From Oxalobacteraceae bacterium (GTDB lineage: Bacteria; Pseudomonadota; Gammaproteobacteria; Burkholderiales; Burkholderiaceae_D), in assembly GCA_021298555.1 (NCBI GenBank), contig JAJTGE010000019.1, positions 38,367 through 102,366 on the forward strand: a stretch of 64,000 nucleotides of DNA. The letters run 5' to 3'. Positions within the stretch are counted from its first letter, which is position 1. The number at the start of each line of letters is the position of its first letter. Under the pieces are notes generated by a model. It was not told the DNA's origin and ran no database searches. It saw nothing but the letters and a program-made list of their open reading frames with translations. Both the position numbers and the translations under genes were made by a program. Of the stretch, positions 1 to 64,000 are shown piece after piece.

Positions 1-2
1 CT

Positions 3-281
3 AACAAAAAATTCTGGGATGGCCTGCCACCGGATATACGCAAGAAACTCGATGCCGCTTTGGTGGAGGCTACGCGCTTTAACAATACGAACTCGCAGCG
101 CGAGAGCGCAGACGCCATGGAATCTATACGTAAGACAGGGATGACCACGGTATACAAACCAACTAGCCAAGAAATGGATCAGTGGCGACAGGTTCTGCTA
201 CCTGTGCATAAGAAAATGCAAGACCGCATCGGCAAAGGTTTGCTCGATGCGGTCTACAAGGATCTAGGTCAGAGCCGTTAA
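3..281 (+). CDS. C-terminal part of TRAP-type dicarboxylate transporter substrate-binding protein (DctP-like), truncated by window edge
   Basis: Open frame from base 3 reads NKKFWDGLPPDIRKKLDAALVEAT...VYKDLGQSR*, typical of DctP/TRAP periplasmic protein C-termini. Confidence 0.75.
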   Translation, partial: NKKFWDGLPPDIRKKLDAALVEATRFNNTNSQRESADAMESIRKTGMTTVYKPTSQEMDQWRQVLLPVHKKMQDRIGKGLLDAVYKDLGQSR

Positions 282-785
282 ACGTCAGTCTCTGACGATA
301 TCAAATTGAAAATACGAGATCAATTTGATGAATGGTCGGAGCCTTGTTAAGAGGTATGATCTGACGAATGATCTGGTTGGGTCTGTTCAGCTTCTTTGAT
401 TCTGACTTCCAGTTCATGCTGATCAGCCGTAAACGATTGAATCAGATTCTGGTAAGCCACCCGAGTTTCCATTTCAGCGGCAACGTCCTCGCCAACGGGT
501 GTAGGCTTTTGTTCGCGTTTCATTTTTTTTGTCATAACCAACCTCAATTATCATTGAAATAATTTTCGAAAATCTGGTGATACAGCAGCATTAACTTTAC
601 CATGGCGTTAGCTGCCCTACCGGTATCGTGGCCATTTATCTTAACCCACCGAGCTTGGTTGGTATTGGCTGCCGACATTTAGATAATATCAGGCTTGAGC
701 AGAATGCAGAATCTGAAGAACAGTAAATCTTCAGCAATGAGTGCTAGTGGCGTTCTTTGATTATTTTTATAGGCTCACTTTATCT

Positions 786-1592
786 ATGGTTACCGATACA
801 CTGGAACTATTCAAACAGCAGCAGCGCGACATGTGGTCGTCCTTTGCACCCTCTGCCATCTTCACTACGCCGGTTGCAGCGAATTTGGTTGGCTTTGCGG
901 GTATAAGTTCTGGGCAGCGTGTTTTAGATGTGGGAACGGGAACGGGCGTGGTGGCAATTACCGCTGCCCGTTTGGGTGCACATGTATGCGCGCTGGATTT
1001 GACGCCAGAATTATTGGAACAGGCAAAGGAAGATGCGGCCATCGCGGGCCAGCAGAACATAGAGTGGATAGAGGGGGACGCAGAAAATTTACCCTATCCA
1101 GAAAATAGCTTTGATATCGTCGTCAGTCAGTTTGGCCATATGTTTGCGCCACGTGCTGATAGGGTAGTCCAGGAAATTTATCGTGTGCTCAAGCCAGAAG
1201 GTCTGTTTGCATTCGCCAGTTGGCCTCCGGAACATCTGATGGGCAGGGTGTTTGCCTTAGTTGACAGCTATGCTGATAGTGCTACGTTTATTACCTCGTC
1301 GCCAGAGCTATGGGGCGATCCGCATGTGATCATAAAACGCATGGAAAACATATTTGAGATGCCCTTTTTTGAGCGAGGAGTGATGCTGACACCGGCACTC
1401 AGCAAGTCGCACAGACGGTTAGCCTTTGAGCGGTCGTTTGGCCCCTTAAGGCAAGTGATGCAATCACTGGCAAGTGATCCTGAAAAACTCACACGATTGC
1501 GCGAGGTGATGGAAAATCTGATAGAGCCTTACTGTATAAATAATCAATGTCATCAAAGCTATTTGATGTCGAGAGCTCGTGTTCTCAAATAA
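786..1592 (+). CDS. SAM-dependent class I methyltransferase
   Basis: VLDVGTGTGVVAITAARLGA SAM-binding motif; ORF 741..1592 with better ATG at 786 (MVTDTLELFKQQQ). Confidence 0.8.
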   Translation: MVTDTLELFKQQQRDMWSSFAPSAIFTTPVAANLVGFAGISSGQRVLDVGTGTGVVAITAARLGAHVCALDLTPELLEQAKEDAAIAGQQNIEWIEGDAENLPYPENSFDIVVSQFGHMFAPRADRVVQEIYRVLKPEGLFAFASWPPEHLMGRVFALVDSYADSATFITSSPELWGDPHVIIKRMENIFEMPFFERGVMLTPALSKSHRRLAFERSFGPLRQVMQSLASDPEKLTRLREVMENLIEPYCINNQCHQSYLMSRARVLK

Positions 1593-1628
1593 CCGCCACC
1601 ATCAATGTATTTCTGCGGGAGGGGAAGT

Positions 1629-1862
1629 ATGCAAAATGAACCAATACGCACAGTAGATCGAATGTCTAGCGATAACATTGGCGATGTTGATCACACATCA
1701 TCATCCTTGAATCAGATAGAAAATCCGGAGAAAGCTTTGCTTGAATTATTTCGAGAATCCACCGAATCGCGCCAGGCCTTTATCATTCAGATCTATTTTT
1801 ACGGCGGCATTACGGTAGTTGCGCTTTGTGCTGCCATATTCTTGATGATGTATTTGACCTAA
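1629..1862 (+). CDS. small hypothetical membrane protein (one C-terminal TM)
   Basis: ORF 1605..1862; internal ATG 1629; C-terminal IQIYFYGGITVVALCAAIFLMMYLT hydrophobic segment. Confidence 0.45.
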   Translation: MQNEPIRTVDRMSSDNIGDVDHTSSSLNQIENPEKALLELFRESTESRQAFIIQIYFYGGITVVALCAAIFLMMYLT

Positions 1863-1924
1863 TTTGTGTTCTACAGTTTGTTCACATTGCCGAGTTAAGT
1901 GATCCGTAATGTGTTTATCGACTT

Positions 1925-2362
1925 TTATGGACAGGCACTGTCCATGACCGCTTCATTGATTTTGCCAGATTTTATTTTTACCCAATCGCCTACGGTTTTG
2001 AACTCGCGAATCACTGCTCCACGGCCATCCTTCTCTGCATAACTAACCATGGATAGCGTGCGCATACGCTCAGCAATACAATCGTATTCATCTTCCGCAA
2101 TGACTGAGGCGACACCATCATCTGTCTTGTGCCGCATATTAAGTAACACTCGTACTGTCATGCGATCACGTTTGTTAACGATGGTTTCCGAGTCGATGTA
2201 CATAACAAAAGGATCGGGTGCCTGATTAGCGTCGGGCTCGACTAACAACCAGTCTGCACGAGTCTCTGTCGTGCAGAACAAACCCAACGCAACGAAGACT
2301 GCTCGTAGTTTGACAGGAGCGGTGTGTATAAGAGCGAACTGTAGGGAGAGCAGCAGTGGCAA
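1925..2362 (-). CDS. secreted surface-adhesin E-like small protein
   Basis: Signal-like N-terminus, ADWLLVEP...MYIDSETIV...YDCIAERMR...SACP pattern shared with three other ORFs in this window. Confidence 0.6.
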   Translation of the reverse strand: MPLLLSLQFALIHTAPVKLRAVFVALGLFCTTETRADWLLVEPDANQAPDPFVMYIDSETIVNKRDRMTVRVLLNMRHKTDDGVASVIAEDEYDCIAERMRTLSMVSYAEKDGRGAVIREFKTVGDWVKIKSGKINEAVMDSACP

Positions 2363-2441
2363 GTCGTCACCTCTAAGCTTTTTTAAAGAGTACGCTTTTT
2401 TTACTTACAAATGGTGCAATCCTGTTGCCAGCTGGACTACA

Positions 2442-2771
2442 TCACGGCTTGCTAGTCGAGCCAGGAGGCTGCGTCGCATCGCTATCGACACACTCTACCT
2501 GACTAGTGCATGTCCAGAAACCGCATTCCGTTGCCACGTGTTTGGCTAGTTTATTTTGAGCCGAGCAGTAGTGGCGCGCTTTTTCCCATCCTGCACCAGA
2601 AAAATTAAAAGCACTGTAGGAATAAGAGAAAGTCTTTGTACCTGATCCAGCTTGTAAACCCGCGCAGGCGCTCAACAGCAAAAGGGCCGCTGAGGCTAGC
2701 AAACGAGTTAACAATGAGTTGAGGAATGAGAGTAGGTGAGTAATTGTCATCACCATTGAAAAATGCCTCAT
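2442..2771 (-). CDS. putative lipoprotein
   Basis: Lipobox-like LLLLSAC after hydrophobic N-terminus, cysteine-rich mature part. Confidence 0.5.
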   Translation of the reverse strand: MRHFSMVMTITHLLSFLNSLLTRLLASAALLLLSACAGLQAGSGTKTFSYSYSAFNFSGAGWEKARHYCSAQNKLAKHVATECGFWTCTSQVECVDSDATQPPGSTSKP

Positions 2772-2827
2772 GGTTGACCAGATTCGGCCCAGTCTGGCAC
2801 CACACAGGCCCAGCTGTAGATCAGTGA

Positions 2828-3193
2828 TTACATCAACGAAGTGTACTGGCCATATATTTGATGCTGTCGTAGCTTGATAACATCAAGCACGATTTCACCT
2901 AAAGAAAGGTCATCTGGGCAGTCGTTCATGCACTGACCCAAGGCGTTTCTAAAGTCTTGCATAAACTGTAATTTGTCTTTGGTTTTCAGATACATCTCAT
3001 AAATACAATGCTCTGTAGGCTCATCCAGGCCATGAAAATTCATGTCATCACCATAGATAGTCTGAAGTATCAGCTCGATTAGTTCGAGCTTGGACTGATC
3101 CATGAAACGAAAATGAACCAAACCCCCAATCAGAGATTTGAGGCGATCAAAGTCATCTTCGGTTTCCGTCCAGCGCTGGGTACTGTTTCCCAT
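2828..3193 (-). CDS. hypothetical protein
   Basis: 121-aa ORF with purine-rich stretch upstream; no family recognised. Confidence 0.5.
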   Translation of the reverse strand: MGNSTQRWTETEDDFDRLKSLIGGLVHFRFMDQSKLELIELILQTIYGDDMNFHGLDEPTEHCIYEMYLKTKDKLQFMQDFRNALGQCMNDCPDDLSLGEIVLDVIKLRQHQIYGQYTSLM

Positions 3194-3458
3194 GGTGCTC
3201 CTCCATTGGTGAGGAGTTGAATAAGAATTAATCTTTCCAGGATATGTTTCCCCGGAATTCAGACCATAGACCCTTTATACCAGAAAGGACAGCAATTTAT
3301 ACTTTCCAGACAAAAAATGACTACTGAGTTTCATCAATGAATTTGTTGGGGCGCACAAAATTTACTTGACATGTTGTTTCCTGCACCTAAAATAGCCCTG
3401 TTGCGTCGCAACATATCTGCATCGCCCACCAATAATTACGTAAGCAAGGAGAATTGCC

Positions 3459-4028
3459 GTGATTCCAGCAGTCAATCAGTTTTCTCAAGCAACCAAAACA
3501 TCGATGGAAGTCCAACTTCACGCCATGACAGACTTGGCTGAAAAAACACTCCAAGGTGTGTCTGAACTCATAGAACTAAACATGGCAACAGCCAAAGCCT
3601 CTTTTGAAGAGACTTCAGCGGTTGTACACCAGATTCTTGGTGCAGCCGATGCTCAAGAAGCTATACATCTGGTCCAAGCACAAGCCCAGCCCAGTGCAGA
3701 AAAAGCCGCATCGTATGGTCGCCATTTGGCCGCTATTGCTACCCGCACTCAGGGTGAAATCGCCAAGACCACCCAAGAGCGTGTCGCCGAGACAGCACGT
3801 CACGTGAATGGTTTGATCGATGATCTGACTAAGACAGCACCTGCAGGATCGGAAGCCATAGTTAGCGCCATGAAAGCCGGCGTAGCGAACTCCAACGCGG
3901 CTTACGAGCAGTTCGTCAAAGTTAGTCAAACTGCATTTGATAACTTCCAAGAGCAGCTGCATCAAGCAGGTAACCAGTTTACAGCTGGTACTACCAAGCC
4001 TGCAAAAGCTAAGAAATCTGCTGCCTGA
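3459..4028 (+). CDS. phaP: phasin family protein
   Basis: Phasin-like helical protein, QFSQATKTSMEVQLHAMTDLAEKTLQGVSELIELNMATAKASFEE; KPAKAKKSAA tail. Confidence 0.85.
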   Translation: MIPAVNQFSQATKTSMEVQLHAMTDLAEKTLQGVSELIELNMATAKASFEETSAVVHQILGAADAQEAIHLVQAQAQPSAEKAASYGRHLAAIATRTQGEIAKTTQERVAETARHVNGLIDDLTKTAPAGSEAIVSAMKAGVANSNAAYEQFVKVSQTAFDNFQEQLHQAGNQFTAGTTKPAKAKKSAA

Positions 4029-4050
4029 TATTTTTCAGCGCAACATCGGT

Positions 4051-4077
4051 GGGCTGCTTAGGCAGCCCATTTTTTTT
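4051..4077 (+). terminator. Rho-independent terminator after phasin gene
   Basis: gggctgc-ttag-gcagccc hairpin followed by attttttttg. Confidence 0.85.
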
Positions 4078-4302
4078 GAGTTCAGGTTCCGCACCGCATC
4101 ATTGCTATGTGTGTAAAAAAATGAAACGCTTTCAGTTTGCGTAATAATGTTCATTCAAAGGTGAACATATATCAGTTGCACTCAGTAAGTTATCCCGGCA
4201 ACATATTTTTTTATTTATTCACACGACGAGCAGTTACATCACGCTTTTTTACGTTGCTAAGGGCTAGTCGATCCTAAAAATACGTTTCATACAGGAGATC
4301 TT

Positions 4303-5151
4303 ATGTCTGCTCATGATCAACCACTGCATCTGGACGCTAAGTCGCTACACAATCAGCGTGTATCTATTTATGAGCCAGAGCAGGCAGATAGAATTTTCCC
4401 CCGTATTCCCTTATTCAAATCACACGAAGAACACCGGGCTTATTTGAAGCAGCGCTTAGTCGCCGCTTGTCGAGCGTTTGCTTTGAATAATCTTGATTAT
4501 GGATTTGCGGGTCATTTGACCGTACGCGATCCTGAGCATCCGCATCTGTATTGGACTAACCCTATGTGCGTGCATTTTTCGCGCGTCAAGGTATCGAATT
4601 TATTACTGGCTGATCATGCAGGGAATGTGGTCGAGGGTGACTACGCTATTAATCGGGCTGGATATGTACTTCATGCAGCAGTGCATGAAGAGCATCCGGA
4701 TATAGTCGCTATGTGCCATGCACACACTGAATACGGTACTGCATTCGCATCATTGGGCAGGGCACTAGATCCTATCAGCCAAGATGCCTGTGCATTTTAT
4801 GAGGACCATGTAGTGATTCGTGAAGAAGCAGGACAGGTTGCTGTTGAAACGAGTGCTGGTAATAGCATAGCCCCACTATTTGCAGGTGTCAGAGCGGCTA
4901 TACATCAAAATCATGGATTACTAACTGTTAGCCGCCATAGCATAGAAGCGGCCGCATTTTGGTTCATAGCGCTGGAACGTTGTTGCAAGCAGCAGCTCAT
5001 GATAGAGGCGGGGGGTCATCAGCCGGTTCATGTGCCGCATGACCGTGCGATTTACAGTCGTGAACATGTAGGTAGTGAATACATAGGCTGGTTGCACTTC
5101 CAACCTATCTGGGATCAGTTGATTGCAACGCAGCCGGATATGTTTGACTAG
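4303..5151 (+). CDS. class II aldolase/adducin family protein
   Basis: HAAVHEEHPDIVAMCHAHTEYGTAFASLGR and IHQNHGLLTV motifs. Confidence 0.8.
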   Translation: MSAHDQPLHLDAKSLHNQRVSIYEPEQADRIFPRIPLFKSHEEHRAYLKQRLVAACRAFALNNLDYGFAGHLTVRDPEHPHLYWTNPMCVHFSRVKVSNLLLADHAGNVVEGDYAINRAGYVLHAAVHEEHPDIVAMCHAHTEYGTAFASLGRALDPISQDACAFYEDHVVIREEAGQVAVETSAGNSIAPLFAGVRAAIHQNHGLLTVSRHSIEAAAFWFIALERCCKQQLMIEAGGHQPVHVPHDRAIYSREHVGSEYIGWLHFQPIWDQLIATQPDMFD

Positions 5152-5175
5152 TCGCAATCATTCCCTGCGCAAGTT

Positions 5176-5556
5176 TTACTGAATACGTACAGCGTTTAAT
5201 AGATTCTTTAATTCACCTGAATCAGCCAGCGCTTTTAAATCCTCAAGGCCGCCTATCAGTACGCCATCGATAAAAATCATGGGAAATGTCGGCCAGCCAG
5301 TCCACATTTTCAATGCGTTTCGGCGTCGCCATTGCGAAAAATAATTTCCATATTCCAGGTAGCGATAAGCCACACCTTGCTTATCTAGTAGCTTACGTGC
5401 GTTGGAGACCATAGGATTAGTCGCCATTCCAATCACGACCACCCTATTTTCTGTAATACATGCTTGAGCTTCTTCGATAATGTCTCGGTGGCTGGCGGCG
5501 ATGGCGTTACGTATAGCAGGGTGGATCAAGATTTCATCCAAGACGGGGCGCGGCAT
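5176..5556 (-). CDS. glutaredoxin-like protein lacking the active-site cysteines
   Basis: GWPTFPMIFIDGVLIGGLEDL glutaredoxin fold signature; active-site position reads MATNPMV. Confidence 0.7.
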   Translation of the reverse strand: MPRPVLDEILIHPAIRNAIAASHRDIIEEAQACITENRVVVIGMATNPMVSNARKLLDKQGVAYRYLEYGNYFSQWRRRNALKMWTGWPTFPMIFIDGVLIGGLEDLKALADSGELKNLLNAVRIQ

Positions 5557-5815
5557 GTGGTCTCCTAAGTGTTTTGGTGATGAATCAGAGCGTGAACTTC
5601 ATATGAAAAATCTGCTTAAAAGCGATTTATGAGAGATGCAGATTTAGGGTAAATATTAAAAATCATAAATACTTTAGTAAAAATTTAATTTAGCTATATT
5701 CATTTTTCATGGAGTCGTCATACAACTAAGCTAAATTAATTTTTCAAAATAGTTCGATAACTAGGCACTAGCTGTAAAGCAGTATCTGGTGCAACAAGTT
5801 TCAGGATGCGTAGAT

Positions 5816-6628
5816 ATGACTACTTTCAAATTAGCGCAATTTTCAGACACGCATGTGGTCAGGAAAAACTCGGTTCTAGGCAATGGTGTAGACAGTAATC
5901 ACGCATTACGAGCAGCAGTGTATAACATCATTAGGTCTGATGATATTCAGAGCTTACTGATTTCAGGCGATTTAGTTGAACGCGGCGAAATCTATGAGTA
6001 TTTCGAGCTAAGAAATATTCTTGATCCACTCTTGGGTCTCAAACCGGTGTATCTCATGTTAGGTAATCACGATGTACGAGATAATTTTCTTGGTGTATTT
6101 AGAGACTATCCATTTATTGATCAGGCGAATAAACAATGGGGTGTGCAATATTCTGTCAATTTGACAGCCACGCACGCTCTGGTAGTTTTAGATACGCTCA
6201 AAGAAGGTCGTGATGCGGGTTATCTAAATAGCGATAGCTTAATTTGGCTGGACCGTACATTAGAACGTCATCGTGACAAAAATGTACTGCTAGCCATGCA
6301 TCACCCCATGATAGATGTGGGAAGTTCCATGCTAAATCAAATGAATTTAGTAAATCATTCTGACTTAAGCGCTATTTTGCATAAACATAGCAACGTCATG
6401 CGTATTCTTTGTGGCCATGTTCATCGCGAGGTGACGGGTACGTTTGGATCGATTCCAGTTCAAGTATGCCCGAGTACGGCCTTTGCCTATCCCGCTAATT
6501 TGAATGAAAATAATGTTGGTGACTTGTGTCGTGATGATCCAGGCTATGTAGTTCATGAAATCACAAACGATACTCTTTCCAGCACACTTCATAGTTTGCA
6601 CTTGCATGTTTGTCAGGTGGCGGTTTAA
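5816..6628 (+). CDS. calcineurin-like metallophosphoesterase (CpdA-like)
   Basis: QFSDTHVV, ISGDLVERG, LGNHDVR, LLAMHHP, LCGHVHRE motifs; ATG at 5816. Confidence 0.85.
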   Translation: MTTFKLAQFSDTHVVRKNSVLGNGVDSNHALRAAVYNIIRSDDIQSLLISGDLVERGEIYEYFELRNILDPLLGLKPVYLMLGNHDVRDNFLGVFRDYPFIDQANKQWGVQYSVNLTATHALVVLDTLKEGRDAGYLNSDSLIWLDRTLERHRDKNVLLAMHHPMIDVGSSMLNQMNLVNHSDLSAILHKHSNVMRILCGHVHREVTGTFGSIPVQVCPSTAFAYPANLNENNVGDLCRDDPGYVVHEITNDTLSSTLHSLHLHVCQVAV

Positions 6629-6895
6629 TTTTTTTGTGCTGGTGATAAAACTGCGCAAGCATTACATAGCGATCGTGGAGTGCAGGGATACCATGTCTCA
6701 GGCAGAGGCATCCAGCGGGATGTGGATGTTGTTCAACGAGTAAGCGCACGACAACCGTGACTAGCAAAAACGGCAATAAGATGTTCCCATCCAAGCGGCC
6801 GTGGATGATCAGCCACTAAACGAGTACGAGCTAGCGCCCACATAGTAGGATCGATGCTGAGTTACTTGCTATCTTTTAGCTTGATGTGACACCTA

Positions 6896-6926
6896 AACCC
6901 CGCGCTCTGCACAGCGCGGGGTTTTT
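6896..6926. terminator. Rho-independent terminator-like hairpin
   Basis: aaaccccgcgctctgcacagcgcggggttttt. Confidence 0.8.
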
Positions 6927-7000
6927 GCATTTATGCTGTCGGTGTTTCCATAATTAAGGCACAGAGTGCTTTGCTCACTCACGAAAAGGATTAACTATCT

Positions 7001-7393
7001 ATGAATTTACGTCTGTTATTTACTTTGTTTTGTATCTTGTCCTCGAATGCTTTTGCTGGCGGCTTGGTTTTGGTCCGCTATGCCGAAACTGAACAGGCGA
7101 TTCATTATTTCGACAGCATACAAATGAGAAAAATGGGTGATACCGCTTTTGTGTGGGATATGCATGATCTCAAGACAGCCGCTAAAACGCCGGGTGGATT
7201 TACCTATTTCACCATAGGGTATGCCGTTGAATATCAATGCCGCGCACAAAAGCGTAGGACGCTCGCTATTAAATGGTTTGAAAAACATTTAGGCGAGGGC
7301 GCTTCAAAGAGCCAGGAAGGCGTCGTGAGTGACTGGATCGTCATTACGCCCGAATCGTTGGAAGGCCAACTCTTTAATCATGTTTGCGAATAG
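7001..7393 (+). CDS. secreted surface-adhesin E-like small protein
   Basis: Signal peptide MNLRLLFTLFCILSSNAFA; mid Cys, C-terminal Trp...Cys pattern. Confidence 0.55.
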   Translation: MNLRLLFTLFCILSSNAFAGGLVLVRYAETEQAIHYFDSIQMRKMGDTAFVWDMHDLKTAAKTPGGFTYFTIGYAVEYQCRAQKRRTLAIKWFEKHLGEGASKSQEGVVSDWIVITPESLEGQLFNHVCE

Positions 7394-7428
7394 ATCAGTT
7401 GAGATAGAAATCACTAGGTGAAATAGTG

Positions 7429-9731
7429 TTTCAATTTTAAGAACACTTAAAAAAACGCACGATCGGTCAGTTTCTTATAAAATCAACGACCCCAACAACA
7501 TTGTTCCCCGATCTCATCCGTTTGTAGCCACCACCCTCAAAGTAGAGGAAGTCTTTGGCTCACGCTATGTTGGTGTGATTGGCATCACGCCCAAAGAGGG
7601 CGATGTATTTAATCCCCAAGTCTTGGAAAAAGTTCAACGCATAACCGCCAAGCTACGAGAAACACCCCGCGTGGTGAAGGCCAATCTTTTATCCGTGTCA
7701 GCGCGTCGAGCAAAAGATATTCGAGGCACCGAGGAGGGCATGGAAGTCAAACAAATGATGACTGATGTTCCCAAGACGCCCGAACAGATGGCCGCCTTAA
7801 AAGATGCGCTGGAACGCAATACGGCTTACATGAATTCTGTCGTATCCAAGGATTTTAAAACTATCACTGTACTAGCTGAAGTTCGCGATGCCACGCCAGA
7901 AGAACTCAAGCAAGGCAAGGGCGGCTTTAGTTATGTGAATAATAAAATTTTGGACATTGTGAATGCCGAACGCGATGATTCTGTTGATATCGTGGTCACT
8001 GGCTATCCTGCATTCTTGGCGCTCTTAGAGCAGTTCTCAGGCCGAACGGGATTATTGCTCCTGATAGCTATAGGCATCATAGGTGTGATTCATTACGAAG
8101 CTTTCCGCACTATGCAGGGACTAATACTGCCGCTGGTTACTCCCATCATTGCGGTTATCTGGGGTAAAGGATTTATGGGTCTGGCGAACGTGCCGCTGGA
8201 TATTTTTAACATGTCCACCCCGATACTAATACTCGCGGTGGGGGCAGGGCATGCGGTGCAGATGCTCAAGCGATATTACGAAGAGTACAACCGACTTCGA
8301 CTTGATGACAGTCTCACGCCCAAAGAAGCCAATCGACTTGCCGTGATTGAATCAATCGTGAAGATAGGTCCGGTAATGTTGATAGCTGGTCTGGTAGCTT
8401 CGGCTGGCTTTTTCTCGCTCATGATTTTCGATATCGTGTCTATTCGTGTATTTGGTATTTTTTCTGGTGTTGGTATTTTGTCTGTACTCATTGTGGAAAT
8501 GACCTTTATTCCTGCGCTGCGTGCCATTCTGCCTGCCCCGGGCGAAAAAGAAGCACGTATGGAGCGTGAAGAGCGTATCTGGGATCGCATCACTGGTTTT
8601 TACGCCAACCTGATTTTAGGGCCGAGCAGAGATCGTATTTTTATGGTGGCCGGCGCTATTGTTGTGATTGCCTTAGTCGGCATGTCCCAACTCAAAATCG
8701 AGAGTGCACTTAAAAAATATTTTGATCCTAATCTGCCATTGATGGTGGCTGACCGTAAGCTCAATGAGCGTATGGCTGGCACGAACAATATTTATTTAAT
8801 GATCGAAGGCGATAAAGTCGATGCCATTAAAGATCCGGCAGTTTTACGCGCTATGGATGAATTGCAGCTATTTGTTTCGCAGCAGCCTAATATAGGTAAA
8901 GTGATTTCGATTGCTGAATTTATCAAGCGCATGAATCAATCGATGAATGCTGATAAACCTGAATTTTTCAGTATTCCTGATAAGCAAACGACTATTGCGG
9001 AATACCTGTTGCTCTACACCATGTCAGGTGAACCTGGTGATTTTGATCCCTACGTAGACTACGACTACCGTATGGCTAATATGGTGGTCTTTACGCATAG
9101 CGACAGTACAGCTGACATGAAAGACCTTTGGGTAAAAATTCAGCAATTTACTGAGGAAAAATTTCCAAAAAATATTAAAGTCAGCATAGGTGGTAGCGTT
9201 GCACAAAGCGCCGCTATTACCGATGTCATCGTAAAAGATAAAATTCTTAACGTAATACAGATCGCCAGCGTGGTTTTTATTGCTGCATCGCTGGTCTTCC
9301 GTTCTGCGTGGGCAGGTGTGTTGGTAGTCACACCCTTACTGCTTTCGGTATTGGTCAACATGGGCCTAATAGGATTATTAGGCCTGCGTTTGAATGTACC
9401 GGTAGCCCTGACATCGGCATTGGCTATAGGTATAGGTGCTGACTATGCAATCTATATGTTGTTCCGTCTGCGAGAAGAAATGGCCACGGGAACAACTGAA
9501 GATGAAGCCTTTCGTAAGGTACTGCGTACCGCAGGCAAGGCCTGTTTGTTTGTAGCCTCAGCTGTAGCAGGTGGTTATGCGGTTCAGGCCGGTTCGCGCG
9601 GCTACTATCCTCACACATGGAATGCACTATTAATTGGTACAGCTATGTTGGTCAGCGTGACGGCTGCTTTGACTGTTATGCCAGCGTTGGTACATAAATA
9701 CCGTCCAAAATTTATTTTCAAAGGAGAGTAA
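7429..9731 (+). CDS. RND/MMPL-family transporter, apparently missing start codon and first TM segment
   Basis: 718-aa ORF from GTG 7575, but homologous coding continues upstream in frame (KINDPNNIVPRSHPFVATTLKVEEVFGSRYVGVIG) with no ATG/GTG/TTG before 7575. Confidence 0.8.
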
Positions 9732-9732
9732 T

Positions 9733-10575
9733 GTGAGTTATTCATCTATCGAAGTTAAACCTAGTGCATCTGGTTTTAATCGCTTGCGCATTGCAGGCCT
9801 GAGAGCAGGTCTAATTGCGGCACTCACTCTTCCTGCGGCTGCTTGGGCACTGACTGCCGTTGAAATCATGGATAAGAATTTTGTGGTCGGTAAATATGCT
9901 GATTCCACATCGGATACCACCATGACATTAACGAACAAATCAGGCCAGCAGCGTGTGCGAAAAACTTTTGGTACATCTAAGCTTGATGCCAACGGAATAG
10001 ACAATAAACGCATGACACGTTTTCTTGAACCTACAGATGTCAAAGGAACGGTCTCTTTGTTAGTGGAGCATTCGGACAAAGATGACGATATCTGGATTTA
10101 CCTGCCTAGCGTGAAGAAAGTTCGCCGTCTGATTTCCAGCAATAAAAAAGACAGCTTTGTGGGTACAGATTTTTCTTATGGCGATGTGATCGGTCACAAG
10201 GTCAAAGAGTGGAATCACACGCTGGTCAAAGAAGAGGATATTGACGGCAAGACTTGCTACGTGATCGAATCCACACCCAAAGATGCCACTGTCAAAACCA
10301 ATACCGGCTATTCCAAGCGCGTGGGTTGGATACAGAAAGATAATTTTGTTACCGTCAAAGCGATTGCTTACGATGAGGCTGGAGAATTACTTAAAGAGGC
10401 TAAGTATTCTCACTGGAAGGAAGTCGATACCGTTAAACACAAATGGCAGGCTGGCATATTAGAGGCCAAAAATCTTCAGACAGGCCACAGCACCGTTATT
10501 ACTATTGACCAGTTCAAAGTCAATAATGGTGTAAAGGATGACTTCTTCACTACCCGCTACATGGAACAGCAATGA
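9733..10575 (+). CDS. outer membrane lipoprotein-sorting protein (LolA-like fold)
   Basis: Signal peptide; DIWIYLPSVKKVRRLISSNKKDSFVGTDFSYGDV typical of RND-associated LolA-like proteins. Confidence 0.8.
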   Translation: MSYSSIEVKPSASGFNRLRIAGLRAGLIAALTLPAAAWALTAVEIMDKNFVVGKYADSTSDTTMTLTNKSGQQRVRKTFGTSKLDANGIDNKRMTRFLEPTDVKGTVSLLVEHSDKDDDIWIYLPSVKKVRRLISSNKKDSFVGTDFSYGDVIGHKVKEWNHTLVKEEDIDGKTCYVIESTPKDATVKTNTGYSKRVGWIQKDNFVTVKAIAYDEAGELLKEAKYSHWKEVDTVKHKWQAGILEAKNLQTGHSTVITIDQFKVNNGVKDDFFTTRYMEQQ

Positions 10576-11858
10576 GCTTGATGTCTTATTTTAAGCCCCG
10601 GTTTTCCGGGGCTTTTTATATCGCTTGTTTGACTTTGTTTGCTCCAGCCTTTATATCCGTGGCTTGTGCACAAGATGCTAACGACATGGCACCACCTGTA
10701 AGAGATACAGTATCAACAGACGCTGGCGTTCGTAAACAGCTCAATGCCATAGGTTTGACTGGATCACTACGCGGGGGGTACTGGAGTTCTAACCGTTTAT
10801 ATGATGATGTATCCAACATCGGAACGGGGTCCGTTTGGTTAAAGCTGGATAAAAAACTAAGTAACGGTATAGGTTTGTTTGCCGAAGGTTTCGCTGCCCG
10901 TGAAGATATGAGATCAACAGGTAATTCTCGCAATCGTTTGCGTGAAGCCTATGTAGAAACACGCTCAGGGGCTTTCGATTTCCGCGTAGGTAAGCAAATC
11001 ATTGCCTGGGGCAGGACAGACCGGCTAAATCCTACCGATAACCTCACGCCACGCGACGCCAGACTGATGGCGGCCGATGTTGATGAAGATCGCTTCGGTT
11101 CCATGGCTGGTAAAGCATCTTGGAATATGGATGCTTACACCAGCATTACGGGTATATGGCTGCCAGAGTTTCAACCAAACACACTATTTTTACGTTCGGG
11201 CTTGAAAGAGACTGTGCCTAACAGTCGTCGACAATGGGCAGTTAAATTTGATCAATCCGGTAAAGACTTGGATTGGTCGGTCTCGTATTTTGATGGTTAT
11301 GATTTAAATGGTGATTTGTCAGCTGCTCGGGTACTCAAACATTACCGCACTCAGGTTCTCGGCGTGGATGCGGCAACGACCCGAGGTTCCTATCGATTTG
11401 CAGTCGAATCAGCATTTACACGTACAGAAGATCCTACTGGCACAGATGATTTTATTAAAAATCCGTTCCTGTATACAGTGATGGGTGTAGAGCGAGATTT
11501 TGGTAATAACACGAGCGGTATCGTACAAGTGTTTAACCGCACTGTGAGCAATTACAGTCAACCACCTACCGCGGCTCGCTTACATGCCATCTTGGCGAAT
11601 CAGCTAGATCGAACACAAAATGGTGTCAGCATACGCATTGCAAAAAAATGGTGGAATGAAACGCTAGAAACTGAATTATCCGGAGTCAGTCTGTTAAATC
11701 GCCATGGCTATTTGATACGCCCCCGCATGACGTATCTGTGGAGTGATCAGGTAAAAATCCTAAGTGGCTATGAGTACTATCAGGGTAGTAACGATACCTT
11801 GTATGGTCTGCTGAATAAAAACAGCCTACTATTTATAGAGATGCGCTATTTTTACTAG
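10572..11858 (+). CDS. DUF1302-like outer membrane beta-barrel protein
   Basis: Signal peptide, VGKQIIAWGRTDRLNPTDNLTPRD motif, C-terminal aromatic RYFY; ATGA overlap with upstream gene. Confidence 0.7.
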   Translation: MSLMSYFKPRFSGAFYIACLTLFAPAFISVACAQDANDMAPPVRDTVSTDAGVRKQLNAIGLTGSLRGGYWSSNRLYDDVSNIGTGSVWLKLDKKLSNGIGLFAEGFAAREDMRSTGNSRNRLREAYVETRSGAFDFRVGKQIIAWGRTDRLNPTDNLTPRDARLMAADVDEDRFGSMAGKASWNMDAYTSITGIWLPEFQPNTLFLRSGLKETVPNSRRQWAVKFDQSGKDLDWSVSYFDGYDLNGDLSAARVLKHYRTQVLGVDAATTRGSYRFAVESAFTRTEDPTGTDDFIKNPFLYTVMGVERDFGNNTSGIVQVFNRTVSNYSQPPTAARLHAILANQLDRTQNGVSIRIAKKWWNETLETELSGVSLLNRHGYLIRPRMTYLWSDQVKILSGYEYYQGSNDTLYGLLNKNSLLFIEMRYFY

Positions 11859-11864
11859 CCAAAT

Positions 11865-12434
11865 TTAGCAAGTCGTATAAATAGTGTTTTTAGGTGCTGA
11901 GAGTAGTTGACGGACCATGGGTTCGAAAAATGACAATGGCAGATGGTCGTAGCCGGGATCAAACGCCGGTGCGTCATACTTCTCACAAAATTCCAGAGTA
12001 CGGTCGTACACCGCTTGACCCTTGAATTGATCGCGTAAATTTCTATCCATGTCCAGATGATGGAAAAAATAATAGGCCTGAAACATGCCATGTTTTTCTA
12101 CCATCTCAAAATTCTCTGGGCTGACAAAGGGCTTGAGCAGGGCGGCTGCAATATCGGGATGGTTGTAACTGCCCAGCGTGTCACCAATATCGTGTAACAA
12201 CGCACACACAACATATTCATCATCTTTGCCATCACGATGTGCCAGGGTGGCCGTCTGCAAACTATGCGTTAATCGATCGACGGCAAATCCACCCGTGTCG
12301 CCATCGAGTAGCTTTAAATGTGCAATGACACGGTCAGGAAGCTTAGCTGCGTAAGCACGAAAATCCTCAACAATGATATTCCAATCGTCTTCGGTGCTAT
12401 CTCGCATATCCGTAAATGTTGCGCGCTGCAGCAT
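11865..12434 (-). CDS. HD domain protein
   Basis: CALLHDIGD motif with upstream His; ATG at 12434. Confidence 0.75.
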   Translation of the reverse strand: MLQRATFTDMRDSTEDDWNIIVEDFRAYAAKLPDRVIAHLKLLDGDTGGFAVDRLTHSLQTATLAHRDGKDDEYVVCALLHDIGDTLGSYNHPDIAAALLKPFVSPENFEMVEKHGMFQAYYFFHHLDMDRNLRDQFKGQAVYDRTLEFCEKYDAPAFDPGYDHLPLSFFEPMVRQLLSAPKNTIYTTC

Positions 12435-12822
12435 ATAACGTTCCTTATAGATTTCAGTGAATATTCCTATCATAGCGTGTCTGTCACAAACGAGCCAGGC
12501 GACTAGCCTACATCACAGATCACAAAGCGTATGTTTGCTTTTGCCGAAGTTATAAGGATGACCCCTACGTCAGTGTTGACCTACTCCGTTTCTAGGCTGG
12601 CGATATCAAATTAACTATGCCTGGTAATTGATGCATTTGTATGTCGTGCGTGATGAGATTATGCCTAAAGTCCGGTTATCATTGGATGTAAACGTAGTTG
12701 TAAGAGGATAGACCTACAGTATTGAAGAACTGCGCAAGTACAGGGCCATAGGCCTTATGTATATTGCTGCATTTACTTTGATGACGGTGGTCATTTCGAG
12801 TGTTGTTTTATAAGGTAAAAAA

Positions 12823-14187
12823 ATGAATACGACAAATACCGAGACGAGCGTAGGTCCGGAGACCTTTACCAAGGTCGCCCAAAAACTAATTCCCTTTCTC
12901 TTCCTCTGTTATGTAGTGGCGTTTCTGGATCGCGTCAATGTGGGCTTTGCAAAATTACAGATGGCTCCAGAGCTTCAGTTTTCCGATGCAGTATTCGGAT
13001 TCGGTGCAGGCATTTTCTTTATTGGTTACTTTATTTTTGAAGTGCCGAGTAACGTCATACTAGAAAAAGTGGGTGCCCGCGCATGGATTGCGCGCATCAT
13101 GATTTCTTGGGGCATCATCTCCAGTGCCTTTATGTTTGTTGACAAATTCACTTGGGGTACGTTAGCCGCCTCGTTTAACTGTACTGATCCAGAGTTTTCG
13201 TTCTATGTGCTGCGCTTTTTACTTGGCGTGGCAGAAGCTGGATTTTTCCCAGGAATTATTCTGTACCTAACCTACTGGTTTCCGGGATCACGCAGAGCAA
13301 AGATGGTAGCGCTATTCATGACGGCGATTGCTGTATCCAATCTCGTGGGCTCGCCACTTTCCGGTGCCATCATGCAGTACATGGATGGTGCTGCGGGTGT
13401 AAGTGGTTGGAAGTGGTTATTCTTGCTAGAGGGCGTTCCTTCGATACTGGTAGGTTTTATGGTGTTTTATTTTTTACCAAATAGTCCACGCGAAGCAACA
13501 TGGCTGACTACAGAAGAACAAGACTACGTTATCGCTCAAGTTCAGGAAGATGAAAAACTCAAAAGCACTGACGATAGCGAACATCACTGGATGGATGCCT
13601 TTAAAGATATTCGAGTCTGGGCACTTGCGCTGGTGTATTTTAGTGGCGTGGTGTGCTTCTATGCGATTAATTTCTGGATGCCGACCATCATTCAAGAGCT
13701 AGGTGTTGATAAAAAAGATTTTTTTAAAGTTGGTTTGATCAGCATTATTCCTTGGGGTATCGCAGCAGTATTTATGGTCGTCTGGGGCGCCCATTCCGAT
13801 AAAACAGGTGAGCGTCGCTATCATGTAGCAGGCTCGCTGTTTATTTGCATAGTCGGTTTGATAGGCTTGGCGTTCGTGGGTAAGGCACCGATTCCTTCCA
13901 TCATTGCACTGACCGTAGTAGCATCAGGCGTGCTGGCTTTTGTGGCAACCTTCTGGTCATTACCAACTGCATTTTTAACGGGTACGGCCGCTGCTGCAGG
14001 TATTGCGTTCATTAATTCTGTAGGTAATCTGGGTGGTCACTTCGGCCCTGATTTGATAGGACGCGTCAGAAACCTATCCGGAGGTGCAACAGAGTCAGCA
14101 TTCTGGGCTTTGGCAGCGATTGCTCTTGTGGGTGTGATCATTACTCTGGTGATATCGCGAGATGAAACGACTGGCCAAACTGTCTGA
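12823..14187 (+). CDS. MFS transporter, anion:cation symporter-like
   Basis: FLDRVNVGFAKLQM and 12-TM pattern typical of ACS-family permeases. Confidence 0.85.
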   Translation: MNTTNTETSVGPETFTKVAQKLIPFLFLCYVVAFLDRVNVGFAKLQMAPELQFSDAVFGFGAGIFFIGYFIFEVPSNVILEKVGARAWIARIMISWGIISSAFMFVDKFTWGTLAASFNCTDPEFSFYVLRFLLGVAEAGFFPGIILYLTYWFPGSRRAKMVALFMTAIAVSNLVGSPLSGAIMQYMDGAAGVSGWKWLFLLEGVPSILVGFMVFYFLPNSPREATWLTTEEQDYVIAQVQEDEKLKSTDDSEHHWMDAFKDIRVWALALVYFSGVVCFYAINFWMPTIIQELGVDKKDFFKVGLISIIPWGIAAVFMVVWGAHSDKTGERRYHVAGSLFICIVGLIGLAFVGKAPIPSIIALTVVASGVLAFVATFWSLPTAFLTGTAAAAGIAFINSVGNLGGHFGPDLIGRVRNLSGGATESAFWALAAIALVGVIITLVISRDETTGQTV

Positions 14188-14220
14188 AGTAACGTAAGCG
14201 TAAAACACTATGCAGCCACT

Positions 14221-14249
14221 AGAGGCCCTCTCTGAGGGCCTCTTATATT
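14221..14249 (+). terminator. Rho-independent terminator-like hairpin
   Basis: agaggccctc-tct-gagggcctct followed by T-rich tail. Confidence 0.7.
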
Positions 14250-14271
14250 GCCAACTTGGAGCAAACGATAA

Positions 14272-15018
14272 ATGAGTCAATTAGATTTGCAAAAAAAAAT
14301 AGCGGTGATTACCGGCGGTGCACAGGGCATAGGCTTTAATACAGCTAAGCGGATGATTGCATCCGGCGCTCACGTAGCGCTATGGGATAGAGATGCAGCA
14401 CAGCTAGAGATCGCATTAAAAGAATTAGGCGCTGCTGCCTGGGGAACCCCTGTTGATATTGCGGATAATGATTCCGTACTCAAAGCGACGGCGGCAACGC
14501 AAGCACACTTTGGACGCATAGATATTTTGGTGAACAACGCAGCTATCGTTGGACCTAATGCACCTATGTGGGAATATCCTATCGCTAGCTTTGTTGATGT
14601 GATGAATATTAATGTGAATGGTACTTTTTTAGTCATTCGTGCAGTTATACCGTTGATGATAGCCACGGGCTACGGTCGGGTGGTGAATGTGGCCTCCATA
14701 GCGGGTAAAGAGGGTAATCCGAATGCCTCAGCCTATTCAGCCTCCAAAGCGGCGGTGATTTCACTAACCAAGAGCTTGGGCAAAGAACTGGCGGATAAAA
14801 ATATTGCAGTTAATTGTGTTACACCAGCCATAGCTAAAACAAAATTGGCTATGGAACAGGATCCAAAACACATAGCCTACATACTTGGAAAAATTCCGCG
14901 CGGACGTATGCTTGAACTAGATGAAGCTTCGGCGATGATTTGCTGGCTTTGTACGGAAGAAAATTCATTTACTACGGGAGCTGTATTCGATTTGTCGGGC
15001 GGTAGAGCGACTTATTAA
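14272..15018 (+). CDS. SDR family oxidoreductase
   Basis: TGGAQGIG, NNAAIVG, SAYSASKAA motifs. Confidence 0.9.
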   Translation: MSQLDLQKKIAVITGGAQGIGFNTAKRMIASGAHVALWDRDAAQLEIALKELGAAAWGTPVDIADNDSVLKATAATQAHFGRIDILVNNAAIVGPNAPMWEYPIASFVDVMNINVNGTFLVIRAVIPLMIATGYGRVVNVASIAGKEGNPNASAYSASKAAVISLTKSLGKELADKNIAVNCVTPAIAKTKLAMEQDPKHIAYILGKIPRGRMLELDEASAMICWLCTEENSFTTGAVFDLSGGRATY

Positions 15019-15197
15019 TAAAATAAATATTAATTTACTTTAACAAGCAACCTAGCAGACCTGAGCCCGCTTTCCCAAGATTACATTTCCGCCATAATTC
15101 TCCAAAACTACCCAGCTAAGGACAATCGTGGTGGTGATTCTGATGACGCTGACTTATTATTAATTCCACCTCTACTATCAGGGGCTTGGAGATAGTG

Positions 15198-15539
15198 ATG
15201 CCGCATGCGTCAGAGTTGTATATTGACTTTATCAGTAAACGTCACTCGCTAAGGGAGAGTGTATCTCTACCCGCTATAGATCCTTTAGAGGAACGATTAG
15301 TTGAAATAATTGCTAGCGCCTCTGAATCTAACAAGCCACTTTCAGTCACTGAACTTATCAATATGAGCGAGTTGGGATCACCTACTACGCTTCACCAACG
15401 CCTGACTATGCTTCGTACCAAAGGATGGATAGAGCTGGCCTATACCAACAATGCGCGCCGACGCCAACTGCAGCTTACTCCTGACGGATTTCGATATTTC
15501 GACAAGCTGGCAAAGTGTATGATTTCAAGTATTCGTTAA
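15198..15539 (+). CDS. winged-helix (MarR-like) regulator
   Basis: LSVTELINMSELGSPTTLHQRLTMLRTKGWIELAYTNNARRRQLQLTPDG wHTH pattern. Confidence 0.6.
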   Translation: MPHASELYIDFISKRHSLRESVSLPAIDPLEERLVEIIASASESNKPLSVTELINMSELGSPTTLHQRLTMLRTKGWIELAYTNNARRRQLQLTPDGFRYFDKLAKCMISSIR

Positions 15540-15636
15540 TACAGTTTCGATGCGATTGCCCTAGCTTACGAATAACACCAGTATATAAAATATAAACTTT
15601 GGGAATGATTATAAAAACTGCAGGAAACCACAGTAT

Positions 15637-18249
15637 TTATATCAACATTAAAAAGCCGTTCGCTGTCATTCCCATACCGAGCAATGCAGCTAGTCCGGAT
15701 CCATAGAGCACCCAGCGCGACGTTGAGAAGAACGCCATAAAACTCAGGCCTATGCCAAACAGAAGTATGGCTTTGGCTACTGCAAATGAGTTCATTTGTA
15801 GACTGGCTTGTTGAGCCAACGCATTTTGTTGATTAATAGAGCTAGCCAATTCTTTTTTACCGTTCATGGTCAACGGTGAAGACTCCAGATTTTGAATAGC
15901 AGATCGATAAAGCACAAGACGGCTTTCAGTTATGTCTTTTTGTTCATTGCTAAGCGCTGAGGTGTCACTCAACGATAAATCTAGTCCGCTAGCTGTTAGC
16001 TGATAATTCGTTTGTTGTGCGCTGACGCTTTGAAAAGCGGACTGAGCTTGTACAACCTGATAGCCATGACCAACCATTTGTGTTTGTGCAGAGGATTCTC
16101 CAACGCTGGAGAGGCCGTGTGCAGCGCTGAGTGCGGTAAATAACACCCCCGCTATTAGTCGATGGTGAGAGCTAGTCAATGGAACAGAATCAGCAACAGC
16201 GGCTGATTCTTTTTTTTCTAATTTCGGCGAGTTTGCCGCAGGAATTATGGTTGGTGGTATTGATGGTACGGGCGAAGGCGAAGGCGCAGTAGTGGCAGCG
16301 GCTGTTACAGGCACAACGGCAACAGGTTGTTGTTTGACTTCAGCAGGTCTGGGTGCATTAGAAATCGATGACATATCTACGCCTTTGGAATTTGGTTTAT
16401 TCACGTCGTATTTTTCTAGCTGATCTAGGCAGCCATGAATTTTGGCAGTACGTATTTTTGCAAATACCATGCGTTTTTTCGGAGTCCCTGCGGCTTCGCC
16501 AGAGTCATCTGATATGTCATTTCGGATGATGGGTCCATCACCGTCGTGGGCTTGCACATCGGTATTGCCGTGATGGTCCACATCATGCTGATGGCGGGAT
16601 ATCTCTGGCCCATCACTTTTCTTGATGGATGATTTTCCTGTATTGGCTTTGTCATCGCGAAGATGTTTGGCCGATATATCAACGCCGTTATTAGTTGAAT
16701 GCCGGTTGATTTCAGGACCATCAGAGTCATCGATACGATTTTTGGTTATTGACCCATCAGCATCATTGATATGATTTTTGGTTATTGGCCCGTCAGCATC
16801 ATCGATACGATTTTTGGTGACAGGCCCATCGGAATCATCAATTCGATTTTTGGTTATTAGTCCGCTATCTGAATCGGTAATATGATTACTGATCGATGGA
16901 CCCTTCTCAGCATCGACAAGATGGCTTTTTATTTTTGGACCAGAGCCATCATTTAAAGCATTTTTTAGTACAGGCCCGTCTTGTTTATTTTTTTTCGCCT
17001 TATTGGGCGCGGACTCAAGCTTGTCTTCCTTGAGCGTATGGTTAATGACAGGGCCGGTAGTAGAGTCACTAGCATCTTTGGGTGGCACATCATTTATCTG
17101 ATTTGCATTTTCGGCGATAGTTGCCAGCCCCTGTTCATCTTGAATCGCCTTTGCCAGGTTCTCAGAGTTTTCGCGTATCTTGCCGCTGATTGTATTTTCC
17201 AGGGCATTTTTTCCCAGCGACAGTTTTCCGTCTTTTACTCTGTCGGAATGATCTACTTTTTGAAAATCTTCGTTACTTGATTTTTCTGTTTCGACTAGAA
17301 ACTTTCTGTCAAATACGACGCTTTCTTCTTCACCTTTTTCAATCGCTGTGGGGATTTCATTTTTAGGTTTTTTTATAACTGGGCGACGGTCCAAAGGCCT
17401 TTCATTTTTTAGGAAAAGAATTTGGTAATAAGCTTTGAAGCTATCTTCGGAGTAGCCGAATGCCGGCAGCATTCGTTTAAATAAGTCTCTTTCTGCGTTT
17501 TCAACTAAACCATCCGACAACATGGTGTCGCAGGTATTAACAAGCAAACATAGTTTTTGTCGTGGGTTTAGAAGATCAGGGGCATTTTTTAAAAATTGAT
17601 GTGCTTTGTTCTGACCGACATATTTCAAAGCTGCTTTAAGTAGACTTTTAGATTCCCCAATAATGACTTGTAATTGTCCGATTTCTTCTGTGGCCATTAC
17701 TCCGTCAGAAGACATCATGTAGAGCAAGGAGACCGCCAAACTTAACTGTGGTGTAAGCGTATCGGGGCTAAAGTCACCGTCAAACGATCCGAGAACAGAA
17801 CGTTTGTTTTTGATAGATATTGCACCGAAGTAGGGTTTGAATGATTTTTCGGAGTGGCCCAGGGAGGTCAGTATATTTTGAAACAGATCCCATTCAAGGC
17901 TGGATAATTCGCCGTCTGCCATGATGGAATCGCAAACGTTTATCAGTATGCATAACTTGTCGTTACCAAAAACTACCGAAGGTAGTTCTTGTAAAAAATC
18001 TTCTATTGGTGTGGCTTCAACGTAGCGCACAGCCCGGTGGAGCGCTTCTTCGTTGTCGCCTATGACAGACTGTAACTGACTGCTTTCGCTGTCTGATACC
18101 TCGCCATCAGCAATCATCATATAAATGATGGATGCAATTAAAGCTATTAATGGGGTGAGTTGAACGCGGGCGTCACTTCCCGCACCTGGAATATATTTGT
18201 CCAGATTGAGGCTTTTGAATAAATGCTTAAATAAATCGCCCGAACCCAT
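15637..18249 (-). CDS. large protein: two TerB-like domains, 12-aa tandem repeats, C-terminal TM segments
   Basis: MMIADGEVSDSES...CDSIMADGELSSLEWDLF and MMSSDGVMATEEI...CDTMLSDGLVENAERDLF; repeats DGPITKNRIDDSD; C-terminal hydrophobic helices. Confidence 0.75.
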   Translation of the reverse strand: MGSGDLFKHLFKSLNLDKYIPGAGSDARVQLTPLIALIASIIYMMIADGEVSDSESSQLQSVIGDNEEALHRAVRYVEATPIEDFLQELPSVVFGNDKLCILINVCDSIMADGELSSLEWDLFQNILTSLGHSEKSFKPYFGAISIKNKRSVLGSFDGDFSPDTLTPQLSLAVSLLYMMSSDGVMATEEIGQLQVIIGESKSLLKAALKYVGQNKAHQFLKNAPDLLNPRQKLCLLVNTCDTMLSDGLVENAERDLFKRMLPAFGYSEDSFKAYYQILFLKNERPLDRRPVIKKPKNEIPTAIEKGEEESVVFDRKFLVETEKSSNEDFQKVDHSDRVKDGKLSLGKNALENTISGKIRENSENLAKAIQDEQGLATIAENANQINDVPPKDASDSTTGPVINHTLKEDKLESAPNKAKKNKQDGPVLKNALNDGSGPKIKSHLVDAEKGPSISNHITDSDSGLITKNRIDDSDGPVTKNRIDDADGPITKNHINDADGSITKNRIDDSDGPEINRHSTNNGVDISAKHLRDDKANTGKSSIKKSDGPEISRHQHDVDHHGNTDVQAHDGDGPIIRNDISDDSGEAAGTPKKRMVFAKIRTAKIHGCLDQLEKYDVNKPNSKGVDMSSISNAPRPAEVKQQPVAVVPVTAAATTAPSPSPVPSIPPTIIPAANSPKLEKKESAAVADSVPLTSSHHRLIAGVLFTALSAAHGLSSVGESSAQTQMVGHGYQVVQAQSAFQSVSAQQTNYQLTASGLDLSLSDTSALSNEQKDITESRLVLYRSAIQNLESSPLTMNGKKELASSINQQNALAQQASLQMNSFAVAKAILLFGIGLSFMAFFSTSRWVLYGSGLAALLGMGMTANGFLMLI
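16727..16870. repeat. near-perfect 36-bp tandem repeats within the TerB-like ORF, embedded in a longer degenerate array (about 16500-17060)
   Basis: tcatcgatacgatttttggttattgacccatcagca / tcattgatatgatttttggttattggcccgtcagca / tcatcgatacgatttttggtgacaggcccatcggaa / tcatcaattcgatttttggttattagtccg. Confidence 0.9.
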
Positions 18250-18480
18250 GGTGACTGTTGGCTGCTTTGAGTAGTAAACAAGAGCTGCTCACCGGCCGGG
18301 TAAGACAGTTTCTCTCAAAGATAACGGTACACTTGGTGGGTAATGATGCGGGTTACAGAATAGACAGAATATTTACAGATTACTGTATTGTCATTTAACG
18401 AGTTGAGGAAATCGGTTTTCCACAGCTTGGAATCGACTTAATTGATTTGAGTTCGCGCGACGGCACTTAGCCTAAGACGC

Positions 18481-19365
18481 CTAAAATCGTGTGCCATAGC
18501 GAATGATTAGCCGGTTGGTTTCTATATAGCCATTTTTGGTTTCTAGATCGCGGCCGTATTGAACGGTGACCCTGCCAAAGTCAAAGTTGGCTGCACCGGT
18601 GATTTGCCAGCGCTGAAGGGATATGGGATCGTTGAGGTCAAGCCCGTTAAGATTTGTTTCTCCACCTTGGGTGTAAAAATGCGTCGCCGCTAACGAGTAA
18701 CGATCACTGATGATATAGCGTAGCCCGTTTTGTGCCGAATACAGATTTTGTTGGCGCAAGGGGACATGTGCCAAGCCATAGTCATCGTTTTTACCGAACC
18801 ATACACCATCAACTGCCGTCATCCATTCCAGATTTCGTGCTAGCGAGCGCTGATAGCCAACTTGTAGCGCCGAAGAAATACGGTTGGCTCCCATGTTGAG
18901 AGAAGAGCGTCGCGCATCATAGCTTCCAGTAGGTAGGGTCAGGTAACCGCCTACTGCCAGATACTCGCCGGTGTCACGGTTCGAGTATGGCCATACGGCC
19001 AGCAGAAATGACACATCGCCCGTACCCGAGTCACCAGGTAGTTTGCTCAATGTTCCTGCGGGCTGAATATTTCCCATGGGCAGCTGCGCATAGATAAACG
19101 CAGGAAGGCTGTACAAATCGAACGAGGTACCCAATCGGATTTGTATCTGTTCAGACTCGATTTTTGTACCAGGTCTAAAGCGACTACCATTTTTGAAATA
19201 GTCACCACGTTCAGAGAGTTGATAAGACACTAAAAACTGCTTCACCCCTGGGTTAGGCGCAATAATTTCGCCGGGTATCAAATCAATAGCAATTGCATGC
19301 CGCTGCCAAAAAAGGATAACCAAGCAAAGTAACTTAAGAATGCTGTGGCGGTAGGATAGGGTCAT
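18481..19365 (-). CDS. outer membrane protein of the phenol MetA-pathway transporter type
   Basis: Signal sequence, LPTGSYD motif, beta-barrel C-terminus ending IRYGTRF. Confidence 0.6.
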   Translation of the reverse strand: MTLSYRHSILKLLCLVILFWQRHAIAIDLIPGEIIAPNPGVKQFLVSYQLSERGDYFKNGSRFRPGTKIESEQIQIRLGTSFDLYSLPAFIYAQLPMGNIQPAGTLSKLPGDSGTGDVSFLLAVWPYSNRDTGEYLAVGGYLTLPTGSYDARRSSLNMGANRISSALQVGYQRSLARNLEWMTAVDGVWFGKNDDYGLAHVPLRQQNLYSAQNGLRYIISDRYSLAATHFYTQGGETNLNGLDLNDPISLQRWQITGAANFDFGRVTVQYGRDLETKNGYIETNRLIIRYGTRF

Positions 19366-19732
19366 TATTGAATGTTTTACTTTTTACAATAACAACATTA
19401 ATTTGTCAGGTTGTAATTAACTAGCTTGGTTTATAAACTGACAAAACCAGCCTCGGGATTAAAACCATATATCAAAGCAATAAAACGAAATAAATAGTTG
19501 AGTAACCTTTAATTACGTACAGATTTATGACACTTAAAATAAATCAATAGAAAGTATAAGTGAAATAAATACAAATTACGAATATGTAATTATTTGTTAG
19601 CTTCGGTTGCTTATTATTAGTTTAATTAAATACTTGTGACGGTCAAAACTCAGTCTAAAGTTACATCCATGACAAACAATTTACGCGTGCAATGGATAAT
19701 GCTCAATAATTAATGTTTTAACAACACGCCTA

Positions 19733-20428
19733 ATGAAAATACTTCTAATTGAAGATGAAATCAAGATAGCTGAATTTACTATTCTCGCTCTTTCGGCAGC
19801 GGGTTTTACAGTCAGCCATGTAAGCAATGGAGCAGCCGGTCTCGCTGCCATGCTGGATGGAGATTATGACTTGGTAGTTTTGGATGTAATGCTGCCAGCA
19901 CTGGATGGGTTCGAGGTGTTAAAAAAAGCTCGTGAGTTAGGTAATAAAATCCCCGTGGTTTTTTTGACAGCTAAAGGTGAGCTACCTTATCGCCTGAAGG
20001 GCTTTGAAATAGGTGGCGATGATTATATCTCTAAGCCATTTTTTGCCGAAGAATTAGTGGCTCGCGTCAGAGCGATTAAGGCCAGAATTAATAACGATAA
20101 CGTAGATGAAATAACCATTAATCAAGTTTGTCTGAATAAAGTAAGTAGTAGGGTGTTTTGGAGAGGTATCTCAACACCGCTGAGTCAGAGAGAATTTAGC
20201 CTGATTGAGTTCTTAATGCGATCACCGGGACACATTTTTTCCAGAAAGCAGATTCTGCAGCATGTATGGGCGATTAGCTTTAATCCAGAAACAAATGTTG
20301 TCGATGTCTATATCCAACGCATAAGAAAAAAATTGAACAGGAATTCTCCGTCAGGAATTGAATTTCCGATTGAAACTATCCGAGGTGTTGGATATAGATT
20401 TCGCCTCGAATCTAAAGTCGAACAATGA
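19733..20428 (+). CDS. OmpR-family response regulator
   Basis: ILLIEDEIKIAEF, VLDVMLPALDGFEVL, FLTAKGE, winged-helix C-terminus. Confidence 0.92.
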   Translation: MKILLIEDEIKIAEFTILALSAAGFTVSHVSNGAAGLAAMLDGDYDLVVLDVMLPALDGFEVLKKARELGNKIPVVFLTAKGELPYRLKGFEIGGDDYISKPFFAEELVARVRAIKARINNDNVDEITINQVCLNKVSSRVFWRGISTPLSQREFSLIEFLMRSPGHIFSRKQILQHVWAISFNPETNVVDVYIQRIRKKLNRNSPSGIEFPIETIRGVGYRFRLESKVEQ

Positions 20429-21810
20429 AACGGTCACTGAGATGGATAATTTTTGGTTATATCCTCCTTGCTGTTTTATTTATATTTATAGTAAATAGAA
20501 CTATTGCTCAAAGACTTTCACCACAAACTGTCAACAGCCGTCTAAAAGCTGATGTGGCAAACACCATGGAAAACTGTAAGGACGTAAGTAATAGCCGCCA
20601 ACAGTATTTAGGATGTGCTGTACAGGTAAGTAAGGATCCAATTTTTGGCGGCATGACTAAATACTATGTATTGTGTGCTGAGAGAGATAAATCAACTTCA
20701 GAACAGCCTGCCATTTGCGAAGAAATTCGCGGTATGCAATTCGAAAATTCTAAAGAGATGGTGTCACCCACAGTCGAAATTGTGGAGCAGTCGATAAACA
20801 ACGAAGCATGGATGATTGCGCAATTTTCATCAAATCCATCAGGGCCAAAGATAGTAATTCTTAGAAAAAATATTGATGAGTATGTCTTGTCACTTTGGGA
20901 TTTTCGAACCAGGGTCGCCACCTATACAGGTCCCTTTTTATTGCTGTCGTTAATAGTTCTCGCATGGTTTTGTAGCAATTTAATCATGGCGCCGATTCGG
21001 CAAATTGAAGAATCTCTAAAAAAATTATCATCTAAAAATTTGGATAAACCCTTGGAGATCATGCCTGTTTACAAAGAATTTGACAGCTTTATCACCGTAT
21101 TTGAGCTATTAAGAATCCGATTGAATGAAAGTTTTGTTCAGGCTCGTCGATTTGCAGGAGATGCATCCCACGAATTGAAAACCCCGCTGACTATTTTGCG
21201 CGGAAACACGGAGCGCATTATTGCCCGTTTGCCGACGGGATCAGAAGAGCAAGTACGAATGCGCTCCGTAGCTGATGAGGTAGAACGCTTGATAGACATT
21301 ACGGAAAAGCTGCTGCTACTGTCTAGTGCAGATGCCAATATTATTCAGTACGAAATGAGAGAAGTGAATGTCAGCGATGTTATTGGGCAACTAGTAATTG
21401 ACGCAAAAATTTTCCAGGAAAAGCTTGTTATCACCAGTGATTTACAAACTAAGATAGTTTGGCTATGTGATCCAAATTTGATCAACCAACTTTTTTATAA
21501 TTTATACACTAATGCCGTTAAATATAACGTGGAAGATGGTTGGATCAGAATAAAACTCACTAAGTTAACGAATGGGTTTGAATTTTTAATGTCGAATCCC
21601 ACATCAAATCCACCGGCAGATCTTGCCCAAAGAGCATTCGATCGTTTTTACCGGGGAGATTATTCGCGAGCTAGAAATATTGATGGTGTAGGCTTAGGTT
21701 TGAGCCTGTCTCAAGAGATTGCCCGGGTTCACGGGGCTGCACTGACCTTGAATGTCAGCGCAGAAAATGTCGTTACGCTAAGTCTTCGATTCCCTGCGGG
21801 TGGCAGTTGA
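20425..21810 (+). CDS. sensor histidine kinase
   Basis: DASHELKTPLTILRGNTE H-box; NAVKYN; DGVGLGLSLSQEIARVHG. Confidence 0.92.
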   Translation: MKRSLRWIIFGYILLAVLFIFIVNRTIAQRLSPQTVNSRLKADVANTMENCKDVSNSRQQYLGCAVQVSKDPIFGGMTKYYVLCAERDKSTSEQPAICEEIRGMQFENSKEMVSPTVEIVEQSINNEAWMIAQFSSNPSGPKIVILRKNIDEYVLSLWDFRTRVATYTGPFLLLSLIVLAWFCSNLIMAPIRQIEESLKKLSSKNLDKPLEIMPVYKEFDSFITVFELLRIRLNESFVQARRFAGDASHELKTPLTILRGNTERIIARLPTGSEEQVRMRSVADEVERLIDITEKLLLLSSADANIIQYEMREVNVSDVIGQLVIDAKIFQEKLVITSDLQTKIVWLCDPNLINQLFYNLYTNAVKYNVEDGWIRIKLTKLTNGFEFLMSNPTSNPPADLAQRAFDRFYRGDYSRARNIDGVGLGLSLSQEIARVHGAALTLNVSAENVVTLSLRFPAGGS

Positions 21811-21917
21811 AAAATTTTCTGTTAATTAGCTTCATTGCAGATGAATGTAATCACCACAGTTCGGATTGAAATCAGTGCATAGGACTAATGGTCTACGTCA
21901 TCCAGATACTATGGAGC

Positions 21918-22316
21918 TTACATCGCCGTTGCAGCTGCACCCACTTCGCCGCGTATTAGCTCATTTCTGACAATCTCTGTGGGTTGAAAAAGTTTGATTA
22001 AGCAGTCAATAAGTTTGGCAGCTTTACCGCTGTTATCCATAGAAAAATTACAGACATAGACATCGAGGGTAACAGCGCCTAGCTCTGGCCAGGTATGCAG
22101 AGCAAGATGGGATTCAGCGAGCAAGACCGTGCCGGTGACTCCACCGCACTCGCCTGCATGTAGACCTGGAAAAGCATGAAAGACTTCGCTAACGGCAGTC
22201 AGTCCACATTTATCCACTAACTCCAGGCAGTAGCGACGTAAAGAATCAGCATCTATCATCAGAGGAAGATGAGATGGGCAGCCTGCAATGTCGGCAGTAA
22301 GATGAATTCCACGCAT
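21918..22316 (-). CDS. speD: S-adenosylmethionine decarboxylase proenzyme
   Basis: LAESHLALHTWPELGAVTLDVYVC autocleavage motif; ATG at 22316. Confidence 0.92.
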   Translation of the reverse strand: MRGIHLTADIAGCPSHLPLMIDADSLRRYCLELVDKCGLTAVSEVFHAFPGLHAGECGGVTGTVLLAESHLALHTWPELGAVTLDVYVCNFSMDNSGKAAKLIDCLIKLFQPTEIVRNELIRGEVGAAATAM

Positions 22317-22399
22317 AGTAAATTCCTTTCCCCTTAAAACAAGAAAGAAACCCTCCGAGTACACATGTACCAATTAGAAGGGTAGTTAAAAAAAGCCGG

Positions 22400-22777
22400 C
22401 TAGGCTACTTTGTGCTTCCTGGGACGCCCAGTTTTTACGGTCTGAAGTTTTTTCTTGGCAGATTTCACTTTTGCTGTACTTAAGCTGGTTACGAGTGAAA
22501 TACCTATTCTTATTAATTCACTTTTTTTAATCTCAAACCCATCCTTCAGGCAGGCCTTTTTTATTTTGGCAAGTCCTACATATTCCGATTCGGGAATAGT
22601 AAAACTGTCACGCACTAACTGGGGCGTTGTGGGCTTCTCTGAGTTAATTTCTGCTAGCTTAACGATTGCTTTTTTTTCAATGGCTTTCTTTACAGGCTTT
22701 GCAGAATTTTTTTTACTAACTGATTTGGGCTTACTGGTCGACGCCTGATCAGTCAACGATTTGTTTTTCGAAGTCAT
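22400..22777 (-). CDS. Lys-rich putative DNA-binding protein with C-terminal AT-hook-like motif
   Basis: KKx-rich N-terminus, TGRPRKHK at C-terminus. Confidence 0.5.
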   Translation of the reverse strand: MTSKNKSLTDQASTSKPKSVSKKNSAKPVKKAIEKKAIVKLAEINSEKPTTPQLVRDSFTIPESEYVGLAKIKKACLKDGFEIKKSELIRIGISLVTSLSTAKVKSAKKKLQTVKTGRPRKHKVA

Positions 22778-23019
22778 ATGTAAAGCCTCCGATTGAGATA
22801 AATTCGCTCATTTATCGTTTTTATAATAAAAATAATATAAATGATTTATACGGTATGACGGTATACACCCAAAGTCATCAGGCGTCGATAAATTGTTGCC
22901 AGTAGACAACAGTATTTATCTTTTTTACATGCGGTAAGGAGTACTGGTGACGATTAATTCTGCAGAAAATAGCGCGTAATCCATCGTACGAGGTAATGAC
23001 GATTTATAGCGCTACCAGC

Positions 23020-24096
23020 TTAGACAGTGTGATTACTTTCATACCAGTTTTTAGATCGGTTAACGATATTCACAACGATTAGCATAGCTGGTACTTCGAT
23101 TAAGACGCCAACAACAGTAGCTAAGGCAGCTCCGGACTGGAATCCAAATAAACTTATCGCTGTAGCCACCGATAGTTCAAAAAAATTAGAAGCGCCGATC
23201 AGTGCTGAGGGGCAAGCTACTGCATGAATTTCACCGACTTGTTTATTCAGCCAATACGCTAATGCGGCATTAAAAAAAACTTGTATGAGTATAGGTACAG
23301 CAAGAAGCAAAATGATTAGTGGCTGGTCAATGATGGCTTTACCTTGAAATCCAAACAATAAGACCAGGGTCAGAAGCAATGCAACGATAGACCATGACCC
23401 CATTTTTTCTACGTACTTTGTAAATATGTCGTCACCTTGTTTAAGCAGGATGTATCGCCACGCTTGTGCCAACAATACTGGTACGACGATGTACAAGATA
23501 ACGGAGGTTGCCAGCGTCTCCCAAGGCACGACGATTGCTGACATGCCTAGTAAGAGCGCGACTATAGGCGCAAAGGCAAACACCATAATGAGGTCATTCA
23601 GGGCAACTTGCGTGAGTGTGAATAAGCCATCGCCCTGTGTGAGTCGGCTCCAAACAAATACCATAGCAGTGCAGGGAGCTGCAGCCAGGAGTATCAATCC
23701 GGCGATATAGCTGTCGATTTGTTCTGTTGGCAGTAGCGGTGCAAATAGATGCCGCACAAAAATCCATCCAAGCAGCGCCATGGAAAATGGCTTAACTAGC
23801 CAATTGACAAATAAGGTGACGCTTATGCCGCGCACATGCTGACGTACTAATGGCAGCGATCCAAAATCAATTTTTATCAGCATAGGGATGATCATGACCC
23901 ACACCAGTAAACCAACGACTAAATTAACTTTAGCCAATTCCAGCGAGGCGATGTAATGAAAGCTTTGCGGGAAAAATTGTCCTAGCGTGATTCCCGTCAA
24001 AATACAGATAAATACCCACAGGCTTAGGTAACGCTCGAAAAAACTCAAGACGGGGACTTGTTGGTTTGCGGCCGTATCGGTCAGGGTGGTATTCAT
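23020..24096 (-). CDS. acr3: ACR3-family arsenite efflux transporter
   Basis: LILLAAAPCTAMVFVWSRLTQGD and ALIGASNFFELSVATAISLFG motifs. Confidence 0.93.
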   Translation of the reverse strand: MNTTLTDTAANQQVPVLSFFERYLSLWVFICILTGITLGQFFPQSFHYIASLELAKVNLVVGLLVWVMIIPMLIKIDFGSLPLVRQHVRGISVTLFVNWLVKPFSMALLGWIFVRHLFAPLLPTEQIDSYIAGLILLAAAPCTAMVFVWSRLTQGDGLFTLTQVALNDLIMVFAFAPIVALLLGMSAIVVPWETLATSVILYIVVPVLLAQAWRYILLKQGDDIFTKYVEKMGSWSIVALLLTLVLLFGFQGKAIIDQPLIILLLAVPILIQVFFNAALAYWLNKQVGEIHAVACPSALIGASNFFELSVATAISLFGFQSGAALATVVGVLIEVPAMLIVVNIVNRSKNWYESNHTV

Positions 24097-24115
24097 GGGG
24101 AAGCTACTGCTCGCA

Positions 24116-24460
24116 TTACTGCTTGGCTTTTGATGATGGCTTGATAGTCGACACTGGTGAGCATGGATTGCCGCCGCAGCAGTTATCGGTGAGATAAGTT
24201 AGCAGGGCGTTCATGCTGTTGATTTGTGCAGAATAAATAACGTAACGTCCCTCTTGGCGCGATTCAGCCAATCCCGAGTGTGTTAACTCTTTCATGTGAA
24301 ATGTTAACGACGAAGGTGATATGCCTAAGCTTTCTGCTAATTGGCCTGCAGGCAGGCCTTGGGGCCCAGCTTGAACTAAGCTGCGAAAAATAGATAAACG
24401 TGATTCTTGTGCTAACGCAGCTAGCGATTTGACAGCGAGAGTGGAAGTCATTTTTTTCAT
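24116..24460 (-). CDS. arsR: ArsR-family arsenic-responsive repressor
   Basis: wHTH; C-terminal NCCGGNPC cysteine cluster. Confidence 0.93.
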   Translation of the reverse strand: MKKMTSTLAVKSLAALAQESRLSIFRSLVQAGPQGLPAGQLAESLGISPSSLTFHMKELTHSGLAESRQEGRYVIYSAQINSMNALLTYLTDNCCGGNPCSPVSTIKPSSKAKQ

Positions 24461-24604
24461 GAAGCTGTCATTTTCTAACTTTAAGATTTCTTAAACATGT
24501 TGCGTTCATTATTTCATTATTTCAATAATTATACAAATGTAATGATAAGATTCTGATCGCTACAGCACTGTTTGTTTTATCTTTAAGACTAAATGAGGTA
24601 AACC

Positions 24605-25648
24605 ATGAAGGTAGGTATCAATGGCATGGGTCGTATTGGTCGTTTAGCATTGCGTGCTGCAATGGGCGCTGCTGACCGGCAGTCCGATGACCCCAGATCA
24701 CACAATCGCTTAGAAATTGTTCATGTTAATGAGCTCAAGGGCGGTATAGAGGCGACAGCTCATTTGCTGGAATTTGATTCGGTACAAGGACGTTGGCGAG
24801 CGGGTATAGAAACCTTGAATGCAGAAACAATACGCATAGGTTCAAAGCATATTACCTATTCAAATCACGCTCATGCCGCCGACATACCGTGGGGTGAGCT
24901 GGGTGTGGATGTTGTGTTGGAATGTACGGGAAAGTTTCTAAGCTTAGACACCTTGCAGGGCCATCTTGATCGAGGTGCCAAGCGCGTAATCGTGGCAGCT
25001 CCAGTCAAAGTGGATTCAGTATTAAATGTGGTGGTGGGTGTTAACCATGCTATGTATGATCCAGCACAGCACCCTATAGTGACTGCAGCCTCGTGCACCA
25101 CCAACTGTCTTGCCCCCGTAGTGAAGGTGGTCCATGAATCGATAGGTATACGTCATGGTCAAATCACCACTATCCACGATCCTACGAATACCAATGTTAT
25201 TACCGATGCGCCGCACAAGGATTTGCGTCGTGCCCGCAGTGCCATGCTTAGTCTGCAGCCAACGACGACCGGCAGTGCTACAGCCATTGCGCTGATTTAT
25301 CCCGAGCTCAAAGGTAAACTCAATGGGCATGCTGTACGCGCCCCCGTGTTGAATGCCTCATTAACGGATTGTGTATTTGAGCTGCAGCGTGAAACTACGG
25401 TCGACGAAGTCAACTCACTGTTTGCAGATGCCGCTAAGGGCTCATTGGCAGGTATTTTGGGATATGAAATTAAACCTTTGGTGAGTGCTGACTACGCACG
25501 CGATACGCGCAGCGCTATCGTAGATGCACTCACAACGATGGTCACCGATAAAACACTACTCAAAATTTACGCTTGGTATGACAATGAAATAGGCTATGCC
25601 TGCCGTATGGTGGATTTGGCGTGTCATATGCAAAGCGTAGGAATTTAA
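24605..25648 (+). CDS. ArsJ-associated glyceraldehyde-3-phosphate dehydrogenase
   Basis: [26 protein letters not shown] catalytic Cys; directly upstream of arsJ. Confidence 0.92.
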
Positions 25649-25652
25649 TCTC

Positions 25653-26918
25653 ATGATGCAATCGTCAGCAGGCATACGAAATTATCTTGTCGTTACTTCT
25701 TCCTATTGGAGTTTTACGCTGAGTGATGGCGCCTTGCGTATGCTGGTGCTGATGCATTTTTTTCGATTGGGGTATTCGCCATTTACATTGGCGTTCCTTT
25801 TTTTACTGTACGAAGCTGCTGGGGTAGCCGCCAATCTTATCGGCGGCTGGCTGGCGACGCATTTTGGTATTACTCGCATGCTGATTGTGGGCTTAACTAC
25901 GCAGATCATCGGATTTTTACTGCTTTCAGCAGTTTCGCCCGATTGGACAGCAGTGATGTCGGTGGCGTGGGTCGTACTGGCTCAGGGTGTATGCGGCATA
26001 GCAAAAGACTTAACTAAAACAGCCAGCAAGTCAGCTATCAAATTAACCGCGAGCGATGCACCCGGCCAGCTGTTTCGTTGGGTGGCCTGGTTTACCGGTA
26101 GTAAAAACGCGATGAAAGGTGTGGGATTTTTTATTGGGGGTTTGCTGCTGGATAGAGTTGGTTTCAGTCCCTCGCTCTGGTTAATGGCTTCGCTACTGTC
26201 TGTTATTTTGGTGGCGATTGTTCTGTCGCTACCAGCGACACTGGGTAAATCTAAGGCATCCAAATCATTTAAAGAATTATTCGGCAAAAGCCGTGCGATT
26301 AATCAGCTCGCAGGTGCGCGTGTTTTTTTGTTTGGTGCTCGTGATGTGTGGTTTGTGGTGGGTGTACCTGTTTTTTTGTATAGCCAGGGCTGGAACTTTA
26401 CGATGGTAGGAACCTTTATGGCCTTGTGGACTATCGCGTATGGTTTGGTGCAGGCCATGGCGCCTAAATTTATACGGCGCAGTCAAGATGGCTTAACCTC
26501 TGAAGTTCCAGCTGCACGCTGGTGGTCTTTTGTGTTGATGCTGGTACCTGTTGCATTGGCTCTGGTGGTCGCACTACAGATTCAACCGCTGCAATGGATA
26601 GTGGTTACAGGGCTTGCTGTCTTTGGATTTGCATTTGCTGTTAATTCGTCGGTTCATTCTTACCTGATACTGGCTTACGCAGGTTCTGAAAAAGCGGCTG
26701 AAGATGTAGGGTTTTATTACGCAGCTAACGCTTTAGGTCGGTTTTTGGGTACCTTGTTATCAGGGGTGTTGTATCAGTGGGGTGGCCTGTCATTTTCACT
26801 CACCGGGTCTGCGTTGATGCTGGCGAGTTGTTGGGCGATTACACTGGCGTTGCCACTGACAAAAGATTCACAGCTCGCTCTTGTAACGCCAACGGCAACG
26901 GCTAATGAGACTGTGTAA
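25653..26918 (+). CDS. arsJ: ArsJ organoarsenical efflux MFS transporter
   Basis: MFS; DLTKTASKSAIKLTA and gene context with GAPDH. Confidence 0.9.
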   Translation: MMQSSAGIRNYLVVTSSYWSFTLSDGALRMLVLMHFFRLGYSPFTLAFLFLLYEAAGVAANLIGGWLATHFGITRMLIVGLTTQIIGFLLLSAVSPDWTAVMSVAWVVLAQGVCGIAKDLTKTASKSAIKLTASDAPGQLFRWVAWFTGSKNAMKGVGFFIGGLLLDRVGFSPSLWLMASLLSVILVAIVLSLPATLGKSKASKSFKELFGKSRAINQLAGARVFLFGARDVWFVVGVPVFLYSQGWNFTMVGTFMALWTIAYGLVQAMAPKFIRRSQDGLTSEVPAARWWSFVLMLVPVALALVVALQIQPLQWIVVTGLAVFGFAFAVNSSVHSYLILAYAGSEKAAEDVGFYYAANALGRFLGTLLSGVLYQWGGLSFSLTGSALMLASCWAITLALPLTKDSQLALVTPTATANETV

Positions 26919-26935
26919 CTGCGATCGAGATAATA

Positions 26936-27313
26936 ATGAAATTACTGTTAGTGATTTATATGATGCTGATCAGTCCACTGGCTGCAGCCGAGTGGGTCGA
27001 GTTTTCAAAAGGGACGGATAGTAAATATTATTACGATCCAGAGACCCTCACTAATAAACGCTATACGCGTGTCATGATTCTGGTTAATTACAAGAATAAA
27101 AATAAAGCAGATCGCTGGGTATCTGAAAAAACACTCTATGAAGCCAATTGTAAATTCAAGCAACTGCGCATGATAAAAATGAGTATCTACGATGGTGAAA
27201 TGGGCGAGGGGACCATGGTCGGTAGCCGAGTTCGACCAGAAAACTGGGGCTATGTGCCGCGCGATACGCAGTATCTCGATTTGCTGAATTTACTTTGCGG
27301 TGGAAAGAATTAA
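26936..27313 (+). CDS. secreted surface-adhesin E-like small protein
   Basis: Signal peptide MKLLLVIYMMLISPLAAAEWVEF; YYYDPETL; mid and C-terminal Cys. Confidence 0.6.
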   Translation: MKLLLVIYMMLISPLAAAEWVEFSKGTDSKYYYDPETLTNKRYTRVMILVNYKNKNKADRWVSEKTLYEANCKFKQLRMIKMSIYDGEMGEGTMVGSRVRPENWGYVPRDTQYLDLLNLLCGGKN

Positions 27314-27365
27314 TTGGCTGCTGCGCCAGACGGTTTCATTACACAGTCAGTCAATCAATCCAAGC

Positions 27366-28037
27366 TTATACAATCAACGAGCGCAATTCTTGCGCCAGCT
27401 CGACAGCACTCCGAGCGTCCCCCACGATAGCATCGGCGCCTAGCTTATCCAGCAAGTCACTGCGGCCATAAATGGCTGGCCCACCGAGCATTACGAATAG
27501 TGCTGGATTGAGAGCTGCCTTGCGAATACGGGCAATCAGTCCTGTCAGTTGATCCAGCTGGCCTTGCGTACCTACGGATAAGCCAACGAGATCAAACCAT
27601 TCGCTTGATAGCATATCCAATAAGTTAGCTTCGGATGCTCCCAATTCAAGCCAGACTTGCCATCCCTCTTTGCGAAAAAATTCTGACACCATCAACACAC
27701 CCAAAGTGTGTTGCGATCCGGGCATAGGAGCAAACAACGCCTTGTGGGTTAGATCGCCTGCATCGTGATTGCCTTGAAATGTCTGTCCTAGTTTACGAAT
27801 AATGATCTGCAATTGCATCAGACCTATCGTGACTTGAACAAAATCACACTCATCGTCTTCCCACAATGTGCCTAGGTATCTGGCACTGGGAGTGAACAAA
27901 TTGAGATAAATACTTTCTGTACTTTCACCGTTGCGCAATAGATTTTGAACAAACTCTTCAGCTTGTTTTATTTCCGGATTCAGGCACAGTAGGGCGAACT
28001 CATTAATAACTTTAGTAGAAGGCATAAATTCGCTCAT
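27366..28037 (-). CDS. B12-binding regulator of the AerR/PpaA type
   Basis: FTPSARYLGTLWEDDECDFVQVTIG; PGSQHTLGVLMVSEFFRKEGWQVWLELG. Confidence 0.8.
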   Translation of the reverse strand: MSEFMPSTKVINEFALLCLNPEIKQAEEFVQNLLRNGESTESIYLNLFTPSARYLGTLWEDDECDFVQVTIGLMQLQIIIRKLGQTFQGNHDAGDLTHKALFAPMPGSQHTLGVLMVSEFFRKEGWQVWLELGASEANLLDMLSSEWFDLVGLSVGTQGQLDQLTGLIARIRKAALNPALFVMLGGPAIYGRSDLLDKLGADAIVGDARSAVELAQELRSLIV

Positions 28038-28481
28038 GACTGTCCCAGCTGGGCGCAAAGAGTTGATGTCTCTAGAGCTAAGTAATGTTGGGACGATTTA
28101 TGAGTGACGTAAACGCAGGAAAGCATTCTTCCTGTCGTATGGGTAGTTGCTTGTAAAAGATGGTGCAATGCACGCATTGTGTGATTCGGCTTTCTCTTGG
28201 ATGTAACTTCTGCTGAACTGCGTGAAAAGAAATGCAGATTGTTCAAAAAATCTCTTCGCACCAATTCACGTGGCACTCCTCCGGATCGTTACGACCGGTT
28301 TCGTTCTGATTGCCGTAACCTCCGCTGGGTTGGGTGCCCTACTTCCTTGATTGTTGCTGGTTCAGATGAGCTGATGTCATCAACGAGCCGAAGGGCTGAG
28401 GCAAACCCTCAGCCAGAAGGAAAATGTCTAAATAATTAAAGAATAGGCAATAAATGCTCCGATTTGACTAAGTAATCTTAG

Positions 28482-28515
28482 TGTACTGTTTATGTGACGT
28501 CAAGATATCTTGACA
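28482..28515 (+). promoter_or_regulatory. two overlapping near-consensus PpsR/CrtJ-type sites upstream of bchH
   Basis: TGT-N12-ACG (28482-28499) and CGT-N12-ACA (28498-28515), each one mismatch from TGT-N12-ACA; perfect 16-bp palindrome GTCAAGATATCTTGAC 28499-28514; TTGACA at 28510-28515. Confidence 0.5.
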
Positions 28516-28670
28516 CTTATGTCATAACCCTTTAGCTTAGACGTTGAACACGAATTCCATTTGGGGCGCGTGCGTGAAATGACAGCAATAGCAGAGTGTG
28601 TACTCAAAAAAATAACTAATTGAGTGACTGCTAAAGCATCCTGTCTTCACCATCAAAAGAGGCCTGACTA

Positions 28671-31600
28671 ATGTTCAAGCAAAGTTCTGCAGGAAAAGTG
28701 CGTACCGAGCTACCCAGCGCCCGCGTCGTTATCGTGACTATGGATAGTCATTTGGCGAGCGCGACTATTCGCGCTCAAAGCGCGTTGTCACGCATCTTTC
28801 CAGGTTTGCGACTAACCGTGCATGCTGCTTCTGAGTGGGGTAATAGTCCTAGTGCCCTCGAACGCTGCATAGACGATATTAATCACGGCGATATTGTGAT
28901 TGCCTCTATGTTGTTCCTGGAAGAGCATTTCCTCCCAGTTCTCCCTGCATTGACTGCACGTCGCGATCACTGTGACGCCATGATTTGTGCCATGTCCGCT
29001 GCTGAAGTCATGAAGCTCACCCGCATGGGTAAGTTTGCGATGGATGCCAAAGTCAGTGGCCCTATGGCTTTATTAAAACGGCTGCGTGGAAACACCAAAC
29101 CAGGCGAGGGCAAAAAGCCCGGCCTAGCGGGTGCCAGGCAGATGAAAATCGTTCGCCAACTTCCCAAGTTACTGCGCTTTATACCCGGTACAGCCCAAGA
29201 TCTTCGTATCTACTTTCTAGTGCTTCAGTATTGGCTGGCTGGCTCAGAAGAAAACATCACCAGCATGATAGGCATGCTGTTAGATAACTATGCCGATGGA
29301 CCGCGACGTAGTTTGCGTGGCATCTACAAAATACAGCCGCCGGTTGAATATCCAGAAGTAGGTATCTATCATCAAAACATGAAGGGCAATGCTCAAAACA
29401 AGGGCATGTCCGAGTTATCAACCGATCTTCCTTCGGTCGCTAAAACTGGGAAGCGTGGCACGGTAGGTTTGCTGCTGATGCGTTCGTACCTGGTAGCAGG
29501 TAATGCAGCTCACTACAACGGAGTCATTACTGCACTTGAAGCGCGCGGCATGCGGGTTATACCGGCGTATGCAACCGGTTTAGATACGCGTCCTGCGGTT
29601 GAAAAATATTTTATGAAAGATGGTCGTGCGTCGGTCGATGCAATTATTTCGCTGACCGGTTTTTCTATGGTTGGTGGGCCGGCCTATAACGACTCAAAAG
29701 CGGCGGAAGAAATACTTGCAACGCTGGATGTAAATTATTTGTCGGTGATGCCAGTAGAGTTTCAAACGCTTGAGCGTTGGGGTGCCAATGATCGTGGCTT
29801 GATGCCCGTAGAAGCGACGATGATGGTTGCTATTCCCGAGCTTGATGGGTCAACTGGCCCGATAGTTTTTGGTGGACGTAGTAATGGTGCGGGCGATCAA
29901 TGCACCGGATGCAGTCGTCGTTGTGTGTTCCCATCCTCGGAGAATGAGCATGACATGCAAGTGTGCATAGAGCGCGCTGATATGTTGGCTTCGCGAGTAG
30001 GAAAATTAATTGATCTGCGCCGTGCTGAGCGCGCGCAGAAAAAAGTAGCTGCAGTTATTTTTAATTTCCCACCTAACGCAGGCGCAACGGGTACAGCAGC
30101 TTTTCTTTCTGTGTTTGAATCCTTGTTTAATGTACTCGCATCCATGAAGGCAGCGGGCTACACCGTTGATATGCCAGCCGATGTAGATGATTTGCGTGAT
30201 CGCGTCATTAAAGGCAATGCAGAACGCTATGGCGCGCAAGCCAATGTGCATGTCACGATCTCTGCTGATGATCATGTGCGTCGCGAGCGCTGGCTAAAAG
30301 AAATCGAAGCGCATTGGGGTCCGGCACCGGGTCAGCAACAGAGTGATGGCCGTTCAATTTTTGTCTTGGGTGCGCAATTCGGTAACGTCTTGGTTGGCAT
30401 ACAACCGGCCTTTGGTTACGAAGGCGATCCTATGCGTTTACTGTATGAGAAGGGGTTTGCTCCTACTCACGCATTTTCTGCGTTTTATCGCTACATACGC
30501 GAAGACTTTGGTGCAGCTGCAGTGCTGCATTTTGGTACCCATGGCGCGCTTGAATTTATGCCTGGCAAACAGGCAGGTATGTCGGGTGATTGCTGGCCTG
30601 ATCGTTTGATAGGCGATCTGCCAAATTTCTATCTGTACGCGTCGAATAATCCTTCCGAAGGCATGATCGCCAAGCGACGTGCTGCAGCAACGCTGATTAG
30701 TTATCTTACGCCACCGATTTCCCAAGCAGGTTTGTACAGTGGCCTGATAGATTTGAAAGCATCGCTGGAGCGTTTGCGTGGACTGGGTCCAGAGTCAGAA
30801 TCTGAGCGAGAGGAATTGACTATCTTGGTGCAGACTCAAGCAGCAGAGCTTGAGTTGACCTCGATGCATCCTGCATGGGGTGACGATGCCGAAGAAAAAA
30901 CACAGCAGCTCTATAACGATTTGCTGGAATTTGAATACACGCTGATACCCGAAGGCTTGCATGTTATTGGTCGTCCGATGTCTGTATCGGAGCGCACCGA
31001 GATGTTGTTATCGGTTGCGGATGCATCGCACGGAATACCGGTCAGCGCTGAACTTCGTCAGCAGGTGCATGGCATGCTTACGGAGAGCAAAACCAACGTC
31101 ATACCGCCTGAGCATGTTGAACTCATGAAGTCGCTGGCAAACATCGATCGTCTGATGTGCGAGGATAATGAAATCAATGGCATTTTGCATGCTCTGGATG
31201 GTCGCTATGTGCGTCCTGCGCCTGGTGGAGATTTAATACGCACGCCAGAGGTGTTACCTACGGGTCGTAATCTTCATGGCTTTGATCCTTTCCGATTGCC
31301 GAGTGCGTTTGCGGTTAAGGATGGCAAGCGTATGGCTGAGCATTTGCTCAAGCGCCATATCGAGGATGGAAATCCGCTGCCAGAGACGATAGCGATGGTG
31401 TTGTGGGGCACGGATAATTTAAAAAATGAAGGTGCTCCGATAGCGCAAGCGTTAGCGCTGATGGGAGTCAAACCGCGCTTCGATAGCTATGGCCGCATGG
31501 CAGGTGCAGAATTGCTGCCATTGGAAGAAGTAGGGCGTCCGCGCATTGATGTCGTAATTACCTTGTCCGGCATCTTCCGTGATTTGCTGCCGCTGCAAAT

Positions 31601-32365
31601 TAAGCTACTTGCAGAAGCTGCATTCTTGGCCGCCTCCGCGGATGAACCATTAGAGATGAATTTCATACGTAAGCATGCCTTGGCTCATCAGGCTGAACAT
31701 GGCTGCGATCTTGAAACAGCTGCGCTGCGCGTTATACCAAGCGTAAGGGTTTTGCGTATGGCGTGAACGGTCGCCCGGCGCAGCAAACCGCCTTGCTTAA
31801 GAGCGTATTGGCGGGTGTCGATTTAGCGTATCAAAATTTAGATTCGGTCGAATTGGGTGTGACGACCGTTGATACCTACTTTGATACCTTAGGCGGTATT
31901 AGTCGTGCTGTGAAACGCGCTAAAGGCCCAAATGCTCCTGTAGCACCGGTCTACATTAGCGATCAAACCAAAGGTAGCGGAACGGTTCGTACCTTGACCG
32001 AGCAAGTCGCTCTGGAAACGCGCACGCGTATGCTCAATCCTAAGTGGTATGAAGGTCTGCTCAAAAACGGCTATGAAGGTGTGCGTCAGATTGAACTGCA
32101 CGTCACCAACACCATGGGCTGGTCGGCGACGACAGGTCAGGTGCAGCCATGGATCTATCAAAAGCTGACCGAAACATTCATGCTCGATCCGGAAATGCGC
32201 GATCGTATGGCCAAACTCAATCCAACCGCCGCCGCTCGAGTAGCGAGCCGCTTGCTGGAAGCATCCAAACGTGATTTCTGGAAGCCGGATGAAGCCACAC
32301 TTGCGCAACTCAAACGTGCTGAGGAAGATTTGGAAGATCGCTTAGAGGGTATTTACGAGCAGTAG
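28671..32365 (+). CDS. bchH: magnesium protoporphyrin chelatase subunit H, split by an apparent out-of-frame internal deletion near 31733
   Basis: ORF 28671..31766 (BchH N-terminal about 1020 aa) and ORF 31763..32365 (LLKSVLAGVDLAYQNLDSVELGVTTVDTYFDTLGGISRAV...). Confidence 0.93.
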
Positions 32366-32419
32366 CGTTTTGTTTTTGACAATATAGTCGTTTACCTCGA
32401 CAAGTCATTACCTAATTTT

Positions 32420-32452
32420 GCCCAGGCTAGCCTTACTAGCTTGGGCATTTTT
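32420..32452 (+). terminator. Rho-independent terminator after bchH
   Basis: gcccaggctag-cctta-ctagcttgggc followed by attttta. Confidence 0.85.
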
Positions 32453-32678
32453 ACATTCGCCCACATTACTTTTTTTCTGTACGGATCAATACCCTTTAGT
32501 CACGAAAAAACTATCCCTGTTTAGAGTGAACTATTGGCCCATTAAAGTTCTTTTTACATCCTGTATGACTTCTGTTACTTTGAGTACAGCTGCATCAATC
32601 GAACGCTAAACTATAAAAATGTCATTCAACTAATGACTCATTGCGTCGGGTAACTCGAGCAGCTAGAGGAGAAGAACC

Positions 32679-33575
32679 ATGCACGTGAATTCAGATGCGG
32701 CAGATAACTCTGCATCACCGCAAAAAAAACTTTGGTTGATGTCAGCAGATGAAGCGTCCAATGAACAGGCGGGATCATCTCGGTATTCTGAAAACAAAAA
32801 CAGCAAAGATGTCTGCCAGTCTTCATTGATGCAAATTCTGGAATCGCAAATTATTCCTAATTTGTTAAAAGCGAATGAATCTGCATCGCCATTCTTTTCT
32901 ACCGATGGTTTACGAACTGAGCTTCCTACTGAGGAAGAGATAGCGCATTTTTCTGCGCTCTGTATCGCCACCAACCAAGATGCACCCGATATATATGTTC
33001 AATCACTGATGTCTGAAGGATTGAACTCTGAAGCGATTTTTCTTCACTTGTTTGCACCCGCAGCGAGACACTTAGGTTTTCTCTGGGAAGATGATTTATG
33101 CGATTTCACCCAAGTCACTATAGGCTTGGTTCGTATGCAGCAGCTGACCTTGCGTCTGGGTATAGAGTTCCAAGAGAAGCGCAAATTAGCCATGGATGGC
33201 ATGCGTGCTTTGTTTGCTCCTATCCCAGGATCTCAGCACACTTTTGGCGTGCTGATGGTGTCTGAATTTTTCCGCAAAGAGGGTTGGCAGGTCTGGATGG
33301 AGCTAGGTTCTTCAGAATCGACCTTGCTAGAGGCTGTAGCCAAAGATTGGTTTGAAGTGATAGGCCTGTCGGTCGGTACCGAAGCGCAAGTTGATTCGTT
33401 GAGAGAAATTATTCGACGCATACGTGGATGCTCAGCTAACCGTCAAGTAAAAATACTGATAGGTGGTCCGCTCTTAGTATTGTCGCCTGATTTATACAAA
33501 GAAGTCGGAGCGGATGGCGCATCTGCCGATGCTGCGAGTGCAGTTGATTTGGCCAGGACACTGTTTTCTGCTTGA
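32679..33575 (+). CDS. B12-binding regulator of the AerR/PpaA type (second paralogue)
   Basis: FAPAARHLGFLWEDDLCDFTQVTIG; PGSQHTFGVLMVSEFFRKEGWQVWMELG. Confidence 0.82.
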   Translation: MHVNSDAADNSASPQKKLWLMSADEASNEQAGSSRYSENKNSKDVCQSSLMQILESQIIPNLLKANESASPFFSTDGLRTELPTEEEIAHFSALCIATNQDAPDIYVQSLMSEGLNSEAIFLHLFAPAARHLGFLWEDDLCDFTQVTIGLVRMQQLTLRLGIEFQEKRKLAMDGMRALFAPIPGSQHTFGVLMVSEFFRKEGWQVWMELGSSESTLLEAVAKDWFEVIGLSVGTEAQVDSLREIIRRIRGCSANRQVKILIGGPLLVLSPDLYKEVGADGASADAASAVDLARTLFSA

Positions 33576-33777
33576 TACCTCACCAGCCTTGAATTCCGCA
33601 CTAATTTTTTGATGCAATCAAAGTATGCGCCGGGGGTAGTAATTTTCGCTCTCGGTGCCATAGTGCGTATTCGCGCACTATAATCTATCCTCCGTTACTA
33701 ATTCCACACCTAGTTCAAGCTCACCTGCATTTGCAATTTCACGGGCAGGTGATTAATACAGCCCCTCAGCTCATACC

Positions 33778-35001
33778 ATGCTCAATCAGGAAAACACCGC
33801 ATTAAGTTCTGATGAAAAACGCTCATGCGCCTCCCTTGCAACGATTTATTCTATGCGCATGCTGGGACTATTCATGGTCCTACCGGTTTTTATTATCGAG
33901 GCACGTCAATATCCCGGAGGTGATGATCCCTCCAGTGTGGGTCTGGCCATGGGTATGTATGGCTTAGTGCAGGCCATGCTGCAAATACCATTTGGTTTAG
34001 CCGCTGACAGGTTTGGTCGCAAGCGAGTGATTGTTTTTGGTTTACTTTTATTGTGCCTAGGTAGTGTGATTGCGGCGTGTGCCACCAGTGTGACCGGTCT
34101 TGCCATAGGGCGCGCTATACAAGGTGGAGGAGCTATCTCAGCCGCTGTTACTGCTTTGTTGGCAGATCAAACGCGCGATCATGTCAGAATTAAAGGCATG
34201 GCATTGATAGGTGCCAGCATCGGTTTGATGTTCGCCGTCTCACTAATTGTCGGTCCATTCCTTGCCTCTAAAGTAGGTTTGGCAGGCATCTTTGGACTGA
34301 GCGCCATCATGGCGCTGGCGGGCATACTCATCATCGCCTATTGGACTCCGCAAGAAATGGAACAAACCAAACATCCAATTAAGCAGACGTTTTATCAGCT
34401 ACGCAAAACCTTGCTGCAATCCGATTTGCTGCGTTTAGATTTTGGTGTTTTTGTGTTGTATGCGGTTCAACTGGCTATGTGGGTTGGCATACCCAGTTTA
34501 ATCACGCAAGCAGGAATACCGAGCCAAGATCATGGTTGGGTCTATCTGCCAGCAGTGCTGCTTTCATTTGTATTTATGGGCATGACCTTGTTTCGCTTAG
34601 AGCGTCGCGGCAAGCTCAAACCATTATTTTTGTTATCCATACTGTGTGTGATTGTTGTATTGATTGGTATGTATTTCCTAGCGCTTTCCAGTCCGGATAT
34701 TTGGATGCTGGGTGGATTAATCTTTTTATTTTTTAGTGGCTTTAATATTCTTGAAGCCAGTCAGCCTAGTTTGGCATCACGCATGTCGCCTCCCGAGTCA
34801 CGCGGTGCAGTTCTGGGTGTATACAACACCTTGCAATCGCTGGGTATATTTACGGGCGGCGCATTAGGCGGTGTGATTAGTCGTTCAGTAGGATTGCCTG
34901 GATTATTTTTAGCATGTGCAGGCATCATGACGATATGGTTATGGGTATCGTGGCCCATGAAGTTTGTTGCACCCGCTACGGCACCAGCAGAGGCGCAATG
35001 A
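33778..35001 (+). CDS. MFS transporter (YajR-like)
   Basis: MRMLGLFMVLPVFII; GLAADRFGRKRVIVFG. Confidence 0.85.
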   Translation: MLNQENTALSSDEKRSCASLATIYSMRMLGLFMVLPVFIIEARQYPGGDDPSSVGLAMGMYGLVQAMLQIPFGLAADRFGRKRVIVFGLLLLCLGSVIAACATSVTGLAIGRAIQGGGAISAAVTALLADQTRDHVRIKGMALIGASIGLMFAVSLIVGPFLASKVGLAGIFGLSAIMALAGILIIAYWTPQEMEQTKHPIKQTFYQLRKTLLQSDLLRLDFGVFVLYAVQLAMWVGIPSLITQAGIPSQDHGWVYLPAVLLSFVFMGMTLFRLERRGKLKPLFLLSILCVIVVLIGMYFLALSSPDIWMLGGLIFLFFSGFNILEASQPSLASRMSPPESRGAVLGVYNTLQSLGIFTGGALGGVISRSVGLPGLFLACAGIMTIWLWVSWPMKFVAPATAPAEAQ

Positions 35002-35012
35002 ATCTAGCGACA

Positions 35013-35939
35013 TCAAGGTTGTAAAAATTTTTGCAAAGCCAATAAGCCCAGTTGCGGTTGCTCTTCTTGAGGTAGGTGCCCTATATCAGGCAAGACAACC
35101 AAGCGACTCGTAGCAATGGCGCCCATATAATCTTTCGCATTCGCGACTGGAATCATGGCGTCGCGTTCTCCCCAAATCAATAGCGTGTCTGCGCGTATGC
35201 TCTTAAGCATAGGCACTGGGTCTTTGAGTAGAGTTTGGTGAACTCTGGTTGCAATACTTTTCCTCACACCCGGGGCACACATCAAATCATGGTAGCGGTT
35301 GAGCAGGCTGGTCGTGAGTGAATTTGGATCAGCGTAAGCAGGCAGCAGGTTCATTTTTAGCGCTGGCTTAGGTAGTGTCCAAACCATAGCATTGAGCATG
35401 AATGAAGAGTCTGGTTGCTTGTTGTATTCAAAGCCCTCGCTGGCAAACCCATCAGGAGAAATGAGTATCAGCTTTTCAACGCGCTCTGGGTAGGTATATG
35501 CAATCTGCCAGGCTAATTTTCCACCCAGTGAATTTCCGATAAAGCTGGCCTTGTTGATGTGCAGTGTATCGAGTAATCCCATGATGACTGCCAGATCATG
35601 CGAATCCGAAAAATCATTTTCTGTGTTTTCACCGCTTAGTCCAAAGCCGGGTAAATCCAGCCGTATGACACGATAGTCTTTATCCAGTGCAGCAGCCCAC
35701 GTATCCCAAGTATGAAGACTGGAACCAAAGCCATGTAAAAAAACCAGAACAGGTGCAGTTTTTGGACCACTATCGCGATAGTGCAGCTTGGTGCCTGCTA
35801 TCGTCGTAAACGCGCTGGGTGATTGCGCATATTTTTCTAACAGGTGCGCAGGGTCTTTATCAGGTGTCCAGAGAAGGTAGACGCACGCTACAATGCCTGC
35901 AAACAGTAAGACAATCATGGCTTTAACTAAGTTAGTCAT
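35013..35939 (-). CDS. alpha/beta hydrolase
   Basis: FLHGFGSS, FIGNSLGG, GERDAMIP motifs. Confidence 0.88.
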   Translation of the reverse strand: MTNLVKAMIVLLFAGIVACVYLLWTPDKDPAHLLEKYAQSPSAFTTIAGTKLHYRDSGPKTAPVLVFLHGFGSSLHTWDTWAAALDKDYRVIRLDLPGFGLSGENTENDFSDSHDLAVIMGLLDTLHINKASFIGNSLGGKLAWQIAYTYPERVEKLILISPDGFASEGFEYNKQPDSSFMLNAMVWTLPKPALKMNLLPAYADPNSLTTSLLNRYHDLMCAPGVRKSIATRVHQTLLKDPVPMLKSIRADTLLIWGERDAMIPVANAKDYMGAIATSRLVVLPDIGHLPQEEQPQLGLLALQKFLQP

Positions 35940-36005
35940 TCTGTAAAAATAGCAAAAATTAAATCCTATTCATTTCGCATAGTAGTTGATTTATGAGTAA
36001 ACATC

Positions 36006-37019
36006 ATGACACCGCTGCTCTCTGACTTATCTGCGGCAGACACTACGCGAGCTATGCGTAAACGTGTACTCGTACTTGGTGCAACTGGAACCATAGGCCG
36101 CGCCACAGTGCGCGCGTTGATAAGTGAGGGTCATGAGGTAGTTTGTTTTATTCGGGCACGCGCCGGCGAGAGCGCCCAACTGTTCGAAGGTGCATCCATA
36201 CGCCATGGTGATGTAAGTGACCCGTTATCATTAAAAAATCAGGGTTTTAAAGACGAACAATTTGATGTGGTCGTATCGTGTCTGGCTTCACGAACGGGCG
36301 CTCCAAAAGATGCATGGGCTATTGATTATCAAGCACATGTGAATGCTTTAGGCTGTGCAAAGCAGGTAGGCGTGTCGCAGTTTGTGTTGCTGTCGGCGAT
36401 ATGCGTACAAAAACCATTATTAGCATTTCAGCAGGCTAAGCTTGCATTTGAAAAAATGCTGATGGAATCGGGTATGACGTATTCTATTGTTCGCCCTACC
36501 GCTTTTTTTAAATCCTTATCGGGCCAGATAGAGCGAGTGAAAAAGGGAAAACCATTTCTTTTGTTTGGTGATGGAACCTTAACTTCCTGCAAGCCGATTA
36601 GCGACGATGATTTAGGTAATTACCTTGCAGACTGCCTGCACGATCAGACTCGTCATAATCGCATACTGCCTATCGGCGGCCCGGGCGCTGCCATCACCCC
36701 CAAAGAGCAAGGTGAAAGATTATTTACTTTGTTACATAAAGAGGCGCGCTTTAAACAGGTGCCGGTAGCATTGCTTGATGTGGTCATCATAGTGCTTAGT
36801 GTTTTAGGGCGAATCATTCCAGCGCTGGCTGATAAAGCCGAATTGGCACGCATAGGCCGCTACTATGCTACTGAATCCATGTTGGTGTGGGATGCGCAGT
36901 CGGGCACGTACGATGCATCAATGACTCCATCGACTGGCACCCAGACACTGTTTGATTACTATGCCGATGTGGTTGCAGGCGCAGCAGCACCTGAACGGGG
37001 TGATCATGCTGTTTTTTGA
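36006..37019 (+). CDS. bciA: divinyl (proto)chlorophyllide 8-vinyl reductase, BciA-type
   Basis: VLVLGATGTIGRATVRAL; VSQFVLLSAICVQKPLLAFQQAKLAFE; IVRPTAFFKSLSGQIE typical of BciA/DVR. Confidence 0.82.
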   Translation: MTPLLSDLSAADTTRAMRKRVLVLGATGTIGRATVRALISEGHEVVCFIRARAGESAQLFEGASIRHGDVSDPLSLKNQGFKDEQFDVVVSCLASRTGAPKDAWAIDYQAHVNALGCAKQVGVSQFVLLSAICVQKPLLAFQQAKLAFEKMLMESGMTYSIVRPTAFFKSLSGQIERVKKGKPFLLFGDGTLTSCKPISDDDLGNYLADCLHDQTRHNRILPIGGPGAAITPKEQGERLFTLLHKEARFKQVPVALLDVVIIVLSVLGRIIPALADKAELARIGRYYATESMLVWDAQSGTYDASMTPSTGTQTLFDYYADVVAGAAAPERGDHAVF

Positions 37020-37060
37020 CACATCACCCCGCCATTAACTACCTTGAAAAAATATGTAGT

Positions 37061-37375
37061 TCAAGGAAAAAAATCAACAGGTTTCATTAATTTATTCTGT
37101 TGGCTTTCCATCGCACCCAACTCTCCGCTTTTCTTTACATACTCTAGCCATTCTGGATCTTGCCACAACCTGGTGCGGCGTTCTTCACGGTCACCTGCAT
37201 TTTGATACTGCCAGATATGAACATATTCATTGGGATTGCCAGTTTCTACAAAAGCGAAAAGAACAGGTAAGCCCAAGTGTCGAACCTGCGGTGTTTTACC
37301 AAATTTTTCGTACAGTGCTAAATGTGTTTTTATTGTGCCGGGCTTGCAGGTATATGTTCTGACGTCGAGTAGCAT
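37061..37375 (-). CDS. NIPSNAP-family protein
   Basis: LLDVRTYTCKPGTIKTHLALYEKFG; EYVHIWQYQNAGDREERRTRLWQDPEW. Confidence 0.8.
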   Translation of the reverse strand: MLLDVRTYTCKPGTIKTHLALYEKFGKTPQVRHLGLPVLFAFVETGNPNEYVHIWQYQNAGDREERRTRLWQDPEWLEYVKKSGELGAMESQQNKLMKPVDFFP

Positions 37376-37435
37376 GGAGCCTCCTGATTGAATTTACGTG
37401 TCTAAGAAAATTAAAAACTAGATTGGTCAATTTTT

Positions 37436-38332
37436 TTAAATTGAAGCAGGTACAGAATTTATCAGATGCTCTTTAAAATACAGTGCAATCGGCGGTAAAT
37501 TTTTTCCTTTTCGAGAAACAATATGCCACGCAGACTGAATAGGAAAATCAGCGACAGTAAGAATTTTTATATCTTTCCTATTGGAAGATTCAGTCAATGC
37601 ATGTTTTGACAGGACACCTAAGCCTAGGTCGCCTGCAACGGCTTCACGAATAGCTTCGTTACTGCCTAGCTCCATGCGCAAGTTGGGTTTAAAATTTTTA
37701 CTTTTAAAAAAATTATCTATAGCCATACGTGTACCTGATCCACGCTCTCGCAGTATAAATTTTTCTGAAACAAGATCGGACAAGGTTAAATTTTTTTGTT
37801 TCGTTAATGGATGCTCTATCGATGCAATGACAATCAGCGGATTATCCATAAAAATATGATCATTAATTTCCAGATCGCTGGGTGGCATAGACATAATATA
37901 CAAGTCATCCAGATTTTCTCGCATCCGTGTTAGCACCCCATCTCGATTTTGTATTTCCAGCGAGACTTCAATATCTGGGTACTTATGACAAAACGTACCT
38001 AACAGTCTGGGAATGAAATACTTCGCTGTACTTACAACCGCGATACGCAGTTTTCCGCGAGCTAGCCCTTTGAGTGCATTCAATTGTTGCTCATAGAGTT
38101 CCCACGTGTTCTGAATTTCCCGTGCAGTCACAGCAAGGTCGCGACCTGCATCGGTCAATCGTACTTTTTTTGCGATGACTTCAAATAAGGGTAAGCCAAC
38201 GGCATCGGAGAGTTCTTTTAGCCGCATGGAGGCGGTGGGCTGGGTGATGTGCGTGGCTTTTGCAGCCGCAGTAACGCTGCCTGTTTCGGCAAGGGCCAGG
38301 AACAGCCTGAGCTGACGAAATGAAACATTCAT
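37436..38332 (-). CDS. LysR-family regulator, possibly CbbR-like
   Basis: N-terminal HTH FRQLRLFLALAETGSVTAAAKATHITQPTASMRLKEL. Confidence 0.88.
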   Translation of the reverse strand: MNVSFRQLRLFLALAETGSVTAAAKATHITQPTASMRLKELSDAVGLPLFEVIAKKVRLTDAGRDLAVTAREIQNTWELYEQQLNALKGLARGKLRIAVVSTAKYFIPRLLGTFCHKYPDIEVSLEIQNRDGVLTRMRENLDDLYIMSMPPSDLEINDHIFMDNPLIVIASIEHPLTKQKNLTLSDLVSEKFILRERGSGTRMAIDNFFKSKNFKPNLRMELGSNEAIREAVAGDLGLGVLSKHALTESSNRKDIKILTVADFPIQSAWHIVSRKGKNLPPIALYFKEHLINSVPASI

Positions 38333-38389
38333 AGTATTTACACTATATGAAAAAATAATAAAATCGATTTTACCTTATGAATTGGTCCG

Positions 38390-38408
38390 ATTAGCATACC
38401 GTCCTAAT
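38390..38408. promoter_or_regulatory. LysR-type inverted repeat in divergent intergenic region
   Basis: ATTAG-N9-CTAAT (contains T-N11-A). Confidence 0.45.
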
Positions 38409-38552
38409 TAAGTATTTATTACATACAGGCGAGACATGTATGGGTAAGCGACTCAGGCTAACTCACTGATTTTATTGAATTTGTGTTGCGCAGCGACGTA
38501 GGCTGGTCACTCACTTTCCCATCTATTTCCATCGCCATCAAGGAAAACAGCT

Positions 38553-39572
38553 ATGCAAAATCTTCTCGATCCGGCCATTCTTTTTTTTGTCTTTGGAATT
38601 GCTGCTGGTTTACTGCGCTCCAATTTGGAAATCCCTCAGTCGATCGCCAAATTTTTATCGTTGTATTTGCTCATGGCGCTGGGTCTTAAAGGTGGTTTTG
38701 CGTTGGCGAGTTCAGGTTTAAGCAGTTCCGTGTTGACCAGCCTTTTTGCGGCGCTGCTTATGTCGGTGATAGTGCCAGCTCTGGGCTATACATTTCTTAA
38801 GTCGAGAATGTCCAAGTTTGATGCTGCTGCGGTAGCTGCCTCATATGGCTCAGTGAGCGCAGTGACATTTGTGACAGCAATTCAATATCTCGAGTCACAG
38901 AACCTCTTTGTGGGTGGTCACATGGCGGTTGCTATGGTGTTGATGGAATCGCCCGCGATCATCATGGCTGTTTTTCTAGCAAATTTGCTGCGTCAAAATG
39001 TATCAGCTTCAGTACAAGTGTCTGGCTTGGGAACGGGAGGTGCAGTGCTTTCTGGCATGGATGAACCTGGCCGGTTTCCATCGATAGGCAAGATACTTCA
39101 CGAGTCATTTACTAACGGAGCGCATCTGCTGTTACTGGCGTCTCTGTTAATTGGTTTTGCCAGCGGAGAGACCGGAAAAGCAATGATGAGCCCGTTCTCC
39201 TCCGACCTGTTTAAGGGAATGCTGGCCTTTTTCTTACTTGATATGGGGCTGATGGTGGCAAAAAACCTTCCTGGTTTGGAAGGTAAATCACCTTCGCTAC
39301 TAATTTACGGCGCTCTTGGCCCACTTGTTCATGCAAGCATTGCATTGGGCTTAGCATGGCTGCTAAATCTTCCTGTTGCGGATGCTGTTTTATTGATGGT
39401 GTTATCAGCCAGCGCGTCGTATATCGTTGTGCCCGCAGTGCTACGGTATGCCATACCGGAGGCTAATCCCTCGGTCTATTTTGGTTTATCGTTGGGCGTA
39501 ACATTTCCTTTGAATATATTGATAGGAATACCGCTTTATACGTTTTTGGCTAAAGCGGTGATGATGCCCTGA
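38553..39572 (+). CDS. sbtA: SbtA-like sodium-dependent bicarbonate transporter
   Basis: SYGSVSAVTFVTAIQYLE; MDEPGRFPSIGKILHESFTNGAHLLLLASLLIG; ASYIVVPAVLRYAIPEANPSVYFGLSLGVTFPLNI. Confidence 0.85.
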   Translation: MQNLLDPAILFFVFGIAAGLLRSNLEIPQSIAKFLSLYLLMALGLKGGFALASSGLSSSVLTSLFAALLMSVIVPALGYTFLKSRMSKFDAAAVAASYGSVSAVTFVTAIQYLESQNLFVGGHMAVAMVLMESPAIIMAVFLANLLRQNVSASVQVSGLGTGGAVLSGMDEPGRFPSIGKILHESFTNGAHLLLLASLLIGFASGETGKAMMSPFSSDLFKGMLAFFLLDMGLMVAKNLPGLEGKSPSLLIYGALGPLVHASIALGLAWLLNLPVADAVLLMVLSASASYIVVPAVLRYAIPEANPSVYFGLSLGVTFPLNILIGIPLYTFLAKAVMMP

Positions 39573-39632
39573 CGTATATTTTTAGCCCTATAAAAACTGT
39601 AAACCCTACGCAGCGATATATCGTTTGATTTC

Positions 39633-40192
39633 TCAGAACAGTGCCATCTGACGTTCGTCCAGAAGAAAATCCACCACGAACTGCAACAGCAGTGTGTGGT
39701 GGATGTAATAGTGCCAGTAGGGCTGCATGTATTTTTTTTGATACCAGCTCTGCTCACTTTCCAGATGGCAGCCTATCAAGCCTTTCGTTGATCATCGCCT
39801 CGCCAATTAATTTGTGTCGTGGTGGCATAGGATGATTTGACTTCAGCCCGTGCTCGTTTGATATGTTGAACAACTCGCGTATCTTTGAGTATGTCGAAAT
39901 AATATTTGTCTGCCCAATAAGCACCCATGCAAATACCCAGATATTTGCCGCCCAGGCTCAGAAATTTTTTGACGTCATCCAGGTTGGCTTTGAGCAGTGA
40001 TCCAAAAGCGCTGGCATCCCCGACACCACCGGGAAACACGACCAGTTCGACGTCATCAAAAAAATCATCCTGTACTTTGTGTTTGGTGAAAATTTTAATA
40101 GCGTAGTTAGGAGCGAGCGCCCTCATGATTCCATTAACAGATTCTATGGAACACATGGGATGGTGCACGAAAACGGCAATATTCTTTTTCAA
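39633..40192 (-). pseudogene. BPL_N-domain/GATase1-like protein split by an out-of-frame internal deletion near 39780
   Basis: ORF 39776..40192 (VVFPGGVGDASAF, GICMGAYWADKYYFD) stops after INWRGDDQRKA; another frame continues KGLIGCHLESEQSWYQKKYMQPYWHYYIHHTLLLQFVVDFLLDERQMALF* to 39633. Confidence 0.75.
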
Positions 40193-40196
40193 AAAA

Positions 40197-41420
40197 TTAT
40201 TCTTGGCTTGCCAGGTTGGGTAAAGTTCTTACTGGTGCTTCTTGTATAGGTAAATTCACTAACGCAGCGAACACTGCCAAGCCTATGTCGGCGTACCACA
40301 TCAATGATAAATCACCATAGTTGGCAATTGCCAGACCGCCTAACCACGCCCCTAAAAAACCACCTATCTGATGCGATAGCAGTGTCAGGCCAAACAGCGT
40401 TGCGATGTAACGTGACCCAAACAATTTACTAACGATGGCCGCGGTGGGCGGAACAGTAGCCAGCCACGTAAATCCCAGGCCGGCAGCAAAAATATAAAAG
40501 ACCCATGCTTCTTTTGGCATGAGTAAATACCAGATCACCAGTAGCGCTCTGGAGCCATACATTACGCATAGTATGTGTTTGCTGCGGAATCGATTAATGC
40601 AGCTACCAACATACAAGCTACCAGCAATGTTGGCTAAGCCTATGATGGCTAGTGACCAGCTGGCGACTGAGGGGGGAAGTCCGCACAGGTCGACTTCTCC
40701 TGGCAGGTGAGTCACCAAAAATGCAATATGAAATCCACAGGTAAAAAAGCCTGCATGGAGTAATCCATAGCTAGGTGATTTGAAGGCGTCTTTTATGGCT
40801 TGTCGTAACCCGCCTTGTGCGACAGCGGGTGCATGTACCGCCGTCGTGTGGTGAGTAAGTTTGCCAACTAAGGGCAGGGCAGCGAGGGAAAGTAACGCCA
40901 TCGCCCACATCGCTTGCATCCAGCCAAATAACTGAATGGCTTGCTGAGTAATTGGGGCAATAATAAATTGGCCTAGTGAGCTGCCTGCATTGATGACCCC
41001 GGAGGCGCTGCCACGTGATTCAACTGGGAGTCTTTGGGCAACCACACCCATGAGCACAGAAAAGCTGGCTGAGCCTGCACCCGCAGCCGACAATATGCCC
41101 AGAGTGATGGCGAATCCCATGCCATCGGTCATGAACGGTGTGGCGGCGGTTGCAGCGGCAAACAGCAGCACTCCACCCAGCAGAACCGGGCGCGGACCCC
41201 AATGATCTGCCATCGCACCAGCGATAGGTTGGACAGCACCCCACACAAACTGACCAACAGCCAGAGCAAAACTGAGGCTGACTATCCCCAAACCGGTGGA
41301 GGTATTAATCGGACTCAGATACAGCCCCGTGGACTGCCGTATGCCCATCATTAGCAGCAGTATGCCGGCGGCCGAGAGTGTCAAGGTCATGACTCCGGGC
41401 TGGCGCAGATTATGAAACAT
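40197..41420 (-). CDS. MFS transporter
   Basis: 12-TM pattern, ADHWGPRPVLLGG, SASGVINAGSSLGQF. Confidence 0.88.
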   Translation of the reverse strand: MFHNLRQPGVMTLTLSAAGILLLMMGIRQSTGLYLSPINTSTGLGIVSLSFALAVGQFVWGAVQPIAGAMADHWGPRPVLLGGVLLFAAATAATPFMTDGMGFAITLGILSAAGAGSASFSVLMGVVAQRLPVESRGSASGVINAGSSLGQFIIAPITQQAIQLFGWMQAMWAMALLSLAALPLVGKLTHHTTAVHAPAVAQGGLRQAIKDAFKSPSYGLLHAGFFTCGFHIAFLVTHLPGEVDLCGLPPSVASWSLAIIGLANIAGSLYVGSCINRFRSKHILCVMYGSRALLVIWYLLMPKEAWVFYIFAAGLGFTWLATVPPTAAIVSKLFGSRYIATLFGLTLLSHQIGGFLGAWLGGLAIANYGDLSLMWYADIGLAVFAALVNLPIQEAPVRTLPNLASQE

Positions 41421-41567
41421 GAAATGTTTGGCGCGAGGCTATAGTTTTTATGAATTGAGTATACCTAAGCCGATATGTCCCTAGGCTCATATCGACGACC
41501 GGGCTATCTTTGGCCTGTAACCCGGTGGGTGGGATGATGCAGTTTTTAGAAGAGTAGTTGCAAAATG

Positions 41568-43118
41568 TTAGTGTGACACGCCATGCCGTTTACGCAGAAT
41601 ACCGCTGGCCGTAGAGATCACGCGTAATTTTTGTTCTGCGATTTGTTCCGATGCCAGCGGGTTATCAGCAAAGGTTGCAAAGCCACAGTCTGGGGTAAAC
41701 AGCACGCGTTCTTTACCAAAAAGTTGTATGGCGCGCTCACCTTTTTCAAGCACATGCTCCAAGCACTCGATGTGGGCATGTTTTTGATTACAAATACCTA
41801 CACCTATACGTACATCATCTGGAATGGCTCGCAGGATTTCCATTTCGCCGGCGCGAGGTGTACATAACTCCAACAATAAGCTGCCCACATTTAGGTGGGC
41901 TAAGGTGTCAATTAAAGGAGTGTAATCACCCGAGAGCGCAGCGGATTCATCTGGGGTCCAATTACCGCGGCACATGTGTAAAGCGATGCGCTCTTTAGGG
42001 AAACCGGCAGTCACTGCATTGATCAACTCTTTTGCAAAGCCTAGTTCGATAGGAATGTCATTTTTTTCAGATAAAGCACCACACATGAAACTGCGCTTGG
42101 ATACAGATCCTGAAAATACAACCTCCGACAACACAGGCTCATCAAGCTGTATCAATGCCGTACCTGATGCTAATAGATAAGCAATCTCTTCACGCAAAAC
42201 ACGGACAATATCAGTCGCTAGTTGTTCTCGATTGTTATAAGCACGATCTGAAATACATTCTAGCCACATAGTGCGTGTGAGCAGGTAGGGTCCGGGGAGT
42301 GCAATCTTTACGGGTTTATCGGTGAGGGTGCGTGCAAATTCAAATTCATGAAGTGCCAACGGACGACTGCGCCCCAGCGGACCAAAGACAGCGGGATGTC
42401 TGACTTCTTCAGCGGGTACGTCCAGCGCTCTTAATTCACGAGCGAATTCTTCCGGATCATCAACCAAAGGGAGTAAGTCAGTCAGAGGTATCAGTTGGCA
42501 GTTATCGAGCAAGCCACCAACAAAACTTGCATAACTATCGCGACGCTGTTCACCATCAGTAACGACATCAACTCCAGCGCGAAGTTGCGCCGAGACGGCT
42601 AGCCTGACGGCATCGTCTGCGGTGGCCTGAAACGATGCCTCATCCAGCCGACCTTCCATGTGTTCATGTTTGGCTTGCAGCATCCATCGCGGCCTGGGCC
42701 AGCTGCCTATGCCCATAACCGACAAAGGAGCGATGCTGGCTGCTGCCGCAGGCGAGGGCAGCTGAGATGGAATGATGATCTTAACCACGTGACCATCGTG
42801 AGCAACCGGACTGAGATGTAGTGCAGCAGCCGACCTCTCAGAGAGTTTTCCTTTGGCGATCAAAAAACTCCACTGACGATTTTTTTTTGTCCACGAAATC
42901 AACTCATTGCCAGTTAAGCGAGCCCACGCAGGCAGGTCTTCTTCGACTGAAATTTCGGAAGATCGGATTTCAAGCAAACCACCTCTGGGGAGCGGATCAA
43001 TGTGCTTACGTATAAGCAGTAACAATCCATTGCCGCAATCCAGATCCCCACCATCAAAACTGCTGTCGGGTGAGTGAAGGTGCGTGTCGGTTGCTTGCAT
43101 ATCTGGTGAGCTCATCAA
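41568..43118 (-). CDS. fusion: N-terminal TusA-like domain and C-terminal MetE-like (cobalamin-independent methionine synthase) domain
   Basis: N-term GGDLDCGNGLLLLIRKHIDPLPRGGLLEIRSSEISVEEDLPAWARLTGNELISW; C-term VTDGEQRRDSYASF, HMCRGNW and FTPDCGFA zinc-ligand motifs. Confidence 0.82.
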   Translation of the reverse strand: MMSSPDMQATDTHLHSPDSSFDGGDLDCGNGLLLLIRKHIDPLPRGGLLEIRSSEISVEEDLPAWARLTGNELISWTKKNRQWSFLIAKGKLSERSAAALHLSPVAHDGHVVKIIIPSQLPSPAAAASIAPLSVMGIGSWPRPRWMLQAKHEHMEGRLDEASFQATADDAVRLAVSAQLRAGVDVVTDGEQRRDSYASFVGGLLDNCQLIPLTDLLPLVDDPEEFARELRALDVPAEEVRHPAVFGPLGRSRPLALHEFEFARTLTDKPVKIALPGPYLLTRTMWLECISDRAYNNREQLATDIVRVLREEIAYLLASGTALIQLDEPVLSEVVFSGSVSKRSFMCGALSEKNDIPIELGFAKELINAVTAGFPKERIALHMCRGNWTPDESAALSGDYTPLIDTLAHLNVGSLLLELCTPRAGEMEILRAIPDDVRIGVGICNQKHAHIECLEHVLEKGERAIQLFGKERVLFTPDCGFATFADNPLASEQIAEQKLRVISTASGILRKRHGVSH

Positions 43119-43122
43119 AGAA

Positions 43123-43485
43123 TCAATAGCTTAGGCTAGGGCAGGATTCAGACATGAACTCAACTAGCTTGGCACCACCGACGATTAATGTGCCTTCGAC
43201 CAGATTATTTTCGTCGAGTTTGCGTTTTTTAAAACAAGGTGAACAAACGAAAATCTTGCCGCCAGCTTCAAGAAAGCTGGTCATTAAATCTTTGAGAGGT
43301 GCAAAGCCTTCTTCGTGAATATTTTCAGCGACGCCTTTTTGGGAGAGGCGCACCGCCTCTATCGACAAAAATACCAATGTATCTTTGTCTGACGCGACCG
43401 CTGCATTAGCAACTACAAAGGCTACGGTTGCGCGATCAGTATTGTCAGTACTACAGGTTAAATTGATACAAAATTTACCAGCCAT
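43123..43485 (-). CDS. DsrE-family protein
   Basis: NLTCSTDNTDRATVAFVVANAAVASDKDTLVFLSIEAVRL; KIFVCSPCFKKR. Confidence 0.82.
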   Translation of the reverse strand: MAGKFCINLTCSTDNTDRATVAFVVANAAVASDKDTLVFLSIEAVRLSQKGVAENIHEEGFAPLKDLMTSFLEAGGKIFVCSPCFKKRKLDENNLVEGTLIVGGAKLVEFMSESCPSLSY

Positions 43486-43565
43486 GATGTGCCCTTTACG
43501 TTAAAAAATAGAGATGCATGAGAAAAAATGAAAGTACATTTTAAATTGATAGGTATACTGGTAGC

Positions 43566-43793
43566 TTACTTCTCTCTGGCACGTAACCAAAAATTTTTTG
43601 TTTTTGCATCCACAGCCAGCAGTTCATCATGAGTCATCGCACAAAATGCCTGCAAATCTATGGCGGCTGCTGTATCTAGCGCGGTTAGTTTAAGTACCTT
43701 GCCTGGATGAGCTCGCAGCCGTTTGCGTACGCCTAAAACAAGCTCGCCGCAGCCCAGATCGCCGGCATTCCATTCATGGTGGTGTTCTATCAT
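43566..43793 (-). CDS. TusA-family sulfur carrier-like protein
   Basis: AGDLGCGELVLGVRKRLRAHPGKVLKLTALDTAAAIDLQAFCAMTHDELLAV; one Cys at the TusA position but CG rather than CP. Confidence 0.75.
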   Translation of the reverse strand: MIEHHHEWNAGDLGCGELVLGVRKRLRAHPGKVLKLTALDTAAAIDLQAFCAMTHDELLAVDAKTKNFWLRAREK

Positions 43794-44046
43794 TGCTTTA
43801 TCAAACTAAGTGCTCGCGTGTGCGCGGCTAACAAGACGTAAATCAGTAGGCGTAAGCTGGACTAACTATGTTTTAGATCAATATTTTTAGTACCATCGTC
43901 ACATTGAGTGAAATAGATAGTAAAAATTGAGAAATCTCAAAGCAGCATATGCCCAAAGACGTATTCTAACCCTGCGATCTACCTGATTGGTACCCAGCCC
44001 TCTTGTTTAGGCAATGGTAGGGTGCTGAGATGACGGTTCACATCGT

Positions 44047-44085
44047 ATAGCCCTGAGTTCAAGCGAATTCGGGGCTATTTTTTTG
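44047..44085 (+). terminator. strong orphan Rho-independent terminator
   Basis: atagccctgagttc-aagc-gaattcggggctat (14-bp stem with two wobbles) followed by ttttttt; no ORF immediately upstream on + strand. Confidence 0.75.
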
Positions 44086-44445
44086 AGTAAGACTTATACC
44101 GTCACAAGCACGGATCAAGTCTCTCATGAGTTCTAAAATTTTCTTCACGGCGTCTTTGAACGCATCAGTTGAAACAGCGCATCACTCGCCGTGGAGGCGT
44201 CAAAGTTGAGCACTTCACCTTACTCACGATGATCTCAGCCAGCGACTGCACCAGAATCCATAATTCTTGAGATAAAAGCAGGCCCATTTCATGTTGAGCT
44301 CGCTAAAGAGTCTGCTCCTTGGGCTCCTGCTAAAGAAACCAGAGAGGGGCATGAGTATCTTGGAAAAATTAAAAAACGAATTGGTCTAGGCTGATGAAGA
44401 GATACATTAACGTAGACAGGACAGTCTGCTTAATACAATGCGGTT

Positions 44446-44862
44446 TTATCGGGCGATAAAATTTGGGGCTTCTACTGCGTTACGAGCGCTGGTTTTCAAG
44501 GGCATGATCAAACCCATGAGCTTGGCCCCGTGTGCCACAGATAAATCACCGTAAGTTATATCGCCATGGATCACGGCTGATTTGCGGAAAACGGCCCGCT
44601 CGGTAGCTAAAACATTTCCCTCTATTTTCCCTTCCACCGTGACCTGATAAACACTGATATCGCCAACAATTTCGCCTTTCAATCCGACAAACAGTTGTAC
44701 CTTTTTTTCGGGTGGAGATTCGATATTGCCGAAGATTTTTCCATCGATACGGGTGCTGCCAGTCAATACTAATCGACCGTGTATCTCAGAGCTTTCGCCT
44801 ATCAGAGTGTCAAATTTTTCTGAGGCAGCCATGATATTGCTGGTATTTTTCAGTGAAAACAT
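44446..44862 (-). CDS. bactofilin family protein
   Basis: TLIGESSEIHGRLVLTGSTRIDGKIFGNIESP...GEIVGDISVYQVTVEGKIEGNVLATERAVFRKSAVIHGDI. Confidence 0.9.
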   Translation of the reverse strand: MFSLKNTSNIMAASEKFDTLIGESSEIHGRLVLTGSTRIDGKIFGNIESPPEKKVQLFVGLKGEIVGDISVYQVTVEGKIEGNVLATERAVFRKSAVIHGDITYGDLSVAHGAKLMGLIMPLKTSARNAVEAPNFIAR

Positions 44863-45110
44863 CTGCTGCCCTTAATTAACACCATTGGCTCATCACGGCG
44901 CACAAAGACATCATGCGCGTTGCCATTCTAAAAACATATCAATCGATATGCTTAGCCGAGCGATTTTTTGCCCAGCAAACCACCTTGTCAGAACGTATCA
45001 TAGTTTTGCTGGTAGGTGACTTTGGAGTAAGTAAAGTCAGCTCACTGCACCAAAATTTACACGCTTTGCACTTTTCATCAGCATATGCGTGGAATGCTTT
45101 ATCAGACGAC

Positions 45111-45521
45111 TTATCTTTTACAAAGAAATTTATAAAAATCTTCTTCGGGCGAATTGCGTTGTACTGCCTGCCACTTTCCCCCAGATTCACTCGAAACCAC
45201 AGGCTTCCCTTCTCCATTAAGTCGGCTGTAACTGAAGGACATGAGTTCGCGTGTACTACGGTCACTGCAGTTTGCTTGCATTAGATATTTGGCAGACTGA
45301 ATTTCTTGAGGCCGACTTTTGTCAGGACTACCGTAGTTAATTAATATCCAGATCGTGCGCGTATCGGTTTTAACTACGGTCGCCGTATCGTAATAAAAAA
45401 TATCGCCAATCTCATTTTCAGATAGTTTGACCCAGGCCGCAGTGGCATTCCCAGCAAAGCCAACTAGCAAGAGTGAACACAGACGAATAACAATAACAGA
45501 GGAAAAACGGATTTTTTCCAT
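45111..45521 (-). CDS. secreted surface-adhesin E-like small protein
   Basis: Signal peptide; TAAWVKLSENEIGDIFYYDTATVVKTD; mid Cys; FLCKR. Confidence 0.6.
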   Translation of the reverse strand: MEKIRFSSVIVIRLCSLLLVGFAGNATAAWVKLSENEIGDIFYYDTATVVKTDTRTIWILINYGSPDKSRPQEIQSAKYLMQANCSDRSTRELMSFSYSRLNGEGKPVVSSESGGKWQAVQRNSPEEDFYKFLCKR

Positions 45522-45575
45522 GCTGCAGCTCCCGCCCCAGCGATGGGGGTCAATGGTAAGTAAAGTTGATAGTCT

Positions 45576-46283
45576 TCAGAATAAACTAGCTGGTGTAAAT
45601 CTCAGGCCTAGCGATATCCAACGATTATCCCTGTTGGCGCCCGTCGCACGCCCGACTGTGGTGTCGATCTGTAGCAGGTGCGGAATCAGAGAGAACCTAC
45701 CACCTGCTTGCCAGTACGAATGGGGATTACTTTCACCAAACGCCTCAACCAACCAGGTCACTCTCTCATTAACATTCCATTCAGTGCCTACGCCCCATGT
45801 TGCCAGATTTTTTTCTGTGCCTCGCTCCTTGAGCCATCCGGCATTCAAGTGCATAACTAGTTTGTCGTCTGCGAACGATGCCGAGTAAGGAAAATAGACA
45901 TAGTTATTACCAAATAAATTAGGCCCAGGGCTAATTGCGGGATGGCGTACAGTTCCGGCAGCAATTCCATACCCGTAGCTGTTGGTCTCCAATTTACGGA
46001 AAAGGGTTTTAACCTGAAAAATGTAATCATCCGCTGGCTCACGTCCTGCGGCATCGTAGTAAGCACGACCCTGACCTAGTGTGAGCTCGAAGTTTCCAGT
46101 CGGGTTGCATGCGGGTAGTGCCCAGACTTCAGAACTGGCGCGGTACACGCGTACCCAACTTTCAAGCTGGCAGCTACCCGCCGTGGTTAGCCGAGCATCG
46201 TCTGTAACAAATGGACGAGCGGCCCAGCTAGAGGCCGTGACAGCAAGCAGAAAAACAGTCGCAATAAAATTTTTTGTTCGCAT
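45576..46283 (-). CDS. outer membrane/porin-like hypothetical protein
   Basis: Signal peptide from ATG 46283 (MRTKNFIATVFLLAVTASSWAARPFVTDDARL); beta-barrel-like C-terminus. Confidence 0.65.
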   Translation of the reverse strand: MRTKNFIATVFLLAVTASSWAARPFVTDDARLTTAGSCQLESWVRVYRASSEVWALPACNPTGNFELTLGQGRAYYDAAGREPADDYIFQVKTLFRKLETNSYGYGIAAGTVRHPAISPGPNLFGNNYVYFPYSASFADDKLVMHLNAGWLKERGTEKNLATWGVGTEWNVNERVTWLVEAFGESNPHSYWQAGGRFSLIPHLLQIDTTVGRATGANRDNRWISLGLRFTPASLF

Positions 46284-46913
46284 AGCGAAATAGTGACTAA
46301 GAGTTATTGCCAGAGCGTGACAACTTGACCAACTCAACTGGTCTTGTATGTATAGGCGTATAGAAGGGATCTTGAACGACAAGGCGAATACTCTGATTTT
46401 AATCAATCGTATTTTACTTGTAGCCCAGAGCAATCAACTTTTTGGAATTTAAGCACGAGATCTCGTCAACAATAGATGAGGTCTAGTATCCATACAGTAG
46501 ACATATCGATTGGTATTTTTAGTTAACTGACCTGCTTATACTTAAAAAACTCAAAGCTATCTTAAGCTCAAGAGGGAACATGAAATCTGGAGTTGCCTAA
46601 ATTGCTTTTCGGTACTGCTAGGATAACAGCGCAATCGGTATGACCCGAACAACGGCAAAGCACCTGGCCCAGGTGTTGGGCGAAAATGAGATGCATATGT
46701 GTAGTCTGCAAGTGGAAATTCAAAAGCGATGTCGAGAATCTATTCAAAAATCTGTTGCAGCATCGCGCACAGAAGGAGCGATTGATAAGCTGATCCTGAA
46801 AGAGTTCGACCAGCCTTGCTTAGATTAGTCTCCAATAGTCAAACCAGAAATAATGAAGCAAATCAGTCAGTAAGCACACGACAATTAATAAATTTTTCTT
46901 GTGAGGCGCACAC

Positions 46914-46952
46914 AAACAAAAAGCCCCACCTTGTGAGTGGGGCTTTTTGTTT
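46914..46952. terminator. bidirectional terminator downstream of tRNA-Lys
   Basis: aaacaaaaagccccac-cttgtga-gtggggctttttgttt. Confidence 0.9.
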
Positions 46953-46957
46953 GATGT

Positions 46958-47033
46958 TGGTAGGTCGTGCAAGATTCGAACTTGCGACCAACGGATTAAA
47001 AGTCCGCTGCTCTACCAGCTGAGCTAACGACCC
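46958..47033 (-). tRNA. tRNA-Lys (anticodon TTT)
   Basis: Reverse complement GGGTCGTTAGCTCAGCTGGTAGAGCAGCGGACTTTTAATCCGTTGGTCGCAAGTTCGAATCTTGCACGACCTACCA folds as cloverleaf. Confidence 0.97.
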
Positions 47034-47129
47034 AAAAGAAAGAAATTATACGCAATAGCTCAAAGTTTTGTCAAATGCAACAATTGTGTGTGACAGTATT
47101 TTTAGATTTAGTGCGTTTATCAAGTGGTT

Positions 47130-47839
47130 TTACTTTAGATCAGCCAATCGTTCCTTGCCCATACTGGCTGCAATGGAGGATGGATATTTCTTAAGTAATA
47201 GTTCTAGTGTTTCACGCGCAGCTGCTTTGTCTTTGAGATCAAGCTGACAACTAGCAATATTTAACAATGCTTCAGGTTACTTCCAAGCCAAAAATATGCT
47301 TGTGGCAGGTAGCCAGAATCAGGATAACGCTGTAAAAAACTGGTAAATAGCAGTTGAGAGTTACTGAAATTTCCACTTTTGAATTCTGCGAGTCCGTTGT
47401 CAAAAGCTTTTTGTTCTGCTTTTTCAACATCTACGTCTTTGCCATCGAGCGTTAGTCTTTGTGGTTCGAGCTTACGCAGCCGCTGATCTAGATCGTTATA
47501 AAAATCTTTCTGACGTCGCTGGCTGTTATTGATTTCATTGGATAACACTTCAAGCTGACCTCGCAAGCTCGAAACGTCGTTACGTAATTTTTCAATTTCG
47601 CCAATCAGATCAACAATACTTTTTTTGTCAGCTTTGTCGTCAACGCGGGTATTTAATGGCGCTAATTTGGATGCCACGCTGGCATCGAGCTTGGTATTGA
47701 GTTCTTCAATTTGCTTGCGCATCTTGATGATTTCACGCCGCGCGTCAGTATCTTCAAATAACGCATGTGCCCGCATAGGTAGGCCAAGAAAAAGCGCCGC
47801 CATGACGGCGGCGCTGGCTACTTGATGGAGTCGTGTCAT
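47130..47839 (-). CDS. cpoB: Tol-Pal system protein CpoB/YbgF, split by an out-of-frame internal deletion near 47270
   Basis: ORF 47261..47839 stops after YFWLGSNLKHC; another frame gives PEALLNIASCQLDLKDKAAARETLELLLKKYPSSIAASMGKERLADLK* down to 47130. Confidence 0.88.
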
Positions 47840-47847
47840 GTCTTTGA

Positions 47848-48426
47848 TTAGTAGACGATGTCAGCGCGACGGTTTTCTGCCCACGCCTCTTCGCCGCTGC
47901 CAGTTGCCTTAGGCTTTTCTTTGCCCAGGGAGATGGCTTCCATTTGGCTGTCTGCTACGCCCATCAGCTGCAAAGAGCGACGAACTGCTTCAGAGCGCTT
48001 CTGACCCAAAGCAAGATTGTATTCACTGCCGCCGCGCTCATCGGTATTACCTTGAATGACGATCTTGCGGTCCTTGCGCGAGATAAGGTATTTGGCGTGC
48101 GCTTCAAGCACCGGTTTGAACTCATCTTTGACTACAAAGCTGTCCAAATCAAAATAGATGCTTCTCTTGGCAAGCACGCTGGCCGGATCATCGAGCGGGT
48201 CTTTGGATTTGCTGCCGCTACTACTACTGCTGCTGCTGGATGAACTGGCAGTACCGTCAGCTACCATTCCAGGATCGCCAGGGTAGGGCGGTAGCGTGGT
48301 TATTTGCGGAACTGGTTTGCCTGCGCGGTCTTCTACTGGCGCGGAGTCGTCCAGTTTGACAGTTGAGCAAGCTGATAGCACTAGCAATAGTGTCGCGACG
48401 ATAGCTACTTGTTTATTAAATTGCAT
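47848..48426 (-). CDS. pal: peptidoglycan-associated lipoprotein
   Basis: Lipobox LSACS; YFDLDSFVVKDEFKPVLEAHAKYL; OmpA-like GNTDERGGSEYNLALGQKRSEAV. Confidence 0.96.
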   Translation of the reverse strand: MQFNKQVAIVATLLLVLSACSTVKLDDSAPVEDRAGKPVPQITTLPPYPGDPGMVADGTASSSSSSSSSSGSKSKDPLDDPASVLAKRSIYFDLDSFVVKDEFKPVLEAHAKYLISRKDRKIVIQGNTDERGGSEYNLALGQKRSEAVRRSLQLMGVADSQMEAISLGKEKPKATGSGEEAWAENRRADIVY

Positions 48427-48462
48427 TTCTTTCCCCTTCGTAAATTAACTCTTTGCGTCTGA

Positions 48463-49734
48463 TTATTTGGAATACGGTCCCCAGGAGGGTTCTCGAATAG
48501 TCGAGGCCCTGGCTGATAAGGTATATCTCACGCTGCCATCAACCGAAACCACCGTTAGCGCTCCTTTGCCCGAGGATTCGGTAGCGAACAAGATGTAACG
48601 GCTGTTTGGAGCAAAGCTTGGCGATTCGTCATGCGATGAGTCGGATAGTCGTAGTTCTTGCGAGGTTGTCAGATCAAGTACATGCAATTGAAACTTGCCC
48701 TCGCGCCGCGAAACATAAGCCAGCATTTTACCGTCTGGCGAGACGGATGGACTGATATTGTAGTTTCCACCAAAAGTGAGCCTACGCAGATCTGCCCCAT
48801 CTAGGTTCATTTTGTAAATTTGTGGACCGCCGCTGCGATCGCTAGTGAAGTAAATACTTTGTCCGTCCGGAGAAAAGCAAGGCTCAGTATCAATGCCATT
48901 TGATCGGGTAAGTTTTTTGAGATCTGATCCATCATCATTGACCAGATAAATTTGGGTTAAGCCTTCGCGTGAAAGTGCAATAGCCAGTTTTTTCCCATCG
49001 GGTGACCAAGCAGGCGCTGAGTTGCTACCTTTAAAGTTAGCGGCGATTATACGGCGGCGATTGGCGAGGTCTTGAACATAAATGACTGGTTTTTTGCTCT
49101 CAAACGATACGTAGGCTAGTTTGCTGCCGTCAGGTGACCAAGTCGGCGAAATAATCGGTTCATTAGAGCGTAGCGCGGTGAAGTAGTTTTCACCATCAGA
49201 GTCGGATACTTCGAGTTTGTATTCGCCAGCGGAACGACTGACATAGGCAATACGCGTCGCGAAGGCACCCCGTATACCTGTAAGTTTTTCGAAAATATCA
49301 TCAGCAATTTTATGTGCTGCCAGGCGAATAAACTGGGGCTGCGCACTTATGGCCTGCACTGTCAGGTCAACGGTACGTACCGTATCAGCCAACTTGTAGC
49401 GCAATTCTATGCGGTCATCTGAGTGTCTTACTGCGCTACCGGTAACCAAGGCATCAGCACCTTTGGCTTTCCAGCTCGATAGGTTGACAGCGGATGTTTC
49501 ACTCAGTGTTTCAGGTGACTCGATGAGTTTGAACATACCGCTGCGCTGAAGGTCGGCGCGAATAATGGCGCTAATCGCTTGACCAGTGATGCTCTCATCG
49601 GCAAATCCAGCAACGCTGATAGGGATCTGATTGGCACCAAATCCAGCAATATCAACTTTTAATTGTGCCTGAGAGCAAGGCATGATGACCGTAAGTCCAA
49701 CCAAGGCCATAAGCTTTAAGAAATAACGTTTCAT
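48463..49734 (-). CDS. tolB: Tol-Pal system protein TolB
   Basis: Beta-propeller repeats SPTWSPDGSKLAYVSFE, APAWSPDGKKLA. Confidence 0.96.
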   Translation of the reverse strand: MKRYFLKLMALVGLTVIMPCSQAQLKVDIAGFGANQIPISVAGFADESITGQAISAIIRADLQRSGMFKLIESPETLSETSAVNLSSWKAKGADALVTGSAVRHSDDRIELRYKLADTVRTVDLTVQAISAQPQFIRLAAHKIADDIFEKLTGIRGAFATRIAYVSRSAGEYKLEVSDSDGENYFTALRSNEPIISPTWSPDGSKLAYVSFESKKPVIYVQDLANRRRIIAANFKGSNSAPAWSPDGKKLAIALSREGLTQIYLVNDDGSDLKKLTRSNGIDTEPCFSPDGQSIYFTSDRSGGPQIYKMNLDGADLRRLTFGGNYNISPSVSPDGKMLAYVSRREGKFQLHVLDLTTSQELRLSDSSHDESPSFAPNSRYILFATESSGKGALTVVSVDGSVRYTLSARASTIREPSWGPYSK

Positions 49735-50708
49735 CGCGTATCGCTGTCCTTCGGTCGATGAGTGATGATCATATTTGCAGGAACCTTCTCTGTCGATGGA
49801 TCAGGCGGGAAGGGCGCAGACTTCTCAATGGCGCGCTTTACAGCCTGGTCAAATGCCTCTACCCCAGATGATTTAACCCTTTTGGGTTCTTCACGCAGCC
49901 TACCATCAGGATACAGTTCAATTCGAAATTCAACCGTAGGGTTGCCTACTATGTCAGCCAAGTTCGGTATTTTAATCGTATTTTTAAGTATTAAAGCTCG
50001 TATTGTGAAGGAATAGCTGTTGTCGCCCCTTACCCCTTGCGATTTCTCAGCATCGCCCGCAACGCCATCGCCTGCCATTTGACTGAGCCGCTGCAGCTCT
50101 TCACGCCGCTTGCGGGCACGCTGTTCTGCAATGGCAGCTTCTTCTTGTTTGCGGCGTTGATCTTCAGCGAGTTTCTTTTGCTCTTCAGCTAAGGCTTCTT
50201 CTTTTTGTTTTTTTTCTTCGGCGCGTTTTATTTTTTCTAATTCATCCTGTTGCTTTTTTTCTTGTAGTTTTTCTTCTGCATCAGCAATTTTTTTACGCTT
50301 TTGTTCTTCTTCGAGAGCTTTTTTCTCAGCGAGTTTTTCTTTTTTTATACGCTCAGCATCTTCTTTTTGCTGTTTACGATTTTTTTCTTTTTCTAGTGCG
50401 ATGTCGGGCTCAGCTTCTTTTCGCTGCGCTGGTTCGGGCTCGGCAGATGTGGCAGGAGGCGTAACTGCAGCTACCGGCTTGGGAGGCTCAGGCTGGGGTC
50501 TAGTAATCGGAGGCGGTGGTGGGGGTGCCGCTTCTCGGGTATCCCGACTCCAGATTTCAGCTTGTACTTCGATTGGCGTGTCGCTCTGCCATGAAACGCC
50601 AAACCATAAAAAAATCAGAAGCAGTAAATGAACCAGTGCTGCAAGCGCCAGCGCACGGCCACGCCCCGGCTCAGGCGGAATGAGATAGTGACTGGTGGTG
50701 CTGTTCAA
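49731..50708 (-). CDS. tolA: cell envelope integrity protein TolA
   Basis: TM plus K/E-rich coiled coil plus TonB-like C-terminus; operon position. Confidence 0.94.
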   Translation of the reverse strand: MNSTTSHYLIPPEPGRGRALALAALVHLLLLIFLWFGVSWQSDTPIEVQAEIWSRDTREAAPPPPPPITRPQPEPPKPVAAVTPPATSAEPEPAQRKEAEPDIALEKEKNRKQQKEDAERIKKEKLAEKKALEEEQKRKKIADAEEKLQEKKQQDELEKIKRAEEKKQKEEALAEEQKKLAEDQRRKQEEAAIAEQRARKRREELQRLSQMAGDGVAGDAEKSQGVRGDNSYSFTIRALILKNTIKIPNLADIVGNPTVEFRIELYPDGRLREEPKRVKSSGVEAFDQAVKRAIEKSAPFPPDPSTEKVPANMIITHRPKDSDTR

Positions 50709-50715
50709 TGCGTTC

Positions 50716-51138
50716 TCAGCGGGTGGAGAGACCGACGCGGCCTATACCGGTTTTGTTGGCCTGTGAAATGGTTTGGACTACTTCGTCGTATTTGATATCT
50801 TTATCTGCAGAGATCATCAGCGGCAGATCGGGATATTTTTCGTGTAGTTCTTGCAGGCGGTTGCCTAGCTCTTCGCGTTTGCGCGTGGTTTGCGTTTTCT
50901 TGCCATGTACACCCACGGTGGCAGTGCCGTCGGGTTTGAGTTCTATTTCAAGGTATTCTGTAGGTGGTTGATTGGATTTGCCGGATTTGGGCAAATTAAT
51001 CATGCTTGGAGTCGATAATGGTGCCACCACCATAAAAATGACCAGCAGCACTAGCATCACGTCGATGTAAGGAACGACGTTGATTTCTGCTTTGAATTTG
51101 CGGCTACGGCTGCCGCGCAGACTGGAGCTTTGTGCCAT
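50716..51138 (-). CDS. tolR: TolR
   Basis: INVVPYIDVMLVLLVIFMVVAPL. Confidence 0.96.
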   Translation of the reverse strand: MAQSSSLRGSRSRKFKAEINVVPYIDVMLVLLVIFMVVAPLSTPSMINLPKSGKSNQPPTEYLEIELKPDGTATVGVHGKKTQTTRKREELGNRLQELHEKYPDLPLMISADKDIKYDEVVQTISQANKTGIGRVGLSTR

Positions 51139-51836
51139 CAGCGAGCCTGTCGGTTAAGAATGTTGGAGAACTCTTCGATGAAGCTCTCAAAACGAATAGC
51201 AAGCCTGTCGATATCGTGTGAATACCGATTAAAGGCTACAACGGCGGGTATGGCAGCAAACAATCCAATGGCGGTTGCCACCAGAGCCTCTGCAATACCA
51301 GGTGCTACAGATGCCAATGTGGCTTGCTGCACATTAGCTAAGCCGCGAAATGAATTCATAATGCCCCAGACCGTGCCAAACAAGCCGATGTAAGGCGACA
51401 CGGATCCTACCGATGCCAGAAACGCCAGATGCGATTCCAGTGCATCCATTTCGCGCTGATAAGCAGCACGCATAGCGCGCCGGGCGCCATCGAGTAAGGA
51501 GGTAACGTCGATGTCCTTACCAGTGAACGTTTGTCGGGCTTTACGATATTCTTCCATGCCGGCTTCAAAGATACGTTCGAGCGCGCCAGAATGTCCGCTG
51601 CGCTGACGACGACCAGACGTCACTTCCTCATACAAACTATTTAAATTCGCACCAGACCAGAATACAGTTTCGAACTCTGTGGTGCGTGCGATTGCTTTAC
51701 GAATAGTGAACATCTTGCGAAAAATATACGTCCAACTCATGGCAGAGATTAATAGCAAAAGCGCCATCACTAACTGTACTAGCAGAGATGCGTTGCTGAT
51801 CATCCCAAAAAACGAAAGATCTTGTGTGACAGTCAT
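51138..51836 (-). CDS. tolQ: TolQ
   Basis: MotA/TolQ family: FGTVWGIMNSFRGLA; ATAIGLFAAIPAVVAFN. Confidence 0.96.
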   Translation of the reverse strand: MTVTQDLSFFGMISNASLLVQLVMALLLLISAMSWTYIFRKMFTIRKAIARTTEFETVFWSGANLNSLYEEVTSGRRQRSGHSGALERIFEAGMEEYRKARQTFTGKDIDVTSLLDGARRAMRAAYQREMDALESHLAFLASVGSVSPYIGLFGTVWGIMNSFRGLANVQQATLASVAPGIAEALVATAIGLFAAIPAVVAFNRYSHDIDRLAIRFESFIEEFSNILNRQAR

Positions 51837-51857
51837 GATGATGTGGAGAAGGTTGAG

Positions 51858-52316
51858 TTAATTGGTTGCAGCGATGTGATGAGCCATACCGCCGAGCGTA
51901 TACAAGTCATTGATTTTTTCAAGCATGGTCAGGGGCATGGGTACAGGACGAAAAGTAACAGCATGAACGCACCCCACACGTATGAGTCCACTACATAACA
52001 GCTCCTGTTTATGATCTGAATGTCGCCAGGCCTGTTGAGAAAAATTTACCGTAGCCTTACCCAGTTTTTCTACTCGAACGCCAATTTCCAGCTGATCATC
52101 AAGTTTAGCTGGTGCATGGTAATCGATGGCCGCACTTTTGACGACAAACATCACCTGATCATTTTTAATCAGATCCTGCTGGGTGATATCAGCAGAGCGC
52201 AGCCATTCTGTACGGGCACGCTCAAAAAATTTTAAATAATTTGCGTAGTACACCACGCCACCCGTATCGGTATCTTCGTAATACACCCTAAGCGGCCAGC
52301 GGAACTCGTCAACCAT
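51858..52316 (-). CDS. ybgC: tol-pal-associated acyl-CoA thioesterase YbgC
   Basis: VYYEDTDTGGVVYYANYLKFFERARTEWLR. Confidence 0.95.
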   Translation of the reverse strand: MVDEFRWPLRVYYEDTDTGGVVYYANYLKFFERARTEWLRSADITQQDLIKNDQVMFVVKSAAIDYHAPAKLDDQLEIGVRVEKLGKATVNFSQQAWRHSDHKQELLCSGLIRVGCVHAVTFRPVPMPLTMLEKINDLYTLGGMAHHIAATN

Positions 52317-53065
52317 TAGTTGTTGCGCTTAATGGTGAATGGAGCAAACCCCTGACAGGTGGCCATCATTTCTATGCCATTGATATTAACGTGAGGCGGC
52401 AAGCTACAGACCCAGTAGGCAGCTTCAGCAACATCATGCGCATCAAGCGGTACCGTGCCTTGATAGACCTTCGCGGCGGCTTCATCATTACCTTTGAATC
52501 GCACGTTCGAAAATTCAGTCCCACCAGCCAGACCAGGCGCGATGTTAGTAGCGCGTACGCCCGTGCCCACCAAATCTGCTCTCAGGTTAAGCGTAAATTG
52601 ATCGACGAATGCCTTGGTGGCTCCATAAACATTACCGCCGGGATAGGGGTATGCCCCAGCCACCGAGCCGATATTGATAACGATGCCCGAGCCGCGCGCA
52701 ACCATCCGCGGCAACACAGCGCGCGTGACGGTTACCAGACCACGGCAATTGGTTTCTATCATGGCGTCCCAATCGTCGAGGTGGGCCTCGTGCGCGGGCT
52801 CCAATCCAAGCGCGAGTCCTGCATTGTTGATTAAGACATCGATAGATTGCCAGTCGGCTGGCAAAGATGCCAAAGCATGGTCTATCGAAGGTTTGCTGGT
52901 CACGTCGAGTTCAACCGGTAATACGTTTGTTCCAAGCTCGGAGGCTAATGCGGAGAGTCGGTCGGTGCGTCGGGCCGCAGCTATTACGCGATGACCATGA
53001 GAGGCAAATTTACGGGCCATTTCGGCTCCGAATCCCGAGCTAGCACCAGTAATCAGAACTATCAT
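52316..53065 (-). CDS. SDR family NAD(P)-dependent oxidoreductase
   Basis: TGASSGFG, NNAGLALG, YGATKAFV. Confidence 0.92.
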   Translation of the reverse strand: MIVLITGASSGFGAEMARKFASHGHRVIAAARRTDRLSALASELGTNVLPVELDVTSKPSIDHALASLPADWQSIDVLINNAGLALGLEPAHEAHLDDWDAMIETNCRGLVTVTRAVLPRMVARGSGIVINIGSVAGAYPYPGGNVYGATKAFVDQFTLNLRADLVGTGVRATNIAPGLAGGTEFSNVRFKGNDEAAAKVYQGTVPLDAHDVAEAAYWVCSLPPHVNINGIEMMATCQGFAPFTIKRNN

Positions 53066-53379
53066 GAGTTCCCTTTGTAAGGCGATTTTTTTGAATTGAC
53101 AGGAAACCGCACCATTTTAGCCCAAACACCACGTGCTACGGCGGGCTGTTCTTGCCCAAAAAGCGAGCGTCCACTAGAATTTCGTCACAATTTTCTGGTC
53201 TGACTGGCGCTACACCGTATTCCCAGAATCCGAGATCGGCGCTTTTCTACATTGAGCACGCAAGCGCTTACGACGATAGTCCGAGCAGCCTGATAGCAAG
53301 CGGCAAGGCTGCATATATTTCTACTTTACATATCTAATCGATTTATCCCTATTATTTTCCTGATGATTGGAGTCGCATC

Positions 53380-54630
53380 ATGTTTTTCAGAGATCATACA
53401 ATTGCTAATACTGACCCCGAGCTTTGGTCTGCTATACAAAAGGAAAACCAACGTCAACAAGACCATATCGAACTGATTGCATCTGAAAATTATGCTTCGC
53501 CTGCTGTCATGGAAGCGCAAGGAACACAGTTAACTAATAAATATGCTGAAGGATATCCGGGTAAGCGCTATTACGGCGGTTGCGAATTTGTGGATATGGC
53601 AGAAACCCTTGCCATTGATCGATTAAAAAAACTCTACGGCGCAAATTTTGCCAACGTACAGGCAAATTCTGGCTCGCAAGCGAATCAGGCAGTATTTCTG
53701 GCGTTGCTAAATCCAGGCGATACCATCATGGGTATGTCGCTGGCCGAAGGCGGGCACCTAACCCATGGCATGGCCTTAAATATGTCCGGCAAATGGTTCA
53801 ATGTGATTTCGTATGGTCTGAACGAGAAGGAAGAAATCGATTACGCACATATGGAAAAACTCGCGCATGAAAAAAAGCCCAAACTCATCATAGCCGGCGC
53901 TTCTGCTTATTCGCTTCGAATTGACTGGGAATTTTTTGCCAAAGTAGCTAAAGACATAGGTGCGTATTTGTTGGTCGATATGGCGCATTATTCTGGCCTG
54001 ATAGCTGGCGGTGTTTATCCTAATCCGGTACCGCATGCACACATAGTGACATCAACGACACACAAGAGCCTGCGGGGCCCGCGTGGCGGCATCATCCTAA
54101 TGAACGACGAAGACATCGCTAAAAAAATCAATAGCGCCATTTTTCCTGGTTTACAGGGCGGCCCGCTTATGCATGTGATTGCTGCCAAAGCTGTCGCTTT
54201 TCGAGAGGCATTAGCGCCTGAATTCAAGACCTATCAAGAACAGGTTCTCAAAAATGCCGATGCGTTAGCTAGAGCCCTGACAGAGCGTGGGCTAAGAATA
54301 GTTTCTGGTCGCACAGAGTCGCATGTGATGTTAGTTGATCTACGAGCAAAGAAAATGACCGGTAAAGACGCTGAAGCGGTGTTGGGTACAGCGCACATCA
54401 CGTGCAATAAAAACGGTATTCCTAATGATCCAGAAAAACCATTTATTACATCCGGTATTCGGTTGGGTAGCCCAGCAATGACAACGCGTGGTTTTGGTGT
54501 GGCAGAGTCGACCAAGGTTGGGCAGCTTATTGCCGATGTGCTGGATAATCCACGTGATGAAGCTAATCTTGTTCGAGTCAGAGCAGAAGTCAAAAACCTG
54601 ACTGACTCATTCCCAGTCTATCAACACTGA
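53380..54630 (+). CDS. glyA: serine hydroxymethyltransferase
   Basis: [56 protein letters not shown]. Confidence 0.98.
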
Positions 54631-54648
54631 GTAAAGGAGACTGTCCCT

Positions 54649-55125
54649 GTGCGCTGCCCTTATTGCCAAAATGAAGATTTGCAAGTGCTCGACACCAGGA
54701 CGTCGGATGAAGGGGACAGTATTCGTCGACGTCGTCGATGCAATCATTGCGACAAACGTTTCACTACATTTGAACGCATAGAGCTGGCTATGCCAGTTAT
54801 CGTCAAGAAAAACGGTAGCCGCACGGAATTTGAGCCATCCAAACTTCGTGCAAGTCTCATGCTGGCTTTGCGCAAGCGCCCTGTCTCTGCAGATGCTGTA
54901 GATTCAGCGATTCATCGTATAGAAGAGAAGTTACTCTCGTCTGGAGAGCGGGAAATTATGTCTGGCCAGATAGGCGAATTGGTTATGCGGGAATTAAAAC
55001 GACTAGACAAAATAGCGTACATACGTTTTGCATCGGTCTACCGTAGTTTTGAAGATGTGGCTGAATTCAGAGATGCGATCGATGAAGTCGATCTTGAGCG
55101 AGCAGCAGCCAATAAAAAATTATGA
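54649..55125 (+). CDS. nrdR: transcriptional repressor NrdR
   Basis: [43 protein letters not shown]. Confidence 0.98.
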
Positions 55126-55245
55126 TGTCATCCGAGTAATTAAAGTCTTATTGGTGATCGAACCAATATCCGAATTTTTATCATCTACTCACCTTTGTTA
55201 GAAAAAATCTAACCTAGCTTTCGCGGTTCTATCCAAAAAATCATA

Positions 55246-55800
55246 TTGGCGATTTTTTCGCCATCACTTGTGATTCATCAATTCTGCGTTTCGGGATTTG
55301 CGCTGTTAGAAGCCATGATTTCGCTCGTTGTAGTTACCGCGAGTGTGGTAAGCGCAGTACTAGTTACAGCCCATACTCAACTAGCAATGCGGGAGTCTGC
55401 TAATCAGCACACCGCCTGGCGTCTGAGCGTCGAGCTTGCGGCATGGCTAAGGGCTGGTGGAACGCAGCCGTTTGGGAACCCACCTTCACATCTTTTAGAG
55501 CAGATTCAGGACGTAATTACGCCTGCAGATTGTTATGCGCAAGCTTGCGTGTCACTAGATGCAGCACGTTTTTATATTTGGCAATGGCGACGTCGCTTGA
55601 TGAGGGATTTACCCGGGGCAAAGATAGTGCTTTGTCGTGAGGGGCAAACCGAGCAAGCGCAGTCATATCGTTGGCGATGGGCCTGTCCTTCAGACGTTGA
55701 TGACTCATCGTATTGGTTGCTTAAATTAGGTTGGCCTGATCATCTAGGCTCAACGGATTTCCCCCCTAAAGTTGTTTTTAATGTCGGGCAGATTCGATGA
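55246..55800 (+). CDS. pilV: type IV pilus minor pilin PilV-like
   Basis: Prepilin-like GFALLEAMISLVVVTASVVSAV. Confidence 0.75.
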   Translation: MAIFSPSLVIHQFCVSGFALLEAMISLVVVTASVVSAVLVTAHTQLAMRESANQHTAWRLSVELAAWLRAGGTQPFGNPPSHLLEQIQDVITPADCYAQACVSLDAARFYIWQWRRRLMRDLPGAKIVLCREGQTEQAQSYRWRWACPSDVDDSSYWLLKLGWPDHLGSTDFPPKVVFNVGQIR

Positions 55801-56735
55801 CCAGGCAAAGCTCGGGTATGGCGTTGCTGGAGATGTTGATTGCCATCGGTCTGGGTTTGGTTATTTTGTTGCCACTCTCAAGTTTGCTAAGCACATCCTT
55901 ATTATTTCGTAGTAAGCAAGAGGATATTTTCGTTATGGAGCAGGACGGATATCGCTTACTTGATTTAATAGAACAAGCATTACTTCAGGCAGGTCGTATG
56001 CATACACAGCAATCTCAGCAAGATACGTTTGATACGTTTGGTGCATTAAGCGGTTTGGATAATGCCATTATCAGCGGCACGAGTCACGCGCTGGAAGGAA
56101 AGACGACATCCGGTTTTCATGGCAGCGATGCAGTGGCAGTTCATTTTGCTGCTTCTGAAACAGAAGAAAAAACATATGCAGTTAATTGTGCAGGTAATAG
56201 TGTTTCTACATTAGCTAGTGATGACCAAGATCGGAGATGGAGTATTTTTTACCTTGTGCCGGGTAGTAATGGCAGTGGTGATTTGCGATGTAAATACCGC
56301 GGTACAGATCAATGGGATACGCAAGCCTTGGCAAGTGGAGTCGTCGGACTCCAGTTTCTTTATGGCCTAGATACTGATGGTGATGGTTTACCCAATCAAT
56401 TTACCAACGCAACTACGATTAATCAAAAAGTATTTGAGGCTAAAGAAAATACCATCACGAACCAGAATTCCATCGTAGCGGTGCACATAGCACTGGTCAT
56501 GCAGACGGAGACTCAATTGCATAGTATTTCGTCGCCTGATGCTATAGATCTTTTTGGCAGTTTTTACTCAGAAGCTCAAGGTAGCCGTGATCCAGAGGTT
56601 CGTTTGGTATTAAAAACTTTCCCAGCGAATCAAAAAAAACATGTGTATAGGCTGTTTGAAAAGGTAGTTTTTTTACGAAATCATGACGCACTTAAAGATC
56701 ACAGTCATACGCTAACTGTAAAACCTGTGAATTAG
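55797..56735 (+). CDS. pilW: PilW-like type IV pilus assembly protein
   Basis: GMALLEMLIAIGLGLVILLPL prepilin signature; size and operon position. Confidence 0.75.
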   Translation: MTRQSSGMALLEMLIAIGLGLVILLPLSSLLSTSLLFRSKQEDIFVMEQDGYRLLDLIEQALLQAGRMHTQQSQQDTFDTFGALSGLDNAIISGTSHALEGKTTSGFHGSDAVAVHFAASETEEKTYAVNCAGNSVSTLASDDQDRRWSIFYLVPGSNGSGDLRCKYRGTDQWDTQALASGVVGLQFLYGLDTDGDGLPNQFTNATTINQKVFEAKENTITNQNSIVAVHIALVMQTETQLHSISSPDAIDLFGSFYSEAQGSRDPEVRLVLKTFPANQKKHVYRLFEKVVFLRNHDALKDHSHTLTVKPVN

Positions 56736-56742
56736 CAGGCGC

Positions 56743-57270
56743 GTGAAAAATAAGACATATCCAGCCCTATGTCTACCTTCAGGAGTTAGTGGCTTTACTT
56801 TACTGCCTTGCCTTATTTTATCCATGGCTTTATTGATGATGACTCTCGCAGCACTTCGATTTGCACATGATTTTCGTTTTCTGATCACAGCTAATGTGGA
56901 CAGACTCATTGCAAAAGAAGCGGCTGAAGCAGCATTGCAGGATGCCTATCGCCACTTGGAAATCGGCGACGATCCTCTGTCATTGGCGGGTAATGATGTG
57001 GTCTATAAATTTGGCAGTATTACTGGAGATGGATTTTCTTATGGCGGGCGTATGCAATCAGCAGCCTCTCCAGAGTATCAATTCAAAGTCATTCATGTAA
57101 GTGGGCTGGAAGGTATTGCGCGAGTTACTGCTACAGGTTTTGGTATATTCGATTCGACGCGCGCAGTCATACAGGTTGATTATGTAATTCGACTTTGTTC
57201 AGATGATGTGATTACTTTTTGTCGAAGAAAAATAAGTGAGCTAGCCTGGCGTGAGCAAGTACGTGAATGA
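56743..57270 (+). CDS. pilX: PilX-like pilus assembly protein
   Basis: GFTLLPCLILSMALLMMTLAALR; ANVDRLIAKEAAEAALQDA. Confidence 0.65.
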   Translation: MKNKTYPALCLPSGVSGFTLLPCLILSMALLMMTLAALRFAHDFRFLITANVDRLIAKEAAEAALQDAYRHLEIGDDPLSLAGNDVVYKFGSITGDGFSYGGRMQSAASPEYQFKVIHVSGLEGIARVTATGFGIFDSTRAVIQVDYVIRLCSDDVITFCRRKISELAWREQVRE

Positions 57271-57883
57271 TGAATTGAATATGCATAGCTTTGAATTTTC
57301 CTCAAATAAGCGCAGACGATCGGGATTGCGATTAACGTGTCATTTCAACGGTAAAAATATCTTTTCACGTTCAGGCTTTGGCTTTGTTGAGTATCTTACG
57401 ACCCTGTCGATTGCAGCAATCGTACTTATAATCGCTTCGGCTAATTTCAAGCCGTTAATGGATAGATCACGCGTAGTTTCAGCCTCGGGTGAATTTCGTG
57501 CTGCACTTTTATTGGCGCGTGCTGAAGCGGTGCGGCGACACTCGCGTGTCGATATGATTCCTTTGGATGCTAAGGATTGGGCGCACGGATGGTTAATATT
57601 AATAGACGCAAATAATAATCAGCATTTTGATACAGGAGATCTATCGTTACACCGCAATCTTAGCAACCTGCAAGGTCTAGTAATAGAAGCAAATCTTCGT
57701 GACAGCAAAAAGGCGTATCTTGCATTTGACAGCAATGGGCGCCCTCGCAGCGCAGCCAGTGTTCAAACTCCTCAATTTGGCTCGCTCCTCTTTTCTGTTG
57801 GTGAACAAAGACGCAAGATCATCATTAGTTTTTTGGGGCGTGTTCGTCTATGCGATCCGGATAAAGATGCCGCTACTTGCTAG
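57251..57883 (+). CDS. fimT: GspH/FimT-family pseudopilin
   Basis: GFGFVEYLTTLSIAAIVLIIA; RAALLLARAEAVRRHSRV. Confidence 0.75.
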   Translation: MSKYVNDELNMHSFEFSSNKRRRSGLRLTCHFNGKNIFSRSGFGFVEYLTTLSIAAIVLIIASANFKPLMDRSRVVSASGEFRAALLLARAEAVRRHSRVDMIPLDAKDWAHGWLILIDANNNQHFDTGDLSLHRNLSNLQGLVIEANLRDSKKAYLAFDSNGRPRSAASVQTPQFGSLLFSVGEQRRKIIISFLGRVRLCDPDKDAATC

Positions 57884-57952
57884 AATGATGAATTATTCGA
57901 TGCGTCAGCTTCGCAGGTATTTCAGGCTTCTACACCCCTAATCCCTCATTAC

Positions 57953-59053
57953 GTGAAAATCGCTAACGATATCGAAGGCATGCAACTCGCCTTAAAACAG
58001 GCAGAGCTAGCTCTTTTTATTACCAGCCCTAATCCGCGCGTGGGTTGTGTGATTGTTAAAGAAGGCGTCGTTTTAGCCCAGGGCCATACCCAGGCAGCAG
58101 GTCTGGCACATGCTGAAGTTGCCGCATTGCGCGATGCAGCGTCGCGTGGCGTCAACGTGCGGGGTGCGACGGCGTATGTCAGCCTTGAACCTTGTAGTCA
58201 TCATGGTCGTACACCACCCTGTACTGATAGTTTGATCAACTCTGGTGTGGCGCGGGTGGTGGTGGCAATTGCGGATCCCAACCCGCTGGTGGCAGGCAAG
58301 GGCTTGGCTCTACTGCAAGCAGCTGGCATTACGACAGAGGTGGGTGTGTTGGCCGCAGAGGCCCGGGAAATGAATGTAGGATTTTTTACCCGTATGCAGC
58401 ATGGTCGTCCTTGGGTGCGTATGAAAATTGCCGCCAGCCTTGATGGTGGCACAGCGCTTTTGAATGGAACCAGCCAATGGATTACATCCGAACCCGCCCG
58501 AGCAGATGGCCATGCCTGGCGTGCGCGTGCCTGTGCATTGCTGACAGGTATGGGCACGGTGGAGCAGGATGATCCTCAACTAACGGTGCGTGCAGTCAGT
58601 ACCCCACGACAGCCACGAAGGATAGTGCTCGATAGCCAGCTTCAGATTAGCCCGACAGCGCGCGTACTGGAAGGTGGCGGTACCTGGATAGTGAGCGCAG
58701 AGCGGCATGATGCTCGCGAACTGGAGTTAACAGCCCTAGGCGCAGAACTTATTCACATGCCATCGAGCGAGGGTAAAGTTGACTTGCACGCGCTGATGCA
58801 GGAATTAGGCAAACGCGAGATCAACGAGTTGCATATAGAAGCTGGATACAAACTTAATGGGTCGTTGTTGCGAGCAGGCTGTGTGGACGAATTACTCATT
58901 TACCTAGCACCTTGTTTACTGGGCCCGTCTCAGGGTATGGCGAGATTACCTGAACTGACTGAATTATCTTCACGCATGCGGTTGCAGTTTCATGAAGTGC
59001 GCTCTGTAGGATCAGATTTGCGAATACTGGCGCGGTTAACTCCAGCATCATAA
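57953..59053 (+). CDS. ribD: bifunctional riboflavin deaminase/reductase RibD
   Basis: NPRVGCVIVKEGVV; HAEVAAL; SLEPCSHHGRTPPCTDSL. Confidence 0.97.
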   Translation: MKIANDIEGMQLALKQAELALFITSPNPRVGCVIVKEGVVLAQGHTQAAGLAHAEVAALRDAASRGVNVRGATAYVSLEPCSHHGRTPPCTDSLINSGVARVVVAIADPNPLVAGKGLALLQAAGITTEVGVLAAEAREMNVGFFTRMQHGRPWVRMKIAASLDGGTALLNGTSQWITSEPARADGHAWRARACALLTGMGTVEQDDPQLTVRAVSTPRQPRRIVLDSQLQISPTARVLEGGGTWIVSAERHDARELELTALGAELIHMPSSEGKVDLHALMQELGKREINELHIEAGYKLNGSLLRAGCVDELLIYLAPCLLGPSQGMARLPELTELSSRMRLQFHEVRSVGSDLRILARLTPAS

Positions 59054-59087
59054 AAAATTTATTAATTTAGATACTTAAGCTCACATT

Positions 59088-59717
59088 ATGTTTACAGGAA
59101 TAGTTGCAGCAGTAGGCCAGATTACGGCGATAGACCCTTTGGGCAGTGATGATGATGCCGGTGTGCGACTGCAAATCGGTAGCGGTGGTTTGCCGTTGGA
59201 TGATGTGGGGATTGGCGATTCGATTGCCATTAATGGCGCTTGCATGACAGTTACACAAAAATCGGCTCATGGTTTTAGTGTGGATGTCTCGCGTGAGAGT
59301 CTAAATTGCACAGCAGGATTGGATACGCTGGGAGAAGTGAACCTCGAAAAGGCGCTAACGCTGTCTGAGCGCCTGGGTGGCCATTTGGTGTCAGGCCATG
59401 TGGATGGACTGGGCAGAGTCACGCATTTCGCGGCAGTGGGTGAGTCATGGCGGCTGGATATAGTGGCACCGTTGGAGTTAGCTAAATACTTCGCCTACAA
59501 AGGTTCAGTGGTGGTCAATGGTGTGTCGCTGACAGTCAATAGCGTTAAAGACAGTGATCAGGGCTGCACTATCTCGATTAATCTGATTCCGCACACCATT
59601 GCAGTGACCACACTGAGGCATTTAGAGGTGGGTAGTAACGTTAATCTCGAAGTTGATTTGATAGCCCGCTATGTCGAGCGTATGCTCAGCTCCCAAATGT
59701 TATCAAAAACAACTTGA
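59088..59717 (+). CDS. ribE: riboflavin synthase
   Basis: MFTGIVAAVGQI; NGACMTV; GHLVSGHVDG. Confidence 0.97.
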   Translation: MFTGIVAAVGQITAIDPLGSDDDAGVRLQIGSGGLPLDDVGIGDSIAINGACMTVTQKSAHGFSVDVSRESLNCTAGLDTLGEVNLEKALTLSERLGGHLVSGHVDGLGRVTHFAAVGESWRLDIVAPLELAKYFAYKGSVVVNGVSLTVNSVKDSDQGCTISINLIPHTIAVTTLRHLEVGSNVNLEVDLIARYVERMLSSQMLSKTT

Positions 59718-59810
59718 ATTGATAGTGTCAGCCTCAGCAAAGCTGGTTAGATTGGTGACGGCTATCGCTTGAAATCCTATAAAATGGCGATCCTTTCGAG
59801 AGCCGTCCTC

Positions 59811-60923
59811 ATGTCTATATCCACTACTAAAGAGATCATTGCCGAGCTGCGCGCCGGCCGTATGGTCATCCTCGTTGACGAGGAAGACCGTGAGAACGAG
59901 GGCGATCTGGTTCTGGCTGCTGAGTTCGTCACCCCTGAGGCCATTAATTTTATGGCCAAGCACGGGCGCGGTTTGATTTGCTTAACGCTCACTGAGGAGC
60001 GATGCGATCAGCTGAACTTATCGATGATGACAACTCGCAATGGCACATCCTATGGCACCAACTTTACGGTATCCATCGAGGCTGCTGAGGGGGTTACTAC
60101 AGGTATTTCTGCAGCCGATCGTGCCAAGACGATAGAGGTGGCTGTGGCGCGCCATGCCAAGCCGTCTGACATTGTGCAACCAGGTCATGTATTTCCTTTG
60201 CGCGCGCAGCGTGGCGGAGTGCTCATGCGCGCTGGCCATACCGAGGCTGGATGCGATCTCTCTGAGCTTGCGGGTCTAACACCAGCTGCGGTAATCTGCG
60301 AAATACTCAAAGACGATGGCAGTATGGCGCGCTTGCCTGATTTAATTGAATTCGCGCGTGAGCATCAACTGAAAATCGGCACCATTGCCGATCTGATTCA
60401 TTATCGTAGCCAGACAGAGAGCATTGTTGAGCGCGTGTCTGAACGCAGCATGCAGACGTCTTATGGTGAGTTTCATGCGATTGCCTTTCGGGACAAACCC
60501 AGCCGCGGCGCGCATCTGGCGCTGGTTCATGGCGAAATCAGCCCTGATAAGGAAACGCTGGTTCGAGTACACCAACCCGTGTCGATACTGGATTTGCTCG
60601 ATACCGAAGCAACCACGCATTCCTGGAATATTGCATCGGCCATGAAGGCTATACAAAAAGCTGAACGTGGCGTGATCGTATTACTCAATTGTGAGGAATC
60701 GGCTGAACAGATGTTTGCGCAATTTGATGCGTTGTGCCAACCAAAGCCTATTAAACCAACGCGCGCAGTGCGCATGGATTTACGTACCTACGGTATAGGC
60801 GCACAGATTTTGCGTCAGTTAGGTGTGGCACAAATGAAGTTGCTTGCTAATCCCCGCAAAATGCCTTCAATGGCGGGTTTCAATTTGGAAGTGACTGGCT
60901 ATCAGGCCAGTCCTGAACTCTGA
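59811..60923 (+). CDS. ribB: 3,4-dihydroxy-2-butanone 4-phosphate synthase with degenerate RibA-like domain (RibBX-type)
   Basis: [34 protein letters not shown]-terminal domain lacks GTP cyclohydrolase II Cys zinc ligands. Confidence 0.93.
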
Positions 60924-60936
60924 AACAGGAGGCACT

Positions 60937-61321
60937 ATGAGTATAGGAATTTATGAAGCTAATTTTGATGGCGAGGGATTGCGCATCGGGATAGTTCAGG
61001 CGCGGTGCCCTAGAGATACCGCTGGCATTGCAAAAGATGGCTGAGTCCGGGCAGTTCGATGCGCTAATTGCCTTAGGTGCCGTCATTCGCGGTGAAACCT
61101 ATCACTTTGAATTAGTTGCGAACGAATCAGCTCGAGGTATTTCTTCGGTCGCTAAAGAATTCGGTATCCCGGTGGCCAATGCGGTATTAACAACCGAGGA
61201 TGATGAACAAGCTGAGGCGCGGATGTCGGTCAAAGGTACGGATGCGGCCCGCGTTGCTATTGAAATGGCGAATCTGGTGATTGCCTTGGATGAATTGGCT
61301 GATGAAGCCGGAGATGATTAA
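60937..61321 (+). CDS. ribH: 6,7-dimethyl-8-ribityllumazine synthase, split by an out-of-frame internal deletion near 61004
   Basis: [23 protein letters not shown] then frame change to [46 protein letters not shown]... Confidence 0.92.
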
Positions 61322-61328
61322 ATAAACA

Positions 61329-61793
61329 ATGAGTCTCAAAACTAATCTTGCTAATCCCAATAAAAATCGCACGCCGCGCCATCGTGCGCGCGAGTTTGCG
61401 CTGCAGGGACTTTACCAGTGGCTGATTAATCGCGAAGATGCCGGAGCGATTGATGCACATATACGCAATGCTCATGGCTTTGAAAAAGCTGATGCAGAGC
61501 ATTTCGACACGCTGTTACACGGCACCATACGTGATGTTGATCTTTTGCGTGATGACATCAGCCCATTGATAGATCGCTCTTTAGATCAGCTATCACCAGT
61601 CGAGCATGCTGCTCTGTTAATTGGTGCATTTGAGCTTAAGCATCACATCGAAATTCCATACCGAGTCGTGATTAACGAAGCCGTAGAACTCACCAAATCT
61701 TTTGGTGGTATCGATGGACACAAGTATGTCAACGGTGTGTTGGATAAGCTCGCTGGCACGTTGCGCGCTACCGAGATTGCTGCCGGTCGTTGA
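61329..61793 (+). CDS. nusB: transcription antitermination factor NusB
   Basis: [30 protein letters not shown]. Confidence 0.96.
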
Positions 61794-61820
61794 CCACAGT
61801 ATCCGTCGAATTTTTTCTAA

Positions 61821-62999
61821 ATGACTTTTCCTCTCGCACACCGCTTATTAGCGATTGCACCGTTTCGAGTGATGGAAGTCATCAAGCGTGCTCATGAATT
61901 AGAGCAGGCTGGTCGATCCGTCATACATATGGGTATAGGTGAGCCTGATTTCCCTACGGCTGAACCTGTACTCAAAGCAGCAGCGCATGCACTGCAAGAA
62001 GGCGCCACGCGCTACACACCAGCAATGGGGCTGCCCCAGCTGCGTGAAGCTATATCCAAGCACTATCACGACATATTTAAGATAGACGTTCCAGCATCAC
62101 GGATCGTCGTTACGGCAGGTGCTTCTGGCGCTCTGTTGCTGGCCTGCGCTGCTCTCATAGAGCGCGACAGGGACGTACTGATGCCTGATCCCAGTTATCC
62201 CTGCAATCGCCATTTCGTTGCCGCGTTCGAAGGACGTGCAAAGTTAATTCCCACTGGCCCGGCTGAACGCTTTCAGCTCACAGCAGAACAGGTTACAACA
62301 CATTGGACCAATCAAACGTCGGGTGTGTTGTTGGCTTCGCCATCTAATCCAACCGGCACATCCATTGCGCCAGCTGAATTGGCTCGCATAGTTGAGGTCG
62401 TTCGCCAGCACGGTGGGTTTACTCTGGTAGACGAAATCTATCAAGGGCTCAGTTACGATGCGGCGCCTGAATCTGCACTGGCTTTGGGTGACGATATAGT
62501 CGTGATCAATAGTTTTTCCAAGTACTTCAATATGACAGGATGGCGGCTGGGTTGGTTAGTAGTGCCGCCTCACATGTTGGGAGCGATAGAGAAGCTTGCG
62601 CAAAACATGTTTATCTGTGCATCCAGCGTAGCTCAGCATGCAGCGTTAGCGTGTTTTACCCCTGAGGCGAGCGTAATCTTTGAATCACGCAAGGCTGAAT
62701 TTCAGCGTCGCCGAGATTTCATTGTGCCCGCATTGAAAAAACTTCATTTCGATATTCCGATCGTGCCCGACGGCGCATTTTATGTATATGCCGATTGCAG
62801 TCACTGGAGTGATGACGCGCAAGAATTAACCAGCGACATACTAGAGAGCACGGGCGTTGTATTAGTACCTGGTGCAGATTTTGGTTCGCATGGAGCGCGC
62901 CGCTACATACGCGTTTCATATGCTACGTCCATGGATAATTTGATCGAGGCGGTAAGTAGGCTGAGCGAGTTTTTTCGGTTACGTAAAGCGCTGCGCTAG
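61821..62999 (+). CDS. pyridoxal phosphate-dependent aminotransferase
   Basis: GIGEPDFPTAEPV; SPSNPTGTSI; SFSKYFNMTGWRLGW. Confidence 0.95.
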   Translation: MTFPLAHRLLAIAPFRVMEVIKRAHELEQAGRSVIHMGIGEPDFPTAEPVLKAAAHALQEGATRYTPAMGLPQLREAISKHYHDIFKIDVPASRIVVTAGASGALLLACAALIERDRDVLMPDPSYPCNRHFVAAFEGRAKLIPTGPAERFQLTAEQVTTHWTNQTSGVLLASPSNPTGTSIAPAELARIVEVVRQHGGFTLVDEIYQGLSYDAAPESALALGDDIVVINSFSKYFNMTGWRLGWLVVPPHMLGAIEKLAQNMFICASSVAQHAALACFTPEASVIFESRKAEFQRRRDFIVPALKKLHFDIPIVPDGAFYVYADCSHWSDDAQELTSDILESTGVVLVPGADFGSHGARRYIRVSYATSMDNLIEAVSRLSEFFRLRKALR

Positions 63000-63027
63000 T
63001 AGCCGATCAGACGATCAATTAAGGCGC

Positions 63028-63055
63028 AAAAAAAGGAGCTCGTGGCTCCTTTTTG
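63028..63055. terminator. convergent bidirectional terminator
   Basis: aaaaaaaggagc-tcgtg-gctcctttttg. Confidence 0.85.
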
Positions 63056-63072
63056 TATTTGGTGGGTTTTGA

Positions 63073-63948
63073 TCAGGCCGGTTCGTCTTGGTGCAGGCGA
63101 GTGGGCACATTGTCTTCCTGAGCTTTGGCTTCACGCAGTCCGTCAGTATCTTGAGCAGGTGTTGTTGGTGTGAAGGTAGGTACGCGCTTACCACTGGCAA
63201 CTGCCTGCAGACGCCCATATTCAGCCATTACCTTGGCGGCATAACCACCATCTGAATCCAGATTGCCTGCGCCCACATAGAGCTTCAAACCGGCTTCCAC
63301 TGAACCAGAGCGACGTATCAAATCTTTGAGAATCTGAGCGCCGACCTGAATGTTGGCTACAGGATTGAGAACGGATTTAGTGCCACCATGATCATAAAAT
63401 TTTGATTGATGAACCTTGGCCATGACTTGCATCAGTCCTTGAGCGCCGACGGAACTTTCTGCGAAAGGATTGAATCGTGATTCAATCGCCATGACAGAAA
63501 GCACTAGCAGTGGATCAAGTTTGACTTCTTGCGCCGATGCGTAAGCAGCCTCAACCAGCATTTTGCTCGCTGATTGCGCAATGCGGTAGCGCTTAGCAAG
63601 CCAACTGGTAACGAGGGCTTGTTCTTTTTCTGATGCCGTAGCAGATTGCGAGGTGCCAGTAGATAAGGTGGCATTCACCGGATCTCTCTGAAAATTTGAA
63701 CTATCTGTGAAGGTAAATTCACGGACATCGTTTTCAAAGGTGTACTCATTCCAAAACGGAGAAAGTACTTTGATCCTATCTGTTAATTCCGGTCTGAAAA
63801 ACATCAGGGTCATGGCGGCCATCGATGCTAGACCCAATATCGTCAAAGCGTTGTGGGCTTTGGCGGCTAGGGTGCTGCTGATGCTGCCTAGTTGCTGAAA
63901 ACGTTTTTCTACACCGACCAATGCTGCGAGTTTGTGTCGACTATTCAT
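63073..63948 (-). CDS. lytic transglycosylase domain protein
   Basis: LLVLSVMAIESRFNPFAESSVGAQGLMQVMAKVH SLT motif. Confidence 0.92.
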   Translation of the reverse strand: MNSRHKLAALVGVEKRFQQLGSISSTLAAKAHNALTILGLASMAAMTLMFFRPELTDRIKVLSPFWNEYTFENDVREFTFTDSSNFQRDPVNATLSTGTSQSATASEKEQALVTSWLAKRYRIAQSASKMLVEAAYASAQEVKLDPLLVLSVMAIESRFNPFAESSVGAQGLMQVMAKVHQSKFYDHGGTKSVLNPVANIQVGAQILKDLIRRSGSVEAGLKLYVGAGNLDSDGGYAAKVMAEYGRLQAVASGKRVPTFTPTTPAQDTDGLREAKAQEDNVPTRLHQDEPA

Positions 63949-64000
63949 GTTACCTCCTGAATCATCGCGGCCCTCAAAGCGCCTGGCAAAACCTGCCTGG

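Follow-up and report, generated by a model that had tools for sequence, protein, structure and literature searches.

The losses of sequence found within conserved genes of this contig are very probably assembly artefacts, judging from comparison of the DNA with that of relatives: scaffold joins at which the gap size was underestimated and the pieces were abutted. Apart from a possible true pseudogene at a cupin-like ORF, no biological claim is left. The window, that is the whole stretch of 64,000 nucleotides analysed here, corresponds to positions 38367-102366 of contig C106 of the draft genome G000 (2.45 Mb, 113 contigs, 81.6% complete), and six such losses were located in it.

Relatives of the same genus were used as references, chiefly G003 (the genome containing JAIPCX010000005.1) and G004, both of which are collinear with a large part of the window, their DNA identity to it being roughly 70-85%. 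C106 was scanned against the proteins of G003 for cases in which one protein matched in two frames with a stretch absent between them, and the junction positions and sizes for bchH, the BPL_N gene, cpoB and ribH were taken from DNA alignments against G003, which agree with the protein scan. A stretch of about 6 kb (15637-21810), with ORFs of 870, 294, 231 and 461 aa, has no counterpart at the collinear place in G003.

Join 1 (7486..7487, plus strand) affects the gene of an MMPL transporter, with about 179 bp lost upstream of and inside the gene in alignment with contig C76 of G010. Four further joins each shift the reading frame, these being Join 2 (31732..31733, plus strand) with 91 bp lost from bchH (28671-32365), Join 3 (39783..39784, minus strand) with 97 bp lost from the BPL_N gene (39636-40192), Join 5 (47277..47278, minus strand) with 82 bp lost from cpoB (47133-47851) and Join 6 (61003..61004, plus strand) with 101 bp lost from ribH (60937-61321). 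Join 4 (44241..44242, plus strand) removes about 229 bp from the cupin-like ORF (about 44092-44472). None of the six lengths is divisible by three. Match coordinates in other relatives agree within a base or two, namely those of G004 for bchH, BPL_N, cpoB and ribH, those of G002 for bchH and ribH, and those of G016 for cpoB and ribH. At each site the sequence of the relatives is absent exactly at the join, the flanks are collinear, and all relatives compared carry the full segment. The missing segments, as represented in the relatives, are of ordinary G+C content (0.42-0.54), and a search of 1.1 Mb of G000 with them found no convincing copy elsewhere. In family searches both halves of bchH matched CobN/Mg-chelatase (PF02514), while the BPL_N gene matched PF09825 and cpoB PF16331.

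An earlier sequence-only reading had listed five genes as each lacking a segment. Alignment with relatives bears these five out as features of the assembly and adds the cupin-like ORF at 44241, which that reading had missed. It had also described four genes as out of frame with an intact remainder, and in bchH, BPL_N, cpoB and ribH the part past the break is indeed intact in another frame. Its estimate of 28-45 missing codons was about right, the losses amounting to 27-34 codons in these four coding cases and to about 60 codons' worth for MMPL. The similarity of size that it remarked on holds only loosely: four losses measure 82-101 bp, but the window has two others of 179 and 229 bp, and those elsewhere in the genome range over 32-145 bp. 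Comparison with a close relative and exact measurement of the losses, both of which it had proposed, showed the full segment rather than the short form in the compared relatives at each site, and lengths of 91, 97, 82 and 101 bp and about 179 bp (MMPL), with 0-3 shared bases at the junctions.

The open frame of the MMPL gene now runs from 7428 to 9731. Relative to G010, the start codon and the first 36 codons are lost together with some 70 bp upstream, and the non-coding share of the ~179 bp depends on the relative chosen. No homologue was found in G003, and that on C76 of G010 shares 94% amino acid identity; the homologues in G006 and G012 likewise start with the N-terminus that is missing here. 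Upstream of the gene, positions 7454-7486 (AAACGCACGATCGGTCAG..TTCTTATAAAATCAA) are nearly identical in G010, unlike the surrounding intergenic DNA, and look like a conserved promoter or operator.

The cupin-like ORF, so labelled by reading of the sequence rather than by family search, has an intact counterpart in both G003 and G010. Its junction shows a 3-bp overlap (GCG). It also carries an in-frame TGA upstream of Join 4, and because of this extra stop it is possible that the ORF is a real pseudogene.

The junctions are blunt, sharing 0-3 bases, with no overlap or repeat beyond this. Direct and inverted repeats and a shared motif were sought at the junctions, and nothing worth noting was found, nor were there repeats spanning the breaks; the earlier impression that the junctions share no motif thus stands. 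The segment ends have neither the common motif nor the direct repeats that would mark a site-specific or homology-driven deletion, and the specific deletion process that had been offered as one of two explanations finds no support.

Third codon positions hold most of the differences from the relatives in bchH, cpoB, BPL_N, ribH and MMPL. All of these but MMPL were analysed on both sides of the break, the cupin-like ORF being left out, and the out-of-frame remainders show a like pattern of constraint in their original frame; downstream of the break the differences at codon positions 1/2/3 number 13/1/92 in bchH and 7/6/55 in ribH. This third-position bias is what would be expected if the genes function in the living organism, and indicates that selection acted on the tested genes into at least the very recent past. 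The relaxed selection expected of real pseudogenes is not seen in them, with the qualification that relaxation would not yet be visible after a very recent break. As regards ribH, its single match in G000 (an 82%-complete assembly) is the broken copy, so that in this incomplete genome the essential function is not covered by a second copy; the family was matched in 14 of 14 control genomes.

Other contigs of G000 were surveyed over about 1.1 of the 2.45 Mb. Three N-runs, of 7, 21 and 41 N, are left in this part of the genome and two of them are too short: that at C7:1404-1444 has 41 N vs 221 bp in G003 (180 bp short) and that at C24:55274-55294 has 21 N vs 103 bp in G003 (82 bp short). The run of 7 N on C34 is about the correct length when compared with G010, which means that underestimation is not universal. 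Losses within genes without any N were also found, of 145 bp at C50:5648, 47 bp at C24:2601 and 32 bp at C29:16781. In the reverse scan of G003 against G000, no comparable loss was seen in ~290 kb of alignments, and for this reason the losses in G000 are far above chance. Their density is 4 per 58 kb on C106 against 3 per 295 kb aligned elsewhere (binomial p about 0.02), for which local low coverage or a strain mixture could be the cause.

The most probable course of events is one in which a genome presumably built from paired short reads broke into contigs at these places, after which the paired reads would have put the contigs in the right order and orientation, with the gap size estimated some 30-230 bp too low. 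A positive estimate would have led to a run of N that is too short; where it was zero or negative, a rule that we infer, the contigs would have been abutted with nothing between them. An abutment of this kind within a gene would cost it 30-230 bp of its true sequence, in most cases with a frame shift. The joins with and without N, which fall short by comparable lengths, would thereby stem from one scaffolding step; this is the simplest account. So-called negative gaps, in which adjacent contigs should overlap according to mate-pair distance yet do not, are a known fault of scaffolding (PMC3504050), and the estimation of gap sizes in scaffolding has been treated elsewhere (PMC4262078). As in such negative or underestimated gaps (PMC3504050), the contig order here is right, the gap length is off by anything from tens of bases to a few hundred and there is no overlap; the difference is that most of the joins here carry no N, with the result that gene callers see frameshifts.

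The main biological alternative is that the segments were really and recently deleted in this lineage, by decay of the genome or a process prone to deletions, with six events within 54 kb. It draws on the fact that the losses sit in C106 itself, the sequence of which carries no N, on their higher density there than on other contigs and on the extra stop codon in the cupin-like ORF. We consider it highly improbable, however, as the sole copy of ribH is among the broken genes, purifying selection is apparent on both sides of each tested break, the relatives have none of the losses, the junctions offer no microhomology or motif, and N-marked joins elsewhere in G000 have shortfalls of the same size. 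Should the deletions nevertheless be real, a very recent burst of short blunt events, clustered on one chromosomal stretch and hitting the only ribH, would be called for, and this has very little to commend it. The truncated and frameshifted conserved genes do resemble the pseudogenes of reduced or decaying bacterial genomes, but differ from them in the intact constraint on both sides, the involvement of the single-copy ribH, the blunt losses in genes of unrelated function and the matching shortfalls where joins are marked with N.

Metagenomes contain strain mixtures, and G000, a fragmented draft, has the size and completeness usual for metagenome bins. An assembly error of another kind, in which strain variants were collapsed in the graph or a bubble or repeat was misresolved and the segment skipped, might therefore be considered; such an error normally leaves a shared word at the junction, whereas 0-3 bases are shared here, and it would not account for the short N-runs, making it a very unlikely source of the losses. 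The same blunt joins would be expected if scaffold gaps had at first been written as N and stripped later. This was rejected and is given the least credence of all, as N-runs of 7, 21 and 41 persist in the genome and two of these are themselves too short. Of the two explanations that the sequence-only reading had put forward, the systematic assembly or gap-joining error is thus the one favoured, the short N-marked joins, the N-less losses elsewhere, the blunt junctions and the constrained genes all pointing to it.

Underestimated scaffold joins would mean that the losses have no bearing on the biology of the organism. They serve rather as a practical warning that unmarked joins in draft genomes can remove 30-230 bp inside conserved genes, which would then wrongly be taken for pseudogenes or for missing genes, here those of riboflavin and bacteriochlorophyll synthesis. 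Comparing the length of N-runs with the corresponding sequence of relatives is a cheap way to reveal such joins.

Some further differences in length should be mentioned. Those at C7:10884, C7:54738, C7:118961 and C33:357 were rejected as joins, being small and having the appearance of ordinary indels or start-site effects. Within the window, the intergenic region 39578-39633 lacks about 192 bp relative to G003 and G004, and may be a further join or ordinary intergenic variation, the two being indistinguishable. The site C9:47116 is ambiguous and was kept apart from the joins; G000 has 667 bp less there than G003, with a similar shortfall against G010, and a ThiF-like gene runs on in frame into the latter half of a nitroreductase-like gene (both named by reading of the sequence).
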